Positions 1 to 64,000 of a stretch of 64,000 nucleotides of DNA are shown here, piece by piece (the first letter of the stretch is position 1; each line of letters begins with the position of its first letter). The notes under the pieces are model-generated. The model had not been told where the DNA came from and searched no databases. It saw only the letters and a program-made list of their open reading frames with translations. Location of the stretch: the NCBI GenBank assembly GCA_017506865.1, contig JAFCMP010000046.1:310001-374000 (forward strand), written 5' to 3'. The translations under genes were made by a program, and so were the position numbers. Source of the DNA: Tribonema minus. Lineage: Eukaryota; Sar; Xanthophyceae; Tribonematales; Tribonemataceae.

Positions 1-608
1 GGATGCCTTGTCAGGCCATGCTACATTCATAGGGTCTGACCGCTTGCCCCCCCGCACTGTTTTGCAGGCAGGTGCCTTGTCAGACAATCAGGCAAGGTGG
101 TGCCTCTCCCGTTACATCAAAGAACGACAATGAAACATGATGTCCAGCTTGTCCGACCATTCGCAGTACAACCTGAAAGGCACACAAGCCTAGCCATGCC
201 TTCAGAGCACGATGGAGTGCGTGAGGATGCTGCAACGTGAGGCAATGCTTTACGCACGCATTACAACGCAGCACTACATGTAATCACATGGGAAAACGTA
301 TCTGGTGGGAATGCTGCGCGATCATCCCTACACTCGTTCGCCTTCTCCAGGCAACAACGCTGGTATGGGCTCCGACCCTTCCTGCTAGCTTGCACCGGTC
401 CCTCTGCAGCACACCTTGGCGCAGACCGGATAGTTGTGAAGCCCGCAAGACGCCTTCGGCGCAAATGCTTGCTCTGGAAGCCCCATCAACTGCCCGCCCC
501 CTCGCCCTCGGTCTGCATCTGCACAGTGAATCGAAACAACCAGCGACGTGCGCAGCTTTGGTAGCCTCGCCGCCCACCATCCATCCTCCAGTACGCAACC
601 TGTTTCTT

Positions 609-932
609 GAACGCCTAGCCTCGGCCATGCCATAGCAGCAAATGCGTCCAAGAATTACCTCTTTAAAAAAAGTAAACGGCTGCAGGAACTTCCTGATGAA
701 GTTTTCCGTTTTTTCATTAAACGTCAACGTTTTAAACTCGAGAAACTGTGCTCTGCAGCTGTAGTCATGGCGGAGGCGCAGTTCAACGTCAACGGCATGA
801 TTGTGGCGGAGGCGGTGGTGGTCGCAGAGGCCCAACAGGAGCCTGCCAATGGAGCGGACGGAACAGGAGAGGAGCAGGATGACGATGACCACGTGCGCCG
901 TCAGCGTCAGCGGCAGCAAGCAGCATTTTAAC
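609..932 (+). CDS. Possible small ORF or exon, unrecognised
   Basis: An open frame of about 100 codons runs from just after a stop near 606 to a TAA near 930. It contains a basic stretch (KNYLFKKSKRLQEL) and then, from the first ATG near 769, an acidic and Gln-rich tail ending in RQRQRQQAAF. The AT content around 660-750 is higher than in the flanks. I recognise no family. It could be a terminal exon, a short gene or chance. The antisense frame over 284-1072 is longer (262 codons) but has no recognisable composition. Confidence 0.2.
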
Positions 933-1311
933 ATGCCGCATGCACGTTCTTCGCGAGCGCCGGTAAGGACGTGACACACTGCTTCGAACCCGTCCGCAAC
1001 TCTCGTCAGGGTTTTCTGAGCACTGAATTTACCTGACATCGCACCCAATTCAGACGCACCTGTTGGCTTCAACTACTACCGCACGCACAACTTTCGAGCT
1101 GGTGCACGAGCCCTCAAAGCCGAAGGGGACGCGCTATCAAGCTTGTTCTCCTGGGTTGACACTGACTGCTTCACAACTTCTGTCATGCTACGCATGCATG
1201 TGTATACATGTATTCATTTGCTGCTCTTGATCGTATACCACTGTGCCAACCTGATCCACGTCACACTAGCCACAACCACCACGCATGTCGCAGTAGTATC
1301 TGACCCGGTGC

Positions 1312-2251
1312 ATGGCCTTGCATGTTTGCTTCCGATCAGGCATCACGGATGTGCTGGGGACAATCATCGATTTTGTGCACCTGACCAGGAGGTGCTTCCT
1401 TTACATGGCCCTCAACAAGCACCTCCGCCACGTCTACACCGACATGAGGGGTGCCAAGAAGATTACACACGTGCCGCTTGAGCTGCTCAAGGCAAACTGC
1501 TCAGTTCACCGCAATGCCACTGTGTGGCTGCAGCAGAAGCACGTAGTGTGGGCATTAAAGAGCGGCTGCTCTCCGGTTCACAACGATTTTGGTTCGTGCA
1601 GCCAGGCTGGGGCGGTATGAGCTTGCAGATTATATGCATCATGGCTATGGCGTACCGTTCAATCGTCAGGCCACCGCAGCGGCTGCTGAAGCCGGCCATG
1701 CGGATTACTTGAAGCAGTTGACAAATGCTGGCTGTTTGTGGAGCGGCGAAGTAGCCTTCCTCGCTGCCAAACATCGCCACTGGAACGTCCTGGAGTATGC
1801 GGAGAACAAAGGGCGCCTTGCTCAAGGCAACAACGCCTGCACCGGCGCAGTGGTGGGCGGGCACCGCGATGTGCTGAAGTGGCTCGTCAATCACGGCTGC
1901 AGCCCCGACAACACCACGACGGCCGCCGCTGCGAAGCACGGCGACTTGGAGTCTTTGCGGTACCTAGTCCAGGTTGGCGGAAGCGGCCTGTTAGGCGCGG
2001 CAGTCAGCCAGAACGCCGCTGCATGCGGCCACCTCCACATCCTCCAGTGGCTACACTCCATTCCTCACAAAGTGCACGCCAACGTGGCCTACCAGGCTTC
2101 GGTGCATGGCCATACTGAGGTGCTGCGCTGGGCGCTTGCCCACTGCGGCACGGTGCACGTGATGGCGTGCCAGCAACATGCCAAGAACCAGCAGGTGCTC
2201 GACATCATCGATGCATGGTGTCAGGCCGGCCGCCCTCGAACGCTGCCATAG
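1312..2251 (+). pseudogene. Ankyrin-repeat protein with F-box-like head (copy A), one frame break
   Basis: The first frame (1312-1620) encodes a head block, DVLGTIIDFVHLTRRCFLYM followed by ALNKHLRHV, that recurs in two other copies in this window (2870-3140 and 34645-35323) and looks F-box-like. The second frame (about 1589-2251) encodes five or so ankyrin-type repeats, with motifs such as AAAEAGHADYLKQL, GGHRDVLKWLVNHGC and CGHLHILQWL. A shift between about 1580 and 1595 separates the two; copy C reads through the corresponding stretch in one frame. Ankyrin repeats mediate protein binding, and an F-box-like head would suggest a ubiquitin-ligase adaptor, but that is inference. It is either a recent pseudogene, a sequencing error, or a gene with a tiny intron there (no good splice pair seen). 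Confidence 0.6.
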
Positions 2252-2650
2252 CTGGGGCTAGGGGGGGCACCTGTTTCTGCTCGCACAGACAGCACTGTAT
2301 ATACACGTGTGTTTTGGCTGATCGATTACGAGACAGGTCTTGTATTTCCGGCGGTTGGCATGCGTAGCTGGATTTAGTCTATCATTGCTCTGCAGACAAT
2401 GCATTCTGGTTTCACTGCAGCCCTTGCAACAGTCCGCTTTCAGCTGCATGTCCTGGAGTGTAGTTGTGGTGGGTGCCACTACAGTATGCGCAGCAGTGCT
2501 GCGAGATGTGGCCTGACAGGCAGTCTTGTCCTCTTGGGTCCCCATGCTTCATTGGTGTGCGCATTTGCAAGAGACATCATGTATGCAACTACAGAGCTGT
2601 GAATGGTTCAATGTTTGTGCTTCGCGATTCATACAGGGCACATGCATCCA
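2252..2650. other. Stretch without a supported gene
   Basis: This is downstream of ankyrin copy A. Short overlapping frames on both strands show no recognisable protein, and no RNA gene is visible. Confidence 0.4.
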
Positions 2651-2780
2651 AATAGGTACTTTTTATTAATTCTCGCTCAGGGCGCGAAAAAGCCCAGATG
2701 ATTGGCATCTAGCTGTAAGGAATCTACATGTCGTATGACAGTCTGAAAGTGTCGCAACGACAACCACTCAATAGGTACTT
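2651..2780 (-). mobile_element. LINE 3'-end fragment with 11-bp target-site duplication
   Basis: Bases 2662-2769, read on the minus strand, match the last ~108 bp of the LINE at 52868-53783 with about one mismatch. The match starts at that element's stop codon and ends in AATTAATAAAA. AATAGGTACTT is repeated exactly at 2651-2661 and 2770-2780, as expected for a target-site duplication. This is a severely 5'-truncated, recent insertion made by target-primed reverse transcription. The near identity to the larger copy suggests the family was active recently. Confidence 0.85.
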
Positions 2781-2869
2781 CTATGTCGTGGCCAGGCTAC
2801 TCCTGCAGTAGTACTTGACTCAGTTCAGTAGAGGAAGACATCACAACCATGCAACTCTAGCGCTGTCAG

Positions 2870-3140
2870 TGCGACCAGCGCATGACTGTTCTGTCTCAGT
2901 CAACAAGGATGTTCTGGGAGTCATCATCGACTTCGTGCACCCCACAAGGACTTGCTACATGTACATAGCCATCAACAAGCACACGCGCCATGTCTTCCTG
3001 GACATGAAAGACGCTTAAGAAGAGGACGGTGGTGCCGCTGGAGGCCCTCAAGTCAGGACGCTAAGCGACCCCAATGTCACAGTGCGGCTCCAACAGCAGC
3101 ACATGTGGGCACGAGGAGCGGCTGCCCCCCAAGCCGACTT
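2870..3140 (+). pseudogene. Ankyrin/F-box-like gene fragment (copy B)
   Basis: This encodes VNKDVLGVIIDFVHPTRTCY and INKHTRHVFLDMKDA, the head block of ankyrin copies A and C. A stop follows, then degraded remains of the next segment in shifted frames (VPLEALKS; TVRLQQQHMWARG near 3073-3120). No ankyrin repeats follow. It is a truncated paralogue lying 600 bp downstream of copy A, with the LINE fragment between them. Confidence 0.65.
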
Positions 3141-3639
3141 GTGGCTCGAGCGAGGTGGTGACTCTCCTTCTCAGACTTCAAGGTGTGAAGACTCTCAGCA
3201 GCCGCGCAGTATGGCAAAGTGGCCTTGGCAGTATGTGCATGTGCCTTGTTGTGTGTACAAGGACCAGCACAAGACCCATGGAGAGATCTTGCGCCATGAG
3301 CAGCTGCAACACGCCAAGCGCAATGACATGCCATACATGCACAGCACGTCTGCGATGTTGCATACACTCATTTGTGCGCTGTTTGCTGAATCATGCTCCT
3401 GTCCATTGCATTGCGCAGCGCCCCAGCACAACAGCAACTGAGTCAGCGAAAAACAATGCTCGATTATAGTCACCTCCGCTCTGCCATTCCTGTACACATA
3501 ATATTAATCTTGCCCTGGGCAGCAAGGAAACACTCTATGACCAACACTATCTGCAATAGCTACACATAACATCACCCCACGCGACATCGAATCATCACAC
3601 GTTCAGCGCGCCGCCGCTGGCACCCCCGTGTTCAGCCCC
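3141..3639. other. Stretch without a supported gene; 3' side of DZIP1
   Basis: This lies between ankyrin fragment B and the DZIP1 stop codon. Nothing recognisable is encoded. It probably includes the DZIP1 3' untranslated region on the minus strand. Confidence 0.35.
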
Positions 3640-6600
3640 CTACGAGGCGGGCGACGGCGGCGACAGCGCTCCCCCCTCCCCCTCCTTCCCCCATTCGTGC
3701 TCATCCGCGCGCTCCACAAAGTCGCGCGGCAGCGAGATGTCCGTGTCCACCGTGCGCATCCACTCGGCGCTGCGCCGAAACGCGTCCCCCTCCCCCCGCC
3801 CCCCCCCCTCCGCCCCCCTGTCCCCCTCAAAATGGGGGTCTGCTGCCTCGCCGCCGCTTAAACCCCGCCCCCCCCCCTCCTCCTCCTCCTCTTCGGGATC
3901 CGTCAACTCGCCGCTCGCGAGGCGCCGCGCCGCGCCCGCGCTCGCGCTGTAGTCCAGCGACCCCCCCTCGGAGGTCGGCGACAGCGCTCCGCCGCCGTCC
4001 GAGGGCGACAGAGCCGCACCGCCGCCGCCGCCGCTGCCGCCACCGTCGCTGCCGCCGCCGCGCTCAGACGCTTGTGACGGCGCACCCGCAGCAGCAGCAC
4101 GTGCTGGCGGTGACAGCGCGCCGCGCGCAGCGTGGGCAGCATGGCGATTGTCGTCATCGTCGTCTTCGTCATCGTCGCTGTCGAACAGGGAGGACGCGCC
4201 GCCGTCGCTGGCGTCGCGCTCAAAGGCGGCGGCCGCGGCGGCGGCAGCAGCCATGTCGCCGGCGTCACGCAAATTGGGCGCGCGGGAGTGGTGAGGCTGC
4301 TGCTCTGGTGCTGCTGCTGCTGCTGTTACTGATAGCTGAGCAGTGCTGCGGTCGCCGCCGGCGAGGACCGCAGCGAGGCGCTCCTCCACCGCCGCGTGCA
4401 CCGCCAGCGTCTGCGCGCAAGAGTCCGTGAAGTCGGCATTCAGAGCATGCCGGCAGTGCTGGCATTGACAGGACTAGATTGGGAACCCTTTGTGTCAAAC
4501 TGAGACGACATCTGCAAACTGTACACAACACGCTTGCGTGGAGTGCAGCCCAGCCCAATTATTGCTGTCCTACAGAGTGACACTGTGCTGCAGCGCCCCC
4601 TGTCCTTGACATCACACTCAGCATGTTGTCTCGTATACAGCACCCTCACATTATTGCACGACCCACTGAGCATTCCTCATGCGTGATCGAGCGGATTGAC
4701 CTGCAGCACAATGGCCACTGGTCGCGCCGGGCAGCGGGCTGAAATAGCGCGCCGCAGCCCCTCCACATCCTCATTGCTCAATGCCTCATTTCACAAACAT
4801 AGCTGTAGACGACGTGGCACACAGCATCCACATGCATTTCTTCCAACTGGACGAACGTACATACATACTGGAGTGGACCCACCTGCAGCCCATTGGCTGT
4901 CCGTTGCGCCGCGCAGTACGGAGGCAGTGACGGAGCGCCGCAGCCCCTCCACACCCTCATTGATCAATGCCTCAATCAAAGGGAACCACTTCAAGGGCCA
5001 TCGCATGTGCCACCTCGTGTCATGTCGCATCGCACATCACATACCAAGCGCACGAGCACAATGAAACCTCGCGCTGCGTAACGCACCTGCAGTCCGACAG
5101 CTGCCGGCCGCGCGGCGCGGTACGCAGCAACGGTGCGCCGCAGCCCCTCCACGTCTTCGCCTGCGTCTGCGCCCGCCGCGGCGCCCGCCAACGTGCGCCT
5201 CGCGCCCTCCGCAACGGCCAGCGCGGCCGGCTCCGATAGCGCCTGCGCATGCGATTGAGCCATGCCGCGGCAGTGTCAAGTCGGTGTTTTTTGAACAGAA
5301 AACGATGCTTGATTTGACTGTGCGACGGCGACTGTGTAAGCATATGGTTGAGCGATGCAGCGGGAGTGTCGAGGTGACACAAGTTATCTGTTGCCTGCGG
5401 TACCGGCTGTGAGAGGTGAGCAATGCTGACGCAAATGGTGAAATGCTTGCTGTCGGCGATTTAATGTGTGGGAGTTCACAACAGCTTGAAGCGGCAAACC
5501 GCTTGCACACACCACTCACGCATCGTCTGCTGCATGGCGAGGACGTTCTCACCAGCATACCTACACATACACACAACAAGTAGGCGTCCGCTGGCAGCTG
5601 CGACAGAGCCGCGCAGCGGAGCTCTTTTCACATGACTTCAGAATACATGAAATCATCACGTGAACGAGTAGCAGTCTCTCACCCCACGCCCACATTATCA
5701 TTCAAACAGTGATAATCAACTGGCAGTCACTGACCGCGTTTGCCGCAATCGTGCCGCGCGCCGCCGCGCTGGCGCGCCGCCTCAACATCAGCATACATAT
5801 GGTCATGGGTTAAACAAGTAGCATTCTCTCACAGCACCCACATTGAACACAAACAGTGATCAACTGGCAGTCACTAACCGCATCCGCCGCAATCGAGCCG
5901 CGTGCCAGCGCCGCCTCAAGGATACACATGGTCATGAAGTCAACATGTAGCAGTCTCTCACCACGCCCTACATTGTCATCATACAGTGACCGAACGGCAA
6001 TCCCTCACCGCATCTGCCCCGATTGAGCCGCGTGCCGCCGCGCTGGGGCGCCGCCGCGGCGGCGACAGCGACCGCTCCAGGCGCGCCAGCGAGGCCTGCG
6101 CGGCGGGCGACGCGAGCACTGCTGCACGCGGCACTGCCCTCTCGTAGTAGTCCACGAGGTCGTCGACCTGTGTGTCGCTGATGAGCGCGCCGGAGAGGAT
6201 CTGCTCGGCGGCGACGAGTCGAGTTGACGAGTTGAGTCGGCAGGTAAAGTCGGGCGACAGGGTCATGGCGCGCGTGTGCGTGCAAGCGACGATCGTGAAG
6301 CGCCGCTGCAGTGCCGCCGCCTGTGCGGCCTTGTAATAAGCATACATACTGTATCAGAGCACCATGGCTGTAAGCGCACGAGACCTTGCAAGCGTTGGCA
6401 GTTCGCTTGCCTACGCGATTCAAGACGCGCCAGGCGCATGCATGCGCACGAGACGCAGTGGTGGCACAGCCTGTCGCACGAAACGCGATGTGTGTATACT
6501 TCTGAAGTGACACTTATGTGCCACCCTGCAGTTCCAGAGATGGCAAGCACACAGGCGACAGGCGACAACAGCCCGAGGGCGCATGCGTCTGCCGACACAC

Positions 6601-9600
6601 CTGAAGCTCAAGCGCCTGCGCCTCGTAGTGCCGCCGCACCGCGCGCAGCGGCGTCTCCGGCGGCAGCGGCGCCCCCGTCCCCTCCCCCTCCCCCTCATCC
6701 CCCCCCCCCTTGATGCTAAGCACCACGCGCCCCTCCTCCACGTCGAGCGCCGCCGCGAGCGCCGCGCATGCGTCGCCGACCGTCTCCATCTCTGGCCCCA
6801 CGCGCACCGCCACGCGCCGCGGCTCCGCAAACACGAGCTCCCACGAGCGGCCGCCCCTGTCCGCGGAGCGCTGCGGCCTGCGCGCCGCCGTAGCAGCAGC
6901 ACTCGCCGGCATGCCAGGCGGCTGCGCGCCGCCGCCGCCGCCGCTGCCGCTGCCGCGCAGCGCAGCGAGGTCGGCGTGCAGCTGAGCGTTGTCGCGCGCG
7001 TACCCCTCCATGCGCGCCGCGAGCTCAGACAGCCGGTCCTGGACGCCAGCGGCGGCGGTGCGCGAAGCGGCGGCGGCGGCCGCGGCGCCTTCGGCGGCAG
7101 GATCCGCGTCGTCCTCCAGGGCGCCGGCGTTGGAGGGGGGCGGGGGGCGCGCCGCTGAGGCCTCCCTGAGCGCTGCCTGGGGATGACAAGAAGTGATGGT
7201 TTTTCAGTACATAAAGCTGATGTAAAAGTTCGGGATTCGTCTGTGGGCGAATAGTGAGCGGGAGGGCAGCACGCAAATTTGTACTTTTATACATGTAACT
7301 CAGCAGTTCAGCTTTACCTGGGACGGTGCTTTTGAACATTGGGGCTCCAGTGGGAACGTGCTGCTCTGCTTTTAAAATACGCAATTCTTCACAAGCTGAG
7401 CGCTTCATGTCAGGCCCTGACTTGCTGTGATCGAGAGTAACAATGTGCAAGCGACCCCATTCTAGATTGCGAGCGGTGCGTTACTTTCCACAAGATGTTC
7501 TGAAGCTTCTTGAATGTGTCCTTGGGGGCGTCATTCTGATGCAGATACCCCTGATATGTTACCTGAAGTTGCATTCAAGGGCCTGGAGCGTCCCTGCATA
7601 CTTGAGGTTTACAATCAACCTATTTACCTACCACCACTGTGCGCCGCACCTGGAGCGTCTCCTTGAGCTCATCAATGCTCCCCTCCACGTAGCCCTCGAT
7701 GCGGCGCGGCAGCCCTAGCTCCAGCTCTCGCAGCTTCGCCTCCAGCCCTTCGGCCACCTCCAATTCCTGTGAAGCATGCGACATTGAGAGTTGCTCAGAC
7801 ACTGTGGTCTATGACGCCGCAATAGGCGGTGCGCGTCAGCGTTCGCAAGGGGTATAGACACCTGATGTCAGCAACATTATGGGTCAAAGCGCACGTCAAA
7901 CGTCAATGTGCGCCGCAGAGGGCCTGCAATGGCTCCAGGCCACATAAGCTACCACGGCAGGTAAGTACACCACGACCCCATTCATCTCTGACGCAGTGCG
8001 CCGCACGCTGCAGCCGATCGTGCCCGTCCTGTCAGGACCGCGGCGCATCGCTCGGCACGGCGCCACTGCCACGCTGCGCTTGCCACTGCATCAGTGCTCA
8101 GCATCATCTTGCGCGCCGCCGCCGCACCTGCGCGCGCCGTGCGTCCTCGCGCTGCATCCCCCACGCCAGCTGCTGCTGCACGAGCCCCACCAGCGCCTTC
8201 ACGTGGTCCCCCTGCCCCCCCCCCCCCTCCCCCCCCTCCCCGCGTGCCCCCGCCGCATCTGCCACCAGCAGCAGCTGGGCGTGCTGCGCCAGCCCGCACT
8301 GCTCGACGGTCGCGCCCTCGCGCAGCGCAGCGCCGCGGTACACGAGCCGCGCTGCCGCCGCCGCCGCCGCGCCGCCGCCGCCGGCAGCAGCAGCGCCGCC
8401 CAGACTGCGCAGCGCGTCGCGCAGCACGTCGGCGACCAGCGCGCCGCGCGCCGCCGCGACCTCCGCGCAGCGCCCGTCCGCCGCCGCCGTCACGTACAGC
8501 AGCAGCGGCTCGCGCGCGCGCTGCTGCGCGAGAGGCGTCGGCGGCGCGTGCTTGCGCGCGACGTGAGCCTGCAAGAACGCGTCGTCCGTGAAGAGCTTGC
8601 CGCACGTGACGCAGGCGTGGCGGTGCTGGGGGCGACGCTCCTCCTGCGCGCCGTGCGGCGCGGCGGCGGCGCGCGGCGCGGGCGCCACCGCCAGCAGCTG
8701 CTCGTACTTGCCTATCGTGCGCCGCTTGTGCGAGACCTCCTTCTTGAGGCGCTTGACGTCTGCGGACGCGCGGCGCAGCTCTCCGCGGCCCGCTTCAACT
8801 TCCCTGCGCGCACGGCGACAGGTGTCCGTGCCGTTGAGACACTGTGAGGCGCTTGTGCAGTGGTTGGCGTTGTGCGATGAACCGTGAATGTCCGTTGGCA
8901 TTGTGCGATGAACCGTGAATGTCCGTAGGTGCGCGATTTTGACAAGGCCACATGATGCTGGTGTGCATTGCATCGGTGTGCGCAATTCTTAACGCAGGCC
9001 GCAATGTACTTGTTTCTGTGGTTTGACGGCTCTGAGCTTGCAAAGGACTCCACCGAGCGCACAGGATGCAAGGGCGGCCCGAGTCAACCAAACTTCAACT
9101 GGGTGTCAGCATCCCAGCAGCGCCCTGCGGCAGCAGCGCGCTGCAGCAGCAACGCGCAAGCAGCAGCGAGCAACCAGTCATCACCTGCGCAGCGTCTCGT
9201 GCTTGCGTGCCAGGGCCTCGAGGCTCGTGGCCAGCGTGTCCTGGACGTTGAGCAGGTACTCTATGATGAGCTGCGCCAGCTGGAAGAGCTTGAGGAAGCA
9301 GTCATCCGTGTACAGCCGCAGATCGTCCGCCTCCAGACTGCTGAAGGTTATGTTCTCCAGATGTGCCTGGCGGTGGCAGCAGTGGCATTGAGGCGGAGGC
9401 GTGTGGGTTTGTAACAGCACGTGAGCAAGGCATCGGTGTTGGCGACAGATGGTGACAAATCCAATGAAGTTGAGGGATCTGCAATGTTTGCACGGAAATT
9501 CATCCAGGCGGCAGTGTAAGCATGTGGCCAGCGCGGCCAAATAGTTGCATGTTAACAAGCAGCACGTGCATCCGAAAGCACTAGATCAAGTGCTGCAACA

Positions 9601-9831
9601 CTCCCGATCTGATGATCCACTTACTTGAAGTACGTCGATGTCGACATCTTGCACCAGCCTGTCGATGTTGACCCTGGAGATGGCTCTGAGATTGAGCTTG
9701 CCGCACCTTTCCTGGAAGTAAAACGATTTCCGCTGCAGCACACCATCAGCTACAGGCGCTCTCGTGCCGCCAGCTTTGGCTGTTGGAGGTGGGCCCACGA
9801 ATTTGGACACCAGCCGCACCGCATCTGCCAT
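3640..9831 (-). CDS. DZIP1: DZIP1/Iguana-like ciliary zinc-finger protein, 8 exons
   Basis: Exons (minus strand): 9831-9625, 9366-9185, 8803-8128, 7766-7650, 7176-6601, 6320-6009, 5242-5087, 4410-3640. All phases join and give about 998 residues. The N-terminus has the DZIP1 signature: SFYFQERCGKLNLRAISRVN, then an IDRL-to-VLQ segment, then LKLFQLAQLIIEYLLNVQD. A coiled coil follows (VKRLKKEVSHKRRTIGKYEQ), then one C2H2 finger at about residues 194-215 (C-x2-C-x12-H-x4-H, HACVTCGKLF). In animals DZIP1 acts at the ciliary base and transition zone and in Hedgehog signalling; here basal-body function is inferred. Two ubiquitin-like stretches (about 225-305 and 504-585) and a long acidic, Ser/Ala/Gly-rich tail are unlike animal DZIP1. 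The exon ends at 6009 and 5087 are each copied twice in the next intron. Confidence 0.85.
4690..5160 (-). repeat. Triple tandem copy of DZIP1 exon-7 end plus donor
   Basis: The exon-7 3' end (VEGLRRTV... to CTGCAG at 5087, donor GTGCGT) is repeated twice downstream in the transcript. These copies also end in CTGCAG|GT, at about 4883 (GTGGGT) and 4703 (GTCAAT). Spacing is about 190 bp. The shared core GTGGAGGGGCTGCGGCG occurs near 5145, 4955 and 4765. Confidence 0.8.
5660..6060 (-). repeat. Triple tandem copy of DZIP1 exon-6 end plus donor
   Basis: The exon-6 end (RGSIGADA, donor at 6008) recurs with donors near 5878 (GTTAGT) and 5733 (GTCAGT). The core GCGGCTCGATTGCGGC-like sequence is followed by conserved intronic sequence containing CAGTCACTxACCGC on the plus strand. 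The spacings are about 131 and 145 bp. Confidence 0.8.
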
Positions 9832-10013
9832 ATTCGCTGCCTGTTAATCAAACCATCTGCTGCTGCAACCACATTTGCCACTGCCTTCCAGAAGGTCTTG
9901 ATCCTGATCAGGTCAGAGCAACTGCCGATTGAAGTTTGAAGTTCGCGAAAAAAGTAATCTGAGACCGGAGAGGAAGAGGAGGAGAGGAGAAGAGAGGGCA
10001 GCGATTGGCAGCG
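9832..10013. promoter_or_regulatory. Probable DZIP1 upstream (possibly divergent) promoter region
   Basis: About 180 bp separate the DZIP1 start codon (minus) from the ATG of a plus-strand ORF at 10014. It contains a purine-rich block (GAGGAAGAGGAGGAGAGGAG near 9969-9990). No TATA-like box stands out. The promoter role is inferred from position only. Confidence 0.35.
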
Positions 10014-10364
10014 ATGTCGACGAGCTGTGCCAGCGGTGCCGTCCTTCCTCATGCGGGTTCAGGCGATCATGGTGGCAGCATGTCGTCATCGACTCACAAG
10101 AACGTGACCCCAGACAAGCAGGAATGGGCTGAAGCTGGTGCAGGAGCAGAGGACAGGACGCCGCCTTCACCTGTGGCGAGGAGGGTGAAGCGCAGGCTCA
10201 GCTCTGGCCCTCGCGGCAGCAGCACCGTCCCTGACGACAACACTGACCCTGTGTGCGTTGGGATCTTGCAGCTGCTTCACGCGGTTGTAGACCTGCACTT
10301 GCAGATCCAGCAGCCCGGCGGCAGCAGTGGTAAATCTGGGAGTGAGGCTGGCGCTGCTGCATGA
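10014..10364 (+). CDS. Hypothetical protein, divergent from DZIP1
   Basis: An ATG-started ORF of about 116 codons starts 183 bp from the DZIP1 start, on the opposite strand. The predicted protein is Ser/Gly-rich with a basic patch (VARRVKRRLSSGPRGSS) and a hydrophobic segment (VCVGILQLLHAVVDLHLQIQ) that could be an amphipathic helix. I recognise no family. A possible donor (GTAAAT near 10330) means this could be only a first exon. Support is positional and compositional only. Confidence 0.3.
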   Translation: MSTSCASGAVLPHAGSGDHGGSMSSSTHKNVTPDKQEWAEAGAGAEDRTPPSPVARRVKRRLSSGPRGSSTVPDDNTDPVCVGILQLLHAVVDLHLQIQQPGGSSGKSGSEAGAAA

Positions 10365-12057
10365 GCATTAGAGCTTTGCGCGCATTGAGTGCTGATTACA
10401 GTGGCAGCAGCAGAGGGGGGGGCAGCGGCGGCAGATGAACTCGAAAGAGCACACTCAGACAAAAGGGCAGCACTGGCGAGCCCCTTGAACCTGCACAGCA
10501 CATCACGCAGCAGCTGGCGGGAGAGCTAAGGCGGGAGTTTGCGGGCTGATGGCATACTGCAAGGTGTCTGGATCCATGGCCTGCGTAAGACGCACCACAG
10601 CACAGAGCATGGGAGGCCAGCAGTTGTGCGCATCTATCAAGTTGAGCTGTGGCAACCTGCACCTGGTTACACAAAGCAGGGTGCAATGTTGTGTCCGCAG
10701 CCGCATGCACAGAACAGCAGGCCTCACGACAGATCCAATTTGCCACATGATGAATTCGGAGATTGACTGTCCCGCCTGGGAGCTCGGACATCGCGACAAA
10801 TGGACGGTCTTCTTGATACACAACGCACCATGTTCTGTTGGCGTGCGTGCTGTCAATGTGCCCATATGGTGCATGTTTATGGCAATTTGTTCAGAACTGT
10901 TGTCTCTGCAAAGGAGGATGCGTGCATGCCATTGCTGAGACCAGCACTGGGTAGCAAGCACGCCAGCATGCCGAGTGAAGGGCTTCGCACGCACTGCGTC
11001 ACACAGCTCAGCACAGTATACACACACTGAGTGTGCTTTCCCTTGTCTAGGTGACATGGCTTGACACCATACAAGTGTGGTGGTGGTTGTAGAGCGTACT
11101 TGAACCTCGAGGCATCCGCATTCAGCAACAGCAGATCCCACAAGTGTGGCACCATGCAGGTCCGTGCCGCTGTGATCACTCTCTGTTAGACTCTATAGAT
11201 ATGCTTGCGTTCTTCATCCTGTGCGCAGTCATGCCTGCAAATTATGTACGGGAATGCACTGGTGTGGGGTGCCATCAAAGCAATCATGTCGCCGCACCGC
11301 TTCCCCTACTCACAGCATGAATGCCTTCGTGACATGAAGTTCATGTGTGCCCTGCTGATGCAGTGGAAACCTAGTCGTCCATTTACGCCCAGTGCCTCGG
11401 CATACAGTGAGACCATTTCCATTTAGTCCAGGTGCGCATGCCATGACATTACATGCATGCATTTTCAACCCTCCCTGAAAAACAGGGATGGTCAAGTTTC
11501 CCAGAGCTGCCAATTTTCAGCACAATTGAAAGATGTGAGGGGGCATCAAACATGTTAACGTCCGCACATGCAGCTCACAAAACATTGTCCTGGTGCTACT
11601 GAGTGGTAGGGCGCATGAGGGTAGCAAGCTCAAGACATCAAACACAGGGTGACCTCAGCCCCATGCACCTACGTCCATGCAAGTTGAACGACTATGCTTA
11701 GCTACTTTGTGCTGCTGGGCATTGAACATATGAAGGCATCGCAAGTGCTTGACAACGGCCAGTGCCTGATGCCCACTGCTTCAAGACTTCAACAATGCAA
11801 AGAAGTGCCTGCAATAGGTGCTGCCAGTGCAATCTGGCGTTTCACAATCATCATCTTAAGTTACTTCTGCCAATTGAACTTTGCCTCAACGCAAATCAGT
11901 CCTACACACGAGCGGCTGTGGCCAACCTGACACTGACCATTCATGCAAGTGCAAAGTCACCAAGCACACGTGAACACCAATCACCCAAGCAGCGGCACGA
12001 GATGCGCCAAATCAGCGCTCCCAGTCAAACCATATGTGTTCATTCATATTGCTCATC
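10365..12057. other. 1.7-kb stretch without a supported gene
   Basis: Several frames of 70-210 codons exist on both strands (for example minus 10503-11141), but they overlap one another, are Cys/His-rich and show no domain. Unrecognised exons of the 10014 ORF could lie here. I see no RNA gene or mobile-element end. Confidence 0.35.
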
Positions 12058-15000
12058 TCATCGTTTCCGGCTCTTCCCCTTGCTGTTGCTGTTGCCGCTC
12101 ACTGTCTCCCACCCGTCTAGCGCGCTCATGGCGCCGGACACCTTCTTTGCAGGTGCCGCAGCGGGCTTCACCTTGGCGGCCTTGGCCTTGAGCGCTGCGA
12201 TGCGAGATTGGAACTCCTGCAAGTAGCAAGGCGGTTGGCCAACTTTCAACACATCAACCTCAACAGGCTTGAAGGCTGATGCTTTACTTCAGTGCTTTGC
12301 ATCCCATGCATGAAGGTGGCTGTGATCAAACGCTTTTGAAAAGGTGGCTGTACCCTGTGTTGGTGGATACGTGCGATAGTCAGCCTCTTGGACACTGAAC
12401 AGTCCAGTGTAGTTCACGGTGGAGTGCAGGCCGCGCACAGTGCGCAGCACGACACCCCGCAGAAGCGGTCACACATCAGCACTCCTGCAGACCACCACAC
12501 GGGCTTCAGCAGGAACATCGCGCATCGACATACGCCTCACTCCACTTCACCACCGTCAGCTCATAAAAGACTAGATTCTACCATCACGCTACAAAAATAC
12601 TTCTGCCATCACGACAAGCGCCCTCTTCAGGTGCAGAGACGCGATTACTACGAAAAACAGTCCCTACAACACTCTTTCAACGACAGTTCTCTTTGATCAG
12701 TGGGGTTCATGTAGACGGCCAGCAGGGTGACATGGACTAGTAACTCTCGGTAAAATGCTCCCCAAATGAGCGACGACTGAGCACTGACACACCCACCTCC
12801 TCGTCCTCAAACCACCCCCTGCACGCCGCCTCCAGCTCGTCCAGCGCCTCCTGCACCTCCCCCTTCTCCCCCACCGTCTTCACCTCCGCCATCGTCAGCA
12901 GCCGCCCCTTCACCGCCTCGAGCCGCTCCGCAGCAGCGAGCCGCACGAACAGCGCCTGCATCTCCGCTGCGTGCCGCAGCGGGTGCGCGATGGGCTGCGC
13001 GGCGGCGACGGCGCGCCGCCGCGCCGACAGCGCCTCGCGCTGCTTCTGCACCTGCTTGGCGCACGCAGCTCGCGCAGCAGGGAGGCAGCGCTTGACGTGT
13101 CAGAGCAGGTGAAACGTGTGAAAAGGTGGCGGGCGGAGCGCGGCACGATGGTTTTGTGCCTACTTGACACAGTGAGGGATGTATGAGACAGCAGCGATGC
13201 CCAGAATGGTGGAGCGGCAGAAGCGCAGTGCGCGCAGCAGCAAATGCAGCGGCCACGTCGCGGCGCGGCACGCTGTGTGCTTTCGCGCCTGATTGACACA
13301 ACGGGGTGGGGCATTGATTGGCACAAACTGGCAATGATTGGAACGTCATGGAATGGGCTGCGCAGCGAACATGGCCCCTGTGCACCAGCTCAGCGCACGA
13401 GACATAGGCAGCAGCCACGCCGCTCCGCGTACCGCAGCAAGAAGCGCGAGTCTTCCCACCATTGCGTGCACGACAACATCTCGCGGACGGCAGTGCTCAA
13501 TCTACGAAGGCTGAACTTCAACAACAGATGGATGCTACGCGCAATGTTGCTTCAATGCTCTTTTCTAATGCTAGCAGTCGCAACGGACCTTTGGCGGTAT
13601 CGGCGCCGCTGGCGGCGGCTCCGCGTCCCCGCCGTCATCGCCCTCCGCTTCTCGCTTGCCGCCCGGAAGGGCGGCGAGCTTGGCGTCAATCTGCGCGAGC
13701 ACCTGCGTCTTTTCGCGCGCCGTGAGCTGGCCCTCGTCCGCCATGCGCTTGAGCGCTGCTGTGAGCCACGTGACCTTTTCCGCGAGCAGGTCCGCACTGG
13801 TGGAGTCGTAGAGGACCTGCTCCTCCGGCGACAGCGCCTGCGATGAGAACGACGCAGGGCCGGTAGCGGGGATGTTGGTGTGGTGTGTTGTGTGATAAGT
13901 ATGGGGGCAAGCGCATATCGATGGCGGTGCGTGTATGTAGCTCTGCAGCTACCCCCCTTTGCTTGACCACCGCTGTGAGGTCCATGTTTAAAATGTCTGT
14001 CAGTAGGGCTAGTGACATGGGATTCTGAACCAGACTTGCTAGTGTGGAGGCAACAGCAGCTGCGACCAGCACCACAGCCGCAATGCACTGCACGCAAGAT
14101 GACACGTGGGCATTCATAGCAATACCACTATCACTAAATGTCACGGCCACAGCATAACTGCAGGTGCTTCATCAGCAACAGCCGACGAATCTGGTCTATA
14201 ATGACGGCATTGCTCCACTCACGTGCGATGTTGACCCCAGCGCGCCAATCATGCAAGCTGACACATCGGTGACATCGCAAGGCAGTTGGAGGGACACCGC
14301 CTCAGCTGATGACGCTAGCTACTCCGCGACGTTGTCCAATGCGCATGCGATCACCTCCATGCATATCATTTTCGCCTCTGCCGCCTCAAACCGTGTAGAG
14401 CTGCTGTTGAGTCCAGCGAACGTCACGCATGCGTGAGCAACATTTTCGCCTCTGCCATCTCAGACTGGCAAGGTCTACAGGCGAGTCCAACTACACCATC
14501 CAATGCGCATGCGCTCACCTCCATGCGTATCATTTTCGCCTCTGCCGCCTCAAACCAGGTAAAGCTACATACGTGTGCAATATTGTCGCCCCTGCCATCT
14601 CTGACCGGGAATGTCTACAGGTAAATCTGTCCAACTCCATCATTCATTGCGCATGCGCTCACCTCCATGCGTATCATTTTTGCCTCTGCCACCTCAAACC
14701 GCTCCGCCATATCCTGCAGCGCTCGGCACAGCCGCTTGCGCTGCCCCCACGACTGCGTCTTCACCGCCACCATCTCCTTGAATGTGTCAAATTCGCACGA
14801 CGCGCATAGCAGCTCAATGGAGTGGCCCGCCGTCACCCCCCCATGTCCTCCGTTCCCCTCGCCTTCTTGACCCTGCTGGGCGCGAAACAAAGATGCATGT
14901 GCGACGGCAACAGTCAGCTGCCTTGCAGCATTTATAGCAAGGCAACACAGGGGGGTACACTGCTCACTCCTCGTTGACGTAAGTCGCAGAGTTGCATCTG

Positions 15001-15733
15001 TGACTGGACGGCGCTGAGTGTTTGCAGACATGCCACGTACAGCATTGTGATGCGTGAGTCAGCCGGGCGTCGCCCAAAGCCTATGACAGCCTGCGTCTGA
15101 ACAAACGTGAACACCGCGCTGCTCAGCACATATTTCTTGCGCACTTGCCTCGTTGCCGCTCTTCAGGTCAACGTGCGGGAACACGTGCATGAACTTGAGG
15201 TTCTTGCTCGTGTCGTGCTGCGACTTGAACGTGCCCATGCACTCCTTGCACGCACTGGCAGCTCGGTCCTCCTCGAAACCCAGCTCCCGCAGCGCCGTGG
15301 TCATGTACTTGCTGAGGTCCGGGTGGTACTTCTGACGGTCCCCCTTGCCCGCGCCCACCACAAACGTCAGTTTGATGGGCCTGCACGGCAGTGGAGCACA
15401 TGCTGGCAGGTCAGGATCAGATGCCAGTATTTGTAAGAACAGCACCGGAGTAAATCAAAGCTGACGGTATGTTCGAGCAGCACAGAGGTTCGTTGTGCGT
15501 CGAGGATTTACAGCCAGCCTTGTCAGGCTGGCTGCAACGTCGCGGCCTTGAAACTACAACCTCGCATGACGAGCGGTACACATACTGCAACACGTACGCA
15601 AGCTGGGGCAAGCACCGGGTCCGCTGATGACTCACTCTGCACCCTCCATCGGCTTGGTGAAGTGATCCATGACGTAGGTCCGGACCTGCGCTTCATCATA
15701 TCCACCGAGGTCGATGATCTCTAGGTTGGACAT
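12058..15733 (-). CDS. Conserved-looking eukaryotic protein of unknown function, 6 exons
   Basis: Exons (minus): 15733-15636, 15380-15149, 14872-14663, 13837-13589, 13051-12797, 12216-12058; 400 residues, all phases join. The start MSNLEIIDLGGYDEAQVRTY leads into PIKLTFVVGAGKGDRQKY and a dense basic/acidic block with HVFPHVDL, which reads like a conserved domain. Two C-x2-C pairs (about C77/C80 and C133/C136) could bind a metal. Residues 150-348 are charged and helical (probable coiled coil), and the tail is Lys/Arg-rich (KGKSRKR). I do not recognise a named family. Exon 2 ends in a GC donor (GAG|GCAAGT). The start lies 401 bp from the oligopeptidase B start on the other strand. The exon-3 end is copied twice in the following intron. 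Confidence 0.75.
14338..14710 (-). repeat. Triple tandem copy of exon-3 end plus donor (unknown gene)
   Basis: The exon end (AEAKMIRMEG-like, ATGGAG|GTGAGCGCATGCGC, donor at 14662) recurs with donors near 14515 and 14354. All three copies keep the GAG|GTGA or equivalent junction and the GCGCATGCG motif beyond it. The spacings are about 148 and 160 bp. A second motif (CTGCCATCTCTGACCGGGAA-like) lies between copies. Confidence 0.85.
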
Positions 15734-16134
15734 CGGTCAAGCCTGCACAAGGTCAGCCTCGCAGATGTTCAACTTCTGCAAAAACCCAAGTCGCGCCCTC
15801 AGTGATGGCAGAGTTTGCAGAGCAGAGCGCGAAAGGGGCTCCAAAGCAAGACTCGGTGGTTGACTGGCTGGGTCCTTGGAAGCCGTGTGCTTGTGTCTGG
15901 ATCAATCAATAGAAGATCGAACAACTTCAAGATCCATCCCATCCCCATCGGTAGGTATCAAAGGTCGTCGCTGCCCTGCGTGACCTTGAATAGTGTGGGC
16001 TTGTTGCTCCTTGTTCAAAAGTGACACATTATTTCTGGTGACCTCGCTGCCTCGACTGGAATAGCCTCGTCAGCAGGCTTATCCAGAGCTCTGGTTGGAG
16101 TGCGATCTTTCTCTGATATCTTTAGTCGAAAGCC
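15734..16134. promoter_or_regulatory. Divergent promoter region, ~400 bp
   Basis: This is the interval between the start codons of the unknown gene (minus, 15733) and oligopeptidase B (plus, 16135). With no other gene between them, the two probably share a bidirectional promoter. No core element is recognisable by eye. Confidence 0.5.
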
Positions 16135-19100
16135 ATGAGTACGTCCAAAGACTCGAACAAGGGGCCCCTGGTGTTCCTGTTGGCTGCATCGGTACTTGGC
16201 GTGGCTGGCGCGTTGTCTCTGAGGGCCAGGGGCAGGCAGGTTATGACGGCACCCAGGTGAGCTTCGGTCAAAAAGTGTCATTGATGAAAGCCCTTCTTGA
16301 GCGTGCGCAGCATAAGTGCCTAATGAAATGCACGGGTGTTGTGATATCATCGACATGTAGGTCTCGCACGTCTCATATTTGGCTCTCCAAGCACACAGAC
16401 TACCCAAACTTCTTACGAAGAATAATTAAACTTCAACTTCAGTTCTATGTTCGTGTGGGATCTTTCCACGCGCGCACTGCCTTGTATCAGATAGCCCCAC
16501 AGGTGTTTTCTTGTAGCTTGTACCGACTGCACGCACCACCTGCACCTGTGCGCAGGGCTGCCAAGCGCGCGGCCACAGTGAAGTTTGGGCGCATTCCTGG
16601 ACGCAACAGGGGGCCTAACCCGATGGATCCTCCGAAAGAGCGCGTTGATAACTACTTCTGGATTCGAGGTGCGTGAATGGCTGGATCTCGATGTTTCCGG
16701 CTGTGTTTGAGAGGTGGATGACTGCACTGCACTCTTGATTCAGATGATGGGGGCTGTTGCACATGCATGTTCTGTGTAGGTGTAGAGCTATGGTCAGTTG
16801 GTTCGAAAACGTTCTGTCATGTGATGCACCCAAGCACGTTGACACCTGCTATGATGTCGCGCGTATCTGCTCAGCGTCCGCCAAGGCTGCGCAATCGCTC
16901 ACGCGCTCACGACCAACATGTGCCGCCCTTTAAACAGATGACAACCGCGAGCACCCGGCTGTGATTGGTCACCTGGATGCGGAGAACCGGTTTACGCAGA
17001 GCAGCGTGGCGCATACCAAAGACCTGAGGGAGGCGCTGTACAAGGAGTTTCTGAGCCACTTGAAGGAGACGGATGACTCGGTGCCATATCAGCACGGGCC
17101 CTTCCTGGTGAGTGCGTTGCACACGTGTACGGGCAGTTGGTGATGAGCGGAGCTCGTTGTGGGCAGCATCAATGACGGGTCAGGGTGTATTGCAGATCTA
17201 CGCAGTGCAGTGCACCGTGAGGCAAAAAGTGACCTGTGAAAGGCCCCACAATGTTTGCTGCGTCTTGCAGGATACCTGCGTGTCGGTCGGTGCCGCTTAT
17301 TTTTCTCGCACACACACGCAACGAGGCGGAAACTGAGCTGTACGGTAACGCACTCTAATCTACTTGACTAGACGTTGGTTCTTGATTCTCAGCGCTGCTG
17401 CACAGCAAAGTCCGGCCACCAAATGTGTACCATCCTCTCAAGCAGTGGTGATGCTCAATGCCCCCCCCTCCCACCCCTCCGCCTCGGTCGCGCGCCGCAC
17501 GCCCGACGCGCAGTACTACACGCGAACGGAGAAGGGCAAGAGCTACCGCATCTACTGCCGCAAGGCGCACAAGGACGCGCCGGAGCACGTGCTGCTGGAC
17601 GTCAACCAGGTGGCGGAGGGGCACAGCTACTGCGACGTGGGGGGGGTGGGGCCCAGCCCGGACCACACCATCGCGGCTTACGCGGTGGACCACAGCGGCT
17701 ACGAGACGTACGAGATACGCTTCAAGGACGCCGCGAGCGGCGAGATGGTGCGTGTGCGGCGCAGACACTTCGGAAGTGTAGAAGTACTTCAGCGTAGCGT
17801 ACAAGTGTGTAGTATACATGCATGTGTACATACTGTAGCGTAGGAGTATGTAGTATGTATGAGCAACAGTGCGTCTTGGTATGGCTACGAGACGTACGAG
17901 ATACGCTTCAGGGACGCCGCGACCGGCGAGATGGTGCGTGCGCGGCGCAGACTTTTAGAAGTGTACAAGTGCTGTAGCGTAGAAGTATGTAGTATCAATG
18001 CAGTGACTGTGCATCTTGGTATGGCTACGTGACGTGCGAAATGCGCTTCAAGGACGCCGCAACTGGCGAGATGGTGCGTGCGCGGCGCAGTCGCTTCGTA
18101 GAAGTAGTGTACACGGAGAGCCAGTGCGTAATGGCATGGGGTTTGAAACGTATGAGACAGAGTATGCCGCGACGGGAGATGTTGTGCGCGCACGAGACGC
18201 TGCGTACGGGCGCGCAGTCCTGTGTAGCGTGGTATGCGTGAGGAGGCGCGCGCGCGCGTGCCGTCAGCGGATGGTAACGCAACCTACAGTGGGTCCTTCA
18301 TGGGTTCCGGTTTTGAGCACACGTGCGAGGGCGTACGAGGTGCACTACAAAAACTGGATGGAGACCTGTGGGACGGCATGTAGGAACGCTGAGCGCCGAC
18401 ATTGTTAGTGTGGCCGCGATTCAATCGCCAGCGATGGCAAGAAGAGGCTCGCGATATGCACAGCCGCAGCCATGTGAGCCACACGAGGCTGGGGGGGGCA
18501 GTGGGCCTGCGGAGCACTGCTTTTGCGGAACCATGAAAGCAGGAGGAGGTGACGCACCGCGTCTGCTCAGGAATTTGCCAGGCTTACTCGCCCATTTGAG
18601 ATTGTCAGTCATGTTGCAGACGCCGCATTTAACGGTCAGTGCGCGCAGGGCTTGGAGGACGGTACGGACTGCTACGTACGTTGTGCAGTGTGTGCATGCA
18701 CAGGTGCAGCTCGCCACAGAGCCACGGAGACAGACAACCGTGTTTGGGGCGGCTGACCTAACATGACGTGTGCTGGAGCTTATGCGGACCATGCTCAGAA
18801 CTATTGCATGCAATGCGGAGAGCGAAGGATTCTTGTCAGCCGAAAACTGAATCTTTTACAAGGTGAAGCAGCAATGTGCTGAGCCTCACCTCTTGGAGAA
18901 ATCCACGGGCGTAGTTGGATTGTGTTGTTTTGCGAAGGGGCATTGACAATGGGGCCATGTAGCGGGTCTGATGCAATGAGGTGCAGGAGCATTGCAAATG
19001 CGCTCTGGTACTCCTTTACTTCAACACGCAGCACTGCCACACGCTGGGCACCAACGTATGCCTCACCTATACGGCACAGGCGACACCAATGAACGACTGA

Positions 19101-22100
19101 CCGTCTGTGCTTCTCTGGCTGTGCAGGGAGCGCTCAAGTGTTCTTGAGTGGCCTCGACTCATGTGTGCTGATCATGAGCCCTGCACCGCTGCTCGTCCAC
19201 ACAGGTCTGCACTGCCAGTATCCCAGAGCGTAGGCTCGTGTATCTGCCCTTCTGTTGATGGCACGAGCTGCACGTTTGCTCAATGTCCAGGTCACCTCGA
19301 GTCATACTCATACTCATGTGCTGCAAGACAGTTTCCGTTGTGCACGTCACCTCCAGTCATTTTGCGAGACAGTTTGAAGTACTCAATGTGCACCTTAGGA
19401 AAGATCTGCTGCACACATACCTGCTGCACACACAGCTGCTGCGCACGCACCTGCTGCACACGCGCTCACGCCCCCCCCCCCCCCCCGGTGCCTCTCGCGC
19501 AGATGGATGAGGTGCTGAAGGACACCAGCGGCGACTTCACGTGGGGCGCAGATAACTCCGTTGTCTACTACACGACCATGGTGAGTACGTGCCGCCGGCT
19601 TTCATGTCGAGCTGACTGTACTGTAGTTGGTCGCCACTTTATACGGAAAGCAACCCTACTCGTGAAGGATTCTGCCTCAGTTGCTGGGCTACTGCGCGGG
19701 AGCTCCCCACCTCCACCACCATGGTAAGTGTGTGAAGCCTGCCCACGCGCACGCCTGAGCACTGAGCGATGGCGACAGAATGCGGACAAGGGCCGCACGG
19801 AGCAGGAGCCAGAAGGCTTATCGACCGAAGGCTTGCTGTCGCCTACTCAGGTCTTGGCTGCCGCCCCGAGCGCGCATCATGCGGTGAGCGCGCATCAGCT
19901 CATGTGTGCCAGCCCTTGGTTTGCTTCCTAGTGACGTAGCTTTGCCATGCGCCTCCCGCACCCGTTTGGCGGATGCGCACCGTTCAACTGCTGGCGAGGC
20001 TCGGGCAGTAGCGCTCAGCAACATCAAAGAGCGTCACACACTGCGCACCCCCCTCCTTGGCACTTGCCGTGTGCGTTCATCATGCTCCTCCAATGAGAAT
20101 GTGTGCCCTCGGGGGTGTCCACTCTAACGCTTGAGAGACGTACTCCCGTGCTCACGGGAGACCGTGACATCGGCAGCGCGCGCGAGATGTGTGCGTTGCG
20201 TGCGCGCAAGTGTGAGCGCGAGCTCTGACGCACCCTTTGCGTGTGCCGAGCGCTGCTGCGCTGCGACGTACTCCTGTGCTCAGGGGAGCCCATTGCATCG
20301 GCAGCGCGCAAGAGGTTGTGTGTGCATATGCGCAAGAGCGTGCATGCGAGCTCTGACGGCGCGCCGAGCGCTGCTGCACCTAACCCTAGCCCTAACCCTA
20401 ACCCTTCAGGACGAGGAGCACCGGCCGTACCGGCTGTGGCGGCACACGCTGGGCGAGCCGCAGGCGCGCGACGCCATGCTGTACGAGGAAGTGGACAAGC
20501 TGTTCTGGATGGGCATCAGCAAGTCCGACAGCGAGCGCTTCGTGTTCATGTCGGTGAGCCGTTGCTGCGCGATTTGCGAGTATTGTACGTATTTTGAGGT
20601 TTGTGTGTACCCACAGCGTCACACAACGCAACTACACGCGAGAGTTGCACGCTTGCGGCGCTGGCGCCTTTTTTTGAGGCTTGTAATTGCACGCAGCATC
20701 ACACAATCGGTCTGCTGCAAGTCTGTTGCATGCTCGTTGATCATCATACCTAACGCGGCAGCGCAGGCGAGCGTGCGCGCGCGGCGAGGGCGCATCGCGC
20801 GCGACTCCGTGTGTGCCTTATTCTTTTCCTCGACTGCATATGACAGTTTGTAGACGCGTGGCGTGGCCTCGGCTGTTTTGTGCACATGAGACTCCGGAGC
20901 ACCCACTGCCAGCTGCAGCCAGTGCAGAGCGCTGCACGTCATCACCAGCTGCTGGCATGACTGTTATGCAGGGCAAGCCAAGGCGCCAACTCGAGCGGCA
21001 AAGCGGAGTGGAAGCACGCTTTCACAGCTGCATGCGCTTCCTGCTTTGCTCTCAGCTGCTGTGTCAGCAGTCGCGCAGAGTAGATGCGACTCTCGTGTTT
21101 GCGGCCGGTCGGCGTGCGACTCGCTGTCGGATGAGTGACAGTTGTTCAAACCGCAAGCGTTAAGGCCACTCAGCCACAGCTGAGTCCAGTCTGATGCTAA
21201 TGCTACAACTATGCGCACAATGCAACCCCCCCGCCTCTCACCCCCTAAGAACAGCTGCCCCTACCATACCCACTGCGCGCACAACTACCCCTCCCCCCCT
21301 CAAATACGAAATATTATACCAATCACTGCTCTCATCCGCCTCACACACACACACACGCCACTCCGTACGCCAATTCTTCCGCTGGCCGCAGGTGGCCGGC
21401 AAGACCACGAACGAGGTGCACCTGGTGGACCTGCAAGGCATGTGCCCCCCCGTTCTCCCCTCAACATGCGCAATGGTTGTACCTTTCGCTGCCCTCATCC
21501 CCCCCCCCCACCCCCCACCCCCTTGTACGCCAATTCATCCACCGGCTGCAGATGGCTGGCAAGACCACGAGCGAGGTGCACCTGATGGACCTGCAGGACG
21601 TTCGCGAAGCAGATGCCCCCTCCCCCCCCCCCTTCCCCTCTCAACATAGATGTATGAAATGTTGTACCATTCGCTGCTCTCAAGCCCCCCCCCCCCCCCC
21701 CCTCTGTGCATCCATACGCTCGCTGCAGGTGGCCGGTAAGACCACAAGCGAGGTGCACCTGGTAGACCTGCAGGGCGTGGCGGGTGCGGACGGCCACCGC
21801 ACAGCGCGCCTCGAGCTGGTGCAGGAGCGGCGCCACAACGTACGCTACCGCGCCGAGCACCACGGCAACCACCTGTACATCATCACCAACGCCGACGGCT
21901 GCAAGAACAGGTATGTAGGTGCGAGCGCTGCGCTGCAGGATCGTCGATGCCTACGACTGCAGCAACAGATTTGCAGGTTATGCTGCATCTTCACCAACGG
22001 CGATGGCTGCAAGAACAGGCATGTCGGTGCTAGCGCTGTGCTGCAGCATCGTGGTGACTGCGAGAGCAGGTTGGTGGTGCTGCTGTGCTGCATCATCACC

Positions 22101-25100
22101 AACGCCGACGGCTGCAAGAACAGGTATGTAGGTACTAGCGCTGCGCTGCATCACCACAGACTATGAAGGCTGCAGGCACAGTCAAGTATTACCGCTATGT
22201 TGCATTATCACAGCAACACGGCTGCAAGAACTGGCGGCGCAAACGGGGCACGGTGCTGATGGCGGTGACGCTCCATGAGCGCGCCTGCGCGCCTTGCTGA
22301 GTGTACGTTTTTTGTGTACATTTTCGCACATAGGTATTTCCCTGCACATATACATGCCCTGCATTGCACCGGTGACTGGCGCACTGGTGGCCTGTGGGCC
22401 ATGACTGCACATTGAAACCTGTCGCCGGCCGGCGCATACTGCCTCATGTCTCGGCTCGCCTGCTTCGCTTGCCGTACTGGCTCCATCTCATCGCCGCAAC
22501 TTGAAACTGCCATGCTCTGCTGATGCGCCGCGCCGCGCAGCAAGCTCGTGCCGTGCTTATGGCACTGGTCGTCTTGCACCTCCGCAACTTCAAACCGTCG
22601 TTTACCGCCGCAACTTCAAATCGTCATTTCCCGCTGACGCGCCGCGCCGCGCAGCAAGCTCGTGCGCTGCCCGCTGGATGCGATGGGCGCCAAGAACTGG
22701 CGCGAGGTGCAGCCGTACGACCCCGCGCGCAAGCTCGATGCGCTACTGTGCTTTGAGAAGCACCTGCTGCTCACGGGGCGGCAGGGGGGGCTCAAGCAGG
22801 TGCGCGCGTGATGGGGCGGCGGTGACGCTCCCCAGCGCTTGAAGTGGTGACTCTCCGTGTTTTGCGTGATGTGGTGATGCTGAAATATGTTTGATATGTG
22901 TTTGCAAAGGGGGGGGCTCAAGATAGTGCGTTATGACCGCGGCGGTGGTGCGCGTGGGGGCAACTCTCCGCACCGCATGCGGTGGTTCATTGAAGGCTTG
23001 ACGTGTTGCGCGAGCCGGCCCGGCAGGGAATTGTGCGTGTTGGAAATCGCCACCGGCAAACATCTGCATCGGAAGCACGCTTCGCCCTCTGCGCCGCGCG
23101 TACTGCTGGTGCGCAGGAGCCTGCCGCATCGACGCTCCGCACTGCATGAAGTTCATTGTAATGTCAACGCGCTGTGTGAACCGGCACAGCAGGCGTATTT
23201 GGAACTGCAACCAGCAAACAAGTGCGTCGGACGCACGCTTCGCCCTCTGTGCTGCGCGTGCTGCTGGTACGCAGGAGCCCGCCCCTATGCGCTGCATGGC
23301 AGACATTGCTGCATCACCCGCGTCATGTCACTACAGCTGGCGCATCGTCAGCACCAAAGCCCCCTGATGCGCTCATTGTGTCCGGCAGACAATGGCGTGA
23401 AGCCGAGGGGTCTTGTCTTCGGGTCACGTGCATCGTATCCTGACCCTAACCCTGTATCTATCATTATACACTGAGGGCTCACCCTAGCCCTGACCCTAGA
23501 CTTCGTGTCATACAATTTTTCCAGCATTGTCACTATGTCAGCTGCCCCCCCCCCAGACCGAGGCTTACCCTAGCTTTGAACCCTAACCCCTAAGTGCCAT
23601 GAAACCGCCGCATGTAACTGCCACAGATGTGGATCTTGGACCCGGAGACCGGCAGCACGAAGCCGATAGAGCAGCCGGAGGCCGCATGCCATGCGTACCC
23701 CTCCGGCAACTACCAGTTCAAGACGAGCACGCTGCGTTTCTCCTACGGAAGCCTGGTACGCCACACGCCTTTACTATTGCTACATGTGTAGGACTGCGTT
23801 GCTGCGGATCGGATTGGGCAGGTCCGTTTCGGTTGCCCCTTGAGACCAAGCATTGCTGCTCTTCTGCACTGGACAATTGGAGTAGAGTGTACATGCAGCG
23901 TCGCGGTAGCTGTTGCAGCAAGCGCAGCGGGGCAAGACCCGGTGCGAAAGCATTTGCTGCTCCGCCGCGGTGACCACTTGAAGCAGATTACAACACTCTC
24001 AGACTCTGAGAGGCTGTCCTGGGCAAGCACAGCCTTTAGCCAGGTGAATGCAGGGGGGCGGTGTTGAAGTGCCAGCATAGCGCCGCTCCATGGCATCACC
24101 ATTTTTGTCACAACTAGCTGCGCACTCCCATTGACGGCGCCGGGTGCTACATGCTGCTGCCGCACTTTTGGCAGCAGGCAGGGCATGGTCTTTTGAAACG
24201 CGCATCATGTTGATTGCTTTCATGTCCTGTGCATGCATTTCACAACCTGGAACATCGTAATCATGTCATGTGCGCACTCTACACATGAAGCTGTAGTGCG
24301 CGGCATGCACGCTCCCTCATTGAAGCTGAAGTTGAAATGCAGCATCGTCACACATGCTGCAGCTCGCAGGCCTGCTTCGTACTGGCCCATGCTGCCGCCG
24401 CAGCGCCTGCGCACCTCCCAACACGATTGCGACTCAACTGCCTTTAGAGCTTCCTACAAATGTGCAATCCTGAGCATCTCTCTCACACCGTTGCCGACGG
24501 CGCCATGTTTCAATGCAGGTGTCGCCCTCGTCCACATATGACTATGACATGAACAGCGGCGCGCGCACGCTGCTCAAGCAGCAGGAGGTGAGTGGCGTGA
24601 AACCGCTGCGCGTGCGCGCTCCTCCTCTTCGCTCTGATGTTACGCGTCTCCACAGACGCGGCGCGCTGGGGCACCATCATGCAGTGATCAAGTCAGAGGG
24701 GCAGCGCGTTTGTCGCCGTGGTCAAGTGTTGGCTAGTCCTATAGTCCTATAGTCCTACTACACGCAGCGCACTTCACAATGTGCAGCCCCGACAGAGAGC
24801 CTCGCGTGCCGCTATCTGCTGATACTTGTGCAGCGGCGGCATTTGCAACCTGCTGCGCTTTTCACATGGCATGGCTCAGCGGCGACGCCCCGCCGTGCAG
24901 TGCTATCTAGCCTGCACAGCGGACAGCCTTGCTGGCCCTGGCTTCATCCGCTTGCACTGCCATCACATTAGCTGTTATACTGCCTCCACGTTCTGTGCCG
25001 ATCGTGGCTCATATCGCTCATCTTTTACTTTACATGGCAGTGACGCTCAGTCAGCGAGAAGGCTGTCGCAGCGTTGCAGCACGTGATGGTCTGCATGCAG

Positions 25101-28100
25101 GCTGCGGCAGCAGTAGCAGCAACAGCGGCGGCACGCCGAATTCAAGTGCGACGCTCGCACGCGTGCGCGCCTTGGCCATTGATGCGGCGCTGCTCAGCAA
25201 ACTCGTTGTGACCGCACATGCCCCTGCGTTGACAAGAATGCTCCATTGCTGAGCGCTGTCACACCATGTCCGCCCCAGCGCATCGCCAGCACGCGCTCTG
25301 GTTAAGGACTGCCACATGATGAGGCTGCGGTTAGGCGTGCGCACGAGGACCTGCGGCAGTTGCCAACAGCGACGCTGCTGCCTCTCACCTTTTCTGCTCA
25401 GATTTGCCAAATTTCCACTCAAGCTCGTCGAAGCCTGTCAAAATCTTGACGACGCAGACTGCTGCAGTGTGGTGCAAGACGTACCATGTGTTCATGCCGT
25501 GCCCGTGCCGCTCTGTCGCGACCGCAGGTGCCGGGCTACGACAAGACCAAGTACGCCTGCGAGCGCCTTGCGGCAGTGGCGTCAGACGGCACGCACGTCC
25601 CCATCTCCATGGTACGTATGTATCTGTGTACGGTGCTGCAATAGATGTTGACGAGACTAAACACCGTGGCAGAGTAGGACACCCAAGGTGGACCCAGTGC
25701 AAAGTGCAGAACAGCACTAGACCAGGGCAGGCTGGTATTGCAAAGAAGTGATCATTATGTAGATGCTTGTGCAAGTGGAGAAACAGTCCTGACGCAGGGT
25801 CGGAATAGTGCTGAACTGGTGCTGGACCAGTACATGGTGGACTAACAAGAGCAACGCCACTGTGGTGAGAACCTGTGCAGGTATGTAGGCCCATACAATG
25901 TAGGGCATGTACGTTTCATACTCCGTCAGATGTCGCATGTATGGATCTATGTATGGCGCTGCCGCTTTGGAACGGCAATCGATACTAGGTTTCTGCGCTT
26001 GAATGGCCGCCCCTCTTCCTGCTTTTGTCGCTGGCACGCCTGTACCTTGATGATGGGCGGACAGGATGACTTTGCTTGAAGCATGCACCGGTGCTGCCTG
26101 CTGACGTGTGGCTTCGATGCACACGCGTTTGTATCATCAAATTACACGAGCATTGTCATTTATAACACGGTGCATCATTGGCCCTCCTGCCTCTGCCCCC
26201 CACCCTCCCCCCTCCTCAACACACGCAGCTGTCGCTTTTCATACGCAGGTGTTTGCATCGTCAAATGAGACGAGCATCCTCATGAAGCGTGGAGCATCTT
26301 TGGCTCTCCCAACGTTATCTTCCGCCCCCTCCCCTCCCTAACACACGCCGCTGTCACTTTTCATGCGCAGGTGTACAGCAAAGACGTGTACGCCAACGGG
26401 CCCGCGTCGTGCAGTGCCCCGCTGATGCTCTACGGCTACGGCTCGTACGGGCACAGCATAGAGCCCGACTTTGACTACACGCGCCTGAGCTACCTCGACA
26501 GGGGCGTCGTGTTTGCGATGGCGCACATCCGCGGCGGCGGCGAGATGGGGCGCTCCTGGTGAGCGCGCTGCCGCACTGTTAGGGTTAGGGTTAGGGTTAG
26601 CTGACATGTACTTCAAAGTATCAATTTCTATCGCAGGGCTGCATGCTCAAAAAGTGATTGTGGGCCCCAATATGCGTGGCTGAGCGCATATGTAGCGGCC
26701 ATGGAGGTTGCCTCGGCGTTTGCCGGCGGCGAATGATGGGGGCTATGGGTGAGCGCTGCCGCAGCGTGCAATGCAGGGGTGTCGTACTTACCATCGTGCA
26801 CGTCCGCGGCGGCGGCGAGATGGGCCGCTCCTGGTGAGCGCTGCCGCACTGCTGATGCATATACAGGTCTCTCGCAGGGCTGCATGTCGAAGTCATCGTG
26901 TATTGTGTGTTGCAATCTGCGGCTGAGCCAATGCGGGCTCAGAGGCTGCCACGGCGTTCGCCGGCGGCGAATGTTGGGGGCTACGGGTGAGCGCTGCTGC
27001 AGGGTGCAGTGCACGCAGACATTAGCCGCCGTCCTGGTGCACTGCCGTGCTTGACCCACTGGTGCTCAATGCTGTGCGGTTGGCATAGCTCGCTGTCGTG
27101 ACGTCATGCCGGCTGGAACGCTCGATGTTGTGCGGATTGTGTGTATGTTGTGATGTCATGTGGATGGGACGCCTCGTGTGCGTGCCGCTCGCTCCGTAGA
27201 TGCCGGCAGAAGATGCTATGGTGTCAGGATACGGTGCTACGGTAGTCTGAGCGTGCCTTGCACGTTGCCTGCAAGCTCGCAGCATCGCAACGTGACGCCG
27301 CAGGCGCTTGAGCACCGCAGGGGTGATACATGGTGGCCACGGTTTTGAAGAAGTTGAGAGATGCGGAACACTGCCATTGACATGCGCTTACGTGCGGCAC
27401 GTGTACCTAGCTGCCCTGTCTGCGTGCACTCAGGGTCAGCATGCTTGCTATATATCTGGCCTCAACCAAAACATGATTGCTATGCGTGCTCACGCATTTG
27501 TGTGACGCCGAGAATGATGCACACGCCTGATGGCTTTGACACCTGGTGCCTTTGAACGCCGCAGGTATGAGGACGAGGGGAAGCTCAAGACCAAGCTCAA
27601 CACATTCACCGACTTTGTCGCGTGCGCGGAGCACCTCATCGCTCAGGCAAGTTCAACTTCAACCTCGAGCGAGTCGATACTGTTGAGCGGTGTGTCTGTG
27701 CTTTGAAGCGTCAGTAGCTCGCCGCTTTGACCAATGCGATGCCGCGCCGCGACGCGCGCACACCGGTGACAGTACTGTTTCAACTTCAAAGGGGCGTGCT
27801 GCATGCGATCAAGTGGCATCGCCTAAGCGCGGCCCGTGGCACGTGCGCAGGGTTGGTAACATTGAATGCGCAGCACACGTGTGAACGTCGCGCATGCGCC
27901 TGCAACTCCGGAGTACACTTTCATGGCGTATACTGCGCATGGTCTGCCATTCCCACGGTGCTGCAGGACGTTGCCGCGCCAGTCAACTGCGGCCTCAGCA
28001 ACTGCTTTTTTCAGCACTTTTGTGACAGAAGCGCCACGTGCTGAACACTGCCGCGTGCTGAGCAGTGAGCACTGGCCGTAATCACCCGCGCCGCCCGTGA

Positions 28101-31100
28101 CACGACGCGGCGAGCGGGCGCCCTACTGAGCGCTGCTTTGTCACAGCAGCAGCGCTGAGCTCCGCCCCTGTGCTGCATCATGCACATACCATTTCTGCGT
28201 CCCCTCGCTCTGTCTGTCCACTCGCTGCCACATGCTGAGCGATGCGCTTGCCGTTCCTCTAACGCCCCGTTTCTGTCTCCTCTCTGTGTGTGTTTTCCTC
28301 TCAGGGCATCACCGCGCCCGACAGGATGGCGCTGTGCGGGCGCAGCGCTGGCGGCCTGCTCGTGGGCGCCGTCGTCAACATGCGCCCGGATCTCTTCCGG
28401 GTGAGAGCTGCTGCTGCTGCTGCTGCTCATGCTCCGCGATGCTGCACGTTCACGATGGCAAGGATAGCTGCCGCGCCGCTGCTGCTGCTGCTGCTGCGAC
28501 GCTGCGTGTTCACGACAGCAAGGATGCGATCTTGGTAAATGTCAACAGAACATGCGCACGCGGTGTCTGCGGCTGGCGCTCGCGTTGCCGACGCCCTGGG
28601 GCCTCCGTCAGTAGAGCTTCACGTGCAACTTTAAGCTGCGGTTGTCCCTGACTGCAAGCGCTGTAGCCGCTGTTCTTTTGCACGCCTGCATGCCGCAAAC
28701 AATGCCTGGATACTCGAGAGTGCCACCCAGCATAGGCTTGTAGAGCTATTGCACTGGTGCATGCTCTGACAGTCTTGTTGTCCATGGAAAGGAAGACATG
28801 ATGCACACATAGTTTCTTTGACCGACTACGCTTTGCAGGAATCTATACACATGCACCTGGTCTCTTTTTTATGCACCAATCATGATCACATCATAGTGCT
28901 TTTGTGATTCTGGTTGCAGGTGCAACGCAAGCAATGCCTTTGTTGCAGCATTTCAACCAGAATCGCTTCCAATGGTGCTGGCTTGTGCTTTGCTAGGCTG
29001 CTGTAGGATTCTGCTGGTGCGTTCCGGCACTGACATTAGCTTGCCTGTGGTCCCTGCTGCTCCTTTTGTTGACTGCTGTATGCAGGCGGCAGTGGCGGAC
29101 GTGCCATTGTGAGTGACCAATCAGTTCTCAAAAACTGCTTTACTGTTTGGCATCATGATTTCGATGCGAATTGGTTGTTAGGTGGCAGGCTCTGTGTCGC
29201 CAGGTGTGGCTGCGCGTAGTCACACAGAGCTGAAGTTGCGCGTAGTCACACAGAGCTGAAGTTGCGCGCAGTCGCCAGATTCAGCTGCCTGCACAATCCT
29301 GAAGTTGTGCACAAGGCTATGCAGCACACATTGCATGCGGTCCCGCTGCAATGACCTGCCGTGTTAGGGTCAGGGTCAGTTAGGGCTAGGGCTTGATGAA
29401 ACTGAGCGCTGTCCCAGCGCAATGACCTGCGGTGGCTGCCTAATGGTCCTGAGCATTGGTATGTATGTGCCTCTGCATGCTCCGCGCTCCTCGCGCTCGG
29501 ATCTGTTACTGGCGCACTGCGAGCACCCATTCAAACGGCCTGAATGGCTGGTTGCTCGCTTGCAGATGTGTCCGCGTCACGAAGTAGCCATAGTCGTGCT
29601 GCTTGCCGCTGACAAGGGACCAGGCCCAAGGGACCAGGCCCTGCGCAGCTGCCCTTCTTCGCAAAAGTGCCGCGTGCCTCGGTGCCCATCTTTTTCAGCG
29701 ACTTCACTACCCATGTGACGTTGGCAGACCGCGCAGCAGAGTGACTGGTTTGCGCCGCTTTCAACGTGGCACATGTCAGCAGGGCGGCGCACGCGCGGCG
29801 CTGCTGAACGGCAGTTCCTCAACAAACGCCCGCCGCCACTTACAGCTGACCATAAACGTGTTGTGCTGCTCGCCGCTGCTGTCGTGTGCCGCCCCGCAGC
29901 GTGGACGTGATCAACAGCATGTGCGACGAGACGATCCCGCTGAGTGAGTGCCCACTGCCTACGCTGACTCTCACTCGCTGCTTGAACCCTCGGCAGCAGG
30001 AACCAGTGCCACTATGCACTGGTTGCGTCGCGCGCTGTTTGACATGCCGTTGTCATTTCGCAGCACGGTCGAGCTCAAGGTCAGGTTCAGGGTTAGAGTT
30101 ACCTGCCCTGTGTGCTATTCGACCATTTCATTATCATTGTCACAATGAGGTCGAGCGTTGCTGGTGCTGAGTGAGTTCCCGGTGACCAACCTGCGCTTCG
30201 CAAGCTGTTTCAACGGAGCATGAGCGCTGTCGTGCATTTTCTGTGGCGCATGTCGGCCATGACATCATCACGTGACACCGCTGTTCAGCTCGGCGAGTAC
30301 TGTGATAGACGCTGCCACGTGCCTGCTTCAGGGAGTATGCTTCCTGTCTAATGTGCCTTCACGAGGTGCTCTGCATCTAGAATGATGGGCAATCATCTGC
30401 TTGGCTCGTTGCCTTGCGCTGCCTTCGCAGCCGTGGCATGGTTGCAAGGGGCGTGTCTTGCAGAAGCTGATGGAACCATCTGCCTTGCCGTGTGTTCTCA
30501 CTGTGCATCTGTCGTCTGCCTGCGCTGCCGCATTCTGCAACAGCCGTCACCGAATGGGAAGAGTGGGGCAACCCCAATGAGGTAAGGTTTTTGTCATACT
30601 TTGAAGTATCAGGCGCATGTGTGGTGATTCTAAGCAGCTGTGCAGTAACTTCAAGAAGCCGATTCACGTTACGCCTCGCACGCCAGTTGCCCCAAGTGCT
30701 CACAAAGTGTATCACGGAGTCCAACAACAGCGTTGGACGCACACGTCCGCTTACGCTGCTGCATGCTGCCGCAGCTGTTGAGCTTGCGCCGACAGATACT
30801 GAGGCTGAGTCACGCTGCAAAGCACGAGTTAGGGTTGGGGTTAGCCCTGACCCCGGCCCTGATCTTGTCGCAGCAGCGCACAATGCTATGCAAGTGGCTC
30901 TGTGCACTCTGAAAGCGCACCTTTGCTCTGAAAGTGCACCCTTGCACGTGAGGAGACATGTCCGGCGCACGTGCGGACACGGGCAATCATCCTGACCGCA
31001 TGCCATCGCGTGCGCTGCAGTCACAGCCTGCGCCCCTTCGCCGCGCGCGCTGGCAGCAGTGCTCATGTGCGACCCACCATCGCGCCGCCACGCGTGCTGC

Positions 31101-33579
31101 AGCCACACAAGCCCCTCAACTGCAGTGCTCAGGGTCCATCCGCAGCACGCGCACATGGCAGCAGTCGCGTTGAGCATCACTGTCGCCATGTGCTGCCTCT
31201 GTCCCCCCCTGTAATGCTGCTTGCGGCACGCGCAGGCAAAGTACCACGACTACATGTGCAGCTACTCGCCGTACGACAACATCAAGGCGCAGGACTACCC
31301 GGCGATGCTCGTCACGGGTGGCCTGTGGGACCCGCGCGTCGCATACTGGGAGCCAGGTGAGATAACATCCGTATATGATGGCACACGCAGTGATGAAAAC
31401 GATTCAAAAGATCGTAGAGCTCTAGGTGACAAGGGGTGGGTAGCCGCAAGTGCCTTGCACTAATAACCGCGGTCGCCGCTGCAGTGATACTGTATCACTG
31501 ATGTATGAATACACGTCCCATAATCCGCGCGTGGCGTACTGGGAGCCAGGTGAGATAACGTTCGTATATGGCGGCGAATTATCTTATGTTTACTTGGGCA
31601 TACGTCCCACTCTTGACAGTTCTGTGCCCGTCCACTGGTGTACTTTAAAGCATCATTCGCGCGTGGAGTACTGGGAGCCATGCGAGAGAACCTCCATACA
31701 TGACAGCAAATTTGTGATGCTGTTCTGGATACACCTGTTACACAACCACCAATCCCCTCGTACCGATACTGTAAATGAAGCTGGATGAAGCAGGCACGAG
31801 GGCGCCTACGGCCTCAAGTGAATATTCTCATAGTGTCTATGTGGATAAATCTTTTTGAGAAGCGCACTACACATTTTGTGCCTCGCATCGGGGTACTTTG
31901 GAGTGTGCAATGTAGGGAAGCTTGATGTGCTGCGGGGCAGTTACACGCAATGACATGCATGCCTGGGGTGAGCCAGGTGGGATTTTCTACATGGCCAGTC
32001 ATTCCTGTGCGTCCCAGTGGTTATGGTCAAGCTTCATTTGGTTAAACATTTCTCAGTAGTCTGCACACACTACAGCTGCCTTGCTGTGGACAGTACACCG
32101 CATACTTGAGATTGATGATGAACTCATGTCGGTTGTTCCCCCTGCATTCCGGACAGTGCCATCGTTGCACAGTCAATGTTGTGTACCTGCGTCGTGCGAC
32201 CTGCATGCAGAAGCACATTTTGCATGCACATGCCCAATTTCAACTGCATGATGATGGGCCGTTCATGCAGGCTGTTGTCAACTGCACCAGTTGCTTTGCA
32301 ACTTTGAGCTCCGTACGGCTATGACTGGGCAACGCTGGCCTCACCCGTGATGCTGTGGCCATACTGCAGGGCCAGCAAGGGTGATTCATGATCCTCATCC
32401 CTTATCCTGAGCCTGACCCATATCAGCGCAATGCCACTATCGCCACAGAACCTCAACCTTGCAGAAGTGCGCCGCTCATTTGAGTGCCCGGATGCTTGTG
32501 TGCGCCTTCGCCTGCTGCAGCCAAATTTGTGGCCAAGCTCCGTGAGCTCAAGACGGACAACAACCCAGTGCTCCTTAAGGCAAGTGCAGCTTTGAGCGCA
32601 TTAGACGTACACCTAATATGTGGCTCGTGAGCAGATATGCATGGATTGCGCCCTGCATCTGTCAGTGCGCAGATCATTAGCTGCCATGCGCCCTTGCCGG
32701 AGGCAGGGTCAGGAGAGTTTGGCGTTGTTTCTGTACATCCTTCTGTAGAGAACGCATGAGTGCACGGGCTGCTGATGAGGAGGACGCATCTGGCCTCCTA
32801 CAGGGGCCGCATGTGTTTCAGCCAAGTGCTGGCACATGTAGCTTGCTGTGTGCTGAGCGCTGACATGTTGTGTAGCCTGCGTCCAGTGCATGGCCGGCTG
32901 TCTACTTTGAGTAATAACGTGCACTGAGCCTCCCAGAAGCGCGCACTGTACCTCGCATATCCCCTAGAGAACGATCGCTCCATTGAACGTGCAGCGGCAG
33001 TCGGCACTGCACGCACTTTAGTGTAGGCACGCTCGCATGATAGGGCAAGCCATTGAGGTTTCTGCAGTCTGACAGACTACATGCGTGCAGCAGTTTGTGA
33101 AATAGGTGACCACGCGCGCCTGTCTGCTTCATGACGTGTTGCTTCGTCAGCCATGCCGCCCATTTGGCACACCTTTACGCGCCCGTTGCCAGTGTGAGAA
33201 AATGTGGACGGGCGGCGGGCACTTCCTCAGCTATTGTTAATCCCCGCAGTCACCAGGCGTACACAGAGTCTATTCATGTACGGCAGCAGGTCCTGTGCGC
33301 TACATGAGCTCAAGCATGCTGACTCTACCCTCATAGGCGTCTGATGCGCCCCGCATTTCCGTCGCTTCCTTGCATGGCCAGTGGCACTTGCTGGCAGCGT
33401 GGCTAACGTGCACCTCATGTGTGTATGTCGCGTTTCATTGCCAGATCGACATGAGCGCTGGCCACTTCAGCGCGAGCGACCGGTACAAGTACTTGCAGGA
33501 GCGCGCATTTGAGTTCGCGTTCGTCCTAGACCAGCTCGGCGCAACAGCGCTCAGGCAGGGCTCCGCATCCAAGCTCTAG
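16135..33579 (+). CDS. Oligopeptidase B (S9A prolyl-oligopeptidase family), complete, 20 exons
   Basis: A serine peptidase expected to cut small peptides after Arg/Lys. Exons: 16135-16256, 16556-16668, 16938-17107, 17514-17747, 19503-19580, 20410-20553, 21729-21910, 22655-22799, 23627-23755, 24519-24587, 25528-25611, 26371-26558, 27565-27646, 28305-28400, 29086-29108, 29900-29943, 30544-30581, 31236-31356, 32521-32579, 33445-33579; 751 residues, all phases join. [15 protein letters not shown] and the propeller segments match the family. The catalytic domain has [18 protein letters not shown] (Ser594), [12 protein letters not shown] (Asp679) and SAGHF (His714); spacings of 85 and 35 match bacterial and trypanosome enzymes. 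The N-terminus ([19 protein letters not shown]) is a signal peptide or anchor, so it may enter the secretory route. Exons 13 and 19 use GC donors; exon 15 is 23 nt. Several exon ends are repeated in introns. Confidence 0.93.
17690..18195 (+). repeat. Four tandem copies of oligopeptidase B exon-4 end plus donor
   Basis: GGCTACGAGACGTACGAGAT (GYETYEI) through GGCGAGATG|GTGCGT at 17748 recurs with donors at 17934 and 18074. A decayed fourth copy ([15 protein letters not shown]) lies near 18140-18190. Reading frame and donor are kept in copies 2 and 3. The spacings are 186, 140 and ~110 bp. Confidence 0.9.
20149..20378 (+). repeat. Two ~120-bp tandem units in oligopeptidase B intron 5
   Basis: Units starting near 20149 and 20268 share GTACTCC[CT]GTGCTCA, CATCGGCAGCGCGC and GCGAGCTCTGACG. 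They contain no exon sequence. Confidence 0.6.
20385..20409 (+). repeat. CCCTAA telomere-like tract directly before an acceptor
   Basis: ACCCTAGCCCTAACCCTAAC plus CCTTCAG ends at the acceptor of oligopeptidase B exon 6 (20410). The tract supplies several CTAAC pentamers, which match a typical branch-point consensus. Confidence 0.75.
21380..21790 (+). repeat. Three tandem copies of acceptor plus oligopeptidase B exon-7 start
   Basis: GGCAAGACCACGAACGAGGT-like sequence (AGKTT[NS]EVHL.DLQ) follows a GCAG acceptor at 21392, 21552 and 21729. Only the third copy continues into a full exon. Copies 1 and 2 run out after CTGCAAG or CTGCAG. Each copy is preceded by a C-rich stretch. The spacings are 160 and 177 bp. 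Confidence 0.9.
21880..22235 (+). repeat. Four or more tandem copies of oligopeptidase B exon-7 end plus donor
   Basis: GACGGCTGCAAGAACAG|GTATGTAGGT at 21910 recurs near 22017 (GCATGT), 22121 (GTATGTAGGT) and, decayed, 22222. Each is followed by AGCGCTG[CT]GCTGCA. The spacing is about 105 bp. This exon therefore has junction copies on both sides. Confidence 0.85.
22515..22690 (+). repeat. Two copies of acceptor plus oligopeptidase B exon-8 start
   Basis: TGACGCGCCGCGCCGCGCAG|CAAGCTCGTG occurs at 22541 (as TGATGCGCC...) and at the true start, 22655. The spacing is 114 bp. Confidence 0.75.
23030..23310 (+). repeat. Two ~158-bp tandem units in oligopeptidase B intron 8
   Basis: ACGCTTCGCCCTCTG, GCGCGT and GCAGGAGCC recur at about 23077 and 23235, with related flanks. 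They contain no exon sequence. Confidence 0.6.
26520..27000 (+). repeat. Four tandem copies of oligopeptidase B exon-12 end plus donor
   Basis: GGCGGCGAGATGGGGCGCTC|CTG|GTGAGC at 26559 recurs almost exactly with its donor at 26834. Two diverged copies (GCCGGCGGCGAATG..GGGGGCTA, GTGAGC at about 26749 and 26987) lie beside it. All keep GGTGAGCGCTGC. Confidence 0.85.
26578..26601. repeat. TTAGGG telomere-like tract
   Basis: Three perfect TTAGGG units lie in oligopeptidase B intron 12, about 20 bp after the donor of exon 12. Degenerate tracts also occur near 23441, 23478, 23566, 29363, 30828, 38070 and 40148. Confidence 0.8.
28405..28540 (+). repeat. CTG tracts with a duplicated 65-bp unit
   Basis: (GCT)n followed by GTTCACGA[TC][GA]GCAAGGAT occurs twice, just after the exon-14 donor. 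Confidence 0.6.
29207..29276 (+). repeat. Short tandem repeat, ~27-bp unit, 2.5 copies
   Basis: GCGCGTAGTCACACAGAGCT plus GAAGTT is repeated within oligopeptidase B intron 15. Confidence 0.75.
31322..31692 (+). repeat. Three tandem copies of oligopeptidase B exon-18 end plus donor
   Basis: CGCGTCGCATACTGGGAGCC|AG|GTGAGATAAC at 31357 recurs at 31550 with GTGAGATAAC intact, and near 31682 with a changed junction (CCATGCGAGAG). The spacings are 193 and 132 bp. The copied peptide RVAYWEP flanks the catalytic Asp. Confidence 0.9.
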
Positions 33580-34644
33580 ATGCCGCACCACACACACACA
33601 CACACACCTTGCGCCATTTTGCGACTCAGTTTTGTTGTGCAAGGCGCATGCGGGGTGTGTGCCCCTTTCGGATTCCGCCGCGGCATTTGCAGTCAGTGCC
33701 GTTGAGGCCACTGGTGTGTGTAGTGAGTCCACTAGTGACGCGCGGTGTTCGTGGCCCTGTCATGGTTGCGAGCTCCGCTTATTCAAATGGCGAATACATA
33801 CATGCACCGGCTCAAGAAGCACAGGCGCTTTGACTCTTTGCCTGCGCCGTGAAGCATTGCACCTCGCGCTCTTGCTTGAAACCTGACACAATCAAGCTGC
33901 TTGTGCCCAGGAGCGGTGGCTGGTCAGCATTGCGTCAGTACATGTCACGAAAACCCATAGCATTGTTGGAATGCGCAACAATGTGAGAGGAGCAAGCTGC
34001 CAGGGCCATCATGCCATTGGCGCTAGACTTGCTAACGCAGATGGGCATCATTGCCAACCATTGAAGGCGTTGTGTACGCGTTGTAGCGTGAGTGCGGCAT
34101 TGCGCATTATCAATGATGTTATTGCAGGGTGATGTAGCTGCTATTGGAGCCAACACCACTCTCAGTCAGCAGCCGCACACCATTGGAACGTCATCAGATT
34201 GCCTGCGCGTAATGTCCCCAACGGTCGCAGTGGCCACCCATAACATAGCGGCTGGTGCTGCCAGCAGCCTATCCATGCGTGGTACCCAGGGCAATGCTGG
34301 AGCCTACTGCATCTGGCCCCGCATGTTGGCAGGCTTGAGTAACGCGCAGGCACTCTGTCGATAGCTAGCTCGAGAGGCTTTGCCACAGCTCACATGGACG
34401 GCAAACCTGATGCAGACCACCCCGCTCCCAGATGCGCTTGGCACAAACAGCTCGACGAAGAGTCTATTTTAGAAGATGAAACATGGCCAGCGTGGAGCAT
34501 CCTGGCGTCACCAGCTGAGCCTGACCGAGGCTACCGTGCCGTCAGCACCCTCAAAATTGTAGGATTTGTTGGGTCTGCTTCAACGGCCACCCCCACCCAC
34601 AGTATCACAGCAGCCGTTGAAGGGAGTCACCGCGCAGAAGAGAG

Positions 34645-35323
34645 TCACACGCTGCCGAAAGGAATCATATGGGCGTCCTCAGGTATGCGGAGGAGCTGGG
34701 ACGCCATGCCCAAGGCTTTAACGCCTGCACTGGCGCTGTGGTCGGGCATGCAGCCATGCTCGACCAGCCACTGCAGCACGTCCCGGTGCCCGTCCACCAC
34801 AGCGCCAGTGCAGCCGTTGTTGCCTTGGGCTAGGCGTCCTAACTCCTCCGCATACCTTAGGATGCCCATATCGTTATTTTTGGCAGCGACGAAGACCACT
34901 TCGCCGTTCCACTCGCAGCCATCAGCCGTCAACTGCTTAAGCAAGTCTTCGTGGCCAGCTTCAGCAGCTGCGGCCGTGGCCTTCCTACTAAAAGGCACGC
35001 CGTGGTGCCGCAAAAACTGGACGAGGCTGTACTGCCCCGTCATGGCTGCACGAGCCATGAAGTCGTTCTTGGCTTTGGGGCAGCCACTCCCAGTGCCCAC
35101 AGTATGTGCTGCTGCTGCAGCCGCACTGTGGCATTGCCTTGAAGGCCTCGAGGGCCTCCAGCGGCACCACCGTCCTCGTGTTGCCGTCTTTCATGTCCGG
35201 AAAGACCTGGCGCATGTGTTTATTGACGGCCATGTACAAGAAGCACAACCTGGGGTGCACAAAGTCAACAACAGGTCCCCGGACATCCTTGTTGACTGTG
35301 CAAAAAGAATGATCAAGGGACAT
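34645..35323 (-). pseudogene. Ankyrin-repeat protein with F-box-like head (copy C), one frame break
   Basis: The frame from ATG 35323 encodes VNKDVRGPVVDFVHPRLCFL and MAVNKHMRQVFPDMKDG, the head shared with copies A and B. The frame from about 35100 to 34645 encodes ankyrin repeats (AAAEAGHEDLLKQLTADGC, GHRDVLQWLVEHGC). One base appears missing near 35090-35100 relative to the head-to-repeat join. The C-terminal repeats of copy A are absent. The long plus-strand frame over 34394-35374 is its antisense shadow. It lies between the ends of oligopeptidase B and the CGL160-like gene. Confidence 0.65.
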
Positions 35324-36057
35324 ACATGCATGAGCAGGCCGGATGCTGTTGAATTACAGAGTGCTTGCAGGTGATGTACACGGATTTGGCCAAGTGCCCT
35401 GAAGTGTGTTGCATCCTTACCAGCGCATTAGTTTCACGTTATGGCGCTCTGGTTGTTCAAGGCAGGCGGTCACTGGTGCACAAAAGTGAGCATCACAGTA
35501 GCCACCGAGTCAGGCAACCAAAACGTGATTCATGAATCATTTTTACAAGGTGACCGCTGTTTACGAGGTGACCACTGTACTGCAGTGTTACAGTACCTGC
35601 AGGCTTTTCAAAGACATTGCAGCAGAGTTAAAGTTGTGCAGGCGCGCACCGCGTTCAAGTATGGTCACAAGCATTGGCACTCGACACCAAAGTGTTGTGC
35701 GGATAAGCTCCTCAGCTCCCATGAACACGTGCAAGAGGGCTTTGGCTGTCAAGGGTGACTCTCCATTTCCCAAAAGACAAAGGAAACGTCTCGTACCCTT
35801 CAGCTTAAGAATAAATGTCCATTCACAGTGCTGGCAAAGGGGCATCGAGGTGAGCACGCATGTGGCGCTCATGGCAACCAACACCCATCATCTACACTGA
35901 GACGGGACGTCCTTCAGCCAAACGCGCCGGCAATCCCCATTCGTAATGGCGTTTGAACCTTGAAGTTCAGCCCCTAGGTGCGCGCTCTACTTTAGGAAGC
36001 ATCCCCCGACCCCCTCGCTTTGTCGCTTTTGCGTTCGCCGTCAAGCGCGTCGCGGCA
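35324..36057. other. Stretch without a supported gene
   Basis: This lies between ankyrin copy C and the stop codon of the CGL160-like gene. Only short unrecognised frames are present. Confidence 0.35.
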
Positions 36058-38307
36058 TCATTTGGCCGCGCCAGCACTCTCCTGGTCCGCGTCTTCATCA
36101 TCGTAGAGCCCCTGAAGCAGCGTGCTGAGCTGGTACGTCAAGAAGCCCGCCAGCGCCGGTATGAGTTCCAACGACTCCTTGTTCTTGCCATACAAGAGCA
36201 CGAGCAGCACGACTAATGCCAGTCGTGCGGGACCGCCGCCGCCGCCCCCCCCTCCGCCCTCCCCACCGATGGACTCCACGAATCTGGGTGCAGTACGCGA
36301 TGAGACGGGGTCAGTGGGGTGGAGTGCGTAGGCTGCAGAGCGCGACAGCAAACGCAGCTGAAACCGATGTTGAGGTCATTGTAGTCTAGTGATGATCGCA
36401 TCATGAAAAGTGCGTTGCAAGTTCAACTGAAAACACGCAGCGCCAAGTGGCATATTTGCGTCGAAGTGCACTGCTATTGCTGGCCATGGACCCTCGGCTG
36501 CCGCTGGCGTATCATGAGCGAGAACTCAGACTACATCCACAGTAAAACAGTTGCACGTGAACTGTACGGCAGTACATAAAGCGCTGCACCAAACAAACTG
36601 ATACTGGAAGCGCATACGTGCAGATGTGTGCAGACTATAGCATGCGAGGATTGAGAAATTCTCAGTGAGACTGCATCGCACGCGGCGTTGTGATCGGCGC
36701 GCTGCAAAGACGCAAGGCCTGTCGCAAAGCGCAAAGCAAGCGCTCACGCTTACCTGCCCAGCAGCAGCAGGTACAGCGTCCCCAGCACGCTGCCCAGCCC
36801 ATAGCTGAGGGCAGCCTGCAGCGCAGCAGAACGAGCGAGAACTGCATCAGAGCAGGCGGCGCATTGTAAATGCAGTTTACCCAGCAGCACAGGCAGCGTG
36901 AATGTGTTTCAGCGCAGTGCAACTGCGCGCGACGCACCATGGAATCTGTACATCTGCGCACTTCAAGTGACTACTTCAAGCTCAGCCGCACACACATCGA
37001 CCAGCGTAGCGTCGTCACCCCTGTGCTGAGCCTCTGCATCAGCTACATTTTGCCCAATGTCTAGTCGTATCACGCTCACAGGAGCACTCGCCTTGTAGCC
37101 CACGAATGCCCACACGCCGCTCAGGCCCAGCGCGGAAAGAAAAGCATTGTCCAGCACCAGCCGGTACTTGGTGCGCTGATATTTGGCATCTTCCTGCGCC
37201 GCGACGCAGCCAGTGTGGTAAGGGGTTAGGGGTCAGAGTTGACGCGCATGACAGTCAGCATGGCAGTGAGCGAAGTGTGCGCACTGTGCCGACGTGTGCC
37301 GTGCGCTACTGTCGCGGCGCGGTGGTGACGATCAACCGGGCAGGGCGGAGGCAGCAGCTGCGTCTCTGACGCGCACTGCGGCATCGGCGCACGCACGCAT
37401 TCCGCAAGAGCGCACCGCACGTATACTTTCAAACTTGAAGTTGATGACTCGTGCGCATCGGCGCTCAGCTGCGGGTTTGCACTGGCAACCCGGTAAGGTG
37501 AAGCTCTGGCAACGACAACAACAACAGCGCTGTTACAGCGCCTTCAGCATGGGAGAGAATCGGTGACACCGCCTGCGCTGGCGCTGCGAGTACAGCGGCC
37601 AACAGCCGGTCTGCATGCGTACGCTGTGCTCTTGGCGTCTTGTGCTACCGTCAGAACAGTAAGGGTTGCACTGGACGGCCTGCACTAAGTCTGTTCCTGA
37701 CTGCAGCAGCGAGTTTTTTTTAGCGAGTCTACAAAGCGTCCAACCGCAAGCCACGGCTCAGCGATAGGCAGGCGGCGGTGCTCCGTCCGGATCGGGCACA
37801 CACTGCGCGCACTCTGATGCTGTGTAGAGGGAGATGCGTGATGGCAACGGTGACCGGATGGGGATGGGAGGGACGGAGGGGGGGGAGGGGTGGGGGCTCC
37901 AGAATCAATGACACGCGAACGCCACCTCGCCCTCATCCCGACCCTATTGGACTGGCGCGACCTCGCAGCGACTGCTGCCACCCAGCGAGCAGCCAGCTAC
38001 TTGAAGCATAGTGCCAGTACATGAGGTGAGGCTCATGATGCCCAAAAACGCTCGCCCTGACAGCACTAACCACCCTGACCCTGATCCAAACCCTAACCCT
38101 GAGCAGCGCCGCGCGTGTGCGCTGGCAGCGCCGGCGACCGCACATGTGAACACACCTGCGCTGCAGACGAAGTTGTATTTGGTTCAAGCGAAATCAATTT
38201 CTGTTGCTAGATTTGTTGCTCCTGGTCCTGAGGTTTCACAACAAACCCCAAATTCTGCACACAACCTTGGAGCCAAACAAAGTGAAAGTGACCAATAGAC
38301 TGTGGAG

Positions 38308-38340
<33 letters not shown>

Positions 38341-41271
38341 ATCGATTGCGGCTTTGCGCCTCACCTGCGCTCTGATGGCCTCGAGCGTCGGCGGCTTTAC
38401 GGCCTGCGCAAGCAGTGCGCAGCAGAACGCCGCAAACACATACAAGGGTGCGCTCAATGAGTATCAGTAACGCACAGCATGGTGCTGCGTCCGCGGTTTG
38501 TCGGAGCAGCACCAGGTTGAAGTTCAAAGAGATTGATAGAGCCGCAGACACCTGGACACCTGAAGCTACGTGGGTACTGTTTTGGGAATGTGAGCTATGC
38601 TCGGAACTGCGCGTCTGCCCGTTGTGCGTGATGGATGCTCGCGCGCCTGCCTTGAGCTGCGGTGCCTCCTGCGCTCTGTCGGAGCAGCGGTAACTTGAAG
38701 TTCAAAGTAATTGCGAAGTAATCAACGCGCAAGCAGGTGCCAGAACACCTGGGGCTACACGTGGGCACTTTCTTGGACGTGTGATCTACAGAAACTTTGA
38801 AGTACATAAACAGGCAAACGCTGCGCGTCCGTGTGTGGGCGCGTGTAGGCTGGAGCGCCGCCGCTGTTGTGCTGTTGTCATCAGCAGCTCAGCAGCTCAC
38901 ACGCTGTCCTTTCGGTCAGCGCAACATCTCCGTGATCTCAGCAGCTGCTTGCAGGTTTTCGACCTAGCATTGAAGTCATTCTCAGGTAAGGCAGCTGATC
39001 GTGCTTGTGTGAGAAATATTGTGCATGCAGACGACAGGCTGTCGCTTCCAACAAAGGCAGCGGCTCAGGCGGCAACAGGCTCTGGATCAATCCACCTTGT
39101 AATATTTTGCATCCATGTACTACAACTACGTGAGACTGCAAGTATATACATACATATGCAAGCAATGTCACACAGATCATCTGGTAGAAGATGCCAATTC
39201 AAATAAAAATTATTCAAATGCTACAATAACAAGAGTGCACTCATGCCACGCCACTGGTGTGCACTGGTGCTTGTGCCGCACCTGACGTTGCTGCGATGCT
39301 GCTCTGATGACAGGCTTAGCCTTGCTGCGCCCTCTATTTGCCTTTATGGCATCCATGGTGATGTCCTGCATCGGCAACACATGGGTACGTATGGGTATGA
39401 AGCAATACATGGGTATGTATGGGTACGAAGCATGGCAGTGCTCAGCTTCAACGAGCCGCAGTATATGACTCAGACTTGTAAGATTCTGTAGAGAATAATA
39501 TAAAATAAACCCGCTCTTGGTGCTTGGTGATGTGCGTGCGTTTAGAACAGTAATCAGTGGTGCGTATGCATGTCAACAAATGTTCTATTCACAGCTTCAT
39601 GCATCCCAGCACCTGGCTGCAATCAACACCAGTCGCCTGGGCATGAGCTCACGGGCCGACGTATGCACGCACCATCACTACCCCCCCCCCCCCCCCTCCC
39701 TGTACTTCATGGTTGATGTGAATGCGTCACAACAGACAAGGCTGGCCTGGTCATGAGTTCAGGGACTGTTGCAACAGACTCGCGCGCGTTCACTCCACTC
39801 CTGCCTTGACAGTTGATGCGTTCTTGATGCATACTAAATGCAGCCTGCGCTGCCACTGCGACAGCGTTGGATCGCTGTCGACGTCATGAAGGGGTGCGCT
39901 GCAGATTTAAACAGAAGGTTGATGAATCGTTGTAGATGCATCTGCTCATCATAGTGCAGAAGTAGAGCAACCATCGAGAAACTATGGTTGTGCAGAGAGA
40001 GTATGAAAGTGCTTGAGTGCGATTACGATCGCCACGAGAGAGACAATATTGCCATGCAGAAACAGAACTACGATTGCCCCCATAGAGAATATCAGTTTGC
40101 ACAGCAAGCACTGCGCCGACGTGATCTCGAAGTGAGGATTCCCAAGCGCTAACCCTAACCCTAAGCTTGAGCGGCACCTAGGTCTGCTGCTTGCTGCGCT
40201 TGTACTGTTTTGCCTCACGCGTATTTGAGGACTGAGCAAGGACAGAAGCGCGTGCTGACATGCTGACATCTAATCCCTTGTCACCTAGAGCTCAACGATC
40301 TTTTTGATTCGTTTTTCATCTAACATGACAAACCATGCACACATGTCCAATGATACCGACATGAACTATAACATTACCTGCTGCACTCCCCAGTGTGGTG
40401 GCGGCCATGTAACGGCGCAAACACATAAGACGCGGCTAGCATCTTGTGAAACAGCTGGACCAACAGCATGAGCATGCGTAATCACTGTAATCCCCTGCAG
40501 TGCACGCACAGTCGCCTGTACGATGCACAACACTCAGACGCAAGCCACTGCTGGCTTTTCATCGTGCCACTGAACTCACTCGCTGATGCTGGCATGCTCA
40601 TCATCGTTGCCGGTGCTTCCGCTGCGCAGACTCGAATGCTGTGCACGTTTACTCTCTGCCTTCATGCTATGCCACCGCATGCGCGGTGTGCTGCTCTGTG
40701 CCTGTGCCTGGCGTCGTGTAAGGAAAAAATCAGCTGATGCTCAATGCCTTTGACTGACGCTTGTGTTCTGCAACACCGGTCCGCAATTTCATGCGTTGCC
40801 GCACGTGCCTCAACTTCAACATAAACCACCATGGATGTACAGCGATAGTTGGTGCACCATTTGAAATGTGGCTCCGTAGCCGACTCGGTAACAAGGAAAC
40901 AAAGGTAATAAGCTAGTCCGCAGGAAGCACGCATTTACCTGGTAGCTCAGAAATTTGCTGGATACTTGATAGTTGGCCTGGCTGATGGCGCTCTGCACCT
41001 CACGCCGTATTTCCTGTTTGCTTTTATTGTCTAGGCCGCTGGCAGAGCCGCCGCTCTCCTTGTCACCCCCCCCACCAGCTTGCATGCGCAGCACGCGCCA
41101 ACTGCTGCTTCGCCATGTCCGACCGCATGACGTTTTCCAAGTGATGGTGCTTCCGCTGGCGGGTCTAAGGCTCACAGCGCACCTCGACGCAAGTGACAAG
41201 ACCAGCACAAACAGCGGCAGCGCCCGCCTGCACTGCCGTTGCCGCCGCATGTCTAGCTGCCTGCTGTTCAT
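36058..41271 (-). CDS. CGL160/ATP synthase protein I (UncI)-like plastid membrane protein, 6 exons
   Basis: Exons (minus): 41271-40939, 39365-39282, 38403-38365, 37193-37080, 36815-36754, 36283-36058; 285 residues, all phases join. The first exon starts MNSRQLDMRRQRQCRRALPL and continues FVLVLSLASRCAVSLRP, a signal peptide followed by a Ser/Arg-rich region, as for plastids with extra membranes. Residues ~160-275 hold four hydrophobic helices: VLDNAFLSALGLSGVWAFVG, ALSYGLGSVLGTLYLLLLGR, RLALVVLLVLLYG, and ELIPALAGFLTYQLSTLLQG. The last resembles the ELIPMLVGFFTYK segment of plant CGL160, which assists CF1Fo ATP synthase c-ring assembly in thylakoids. That role is inferred. The small exons 2 and 3 are the least certain parts. 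A Gly-rich loop sits between helices 2 and 3. Confidence 0.75.
38300..38342. repeat. (CTG)n/(CAG)n microsatellite
   Basis: About ten pure GCT units lie just downstream (transcript direction) of the exon-3 donor of the CGL160-like gene. Confidence 0.9.
38490..38790 (-). repeat. Two ~185-bp related units in CGL160-like intron 2
   Basis: Units near 38490-38590 and 38675-38785 share GTCGGAGCAGC, TTGAAGTTCAAAG, and ACACCTG...GCTACGTGGG-like blocks. They contain no exon sequence. Confidence 0.6.
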
Positions 41272-41431
41272 GTGATTTCTTCGAACTTCAAGTGTGCGAA
41301 CTTCAATTTGAAGTTGAACATGGGTTTTTCCGACAAACGACTGTTGTCTTCAAAAATGATTGAACTCGGCAGGCAAGAAAAAATACAAGCAGCTGTCAAG
41401 ATTTGATTGTGACACGAAACTTGTGTATATA

Positions 41432-41948
41432 TCAAAATGTGTCAGAGAGCCCCCTCAACCCGGGAGCGGGGGGCTCGTACCCAAACCTCCCCTTCTCATC
41501 GGCCTGGTACGTGGAACCATAAACCTCATTCTTAAATGGCTGACGGTCATCCGGCCTCCCCCCGCCCCCCCTTCGGAACCGCCCCCGCCGCCGGCGCAGC
41601 GCGCCCCCCTCACCGCCCCCCTCCCCGCGATCCAACGGCCCCATTTCATCGTCGAGCTCAAAATCGTCGGCGCTTATCAGCGCCTCAGCCTCCTCTTCAA
41701 TGTCATACGGCTCATCGTCATCAGCGCCTTCGCTACCATCGCGACCTGTAACATCATCACCGTCCTGCGTCGCGGCGCGGCGCGCGCGCTTTCCGCGTCG
41801 CCCCGGCGGCGGCGGCGGCGACTCCAGGCCGGCGTACACGGCATCTCGCAGCGTTTTCACGGCGACTACTTCCATGTCTGCGGGCAGCTGCGCGCCCGGC
41901 AGCGCGGCGCCCTTGTTTGGCTGTCCCGCAGTTGTGGACCTGTCGATT
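41432..41948 (-). CDS. Terminal exon of an unidentified gene (partial)
   Basis: An open frame on the minus strand ends at a stop at 41432. It probably begins at an acceptor (CGACAG|G) near 41948. It encodes GAQLPADMEVVAVKTLRDAV, a proline run, a basic patch (GRRGKRARR), an acidic block (DDDEPYDIEEEAEALISADD) and a C-terminal FKNEVYGSTYQADEKGRFGY segment that looks conserved. Codon-like composition and charge clustering favour real coding sequence over its antisense frames. I do not recognise the family. Upstream exons are not identified; the gene would have to start before the RadA stop at 42911 or within this exon. Confidence 0.45.
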
Positions 41949-42910
41949 TTGTGGAGGTGATGGCGGCGAGGAGCACGGCGCAAGAGAGCGACGTCGCAAG
42001 AGAGCGACGTCAGCGCAGCACAGCTCATGTGGGTCACATGGCTGAGCGGCGGCAGCGCAGTGTGCGTGTTGATGTGCGCAGGTGATCATGGCGCAGCGCA
42101 GCGACACGAGCGCAGCACGCGCACGCGTGGGTCAGATGGCGGAGCGGCGGCACCACAGTGCGCGCGGTAACGGTGGCGTGCGTATGCGCTGACACGAAAG
42201 TGTACAATTATTAATTTTACTTTTTAGAAGTCCTGTTACCGGGGCCTGCGGCGCTCCGGACGGCGAGCGCGCAGCACGCGTGTACGTGGCTGAGCGGTGC
42301 TGCTGCGCGCGACGACTGGCGGGCGCTGAGGCATCGCAGGCAGTGGCTAGCGCTGACACGGGGGCATGCGTGCGGACGCTGCGCAGCAGTGCTTCGCGTG
42401 CAGAGCGCAAGTGCAATGGAGGCACTGTGCGGAGTTGGCAATTTGCACTTCTCTGCCGCCGTGAACGTTGATAGAAGTATGACTTGCAGTCCCCTTTCAT
42501 CCTTTCGCTGTGACAGCATCCGCAGGCTCACAACTCGCTACAGGTTCCTTGTATAGGCTGCCCGCAACAAACAGCGATGTGGGTGAGTGCCGTGTTAGCG
42601 ACAGGGCTCAGCAGCGAGTGCAAACTTACAGCATTGAGATTCCATGTGAGAATGATACGGGGGTGCCAGGGCGCACAACATTGTCTCTGGCAGCAGTTGA
42701 CGTCCTCAAGGCTGCAGCTCGCACAGCAAGCTTAAACCGCCCACATGGAAATCACACAGGCGCAATACGATGTCCACGACACTGCCAACACTTAGCATAA
42801 CCTCCCTCAGTGCAACCTATGATGCCACGGGCCTCTTGAAGCGTAGGTAATGTAAACATTGATGGGCAGCCCTACTGGCTCCCGCCGAGCTACGCAACTG
42901 AAGAAACGAC
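41949..42910. other. Stretch without a supported gene
   Basis: It contains imperfect tandem blocks (GGCGGAGCGGCGGC-like near 42040 and 42140; a doubled GAGAGCGACGTC near 41987-42010). First exons of the 41432 gene may lie here but cannot be placed. Confidence 0.35.
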
Positions 42911-45049
42911 CTACAGCGTAGCGATGAGTGGAGCTGTCCATGCCGTATTATGCGACGCGTCGTTACGCTGCGCATCCGCAAGACATCGGCCGATAGCGAG
43001 GTCCCTCGCCCTGGCGCGCACGGGCGCCGGCGGCGACACTCCCACGGAGCCGCGCTGCTCGGGCGAGCTGCGGGGCATACACTATGACCAGTGCTGGTCG
43101 CCCCCACGCTGCGCATGGGGCATCATGCCTTTCAACTTCAAACCGCGTCCGCATCATTTCTGTTTTCATTTCGTACTTTGCAGCAGCCTTTCCTCTTCGC
43201 GTGCATGCGTGCGCATCCAAGTCATTTTCTGTTCTCATCTTGTACTTTGAAGCAGCCTTACTGTCTGCGGCTGCGTACGCACCTGCTCCCAGCGCCGCGC
43301 CCCGAGGGCACGACGACGCGCTTGAAGCCCACGTGATTGATGTCCAAGCCCATACTTCTGTTTGTACTATTACTTCAATAATAGAGGCCTTCCTTGTTTG
43401 CGGCTGCATGTACGCACCTGCTGCCGGCGCCGCGCCCCGCGGGCACGACGATGCGCTTGAAGACCAAATGATTGATACCAAAGCCTATACTTTGTACTTC
43501 AGTAGCGGCCTTCCTTATTTCTAAGTCATTTGCGACTGTGACGCACCTGCTGCCTGCACCGCGCCCTGCGGGCACGACGACGCGCTTGAAGCCGTACTTG
43601 CCCGCCTCTGCGATGCGCCGCTGGAGCTGCTGCACCATGCGCAGCTCGCCCTGGCGGGCGCGGCGTCGTGGCACGGAGGCAAAGGTAGGTAAGTATGGCG
43701 TGTTGACTCAATAATGGTTCGAAATATGCCATGTTCTTGTTTATTTCATTCTTGCTTAGGGCGCAAAGAAGCCCAGATGGTGGACTGGATGTTCAACTCG
43801 CAACCAGAATCTATCTGTTGTGATATGAACGCCTATGCCACTTATTTTTTTCTGCTGACCGAGCAGGTGCACATAATTTGTACACAGGGCTCGATGCAGC
43901 AGCCGACCGGGGAGAGTTGGGATGTATTGTGAGACTGCGCGCTGGCTTTCAGAGCATGCACTGGCGCGCGCTTGTGCAACATGTGGATTTGATGCAGGGT
44001 CATGCGCGTGGCACAGTGTGCCAGGGCGCAAGCGGTGCGAACAGTGCTGGAGCAAGCTGCGTTTTGAACGGCAGGGAAAACATGCACAGACAGATGAAGG
44101 AAGCTAATAGACGCTGAGCACTGTTGGGTGCTAGTTCAACTAGCGCTGCGAGGCCTGCACGGACGCACAGGACGCGTGCTGAACAGCGCGCAAACCATCA
44201 TATCAGGCAACACACTGTGGTACTTCAGGCAACACACCATGGAAGTACAAGGCTTGTCAAGTTCATCAAACATGAAAAGTGTGCATCTAGGCTACAGTGT
44301 ACTTCTTCGGGAATACTTGAGGTACTTAAAGTGATGTTCTGCATTTGTTTGCTGCAGCATGCACTTGAAATTTATTGGATTGCGTCTGATACAGCAAGGA
44401 GGTACGTATAGCAGTGAAGTGCTTACCCCTAGCCCGATCTCGCCTATGAACACCGTGTCGCGCCGCGCCGGTATGCCGGTGAGGCTGCTGACCACCGCCA
44501 CCGCTATTGCCAGGTCGGATGCCGTTTCCTGCAACAGCAGAGAAAGGGAGCAGCGTGTATGGTCAAGACGCACAAGTGTTGCGTAACAACACAACCCCCA
44601 GTATACAGAAGTATGTGTGCATGCGCACAAGGACTCGTGCAGCTTGCATTTGGCTGAGTGAGTACCATGGCGTTGACTGAAATACGTCGAGCGGACGTTG
44701 GCGCAGTGAACCAAATTGCCGTCCTCAGCAAATAGCGCAATGCGGTTGCAGGCATGTACATGAGGGTTGCGCCGAGCAATGCTCAAGTTATATTCAATTC
44801 ACACGGCAGCGACGCTGGAGAGCCGGGGCGTTAGGCACTGCTGTGACGCTGCTGCGCCTCGCTCGCCTTGTGAATGCATGACGCTATCCTCGTTCACTTC
44901 ACCACCAGCAGCATGGCCAAGAGCAGCAGGACAATGGTCACACCTCTACAGCAATGAGCACTTGCGGCGGCGGTGACGCGCCTGCAGCAACGCGGAAGAG
45001 CATGCCCACGACCGGATGCACAAACTACCGCAGCAGGCGCACAGCTGGC

Positions 45050-45086
<37 letters not shown>

Positions 45087-46244
45087 TGCGGCAGCAGCGC
45101 AGCACGCACCGTTCCTCGTTGTGTCAACCCTCATAGCTTGAGCCAGGGTGACCGTGGAGGCCTCGGCTTAGCGTCAACAGCATATAAAACTTCAAGCGCG
45201 CAACTTCAAGTGCTCACCTGCAGCCGCAGGCCGCCGACCACGTTGACGTAGACCTCGCGCGACGACGTGGGGTAGCGCAGGCGCCGCTGCAGCACCGCCA
45301 GCAGCAGCTGCAGGCGCTGCTGGCCGACGCCCTCGGCGGCGCGCCGCGGCGCCACCATGCGCGACGGCGTCACCAGCGCCTGCAATACCATAAGCGTGAC
45401 CGAGAGTGGGAAGGAGTCAGTTGAGACAGTCGTGGTGCAAGCTCAACGTCATGTACAATGTATGGCGAAACAGCATCATTCGAAATGGCGGCGCCGCCAT
45501 TTGAGGTGACCCCGGGGGGGGGGGGGCTTGCGTCAGTTGAGGCGCAAGCTCAACGTGATGTGTGAGTCAGGTGCTGAAATAGGATCATGGCGTGTGGCGG
45601 CGCCACCATGCGCGACGGCGTCACCAGCGCCTGCAGTATTGCAAAGGTGACCGAGAGGGTGGGTGGGTCAGTGGTGGAAACCACGCTCAACATCATGTCT
45701 TTAAACTTGAACAAGGTTCTGAACTAACATCATTGCGCCGTCATGCACGGTGGCGCCAACATGCGCGATGGCGTCACCAGCGCCTGCGATATTGCAAAGG
45801 TGACTGAGAGGGGGGGGGGGGGGGGGGCTGGCGTCAGTTGTGTGAGGCGCACGCTCACATTCTCGTCTGAACCATGTGCCAAAATAGCAAGATTGGGCGT
45901 CGCAAGCCGCCATGCGCGAAGGCGTCACCAGCGCCTGCAATATCATCAAGGTGACCAGGGGGGGGGGGGACGAGGGGCCTGCGTCAGTCGAGGCGCACGC
46001 CTGACATCGTCTCTGATCTACAAGGCAAAATGGCATGAGCAGACAACTGCACCTCCTCCGCAACGTTCGAATGAGGCGGGCGAATGTGCTGATCCATGCA
46101 CCGACCCCACTGCTCAGTAGCAGCGGAGCTCGCTAGCTACCACTCCTTCAAGTCAGACAAAAATACACACGCGGATGTACTTCTCTATGTGTGTAAGAAA
46201 CACGCCAACAAGGTCATCTGCGCGTCGATGTCAGCATCAACGCT

Positions 46245-46291
<47 letters not shown>

Positions 46292-49200
46292 CTCGCCTGC
46301 ACTTCGCACAGCAGCGGCCGCGTCCCCTCCATGGCGACTAGCACCGCGGTGCCATCAGGGGCCTGTCCCCCCCCCTCCCCGTCCTCGTCGTCATCGCCGA
46401 GCGCTGTGGATGTGAAGAGTAGTGACGGGTTTGCCACCTCCTGCAGGCCCAAGGATGTCATCTCGAATACGCCGATTTCGTGGCAGGAGCCGAACCGGTT
46501 CTGCAGGTGGTGGGAGGGTGGGTTGTGTGGGGGGATGGGGGGAGGGTTGAGAGTTGAGCGCTTAAAGCCATGTTCGAGGGCATATAGTGAGCACATGCCC
46601 TCTTGCATGAGCTTTGAGTACATGCTATGTGGTTGAGGAGGTGCGCACACATGCACAAAGATTGTGCATTACAGAACCTCGTTCCTGGTGCAGGATGGGC
46701 CAGACCGTGCACATGCAGTACTGTAATTTGTAAAAGATGTGACAGCGTCTGTTGCAGCCGCATGATGTATGCACGAATGCATGTGCCAAGCCCGGTGAGC
46801 GTTGCAGACACTGCGCATACATGAACACACAACACAGACACCCGCAGAAGCACCTGACTTCACAGCGTCCCTCCATCTGGATGAAGTGAGCATACATCTT
46901 CCTCTCAGGCTCAGGTACACACACAAATTAACGCAGATCGTAGCAGTTTGCTCACCTTGACACTTCGAAGCAGGCGGTAGGCGTTCAGGGGGTCGCCCTC
47001 CAGGTACAGCACCGTGTCAACCTGCCCAGGCGACGATCACAAGGGAGCGGAAAGAGCGCAGCGCGCGCAATGACCGTGAGCAGCTGCGGCAGGCGCTTGT
47101 GAACGGCGCGGACACCGTTCGCAGTGCCAGGCACGCCGTTCGCGGTGTTTGCACGCATCGCCAGATGCCTTTTGCAACGGACGGCACCCCTACTTGTTGA
47201 GGGGCGGGCCTGCCGACTTGGCCCGTCAGTGATGGTGACGCCCGGGGTGCGGCCGCCGGTGACGCTCCTGCAGCGGCAGTGGCATCAAGGCCACCGTTGG
47301 GACAGTGGCTAACCCTAGCCCTAACCCTAACCCTAACCCTAAGGCCACCGTGGCAGAGTGCCGCTGGTGCGATCTGACACGAGCGCTGTCGTGGGCTATG
47401 ACTGTCCGTGGGAGTCTTGGAGCCCATGGCGGAAGCTCGTGCGTGACGTCAAAGTTGAACTTAATCTCGCAGGCATGCAGCGGAGCATGCAACCGCTCAC
47501 TCTGCTCTCGTGGCGGCACCGCGCAATTGCAACCAAATCGAGCAATAGGGCACAATTGGCGCCGCCAGTACCAAGCACTTTACCTGTCTACACAAAGTAC
47601 ATGCGTGAATGCACTCTGAGAGCAAGCATGAGCGCGGAGGCTCAGGCACGTGATGTTGAACTTGCATGCAGGTGAATTTGCCGGCACGCCGTCAAGTAAT
47701 ACGACCGCTTACTCTGCGCGCAGATGCACTGCACAATGGCACGCAAAGCGCATGAAAGGCGACGGCGTAGGCCACTTGCATCTGCTTACTGCGCGTCTGC
47801 TGTTCAAAAGCAAACCCTGTGCTCAATGAGACATCTGAAGTGGTGTAAGTCAAGAGCTGCTGCGCGATCACTTGGGGCTTGGTGCGCGGCACCTCAAGTT
47901 GGCAGCGTGCTCCACACCGATCACTGGCGCTGGCTGCAGAGACAACGGAGCTCTGCACCCTGCTTTGCTGTCATACTTCGAAGTACGTACGTAGCTACGT
48001 CAAAATAGAAGTACATCATCATGCAATCAAGTGCGCTGCCTAGCAGCTGTGACAACAAGGTGAACGGCGGCGAGGGAACACCAGCGCGCTCAAACAACGC
48101 CAGCGCGCCTGCGAGTACCCCTTCAGTTAGCTGCGCCGCCCAAAAGCTGCAACAATGAGGTGATCGGGCAAGGGGGAGGGGGGGGGTGGAGCAGCAGCGC
48201 TCAGAAGAGTGCCAAGCGCGCGGGTGACGCACCATGTGCTCCACGGTGCGCGGCCCCGCTATGTCGCCGCTCTTGGTGACGTGGCCGATGATCACCACGG
48301 CAATGTCGGTCGACTTGGCCAGGCGTAGCAGGCACGACGCCGTGTCGCGCACCTGAGAGAAGAGCGCGCACGAGGCGACGCGACATGAAATGGATATCAT
48401 TATGGTGGCACTGTTTGACTCGTGGCCATTGCCGCAGCAGCGGCGACCACGGTCATTGGTGGAAGGCACATGTGGCTGACCACGCTGCGTGCAGTGCGAC
48501 GCACGGGCGCCCTCTGCCCGTCTGATTGTGCGATCAGTTGCCAAGAACAGGTACGTAGGTATAGTCTAGTGTGTGTACACGTCACATGCCTACCTACCTG
48601 ACTGCACCATGTGCGCACAGGGCGACACGCCTTGGGGAAAGAGCTGGTACAACTCTGCGCGGCAGCTGCTGTGATCCCGAACAGCGATCTGTAGTGTGAA
48701 CAGTCCCGAACCCTTGCCCGTGCGCCAGGAATGCTCCGCCTTGCTACAGGCTGCAACAGGCTTTGCAGGGACGTGCCACGAGACACTTGTACCATCATGT
48801 GACATGTGCCGCCGATGGAGCAAGCGAACGACGCGCACAAGGGCAGCGAATGCATGTGTTGTTGCGGCACCTGCCCTGCGCCGCCGCGTTCGACGCGCGG
48901 CATGCGCGCACCGGACGTTGAGCACTGCTGCGCGTCCTGTACCCGTTGGGTGCTGACGCGCTTCCAGTGGGTGTTTGCCCAAATCTCCCTGCGTCCGTGC
49001 GGAACGTACCGCGTGACCTCAACGGCACGCGCAGCGCACACGGTGGCGTACGCACTGGCGCCCTCCGCCCACATGATTGTGTACCAAACTGCGACCATAG
49101 CCATGTAGGTACAGCGTATGCGCATGCCATTTACCTACCTACCTGACAGGAAATGTACCGCGCACCTCAACGGCGCGTGCAGTGCGATGTACGGGCGCCC

Positions 49201-52200
49201 TCCGCCCGTTTGATTGTGTACCAAGTTGCCAAGAACAGTTATGTAGGTATAGCGTGTGCGCATGCCACATACCTACCTACCTGACTGCGTAAGCACATGC
49301 CGCCCTCAGCGCCCCCCGCTTCCTCTTATGCTATGCATTGGCAACGTCTGCCTGCATGGCCAACTTCCCAGCCGACGCCGCGCCCGATATGATGATGCAC
49401 AGCGACGCGCGGGCGCTACCGCGCGTCTGATCGTGTAGCAAGTCGCTGAAAGAACTTCAACTTCAACAAATGCATAGCGTGCCCATAGCGCGCCGACCGC
49501 CCGTCCGATCGTGTAGCAAGGCGCTGATAAACTTCAACAAACGCATAATAACTTCAACAAATGCATACCTGAGTGGTGCTGCCGGCGGCGCTGGACAGGT
49601 CCGGCGACTGCATGGTCTGTATGGAGTCTATGACCACCAGCGCTGGCGGCGGGCACATGGCCTCGAGGCCGTCGCAGATCATGTGAATGTCCGTCTCGGC
49701 GAGGAGGTACAGGTTGGGGGACTGCGCAAGGGGGGGGGGGGAGGTGAGGAGTGGCGCAATGTTCTCTCCACTTGAAACTACCGCCAGTGACACAATGCAC
49801 AGTGTGACGATGACGTGTCAGCGCTAGAGTCTGACGATGCCGCCTATATGCGCGAGATGTACAGGCACGTCTTGGTGGTGGTGATGACCTGACCCGCGTT
49901 CCCCACATGTGCCCCTTGCTGCGCTTGACGCAACGGCGAGCGCGCCATCCGATCAGCGCAAGACAACGTTGATCAGGATCCGCGCGGAGGCGCAGGAGAG
50001 CGTGACTGCCAGCGCGCGCTGAGGCATGCAGGTGGCAGCAGGCGCGGCCAAACACGCACGACACCACTGCGATGTGGCCTACATACAAGTGACTGTCGCT
50101 GCGCTGGCATCGGCATGCTGCCTCAGCACGTCCGTGCTAAATGACGCGCCGCCGTTGCTCATGTACATGTGCCCACAGAGCGCAACAACTTCGACTGCGT
50201 GCGCGCGTTCACCGCTCAAGCGCGCAGGGCGGCGTGACCCGGCACCCACCGCCTGACGCTGCGTCCAAATGCCCCGCCACAGCCCCCCCCCCTGTCACTT
50301 CCCACAGACTTCAACATGCCCTCCCCCTGACGGGCCCGAACAGATGCCCGCCGTGCGTTTCGCTGAGCGTTGCGTCATACCTGCAGCCCGAGGCGCTGCG
50401 CGCGCGCGGCAATCTGCCCCGTGCTCTCCTCGCCGCTCACGTACACGACCGACCCTATGCTGGCGGCAGCGGCAGCGGCGGGCGGCGCGGCTGCAGCGGC
50501 GGCGGCAGCGCCTTCGGCATCATCGCTCAGCGCCCGCTGCTGCAGCTCGTCGTCGTCCGCGGCTGCGAGCGGCAGGCGTGCGTGCGTGGCCGTCAGTCAT
50601 TGCGCCACATGCTCAAAGAGGAGCTGCGGAGATCCGCCTCGATCAACTCGCGTCACACAAGCGCGTGCGTGCCCAGGAACGACGTGCATTGCGAAGGGCG
50701 GAAGGCGTGAGCGTTGTGGCACGCGAGCGCGAGCGTGGCTCATCGCGTGCGCAGCCGCGCGGAGCACGGGACGTCGGCAGAGCAGCCACCAGCACGCAAC
50801 TCAGAGGAGTCTCGCGCATCGCCACATGCTGGGTGCGGTGGAGTTGAAGTTCATGGCCCTTTCCAGCAGATGTTCAGTTCACTAATATTGCCAGCTCGGC
50901 AGACCATGCATTGCAAAGCGCAAACCGCTGCAAGACGTCTATGGCAAGCTACGGAGGTGTGCGCGCATCCATTTGCCACCTTGAATTACACTGCATCGAG
51001 CGCTGGTCTGTATGGGTAGTGAACCGCACTGCTGCATCGTGAAGCAGGCGGTACACGCGAGCTGTCCCGGCGCTGCATGGCACACGTGTGATGGCGGCCA
51101 AACCCGTGGTGTTGGCTGCCACTCTGCCACTAAAAGTGCACCAACACATGACTTTGAAACACTCCGACACCCTTGTCTGCATCGTTTGAGGAGGCGTGCT
51201 CAGTGTCAGAAACGCCAGCTAGTATGGGACACCAGCCATTGAGTCAACCTGAGCGACGATGATACGCATTACGCAATGTTTTGACAGTATGCCTCACCGT
51301 CCGCCGCCGCCGCCGCCGCCGCGCCGCCCGCGAGCCGCCCCGCCAGCTGCAGCAGCAGCGTCGACTTGCCGACCCCCGGGTCCCCCCCTATCATGACCAT
51401 GCTGCCCGGCACGAGCCCCCCCCCCAGCACGCGTGCGAACTCCGCTGCCCCCGGCAGCTCCACGCGCCGCTGCGCTTCCTCCGACGTAATGTCCGTCAGC
51501 CGCGTGGCGATGCCGTAGCCGTCCGCGCCGGGGACCAGCCAGCCCGCCGCGCCGCCGCCGCCGCCGCCGCCGCCGCGCTGCGCGCCGCCGCCGCTGCCGG
51601 AGGAGGAGCGGCGCGACGGGCCGCCGCCGCCGTCGCGGCGCACCTTGTGCTCGCGCACCGAGTTCCACTCCTTGCACGTGGGGCAGCGCCCGACCCACTG
51701 CACCTGCTCCGCGCCGCACACCTGGCGCACGGCAGAGCGGGAGGTTGGGCGGAGCGCGGCATCAGAGACATATTCCGGCGACGCGGGCGTGCGTACGGCG
51801 CAGTTCGTTTGCCGCCACGCGCGATTCGCCCTGCGCCTCTTGTGCCGGTGTGGCGCTCTTGTGAGGTCGCCGCACACGTGGCGAAGCTGGGAGAGCGGCG
51901 GTACGCGGCATTGAGAGCAGTTCCAGCGGCGCGGGCGCGTGTACGGCGTGGTTTGGTCACAGGAACGGGCGGTTCGCCGTTCGCCTCTCGTGCCGGTGCG
52001 GGCCGCTTTGCGCTCTTGTGGAGTCGCGCTGCTGCTTGATGGTTTTCGGGTCTGCACGCAAGGCGCGCGCTGGAGACGCACACGGCGGCATTTGGGCGAG
52101 GTCATGCGGAACAGCCGTGATCATCTGCAGCATGCCGCCGCAGCGGGCGATGGCGAGATCAGGCCCTGACGTGCTCTATCACGATGGCAGCTGGTCAGCT

Positions 52201-52814
52201 CTGTCACGACGGCGATCAGCCCATGCCCGCTGGGGTGTGCTGGCCATGCAAGCTAGCTCCATGCCCCACTCAGCATCCTATCAAGGAGCTGACAATAGGA
52301 TGAGAGTCTTGTCAGCTGTGCACTTCAGAAACAAGCTAATGAAATCACCCAAATCATCGGGCCGAATGTGTGAATAGGTGCGGTAAGCTCACCTCGCACA
52401 CATAAACCGTGGCGTGTGTCTTGCTGCCGCTGCCCAATGCCTTCCTGGTGCTCGGTGCGCTACGGCTCTGCAGCCCATAGCTGATGAATCGCGGGCGAGT
52501 GCCGGGGGGTGGCCTCGGCATGGGCTCATCATCATCGAAGTCTTCCTCATTGTCGCCATCTGCGCTGGACCGTAGCCGGGACGATCTGGCAGGCCACAGC
52601 CGCAGATGTCGACATTTTGGGCTCTGACCAGCCGGCGCGAACCCCACAGCGCCCTGAAAGACCGACATTGGGACACAATGGATCCATTAAAGATCTGTTG
52701 AAGATGACACCACACAGGGTGAAAGGGAAGTTCGCTCTTTACCTGCAAGAAGATGGCCAAGTTAGCAGCCAACAGCAGCAGAGCTGCGGCTGCTGCGCCT
52801 GACGCTGCTCTCAT
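42911..52814 (-). CDS. radA: RadA/Sms DNA-repair ATPase, probably plastid-targeted, 12 exons
   Basis: Exons (minus): 52814-52743, 52653-52393, 51721-51298, 50562-50381, 49721-49569, 48352-48233, 47021-46956, 46500-46297, 45379-45218, 44528-44427, 43650-43547, 43067-42911; 668 residues, all phases join. RadA remodels recombination intermediates (branch migration) and is bacterial-type, kept in plastid lineages. Visible: a C4 zinc motif (YVCEVCG...CPTC, about residues 110-127), Walker [11 protein letters not shown] (~224-231), VYVSGEEST, Walker [24 protein letters not shown], the RadA-specific KNRFG across exons 7/8, and a Lon-like C-terminal region ([33 protein letters not shown]). Exon 1 is a signal peptide ([13 protein letters not shown]) and exon 2 opens GAVGFAPAG, resembling the ASAFAP import motif. 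Exon 8 uses a GC donor. The last exon is the least certain. Confidence 0.9.
43278..43592 (-). repeat. Three tandem copies of RadA exon-11 end plus donor
   Basis: TTCAAGCGCGTCGTCGTGCC ([13 protein letters not shown]) through GCAGCAG|GTGCGT at 43546 recurs with GTGCG donors near 43410 and 43280 on the minus strand. The spacings are about 137 and 133 bp. The coding frame is readable in the second copy ([15 protein letters not shown]) and changed in the third. Confidence 0.85.
43736..43787 (-). mobile_element. Diverged LINE 3'-end fragment
   Basis: The sequence TTAGGGCGCAAAGAAGCCCA plus GATGG, preceded by TTTATTTCATTCTTGC, aligns to the LINE 3' end at 2662-2710 (CTCAGGGCGCGAAAAAGCCC plus AGATG) with several differences. 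ATGTTC flanks it at 43730-43735 and 43788-43793, a possible 6-bp duplication that could be chance. It lies in RadA intron 10. Confidence 0.5.
45040..45090. repeat. (CAG)n microsatellite
   Basis: About ten CAG units lie in RadA intron 9. Confidence 0.9.
45355..45990 (-). repeat. Four tandem copies of acceptor plus RadA exon-9 start
   Basis: On the minus strand, TGCAG|GCGCTGGTGACGCCGT (ALVTPSRM) begins at 45379 (the real exon) and recurs at 45629, 45783 and 45934. Units of 151-154 bp also carry GGTCACCTT and a variable poly-C run (poly-G on plus, for example 45812-45828). One further unit near 45490 has lost the core, giving the 250-bp gap. Confidence 0.9.
46248..46292. repeat. (AGC)n microsatellite beside a splice donor
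   Basis: About 14 units start within a few bases of the GC donor of RadA exon 8. If the donor is skipped, the frame would read through as a poly-Ala run. Confidence 0.85.
47308..47345. repeat. CCCTAA telomere-like tract
   Basis: Four to five units (CTAACCCTAGCCCTAACCCT and on) lie inside RadA intron 6. Confidence 0.85.
48478..49440 (-). repeat. Intronic tandem array, ~130-bp unit, about four copies
   Basis: Units near 48480-48602, 49010-49146, 49150-49284 and 49385-49440 share GCGCGCAGTGCGACG, CGGGCGCCCTC[TC]GCCCG, TTGATTGTG and ACATACCTACCTACCTGAC. The array is in RadA intron 5, with no obvious exon sequence in the unit. Confidence 0.75.
49731..49743 (-). repeat. Poly-C tract at the RadA exon-5 acceptor
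   Basis: A run of about 12 C (minus strand) lies immediately before TTGCGCAG|TCC at 49721. Confidence 0.8.
51738..52040 (-). repeat. Two ~155-bp tandem units in RadA intron 2
   Basis: Units starting near 51741 and 51896 share GGGCG[TC]G[CT]GTACGGCG, GATTCGCC/GGTTCGCC, GTGCCGGTG and CGCTCTTGTG. They lie next to the exon-3 acceptor. Confidence 0.65.
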
Positions 52815-52867
52815 CGGCCAAAGTGGAGGTTTTGTCCCAATTTGACAACTTCAAGTTGGAAGTACGA
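52815..52867 (-). promoter_or_regulatory. Remaining RadA-proximal upstream sequence
   Basis: Only 45 bp separate the RadA start codon from the LINE's left target duplication (52860-52867). The native upstream region continues beyond the LINE at 53792. Promoter function is inferred from position. Confidence 0.4.
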
Positions 52868-53791
52868 TTCCTCAACGAGCCCATGTACTCCACAACGGCT
52901 TCGTTCGATGGCCTATCCTGGCAGCTGGCCGTCAAACGCGCCATCGGAGTAGAGGAGCAGACGGCAGGCTGCAAGCTGTGCGGGAAGTCGCCGGGCGGCA
53001 CCCTGCATGCACGGCTGTGTCAAGCGCCACGCGTCAAGGCGCACGACACCATTGTCCACAATAGCGTCAAGAGGGCCACGCAGCGCCTCCTGCGGCAATA
53101 CCTCAAAACGGGACTGGTGGACGAGGACTACACGCCGTTTCTGGGGTCCGCCGGGCCGCCGGGGAGTCGCAGGATGGACATCGTGCTGCCTGCCGACGCC
53201 TTCCCGGTGACCGGCTACGACGACCCGACACGCCACCTACCGCTCATGGTGGACGTTACCTGCTTCGAGGCACAGGTGGCGTCGCGGGCGGCGAAGACTG
53301 CAGCAGACCCCGAGCGATGCTGCCGCGACCAAGAGGCCGCCAAGACTACCCACTATTCTGGTCATTATGATCAGAATTGCTACAAACTTGCCACATTGGC
53401 AATAGGGTCATTTGGCAGCATCGGGGAGCAGGGGCGGAAGTTGCTGGAGGCTGTGGCGACGGAGTATGCCAGCAGGATGTCAGTGCCCGGAGGAGCGCGC
53501 CCTAAAGCTCTCAAGGGCATCGCCCTGGCGCGCTTACGCTCGGCACTGTCGGCAGCGCTCCACATGGCGTACTCTGGCCGTGTCATGACACACATGGCAG
53601 AATCCAGGGGAGGGGGGCACATGGAGGAGGACGTAGGGAAGGACCCCGAGATGCCATTTGGCGGCGGCGGCGTTTGAGTGGTTGTCGTTGCGACACTTTC
53701 AGACTGTCATACGACATGTAGATTCCTTACAGCTAGATGGCAATCATCTGGGCTTTTTCGCGCCCTGAGCGAGAATTAATAAAAAGTACGA
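52860..53791 (+). mobile_element. 5'-truncated LINE with CCHC and restriction-like endonuclease domain
   Basis: The element body is 52868-53783, flanked by AAGTACGA at 52860-52867 and 53784-53791. Its frame encodes the C-terminal end of a non-LTR retrotransposon protein: CKLCGKSPGGTLHARLC (C-x2-C-x8-H-x3-C) followed by a PD-(D/E)XK-type nuclease with MDIVLP, LMVDVTCFEA and AAKTTHY. This layout is typical of R2/NeSL-like LINEs. The reverse transcriptase is absent through 5' truncation. The 3' untranslated region (53678-53783) ends AATTAATAAAA and matches the fragment at 2662-2769. The frame upstream to 52823 is host sequence fused by chance. Confidence 0.85.
52868..53677 (+). pseudogene. LINE C-terminal endonuclease ORF fragment
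   Basis: 269 codons are open from the first base of the element to the TGA. It lacks the reverse transcriptase and any start of its own. The nuclease core residues (Asp in MDIV, Asp in VDVT, Lys in KTTHY) are all present, so the fragment is young. Expression is not expected except by read-through. Confidence 0.75.
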
Positions 53792-54152
53792 GCTCCCCTT
53801 TGACCTTTGACAAATTTGCAAACCCCCTCCAAAAATAACCCACTGCGAAAAAAAAAACTAGGTGTGTTGTTCTCACGGTGTGTGTACCACGGCAGGGCCG
53901 TCATTCCGGTGTGACAGCGCGTAGAGATTCCGCAGACACACAGCGCTGGCAGCACACCTGTCTTCATGCAGCAAGGATGACTTTTAGTCCTCCTGTGCTG
54001 TTCTGAAAGTTGTACACATAGTGGCTGTGTCTGAGGAAGCAGAGCATCACGGGGGACACACGCTGGCGACACCCGTCAGCGCTGGCGTGGGCCCTGAGCG
54101 GCTCGCGTTTGAGCCCCACGGGCGGGCGGGTGGGTGCGTCCACCGCCCGCAA
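53792..54152. promoter_or_regulatory. Probable divergent promoter of RadA and the MBL-cNBD gene
   Basis: This lies between the LINE and the ATG at 54153. Without the LINE, the RadA and MBL starts would be about 415 bp apart, close to the 401 bp between the other divergent pair at 15734-16134. It contains an A8 run near 53853. Confidence 0.4.
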
Positions 54153-57100
54153 ATGGAGGCCTCGTCAACCACCTTGTTGACTTCCGACTACAGCGATGAC
54201 AGCCTGTGCAGCTCCGAGCAACCGACCACCGCCGCCACCAACAACTACAGGTCGTCCAGCCCCGAGCCGGACCTACCCCTACTGCCTCAGGCGGCGGAGA
54301 CGATTAAGGTGACCGCTCTGCCGCGTGGGGGCATCTATGTTCCCACAGCAGCCGGTCCCTTGCAGATTGGCATACCGCCAGAGACCATCAAGGACAGCAT
54401 GGCGTTGGGGCTGGCGATGCCTCAGTATTTCGTGATGCCGCCGGACTCATTTCATAGGGAGCTGGGGTCGGGGCTGGGGATCAATGTGGCGGAGTTCGAG
54501 TTCCCGGCGTACTACAACTTCTTTTTGAGAAAAAGGTGAGCAGCCGTCATCACGCACGCACGCAGCGGGCCGCGCCTGATCATAGTACATGAGTTGCGGT
54601 GCATCATGTCTGATAAACGTTTACGATGGAAAGCGGGGGTCGCACACACCGGTAGACCGCTCACAAGAAGTTGGCTAGTTGATGCTGCTCAAACGACAAC
54701 AGCGGCCCGATGGCGCCTGACTGGTTTCAATCCACAGCAGGTACAATGCTAACAGAAGTCATTGGGCTGTTCTGATCATGATGCATTACATAATTTCACG
54801 CAGCTGACGCTGCATTACCACCAAAGCTGTGCGCGATGACACGCACACAACTCGGAACACTCAGCCGGACAATTATTGGTGGGTCAGCCTGGCCAGCAGA
54901 GTCTTCTGGAGCTTTTGGCGCCATATGATGTGGGATCTATGCACAGGTCAACATAGTCGCACGCGAGCAACCGTGCCTTTCACTCAATATGGCAGCATGC
55001 TGGCCGAGGCCCATGCAATAAACAGCGACCCCCCTTGCACCCCCCACCTACATAGCACACAGCTTCAGCATGCGAGGTGTCCGTTATGTAGGAGACGGTT
55101 GAACTTGTGGTTGGACGCTGATGAGATATTCAACCTACGGGCACCGTCTGCGGTGTTTTGGCGTTTTCATACGTCTTAGCCATGACCCCCTGGTGGCCAA
55201 TTACACCCTGCGCCCTGCTCCTTGCCTTTAAGCACTCGTCACTCTATCAGCAACGCAGCAGCTGCGTACGCATACGACGCATAGACTCCATCAAACGCTG
55301 CCATGCTCGATGCCGTCTGCACGTGGGGCCGCGTACGGCGGGCAGAGCGCCATGTCACGTTCGCTTTCATTACAGTTACATTGCAATGGAGTTGTGACAG
55401 TAACTTGCAGGGTGCGCGCGCTGCGCACGTTTTGGGGTCAGCGACACGCTGCCAACGCAGTAGTGCAGCACACCGCCGCAGCTGACGCATGGGCAGCGAC
55501 GAAGCTGTGGATTGTAGCTCACCGCCGATGCCGCCCGGCGCTGTAAGCGCAGACAGTTGCGTCGCTCTGAGTCGCTCTTCACCGCCGTTAGCCGCAACCC
55601 ACGGGTCCACACGCACACGCAGCGCACCCTCAGCGATCATGGCTGCACAGGGGGCAACACCTGCGGTGCATGCTGCGCCAGGAGCACGCCCTTTGCCTTG
55701 GTGTGTGCTGGCTGTTGTGGACTGCATACGTCGCTCCGCCTGTGAGCGCGAGACAGCGCTGAGGAGCGGGCGCATAGTGCCGCTGCTGTGTGCGCGGCAC
55801 CGCGGCAGTGCGGGGGGTGGGAGGAGGGGGGGGGAAGGTGGGAGGGGCAGCCGCTGCAGCATGTGGGCGAGAACGGGGATTGTGTAGTGACCACGCGAAT
55901 GCTGGACCAGCAGCTAGTGATGACCAGCAGCTAGTGATGGTCTGTCAGGTGTTTCGCGCGTCAGCTGCCGCCGTCCCGCAGTTCAACCGCGCTGCAATGG
56001 CGCGTTGACGCAGCGTCAGATGTTGCGCCGTGGGGCGGCAGCCGCCCGTGACGACGAACTTGTGTCGTGATCGCAGCGATCAAGCACTGAGCACTGTGCA
56101 ACAGCACCGCTCAGCATATTGTCGGCAGCGACACGCGCGCTGACACGCTTAGACTCAAGACTTGAATGTTCATGGCCCGCCATCTTTGAGCGTCTGGCAA
56201 TGTGTAGATTTACACGCCGCCTTCGCGGCGGACCGTGCTGCTTCGGCAGCGGCATGCTGATGCGAGAGGCTCAGTGGCTGCCCTGTGCGCTTTGTGAGTG
56301 CGCACAGTGAGATGGCAGCGGCAATAGAGGCAGGTGGCAGCGCGCTCCGCAGCACGTCATAGACGTGTGGGGCCAGGTGCGCCCTCAACCATGAGCGCAT
56401 ATTATACACAGTTGACAGTACATGAGTGGCTCGCGTGGACTGCGGTGCGGGACGCTTGCTCGGAGTGCGCGCACGGGCAATCAACTCTCGCGGAGAATCG
56501 CGGCCCGTCTGAGCTCGCTGCAGACGGCGCAGCAGCGCCGGCGCAGCGCAAGCAGCACCGCTGCACGCGCACTGCAACGTCAGGTTGCGCGCGGCTGCCG
56601 CGTCGCGAGTCCCTTCCGCTGGCGAGCGCTGTTTTGCGCGCGCCAGCACGGGATTCCAGCATACCCGTGTGTCAGTTGGAGCACAGAGCAGTTTGTGAAG
56701 CGGGCGGCTGGCGTGTATATGTGCGTGAACATGGCGGCGGCGGCTTCGCATGAGCCCTGGGGGGTGCTGCTTCGATGCTGACCGCACACAATGCATTCAG
56801 CTGGCCACTTGAGGTCTTCAGGGCTAGGTGTACATGATGATCAATATACCATTAGCGCTCGTGTGCACCAATTGAAGAAATGAACGATGAATGATGTGCG
56901 CTTGGAGGCGTCCAATAATTGTCGCTGGGTACAGAAGTGGCAGTGCCAGCGCAGCAGCGCGGGGGTCCGCTCTGCGCGCAACCCCCCCACCCCCCAGACT
57001 TCACATTTGAACTTGACACGCACATTAACGCCACCCACCCACCCCAGCACTCACCGACTTCAAAGCTCCCCCCCCCATCAAACCCTCCCTGTTATAACAA

Positions 57101-60100
57101 CTTGAGCACTCACAAACTTCAATTGTCCTCCCTCCCCTTTTCAGGACGATCAAGCTCGTGGTCGGCTCGCTGGAAACGGAGCGGCGCCTGCGCATTGTCC
57201 TGCAGGAGACGCTGTTCGGGCCCGTGCACATCGACCCGGACGTCGACTTCTCGCAGGCCGTGCCGCGCGCCGCGCGCCCGAACCTCGCCGCCGAGTCCGA
57301 CTACTTCCGCATGTTCGACGGCAAGGTCCTCACGCTCGACTCGCTCGTGCAATTCGTCCACTTCGACGCGGCGGGCGTCGTCACGATCGAGGGCGAAGGT
57401 GAGCGCGCGCGCGCGCGCCGCTGCCGCTGTCGCTGCTGCTGTCGCCGCCGCCGCGGCGCGCTATGTAGAGGGTCGCGAGGGAGCGCTACTGCTGAGCCGC
57501 GGCCGCCATGCGCTGCGTAGAGTGCCGTGAGGGAGCGCTGCTGCTGCGCTGCGCTCGTAACAATTGCCTCTGCGCACTGTGCTGAGCTGCGCCACTATAT
57601 GTGACTGCATCTGGGCCGGGAGCACAAATGGCTGCGGCGGCGGCGGCGGCGGCACGGCGCGGCGCGGGCAGGCGACGACACTAGCTGCGCCAGGGACGAC
57701 CTGAGTCTTTGATCCGCCGTGTGTCGCACGCAGGGCGCTGTTGCTCATGCGGCGCAGCGCGGTCGGTGGGGATATGTGACTGGCGCGTTCTAAGCGTGCG
57801 GGGCGCTGTGCGGGTGTCGCGCAGCTGTGCTGACGCATTCCCCCCCCCTTCCCTCCCAAGGACGTTGGCGCCCACCGCACGCCCGCTGAGCCGTGCTGAC
57901 GCATCTCCCCCCCCCTTCCCCCCCAAGGCCACACACCACCACTCCCCCGCTGAGCTGTGCTGACCCCCCCCCCCCTGATCCCCCCCTCTTTTCCCCCATG
58001 CGAGCGCCGCAGGCGACTACAGCACTCCTGCTGAGCACCCCCCGCTGAGCTGTGCTGACGCCCCCCCCCCCTCCTCGCCCCTCGTACACACGCAGGCGAC
58101 TACCGCGGCGCGCGCATCGAGCTGCGCCACCGCCGCGCCAACGGCGGCGAGTTTGTCGTGGACGAGGTCGACGGCGCCAGCGGGCGGCGCCGCCGCGCCA
58201 TCGTCTCGCAGTTCATAGACCTGCCGGACGTGCTGCCGTTCCACCCGGAGCCCACCAACACGGTGTTCGAGCCGCCGGCGTTCGGCGTGACAGTGCTCGG
58301 CAACAGCCACGGCTTTGACCCGAGCGGCAGCACGTCGGGCTACGTGCTGTGGATCAACCGGCGCGGGTACATGATCGACCCGCCGCCGTACGCGTGCGTC
58401 ATCCTGCGCAACTTCAACATCCGGCCCAGGTGAGGGGGACGACTTGCCACCAGCGCACACGCGTGTTTTTTCTGTGGATTTGCTGTATGCCTGGGTGTGG
58501 GGAGGTGGGGGGCGTGTTTGGGGGGGAGGTAGACAAGCCGTGCGTCATCCTGCGGAACTTCAACATCCGGCCCTGGGGAGAGCCGGGGGGGGGCGGTAGC
58601 ACAAGTGCACGCTCTGTGGCTTGTCTGTGTGTGCCTGAGTGTGTGTTGAGGGGGGATGTTGGCGGGGGAAGGGGGGGGGGGGGGGCAAGCGCGGTGCGTC
58701 ATCATGCGGAACTTCAACATCCGGCCCAGGTGAGGGAGAAGACGTAGCGCCCGCGCACGTGCATGTGCGTGGCTTGTGTCTGTGTGCCCGAGGGTGTGTT
58801 GAGGGGGGGTGTTGGAGGGGGGGGAGGGGACAAGCCGTGTGTCATCCTGCGCAACTTCAACATTCGGCCCAGGTGAGGGGGGGGGCAGGCACCAACGCCA
58901 GCGCACGCGCATGTGTTCTGTCGATTTTGTCTTGTGGACTTTTGTGTCAGCTGATGGCTGGAGCTTGTGAGCAATCCCTGATCCCTGCCACCATTAGTGT
59001 GTCGGTGCCCATCACCCACTGCTTACTCTCCACCTGCTGCCGCATTCGTTCTTGAGTGCCTGTTTTACTAAACTCACGCGCACGCAGTATGGTATTGTAA
59101 GAACCTCACGCCTACTACCTTTTGTTCTCCTTCTCGGCTGAGTCACACTCATGCAGTACTGCACTCCTACCTTTGCCTGCTAGAAGTACCTCTTGTGCTC
59201 CTTGTCACCTCGATTAGATTAGTCGCCTCACCAGCCCCCCCCCCCCCCCCCCGCCCCCCAGCCTGATCGACGGCGTCATCGTGACGCACTGCCATGCGGA
59301 CCACGACGCGGGAACCTTCCAGAAGATTCTATTCGAGGGGCAGGTCACCGTCATCACGACGCGCACCATCTACGGCTCCTTCATCCGCAAGTACGCCGCG
59401 CTGAGCGGCCTGCCGCCGCCGCTGCTGCGCCAGACGCACCGCTTCCTGCCCGTGACGATCGGCGAGACGCTGCGCCTGCGCGGCGCGTCGCTCAACTTCT
59501 TCTACACGCTGCACTCGATTCCGTGCATCGGGCTCGAGGTGCGTGCGCACGCGTGTGCGCTTTGTTGAAGTTGAAGTTGAGTATCTGATTTGGATTGGAG
59601 CGTCGCTCAACTTCTTCTACACGCTGCACTCGATACCGTGCATCGGCTCGAGGTGAGCGCGCGCGCGCGCGCATGGACTTTGCGCTTTTGAGCTGTTCTT
59701 GCGATTGTTGAAGTTGAAGTTTGGCGTTGGCATGACGCGATGTGTCGCTGAACGACTCTCAGACGCTGCACTCGATACCGCGCATCGGGCTCGAGGCGAG
59801 CGCTGCTGCCGCTGCGTGGCGCGCGTGCCGCATCACTCGGCACTTCGCTCGCGTGGCCTGTCTGCCGCTACAATGTTGTGGCAATGGGCATGTGGCACGG
59901 CGTGCCATTCCATTCTCCTGTGGCAGTTACGCACCCGTGCCTAACCCTAACCCTCAGAGCAGCGCCTCCGCTCGCTTCGTTACTGCTCTTGCCTGCCGCG
60001 AAGAGGGGCGTGCATGCCAAGGGGTAGGGTTAGGGTTAGGGTTGGCTCATACTGCCTTGTCTGCATTCGGCCCCGCTTCTTCGCTGTCGCGATTCCCCGC

Positions 60101-63100
60101 ACAAGGCCGCCTGCACGTCAGGGGTAGAGATAGGGTCGGCTCACACTGCCTCTTCTGCATTTGGTTCCGCATAATTGTTAAAAGTAAGGGCTAGGGTAGG
60201 GATAGGTTACGGTTAGCACTACCTTGCACAAAAACCGCGTGCACGCCTTAAAACGCAGCGTACTTGCACATTCACGAGCCCCCTGCCCCCTTTTAACAAT
60301 CACCTCTCCCCTCCGGCTTCACAACTCCCACCCCCATCCCCCCCCCCAGCGCGCTTTACACCCCCCCCCCCCACACACACCACCAGCACCACCAATAACC
60401 CATCCTCCGCCCCCCCCCCCCCCCCCCCTCGCCGGCCGCAGGTCTTCTTTGGCAAGCGCAGCATCGTCTTCTCGGCCGACCACATGAACGACCCCGAGCG
60501 CATCGCGCAGATGGCGCGCGACGGCATCCTCTCGGACGGCCGCCGCGACGCGCTGCTCGCGTTCCCCTGGCACCACGACGCCATCTTCCACGAGGCGGGG
60601 GTACCCCCTATACATACCCCTATACGCACGCTCGCGGAGCTGCCTGAAGATGTGAAGAAGAGGCTGTATGTGGTGCACGTGACGCCGAGCTCGATACCGC
60701 CCGACAGCGGGCTGCGCGTTGCGCCGCTCGGCGTGCAGAACACGGTGGCGATCCGCGTGGAGGCGCCGCCGCAGCAGCACCACATGTGAGTGCTACTAGT
60801 AGTGTGCTGCCAGATGGCGCAGTGGTGGGTAGCTTTGGTGCGGTTGTGGATGGCACGATGTGAGCATCGGTAACAGTGTACTTGTGGATTCCTGAACGCG
60901 GTGGCCATCCGCGTGGTGGCGCCGCCGCAGCAGCACCACATGTGAGTAGCTGTATTATCAGTGTGCTTGTAGATGGCGCGTGTTGTGAGTGGCTTGTGGG
61001 TCCGGGGGGTAGCATCAGTGGTAGTTTACTTGTGGATTCCTGAACACGGTGGCGATTCGCGTGGAGACGCCGCCGCAGCATCACCACATGTGAGTGCTGT
61101 GATCGGAAATGAATCAAAAGATTGTAGAGCTCCAGGTGACAAGGTGTGGTGAGCCGCAAGTCCCTTTCATCAATAACCGTTGTCGCCGCTGCTGCGGTGT
61201 GTGTTTTTGTGTTTTTCACGTGCAAGTAGCGCCAATAACTGTACAGTCTAGTCGTGAACTCTCTGTGCAGGGCCGGCGTAAGCGGAGCGCTGCTGGTCAC
61301 CCATGACTCGTACTCGTGACTTGTGCACGCTGCGAGGTGCTGGCGGCAGTAGACATGATCGGAGCAGCGCTGATCACTCTCTGGTTCATGACTCACACCC
61401 GTGCGCACCTCCCGCTGAGCAGTGCCGGCAGCGCCATGTACTCGCTGGACCTAAGCGAGCGCTGCTGATCACTCATGACTCGTACTCGTGACTTGTGCGC
61501 CCTGAGCAGTGCTGGCAGCGCCGGACATGATCACTCTATGACTCATGACTCATATTCGTGCACGTCTCCTGCCGAGCAGTGCTGGCAGCGCGGTGGACGC
61601 GCTGGACCTGATTGGCAGCGTGGGCATCTTTGGGCACTGCTCCCTCACGCAAGCGCGCGACCTGCTGGAGCTGGGCTCCCGACGGACGTATCCGGCCGGC
61701 AGCATCATACAGGTATGTATACAGGCCTATATGGGGTTGTAGCAGCATCGCAGCAACTGCGGCAAACTTCTGAAGGACGCACCCCTTTTGTGAAGGAAAA
61801 ACTTCAGGGATGCATTTGAATATGGAACCAACCCACTGTTGTTGTCACCGCCAACTGTGGGATGCTGCCATGAATTACTCCTGACGCGATGAACACTCCC
61901 CCCATACCCGCGCTCGTACCGCATCGTCTGAACGGAACATGCACCCTCGTGCGCAGCGTCACCGCTATGCCGCCGCGCCAGCTCACTGTCAGCGCGACGC
62001 CGCTTCCATCGTCATGACATCATCACTGACGCGCCCCATGCCTTCCACGTACGCGCCAATCTCATTCAGGAGGCCGGCGGCGCCGTGACGGACGTGTGCA
62101 TTGTGTCCAACGGGCGCGCGCTGGTGCGCTACAGCGCCATGGCGCGCGGCGTCGCGGCGGCGGCGGCAGCGGCGGCGGCGGGGGCGCAGTCGCCGTCGGG
62201 CTCGGCGTCGCCGCAGTCGCCGCGGCCGTCGGCGACGAAGGACACAGGTGAGCACTGGTTGCAGTGGCGCTGGTAATTGGGGGGAGTGGCGTTGCATCAG
62301 TGCCGCTGACAGTCGGGGGGTGGTGGCGTTGCGCCGTTAACTGTGCTCGCCGCGACTGTCGGCGACGAAGGAGTCAGGTGAGCACGGCGCTGACAGTTGC
62401 GCAGCGGCAAGTGCCAATTTCACAGCGGCGCTGACAGTTGGGGGGGGAGTGGTGCCGCCGCATTGTTAGCTTAGGTTTGACTGTGGTGGCGGCGTCGTGG
62501 CGGCGGCGGCGCCGCAGTCGCCGCGGCCGTCGGCGACGAAGGACACAGGTGAGCGCTGTGGTTGCAGTGGCGCTGACAATGGGGGGGGAGCGGCGTTGCG
62601 TTGGTAGCTTAGTTTTCGTTGTTAGCTTAGTTTGCATGTTGGTGCGCGTCGGCGTGTTGAAGGAGGCAGGTGACGGTACCGGCGACGAAGGAGTCAGGCG
62701 AGCACGGCGCAGCAGTGGCGGTGACGCTGACAGCTGGAGCTGCATCGCAAGCATAGGTTTGTCCGTGACAGTCACAAGCTCTCCCGCGACGAGCGTCGCC
62801 GCATGGCAACTGTAACCGTCGGCATGTCCTTCGGCAACTTTGGTCACCACTTTGGCGCGTGGGTTGTCGCTTTCTGAGGCCACTGCGCTGAGCGCTGTGC
62901 CACAGCGCTCAGCTCTCGTGCGCCCACAGGCTGTGAGCAGTACTGGCGCGACAGCTGCCGTCCGCAGTTCTGGCATGGTGGGACAGACAGCAGCGAAGAT
63001 GTGACGCACCATGGGCAAAAACAGATGCAACCTGCAGCGCGTGTCGGTTACACCGCTCGCTGCGAAAACCGCCACTGCTGGCGCTCCACCCCTTCTGCAT

Positions 63101-63614
63101 GTACCGTAACTCGCCCTGGCGCCGCGGCATTCGACGTCACCGCACCATGCACGCACACTATACATGCACACACAACCTTTGAGGGCAGCAGCAGCAGCCC
63201 TCAGCAATTTTATCTACGTCGCCGCTCATCAACCCCCCCCCCCCCCCCTTCTCACCCCCCAGAAGAAGCCGCCGCCACCGCCGCGGCCACCGCCACTGCC
63301 GTCGCCTCCGCCGACGCCGCCACTGACGGCGCCGCCGCCGCCGACGCCGCCACCGACGCCGAGCCGCAGCAGCGGCGCTCGTGGCAGGACGAGGTGCTGT
63401 ACTCGGGCGCGGATGACGTGCTGTCGCGCGGCGACTGGTTCGGGGAGGAAGCGCTGATGGACGCGGCGACGCCGGCGGCGGCGGCGGTCGTGGCGATCAC
63501 TGATGTGGAGCTGCTGGTGCTGAGCGCGACGGACCTGCGTTGGGTGCTCGGCGACAGGGTCGGGCTCGGGCTCGGGGCGCGCGGGTACAGCTCCGTGTGG
63601 GAGGGGGACATCAG
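54153..63614 (+). CDS. Metallo-beta-lactamase-fold protein with cyclic-nucleotide-binding domain, 8 exons seen
   Basis: Exons: 54153-54535, 57145-57398, 58096-58429, 59262-59538, 60442-60785, 61580-61712, 62070-62247, 63263-63614; about 751 residues so far, phases join. The first ATG in frame is at 54153. The N-terminus is Ser-rich, then ALPRGGIYVPTAAGPLQIGI. The MBL domain has VTHCHADHDAGTF (H333, H335, D337, H338), LHSIPCIG (H408) and VFSADH (D429), a metal-hydrolase set. A cNBD follows: LIGSVGIFGHCSLTQARDLL, a poly-Ala insert, then GDWFGEEALMDAATPAAAAV, where the Arg that usually binds the cyclic phosphate is Ala. Substrate and ligand are unknown. A donor at 63615 means at least one more exon; GCAG|GCGGCTAATCCTGTAG near 63863-63881 could be a very short last one. 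Confidence 0.85.
54536..57144 (+). other. Large first intron (2.6 kb) of the MBL-cNBD gene
   Basis: No supported gene is inside. Several long GC-driven frames occur on both strands (for example minus 56170-56796), without recognisable domains. The acceptor is TTTTCAG at 57144. Confidence 0.5.
57825..58110 (+). repeat. C-run tandem units and a duplicated exon-3 acceptor (MBL-cNBD gene)
   Basis: GCTGAG[CT][CT]GTGCTGACG followed by a long C run recurs about four times at 70-80-bp spacing. GCAG|GCGACTAC, the exon-3 start at 58096, also occurs at 58013. Confidence 0.8.
58386..58885 (+). repeat. Four tandem copies of MBL-cNBD exon-3 end plus donor
   Basis: GTGCGTCATCCTGCGCAACT (CVILRNFNIRP) through CCCAG|GTGAGG at 58430 recurs near 58575 (donor lost: CCCTGGGG), 58731 (donor intact) and 58873 (donor intact). 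The spacings are ~145-156 bp. Each unit also repeats GTGTGTTGAGG/GGGTGT and G-rich stretches. Confidence 0.92.
59240..59261 (+). repeat. Poly-C tract at the MBL-cNBD exon-4 acceptor
   Basis: About 18 consecutive C, then GCCCCCCAG|CCTGATC. Comparable runs precede the acceptors at 19503 (C16), 60442 (C runs 60350-60428) and 63263 (C15). Confidence 0.85.
59500..59800 (+). repeat. Three tandem copies of MBL-cNBD exon-4 end plus donor
   Basis: CTGCACTCGATTCCGTGCAT (LHSIPCIGLE) with GAG|GTGCGT at 59539 recurs with GTGAGC at 59653 and GCGAGC at 59796. The spacings are 114 and 143 bp. The copied peptide includes the metal-ligand His. Confidence 0.9.
59940..60215. repeat. Cluster of CCCTAA/TTAGGG tracts in both orientations
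   Basis: CTAACCCTAACCCTCAG lies near 59941-59957, GGGTAGGGTTAGGGTTAGGG near 60022-60045, and degenerate GGGTAGAGATAGGG and GGGCTAGGGTAGGGATAG follow. All are in MBL-cNBD intron 4. Confidence 0.8.
60715..61100 (+). repeat. Three tandem copies of MBL-cNBD exon-5 end plus donor
   Basis: AACACGGTGGCGATCCGCGT (NTVAIRVEAPPQQHH) with CACAT|GTGAGT at 60786 recurs with intact donors at 60942 and 61090. The spacings are 156 and 148 bp. All copies keep the frame of VAIRV and APPQ/TPPQ. Confidence 0.92.
61255..61605 (+). repeat. Four or five tandem copies of acceptor plus MBL-cNBD exon-6 start
   Basis: GAGCAG|TGCTGGCAGCGC at 61580 recurs near 61507, 61419 and, diverged, 61335 and 61267. Each is preceded by TCATGACTC[AG][TC]A-like sequence. 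The spacing is ~70-90 bp. Confidence 0.85.
62200..62705 (+). repeat. Four tandem copies of MBL-cNBD exon-7 end plus donor
   Basis: CGGCGACGAAGGACACAG|GTGAGC at 62248 recurs near 62378 (GAGTCAG|GTGAGC), 62549 (GACACAG|GTGAGC) and 62700 (GAGTCAG|GCGAGC). The spacings are ~130-170 bp. Confidence 0.88.
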
Positions 63615-64000
63615 GTGAGGGGAGGCTTGTTTTTTCTAGGGGGGCGGGGGGTGTTGTTGTGTGCAAGTAGGGGGGGGGGGGCGGGGCGAGGGGAGCGCTG
63701 TGGTGTGCACACAGGCCATTGGAGGGGGGGGGGGGGGGGAGGAGGGCTGCTCAGGTGGTTACGGTGTAACTGTAGCGTGGCGGTTGTACTTGACTTTGTG
63801 CGCGGAGCCGTAATGTTACCGCAGGGAGTGCTGGGCAGCAGGGCTGGGCTGTGGCGGTGTGAGCGCAGGCGGCTAATCCTGTAGAGGTTGCATTGCGATG
63901 GCTTGTCGTGACGGCCAGCAGCTCCAGTGGGTTTTGGATGGCAGCACTGGCCTTGGTGTGCGCCACGGCTGCAGCTCTGCGCGGCAGGGCGAGCCGCAGG
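63615..64000. other. Intron or 3' end of the MBL-cNBD gene, G-rich
   Basis: G runs near 63670 and 63725 dominate. A possible acceptor at 63863 would give a very short terminal exon ending TAG near 63881. Otherwise the gene continues beyond the window. Confidence 0.35.

Follow-up and report, generated by a model that had tools for sequence, protein, structure and literature searches.

Intron lengthening is usually attributed to transposons and random insertion. In 2009 Gao and Lynch reportedly described, in many eukaryotes, internal gene duplications that take in exon and intron parts. Introners form a dispersed set of related elements and insert at other sites, and patch-mediated tandem duplication at double-strand breaks comes from work in rice; we know of no tie between the latter and splice junctions or a 146-bp unit. 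Intron gain by tandem genomic duplication (Rogers' model) needs an exonic AGGT and creates a new intron (PMC2891723, PMC3443670).

In the 64-kb stretch of DNA analysed here (the window), from a photosynthetic and probably flagellate alga, exon–intron junctions are tandemly copied into the adjoining introns, somewhat more extensively than a sequence-only reading of the same DNA had claimed. We modelled six genes with 60 exons and 54 introns, whose splice sites are GT–AG in 49 cases and GC–AG in five. Four genes lie on the minus strand: a DZIP1-like gene (5087..9831; eight exons modelled, with the phase of exon 7 unsure and the 3' exons outside the model; Pfam Dzip-like_N, E = 3.8e-33), g12 (12058..15733; six exons, a 401-aa protein without a Pfam family), a CGL160-like gene, g36 (36058..41020; six exons modelled; Pfam CGL160_C, E = 3.7e-13), and RadA (41432..52814; 12 exons, 749 aa). 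The plus strand carries the oligopeptidase B gene (OpdB, 16135..33579; 20 exons, 751 aa) and an MBL-fold/cyclic-nucleotide-binding gene (MBL-cNBD, 54153..63614; eight exons modelled), in which cNMP_binding scored above the Pfam cut-off and the Lactamase_B models just under it.

The window was compared with itself by blastn after low-complexity filtering, and repeats at a spacing of 25–600 were taken as local pairs. At ≥45 bits the whole window held 47 local direct pairs in 26 clusters (7,990 bp) and no local inverted pair, two self-complementary palindromes (34650–34888 and 62887–62913) being kept out of the inverted counts, and ten 500-bp dinucleotide shuffles gave no pair at this threshold. 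The shuffled-control comparison that had been proposed gave the same answer at 34 bits, where 61 non-simple local direct pairs, grouping into 27 arrays, stood against no inverted pair and none in five block shuffles; lower cut-offs brought in seven inverted pairs (30 bits), or 21 together with one to three shuffled pairs (26 bits). Because blastn loses pairs close to the main diagonal, an ungapped scan with spacing from 20 upward was added. It found 77 pairs in 29 arrays and none in four shuffles, and all 29 arrays lay within the gene models or in the DZIP1 intron just past them.

In 34 of the 61 blastn pairs one copy spans a splice junction and the other lies within an intron; 24 are intron–intron pairs, and the last three belong to a DZIP1 donor array at 5087, in an intron outside the gene models. 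Within the modelled genes, at 34 bits, no pair joined exon to exon and none joined an exon interior to an intron; the earlier reading had staked itself on such exon-interior copies not being equally frequent. Exons do contain simple repeats, which were removed by the low-complexity filter.

Eighteen of the 27 arrays cross a splice junction, 12 at donors and six at acceptors, 17 of them at modelled introns and the other at DZIP1 5087. They fall in exactly the five genes where the pattern had first been noted (two in DZIP1, one in g12, seven in OpdB, three in RadA and five in MBL-cNBD), with none in the CGL160-like gene; the process had been called recurrent and local, as the pattern of local direct repeats in five genes is, and the previous count of at least 14 junctions among about 54 introns was too low. 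On the minus strand, DZIP1 carries donor arrays at exon ends 5087 (4699..5152; three copies, exon part 66 nt) and 6009 (5635..6055; three copies), g12 one at exon end 14663 (14335..14701; three copies), and RadA a donor array at exon end 43547 (43255..43593; three copies) and acceptor arrays at exon starts 45379 (45338..46038; four copies and one degenerate) and 51721 (51712..52027; two copies, exon part 10 nt, the copy without AG, and picked up by the ungapped scan in its intron part only). On the plus strand, the OpdB donor arrays lie at exon ends 17747 (17697..18105; three copies), 21910 (21878..22153; three copies), 26558 (26499..27013; one clear copy and two weak) and 31356 (31332..31712; three copies), and its acceptor arrays at exon starts 21729 (21288..21779; three copies), 22655 (22492..22665; two copies, exon part 11 nt) and 26371 (26127..26374; two copies, exon part only 4 nt). 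MBL-cNBD has donor arrays at exon ends 58429 (58393..58927; four copies), 59538 (59479..59803; three copies), 60785 (60738..61100; three copies) and 62247 (62203..62725; four copies, the last weak) and an acceptor array at exon start 61589 (61279..61609; two to three copies).

Each junction array holds two to four copies in total, mostly three or four, and the copied exon part ranges from 4 to 66 nt across the 18 arrays, with 11 nt or less at three junctions (OpdB 22655 and 26371, RadA 51721). Successive copies (n = 37) are spaced by a median of 146 bp (quartiles 130–160), 33 of the 37 spacings lying within 105–205 bp. An assembly artefact, from which near-identical blocks are expected, is unlikely because the copies differ by 3–34% (66–97% identical) and each carries its own indels.

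Nine further arrays found by blastn are purely intronic. They lie in OpdB (plus strand) at 20137..20377, 32 nt from an acceptor, at 22963..23283 and at 28407..28525, 6 nt from a donor; in the CGL160-like gene (minus) at 38486..38713, 82 nt from an acceptor; in RadA (minus) at 42003..42164, 63 nt from an acceptor, at 48499..49285 and at 49418..49547, 21 nt from a donor; and in MBL-cNBD (plus) at 57823..58081, 14 nt from an acceptor, and at 60026..60170. Those at 28407 and 38486 were absent from the ungapped scan, which listed 12 intron-only arrays and caught four with short units that blastn did not: 31 nt in DZIP1 (8863..8929, minus), 26 nt in OpdB (29211..29273, plus), 28 nt in the CGL160-like gene (39374..39432, minus) and 52 nt in MBL-cNBD (57444..57553, plus). 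Since these four (26–52 nt) were found, all within introns, 146 bp is not the sole unit. With short-unit arrays excluded, unit size did not differ significantly between the junction arrays and the nine intron-only arrays (P = 0.10).

The placement of the arrays was compared with a null model in which the unit of each was placed randomly over all introns and junctions, the array lists and unit sizes being entered by hand. Junction-crossing arrays were in roughly twofold excess in both sets, at 18/27 against 8.0 expected by blastn (P = 6e-5) and 17/29 against 7.6 in the independent ungapped scan (P = 2e-4; 16/29 and P = 7e-4 without DZIP1 5087); the expectation that copies would cluster at junctions rather than exon middles was borne out. 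When exons and exon-derived copies were masked, a conservative version with manually tallied counts and P values of about 0.01, junction arrays still made up 13/23 at 34 bits (P = 0.006), 11/19 at 45 bits (P = 0.009) and 9/15 at 50 bits (P = 0.014). The intron-only arrays too lay nearer to junctions than chance, with a mean nearest gap of 89 nt by blastn (n = 9, P = 0.006) and 108 nt in the ungapped scan (n = 12, P = 0.005; n = 11 and P = 0.008 without RadA 51773). Taking both kinds together, an array end lies ≤66 nt from a junction in 23 of the 27. The exon part averaged 39 nt against 71 expected (P = 1e-4), and the imbalance of donors over acceptors was not significant (P = 0.24). No array was found in the ∼11.8 kb outside the gene models, which has P = 4e-4 at the density of whole introns and P = 0.07 at that of intron-only arrays. 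All of these figures describe fewer than 30 arrays in one 64-kb window.

Which of the serial sites is used was assessed against intronless homologues of OpdB, RadA and MBL-cNBD, the three DZIP1 and g12 arrays lying outside this check. Of the 15 array junctions covered, 13 (in 11 of the 13 introns) are passed ungapped by at least one homologue, the exceptions being RadA donor 43547, where a 10-residue gap to Escherichia coli falls on the junction itself, and MBL-cNBD donor 62247, without an alignment; judged from these alignments, the outermost site appears to be the spliced one at the 13 junctions. Introns with arrays have a median length of 832 bp, or 565 bp after removal of the extra copies, and those without arrays 534 bp, so that the extra copies of all arrays explain nearly all of the difference. 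Some 5.4 kb of intron can be traced to extra splice-border copies, including 386 bp in the unmodelled DZIP1 intron; modelled intron amounts to 40.8 kb.

We give a probability of roughly 0.5 to the proposal that introns of this genome elongate from their ends through repeated local tandem duplication. A segment, mostly of 105–205 bp, would be duplicated head to tail, with its first breakpoint usually ∼65 nt or less from a splice junction, often within the exon, and its second ∼70–170 nt inside the intron. Donor copies would then accumulate downstream of the working donor and acceptor copies upstream of the working acceptor, while the outermost site would go on being spliced; the protein would therefore be unchanged and each event would only lengthen the intron by the duplicated segment, and the inner copies would afterwards decay as intron sequence. 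We infer that the excess at junctions arises at the birth of the duplications, not through their survival. A more specific version, which we hold tentatively, is that duplication is anchored at junctions: DNA breakage or slippage of replication close to exon edges would repeatedly copy about one nucleosome length, introns would grow from both ends and the copies would record the history of that growth. Because the median unit of 146 bp is near the length of nucleosome core DNA, 147 bp, our guess at a physical cause is nicking of opposite strands in the linkers around a nucleosome positioned by an exon edge, followed by fill-in and joining. Any dedicated duplication process at junctions is conjectural, and the reading of introns that grow by copying their borders is only partly supported.

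The main rival is neutral tandem duplication with survivorship bias. Small duplications would occur at random and at a high rate, selection would purge them from exons but spare them within introns or where they cross a single junction, and the junction excess would be survivorship because exon-bearing copies stay recognisable for longer. This account is possible, if doubtful. It accommodates the nine (or 12) purely intronic arrays, and internal gene duplications with parts of exons and introns are known in many eukaryotes. Furthermore, selection holds the exon copy (changes on the exon branch fall 2/3/16 on codon positions 1/2/3) and in intronic copies the decay of exon-derived parts is only half that of intron-derived ones (7.8% against 16.2% change per copy, a twofold difference that persists without low-complexity and gap-adjacent sites), so junction arrays should be detectable for longer, and this slower decay means that survivorship could explain part of the excess. 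Nevertheless, the excess stays after masking of exons and exon-derived copies (13/23), intron-only arrays also sit nearer to junctions than chance (P = 0.005–0.008), exon parts end at 66 nt and arrays are lacking outside the models, with the two P values given above. Two further points weigh against our own proposal. The slower change of the exon-derived part, itself unexpected under a plain neutral history, keeps junction arrays recognisable for longer, and the exon part may be short because longer exon copies were selected against, not because of where breakpoints fall.

Gene conversion from the exon or its cDNA might keep renewing the exon-derived part of the copies, and old arrays would look young at the junction because this part is refreshed. 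The sharp step in copy-to-copy divergence at the splice site, 13.8% on the exon side (97/702) against 26.9% on the other (214/795; P = 3e-10), would fit, as would the persistent twofold difference per copy, but we consider conversion unlikely: conversion of ordinary DNA should bring neighbouring intron sequence with it, no tract of direct conversion turned up, and conversion would maintain arrays, not create them. It is more improbable still that inner copies are retained for a function, as decoy or alternative splice sites or as U1 binding sites guarding long introns. GT persists in 20 of the 24 donor copies scored, AG in nine of the ten acceptor copies, exon-derived parts decay slowly, and mismatches to the real site occupy 26/364 positions (7%) of the splice core (−5 to +5) against 139/1162 (12%) elsewhere in the exon-derived part (P = 0.009), a value as low being reached in 0/5000 within-copy position shuffles with intron positions included (P = 0.0096 for the exon side alone). 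When changes are assigned to copy branches, however, the core is not significantly slower (24/336 against 103/1009, P = 0.11), the site has gone in some copies (the RadA acceptor at 51877, the MBL-cNBD donor at 58575), and the copies come without the other half of an exon. They are also free of codon constraint, with 30/23/34 changes at codon positions 1/2/3; of the suggestion that copies keep splice dinucleotides and frame, the former largely holds and the latter finds no support as a constraint. Tandem alternative (mutually exclusive) exons would be copied whole and under coding constraint, whereas these copies combine the codon pattern just given with 4–66 nt of exon and a single splice site. 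Recent intron gain through tandem duplication of an exonic AGGT is very improbable, even though tandem duplication is accepted as one way in which introns arise (PMC3443670). Across the 54 introns, donor and acceptor neighbourhoods of the same intron scored a mean of 15.8, slightly over the 15.0 of mismatched controls (SD 3.3), but no intron attained the control 99th percentile (best 24 against 26), and the junction copies derive from an existing donor or acceptor, not an exon interior. The sequence-only reading had introns growing by copying their own borders, with Rogers' model as the route to new ones; recurrence, locality and clustering at junctions hold up, and the gain of new introns finds no support.

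Were duplication tied to junctions, gene structure would be linked to the sites of DNA duplication, and the arrays would offer a natural experiment on how the spliceosome chooses among near-identical sites in series. The exon-like intronic copies could also mislead gene finders. A literature search of partial coverage found no description of such a junction-copying pattern. Small intragenic tandem duplication is already known; what appears to be new is the occurrence in many introns of junction-bordering arrays with a common unit of ∼146 bp.

Among the known systems, introners share with these arrays a lineage-specific growth of intron sequence, but the copies here match their own junction only. 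The similar sequences in unrelated introns that mark introners were not found for junction arrays, and between-gene matches at ≥45 bits are of other kinds: simple and telomere-like repeats, an ankyrin element, a 116-bp pair and a dispersed ∼97 bp repeat in several introns. Patch-mediated tandem duplication is alike in that its staggered nicks would yield head-to-tail copies. Rogers' model likewise involves tandem duplication and splicing at one among several equivalent sites, but here existing introns lengthen, with no sign of a new one. Internal gene duplication comprises small intragenic tandem duplications with exon and intron parts and duplicated splice sites, and the direct, head-to-tail orientation within genes that defines it is seen here (61 direct against 0 inverted pairs at 34 bits). 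Undirected duplication of that kind is assumed to be placed independently of junctions, and the arrays are not (18/27, 17/29 and, masked, 13/23). Unlike that system, the window presents 18 arrays spread over five neighbouring genes; most hold three or four copies, and they have one end close to a junction and share a unit of ∼146 bp.

Comparison of the one 64-kb window with itself, which is the scope of the whole analysis, revealed 26 clusters of local direct repeats covering 7,990 bp (at least 45 bits, spacing 25–600 bp, low-complexity filtered); there were no local inverted pairs at this threshold, and no pairs in ten shuffled controls. At 34 bits, 61 direct pairs were found as compared with no inverted pairs and none in five block shuffles, while at 26 bits there were 85 direct and 21 inverted pairs, with 1–3 in shuffles; the inverted counts leave out two self-complementary palindromes (34650–34888 and 62887–62913), and simple-sequence pairs were removed by a filter ahead of all repeat counts. 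Because blastn loses pairs near the main diagonal (spacing under ∼50), an ungapped scan from a spacing of 20 was added. It gave 77 pairs in 29 arrays, and none in four shuffles; four short-unit arrays (26–52 nt), all intronic, surfaced in it, and the array at the RadA junction 51721 appeared with its intron part only.

Gene models, built from spliced alignment to Escherichia coli RadA and OpdB, comparison with PDB and reading of frames, comprise six genes with 60 exons and 54 introns (49 GT-AG and five GC-AG), among them g12, the gene for a 401-aa protein. OpdB (oligopeptidase B) is a complete frame of 751 aa in 20 exons, which when stitched match PDB with a best E of 1.4e-48. Pfam supports DZIP1 (Dzip-like_N), RadA (AAA-type domains) and MBL-cNBD (cyclic-nucleotide-binding domain), in the last of which the metallo-beta-lactamase models score just under the cut-offs. 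The DZIP1 model stops short of the 3' end of the gene, and the phase of its exon 7 clashes with those of the neighbouring exons; the gene suggests a cilium. The sixth gene (36058–41020) is CGL160-like by Pfam, and its introns, of 276–1573 bp, carry no junction array. CGL160 is a chloroplast protein, and the organism is therefore photosynthetic. The N-terminus of RadA (41432–52814) has a hydrophobic leader followed by GFAP, an arrangement that resembles secondary red plastid targeting and hints at the host lineage; Haematococcus, a candidate source suggested by the TTAGGG-like arrays, was set aside on this ground. One locus in viral contigs is related to OpdB. MBL-cNBD (54153–63614) has bacterial relatives with 44–58% identity over the best segment (best 80 of 208 listed), with Planctomycetota, Myxococcales, Spirochaetes and others among the matches listed, which is unusually close for a nuclear gene rich in introns.

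In 34 of the 61 pairs at 34 bits a splice junction is paired with a site inside the adjacent intron; 24 pairs are intron-to-intron and the remaining three belong to the array at the DZIP1 donor 5087. Arrays were found at 18 junctions, 12 donors and six acceptors, a donor preference that is not significant (P = 0.24); the 18 include DZIP1 5087, which lies outside the 54 modelled introns. At MBL-cNBD 58429, for example, the last 37 exon nucleotides and the donor are repeated at 58575, 58729 and 58872, and at OpdB 21729 the acceptor and the first 51 exon nucleotides occur also at 21552 and 21392. Arrays hold two to four copies in total, with a median spacing of 146 (quartiles 130–160; 37 successive copies, positions hand-entered from aligned copies). 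Their exon part is at most 66 nt, and averages 39 nt as compared with 71 under random breakpoints (P = 1e-4). These data bear out the sequence-only reading, which had placed junction copies inside the adjacent introns and had counted at least 14 such junctions; exon-internal copies in introns, whose equal frequency it had named as speaking against it, were absent among the 61 pairs at 34 bits, as were exon-to-exon pairs.

Placement was compared with a null model in which the unit of each array is dropped at random across all introns and junctions, the array lists, units and exon parts being hand-entered in both random-placement tests. With exons masked, 27 arrays were left at 34 bits, and by our own class assignments 18 of these were junction arrays against 8.0 expected (P = 6e-5). 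The ungapped scan gave 17/29 against 7.6 expected (P = 2e-4), a count made up of 16 arrays marked by the script and of DZIP1 5087, where the ungapped match was not flagged as extending to the junction; without this array, 16/29 remain (P = 7e-4). As exon-carrying copies decay slowly, the exon-derived parts of all copies were also masked, leaving junction arrays at 13/23 at 34 bits (P = 0.006), 11/19 at 45 bits (P = 0.009) and 9/15 at 50 bits (P = 0.014), tallied by us from the listing with one array that adjoins a junction array scored as non-junction. We reject detection bias as the entire cause, since masking exons and then exon-derived copies shrinks the junction excess but leaves some of it. 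The intron-only arrays also lie nearer to junctions than random (nine arrays, mean 89 nt, P = 0.006; in the ungapped scan 12 arrays, 108 nt, P = 0.005). No array was found in the ∼11.8 kb of the window outside the models, an absence that is significant if the density expected there is that of intron arrays of every kind (P = 4e-4), but not if it is that of the intron-only arrays (P = 0.07).

Alignment to homologues bears on which of the repeated splice sites is used. In OpdB, RadA and MBL-cNBD, at least one intronless homologue aligns gap-free across 13 of 15 array junctions (MBL-cNBD against five of 80 bacterial loci, RadA and OpdB against E. coli alone), and therefore the genuine splice site is very probably the outermost, with the inner copies intronic. 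At one of the two exceptions, RadA 43547, the window protein carries 10 additional residues; the other, MBL-cNBD 62247, falls within an unalignable region.

Where the exon edge aligns with two or more copies, changes at codon positions 1/2/3 number 2/3/16 on the exon branch and 30/23/34 on the copy branches; the exon is under coding constraint and the copies are not. Dinucleotides largely persist: donor copies have GT in 20 of 24 cases, GC in two, one changed and one gapped by alignment, and acceptor copies have AG in nine of 10. An early hint of selection on inner splice sites, with the splice core seemingly better preserved than other exon-derived sequence (P = 0.009, unpolarised), lost significance when changes were polarised (P = 0.11; polarised counts require two good copies, giving 13 of 18 arrays here, with M61589 also out). 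All divergence counts exclude copies scoring under 55. Divergence between intronic copies is 13.8% in exon-derived and 26.9% in intron-derived parts; changes per copy at clean sites (14 arrays) are 7.8% and 16.2%. Low complexity is not the source of this fast intron decay, as the twofold gap persists without such sites. By our reasoning, a simple tandem history predicts equal divergence of the two parts, and budding from the exon edge at differing times predicts a gap of less than twofold. Slow decay of the exon part may reflect gene conversion by the exon or weak constraint, or the gap may arise from faster mutation in intron-type sequence.

The best account of the arrays is that existing introns lengthen at their ends through recurrent tandem duplication in which one breakpoint lies near the splice site. 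Median intron length is 832 bp with arrays, 565 bp when the extra copies are subtracted and 534 bp in introns without arrays. From the ∼146-bp unit we would guess at a cause in the nicking of DNA on either side of a nucleosome that sits at the exon edge. The main rival is undirected duplication followed by survivorship, to which we give about one chance in three; the conservative placement tests oppose it at only P ∼ 0.01. Tandem alternative exons are rejected, the copies being partial and lacking codon constraint, and the earlier suggestion that the copies keep frame is not upheld, as a constraint, by the codon-position counts. An assembly artefact, also raised in the sequence-only reading as a possible refutation, is rejected because the copies differ by 3–34% and each carries its own indels. 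The same reading had invoked Rogers' model, the gain of introns through tandem duplication of an AGGT-bearing exonic segment; no clear signature of this was found across all 54 introns.

Other repeats are present in the window. Short TTAGGG-type, telomere-like arrays lie within introns at 20379–20405, 26578–26600, 47309–47342 and 60020–60043, four per 64 kb. A dispersed repeat of ∼97 bp occurs in both orientations, always in introns (31387–31482, 61096–61192, 40275–40320 and 48437–48483); its core had no exact match in viral contigs. An inverted 116-bp pair, 99% identical (2656–2771 and 53674–53789), has its second copy directly behind an open frame without a Pfam family (52766–53674), and may represent a retroelement's 3' tail. 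An ankyrin-repeat open frame with diverged, partly inverted copies occupies 1559–2248, 2896–3151 and 34650–35298, of which 34650–34888 forms an imperfect palindrome.

Gao and Lynch reportedly described tandem duplication inside genes in 2009. Arrays of splice borders within introns were not described in the part of the literature that was searched, which is weak evidence of absence. Tandem duplication within genes is already known, as is the part it plays in the gain of introns (PMC3443670, PMC2891723).
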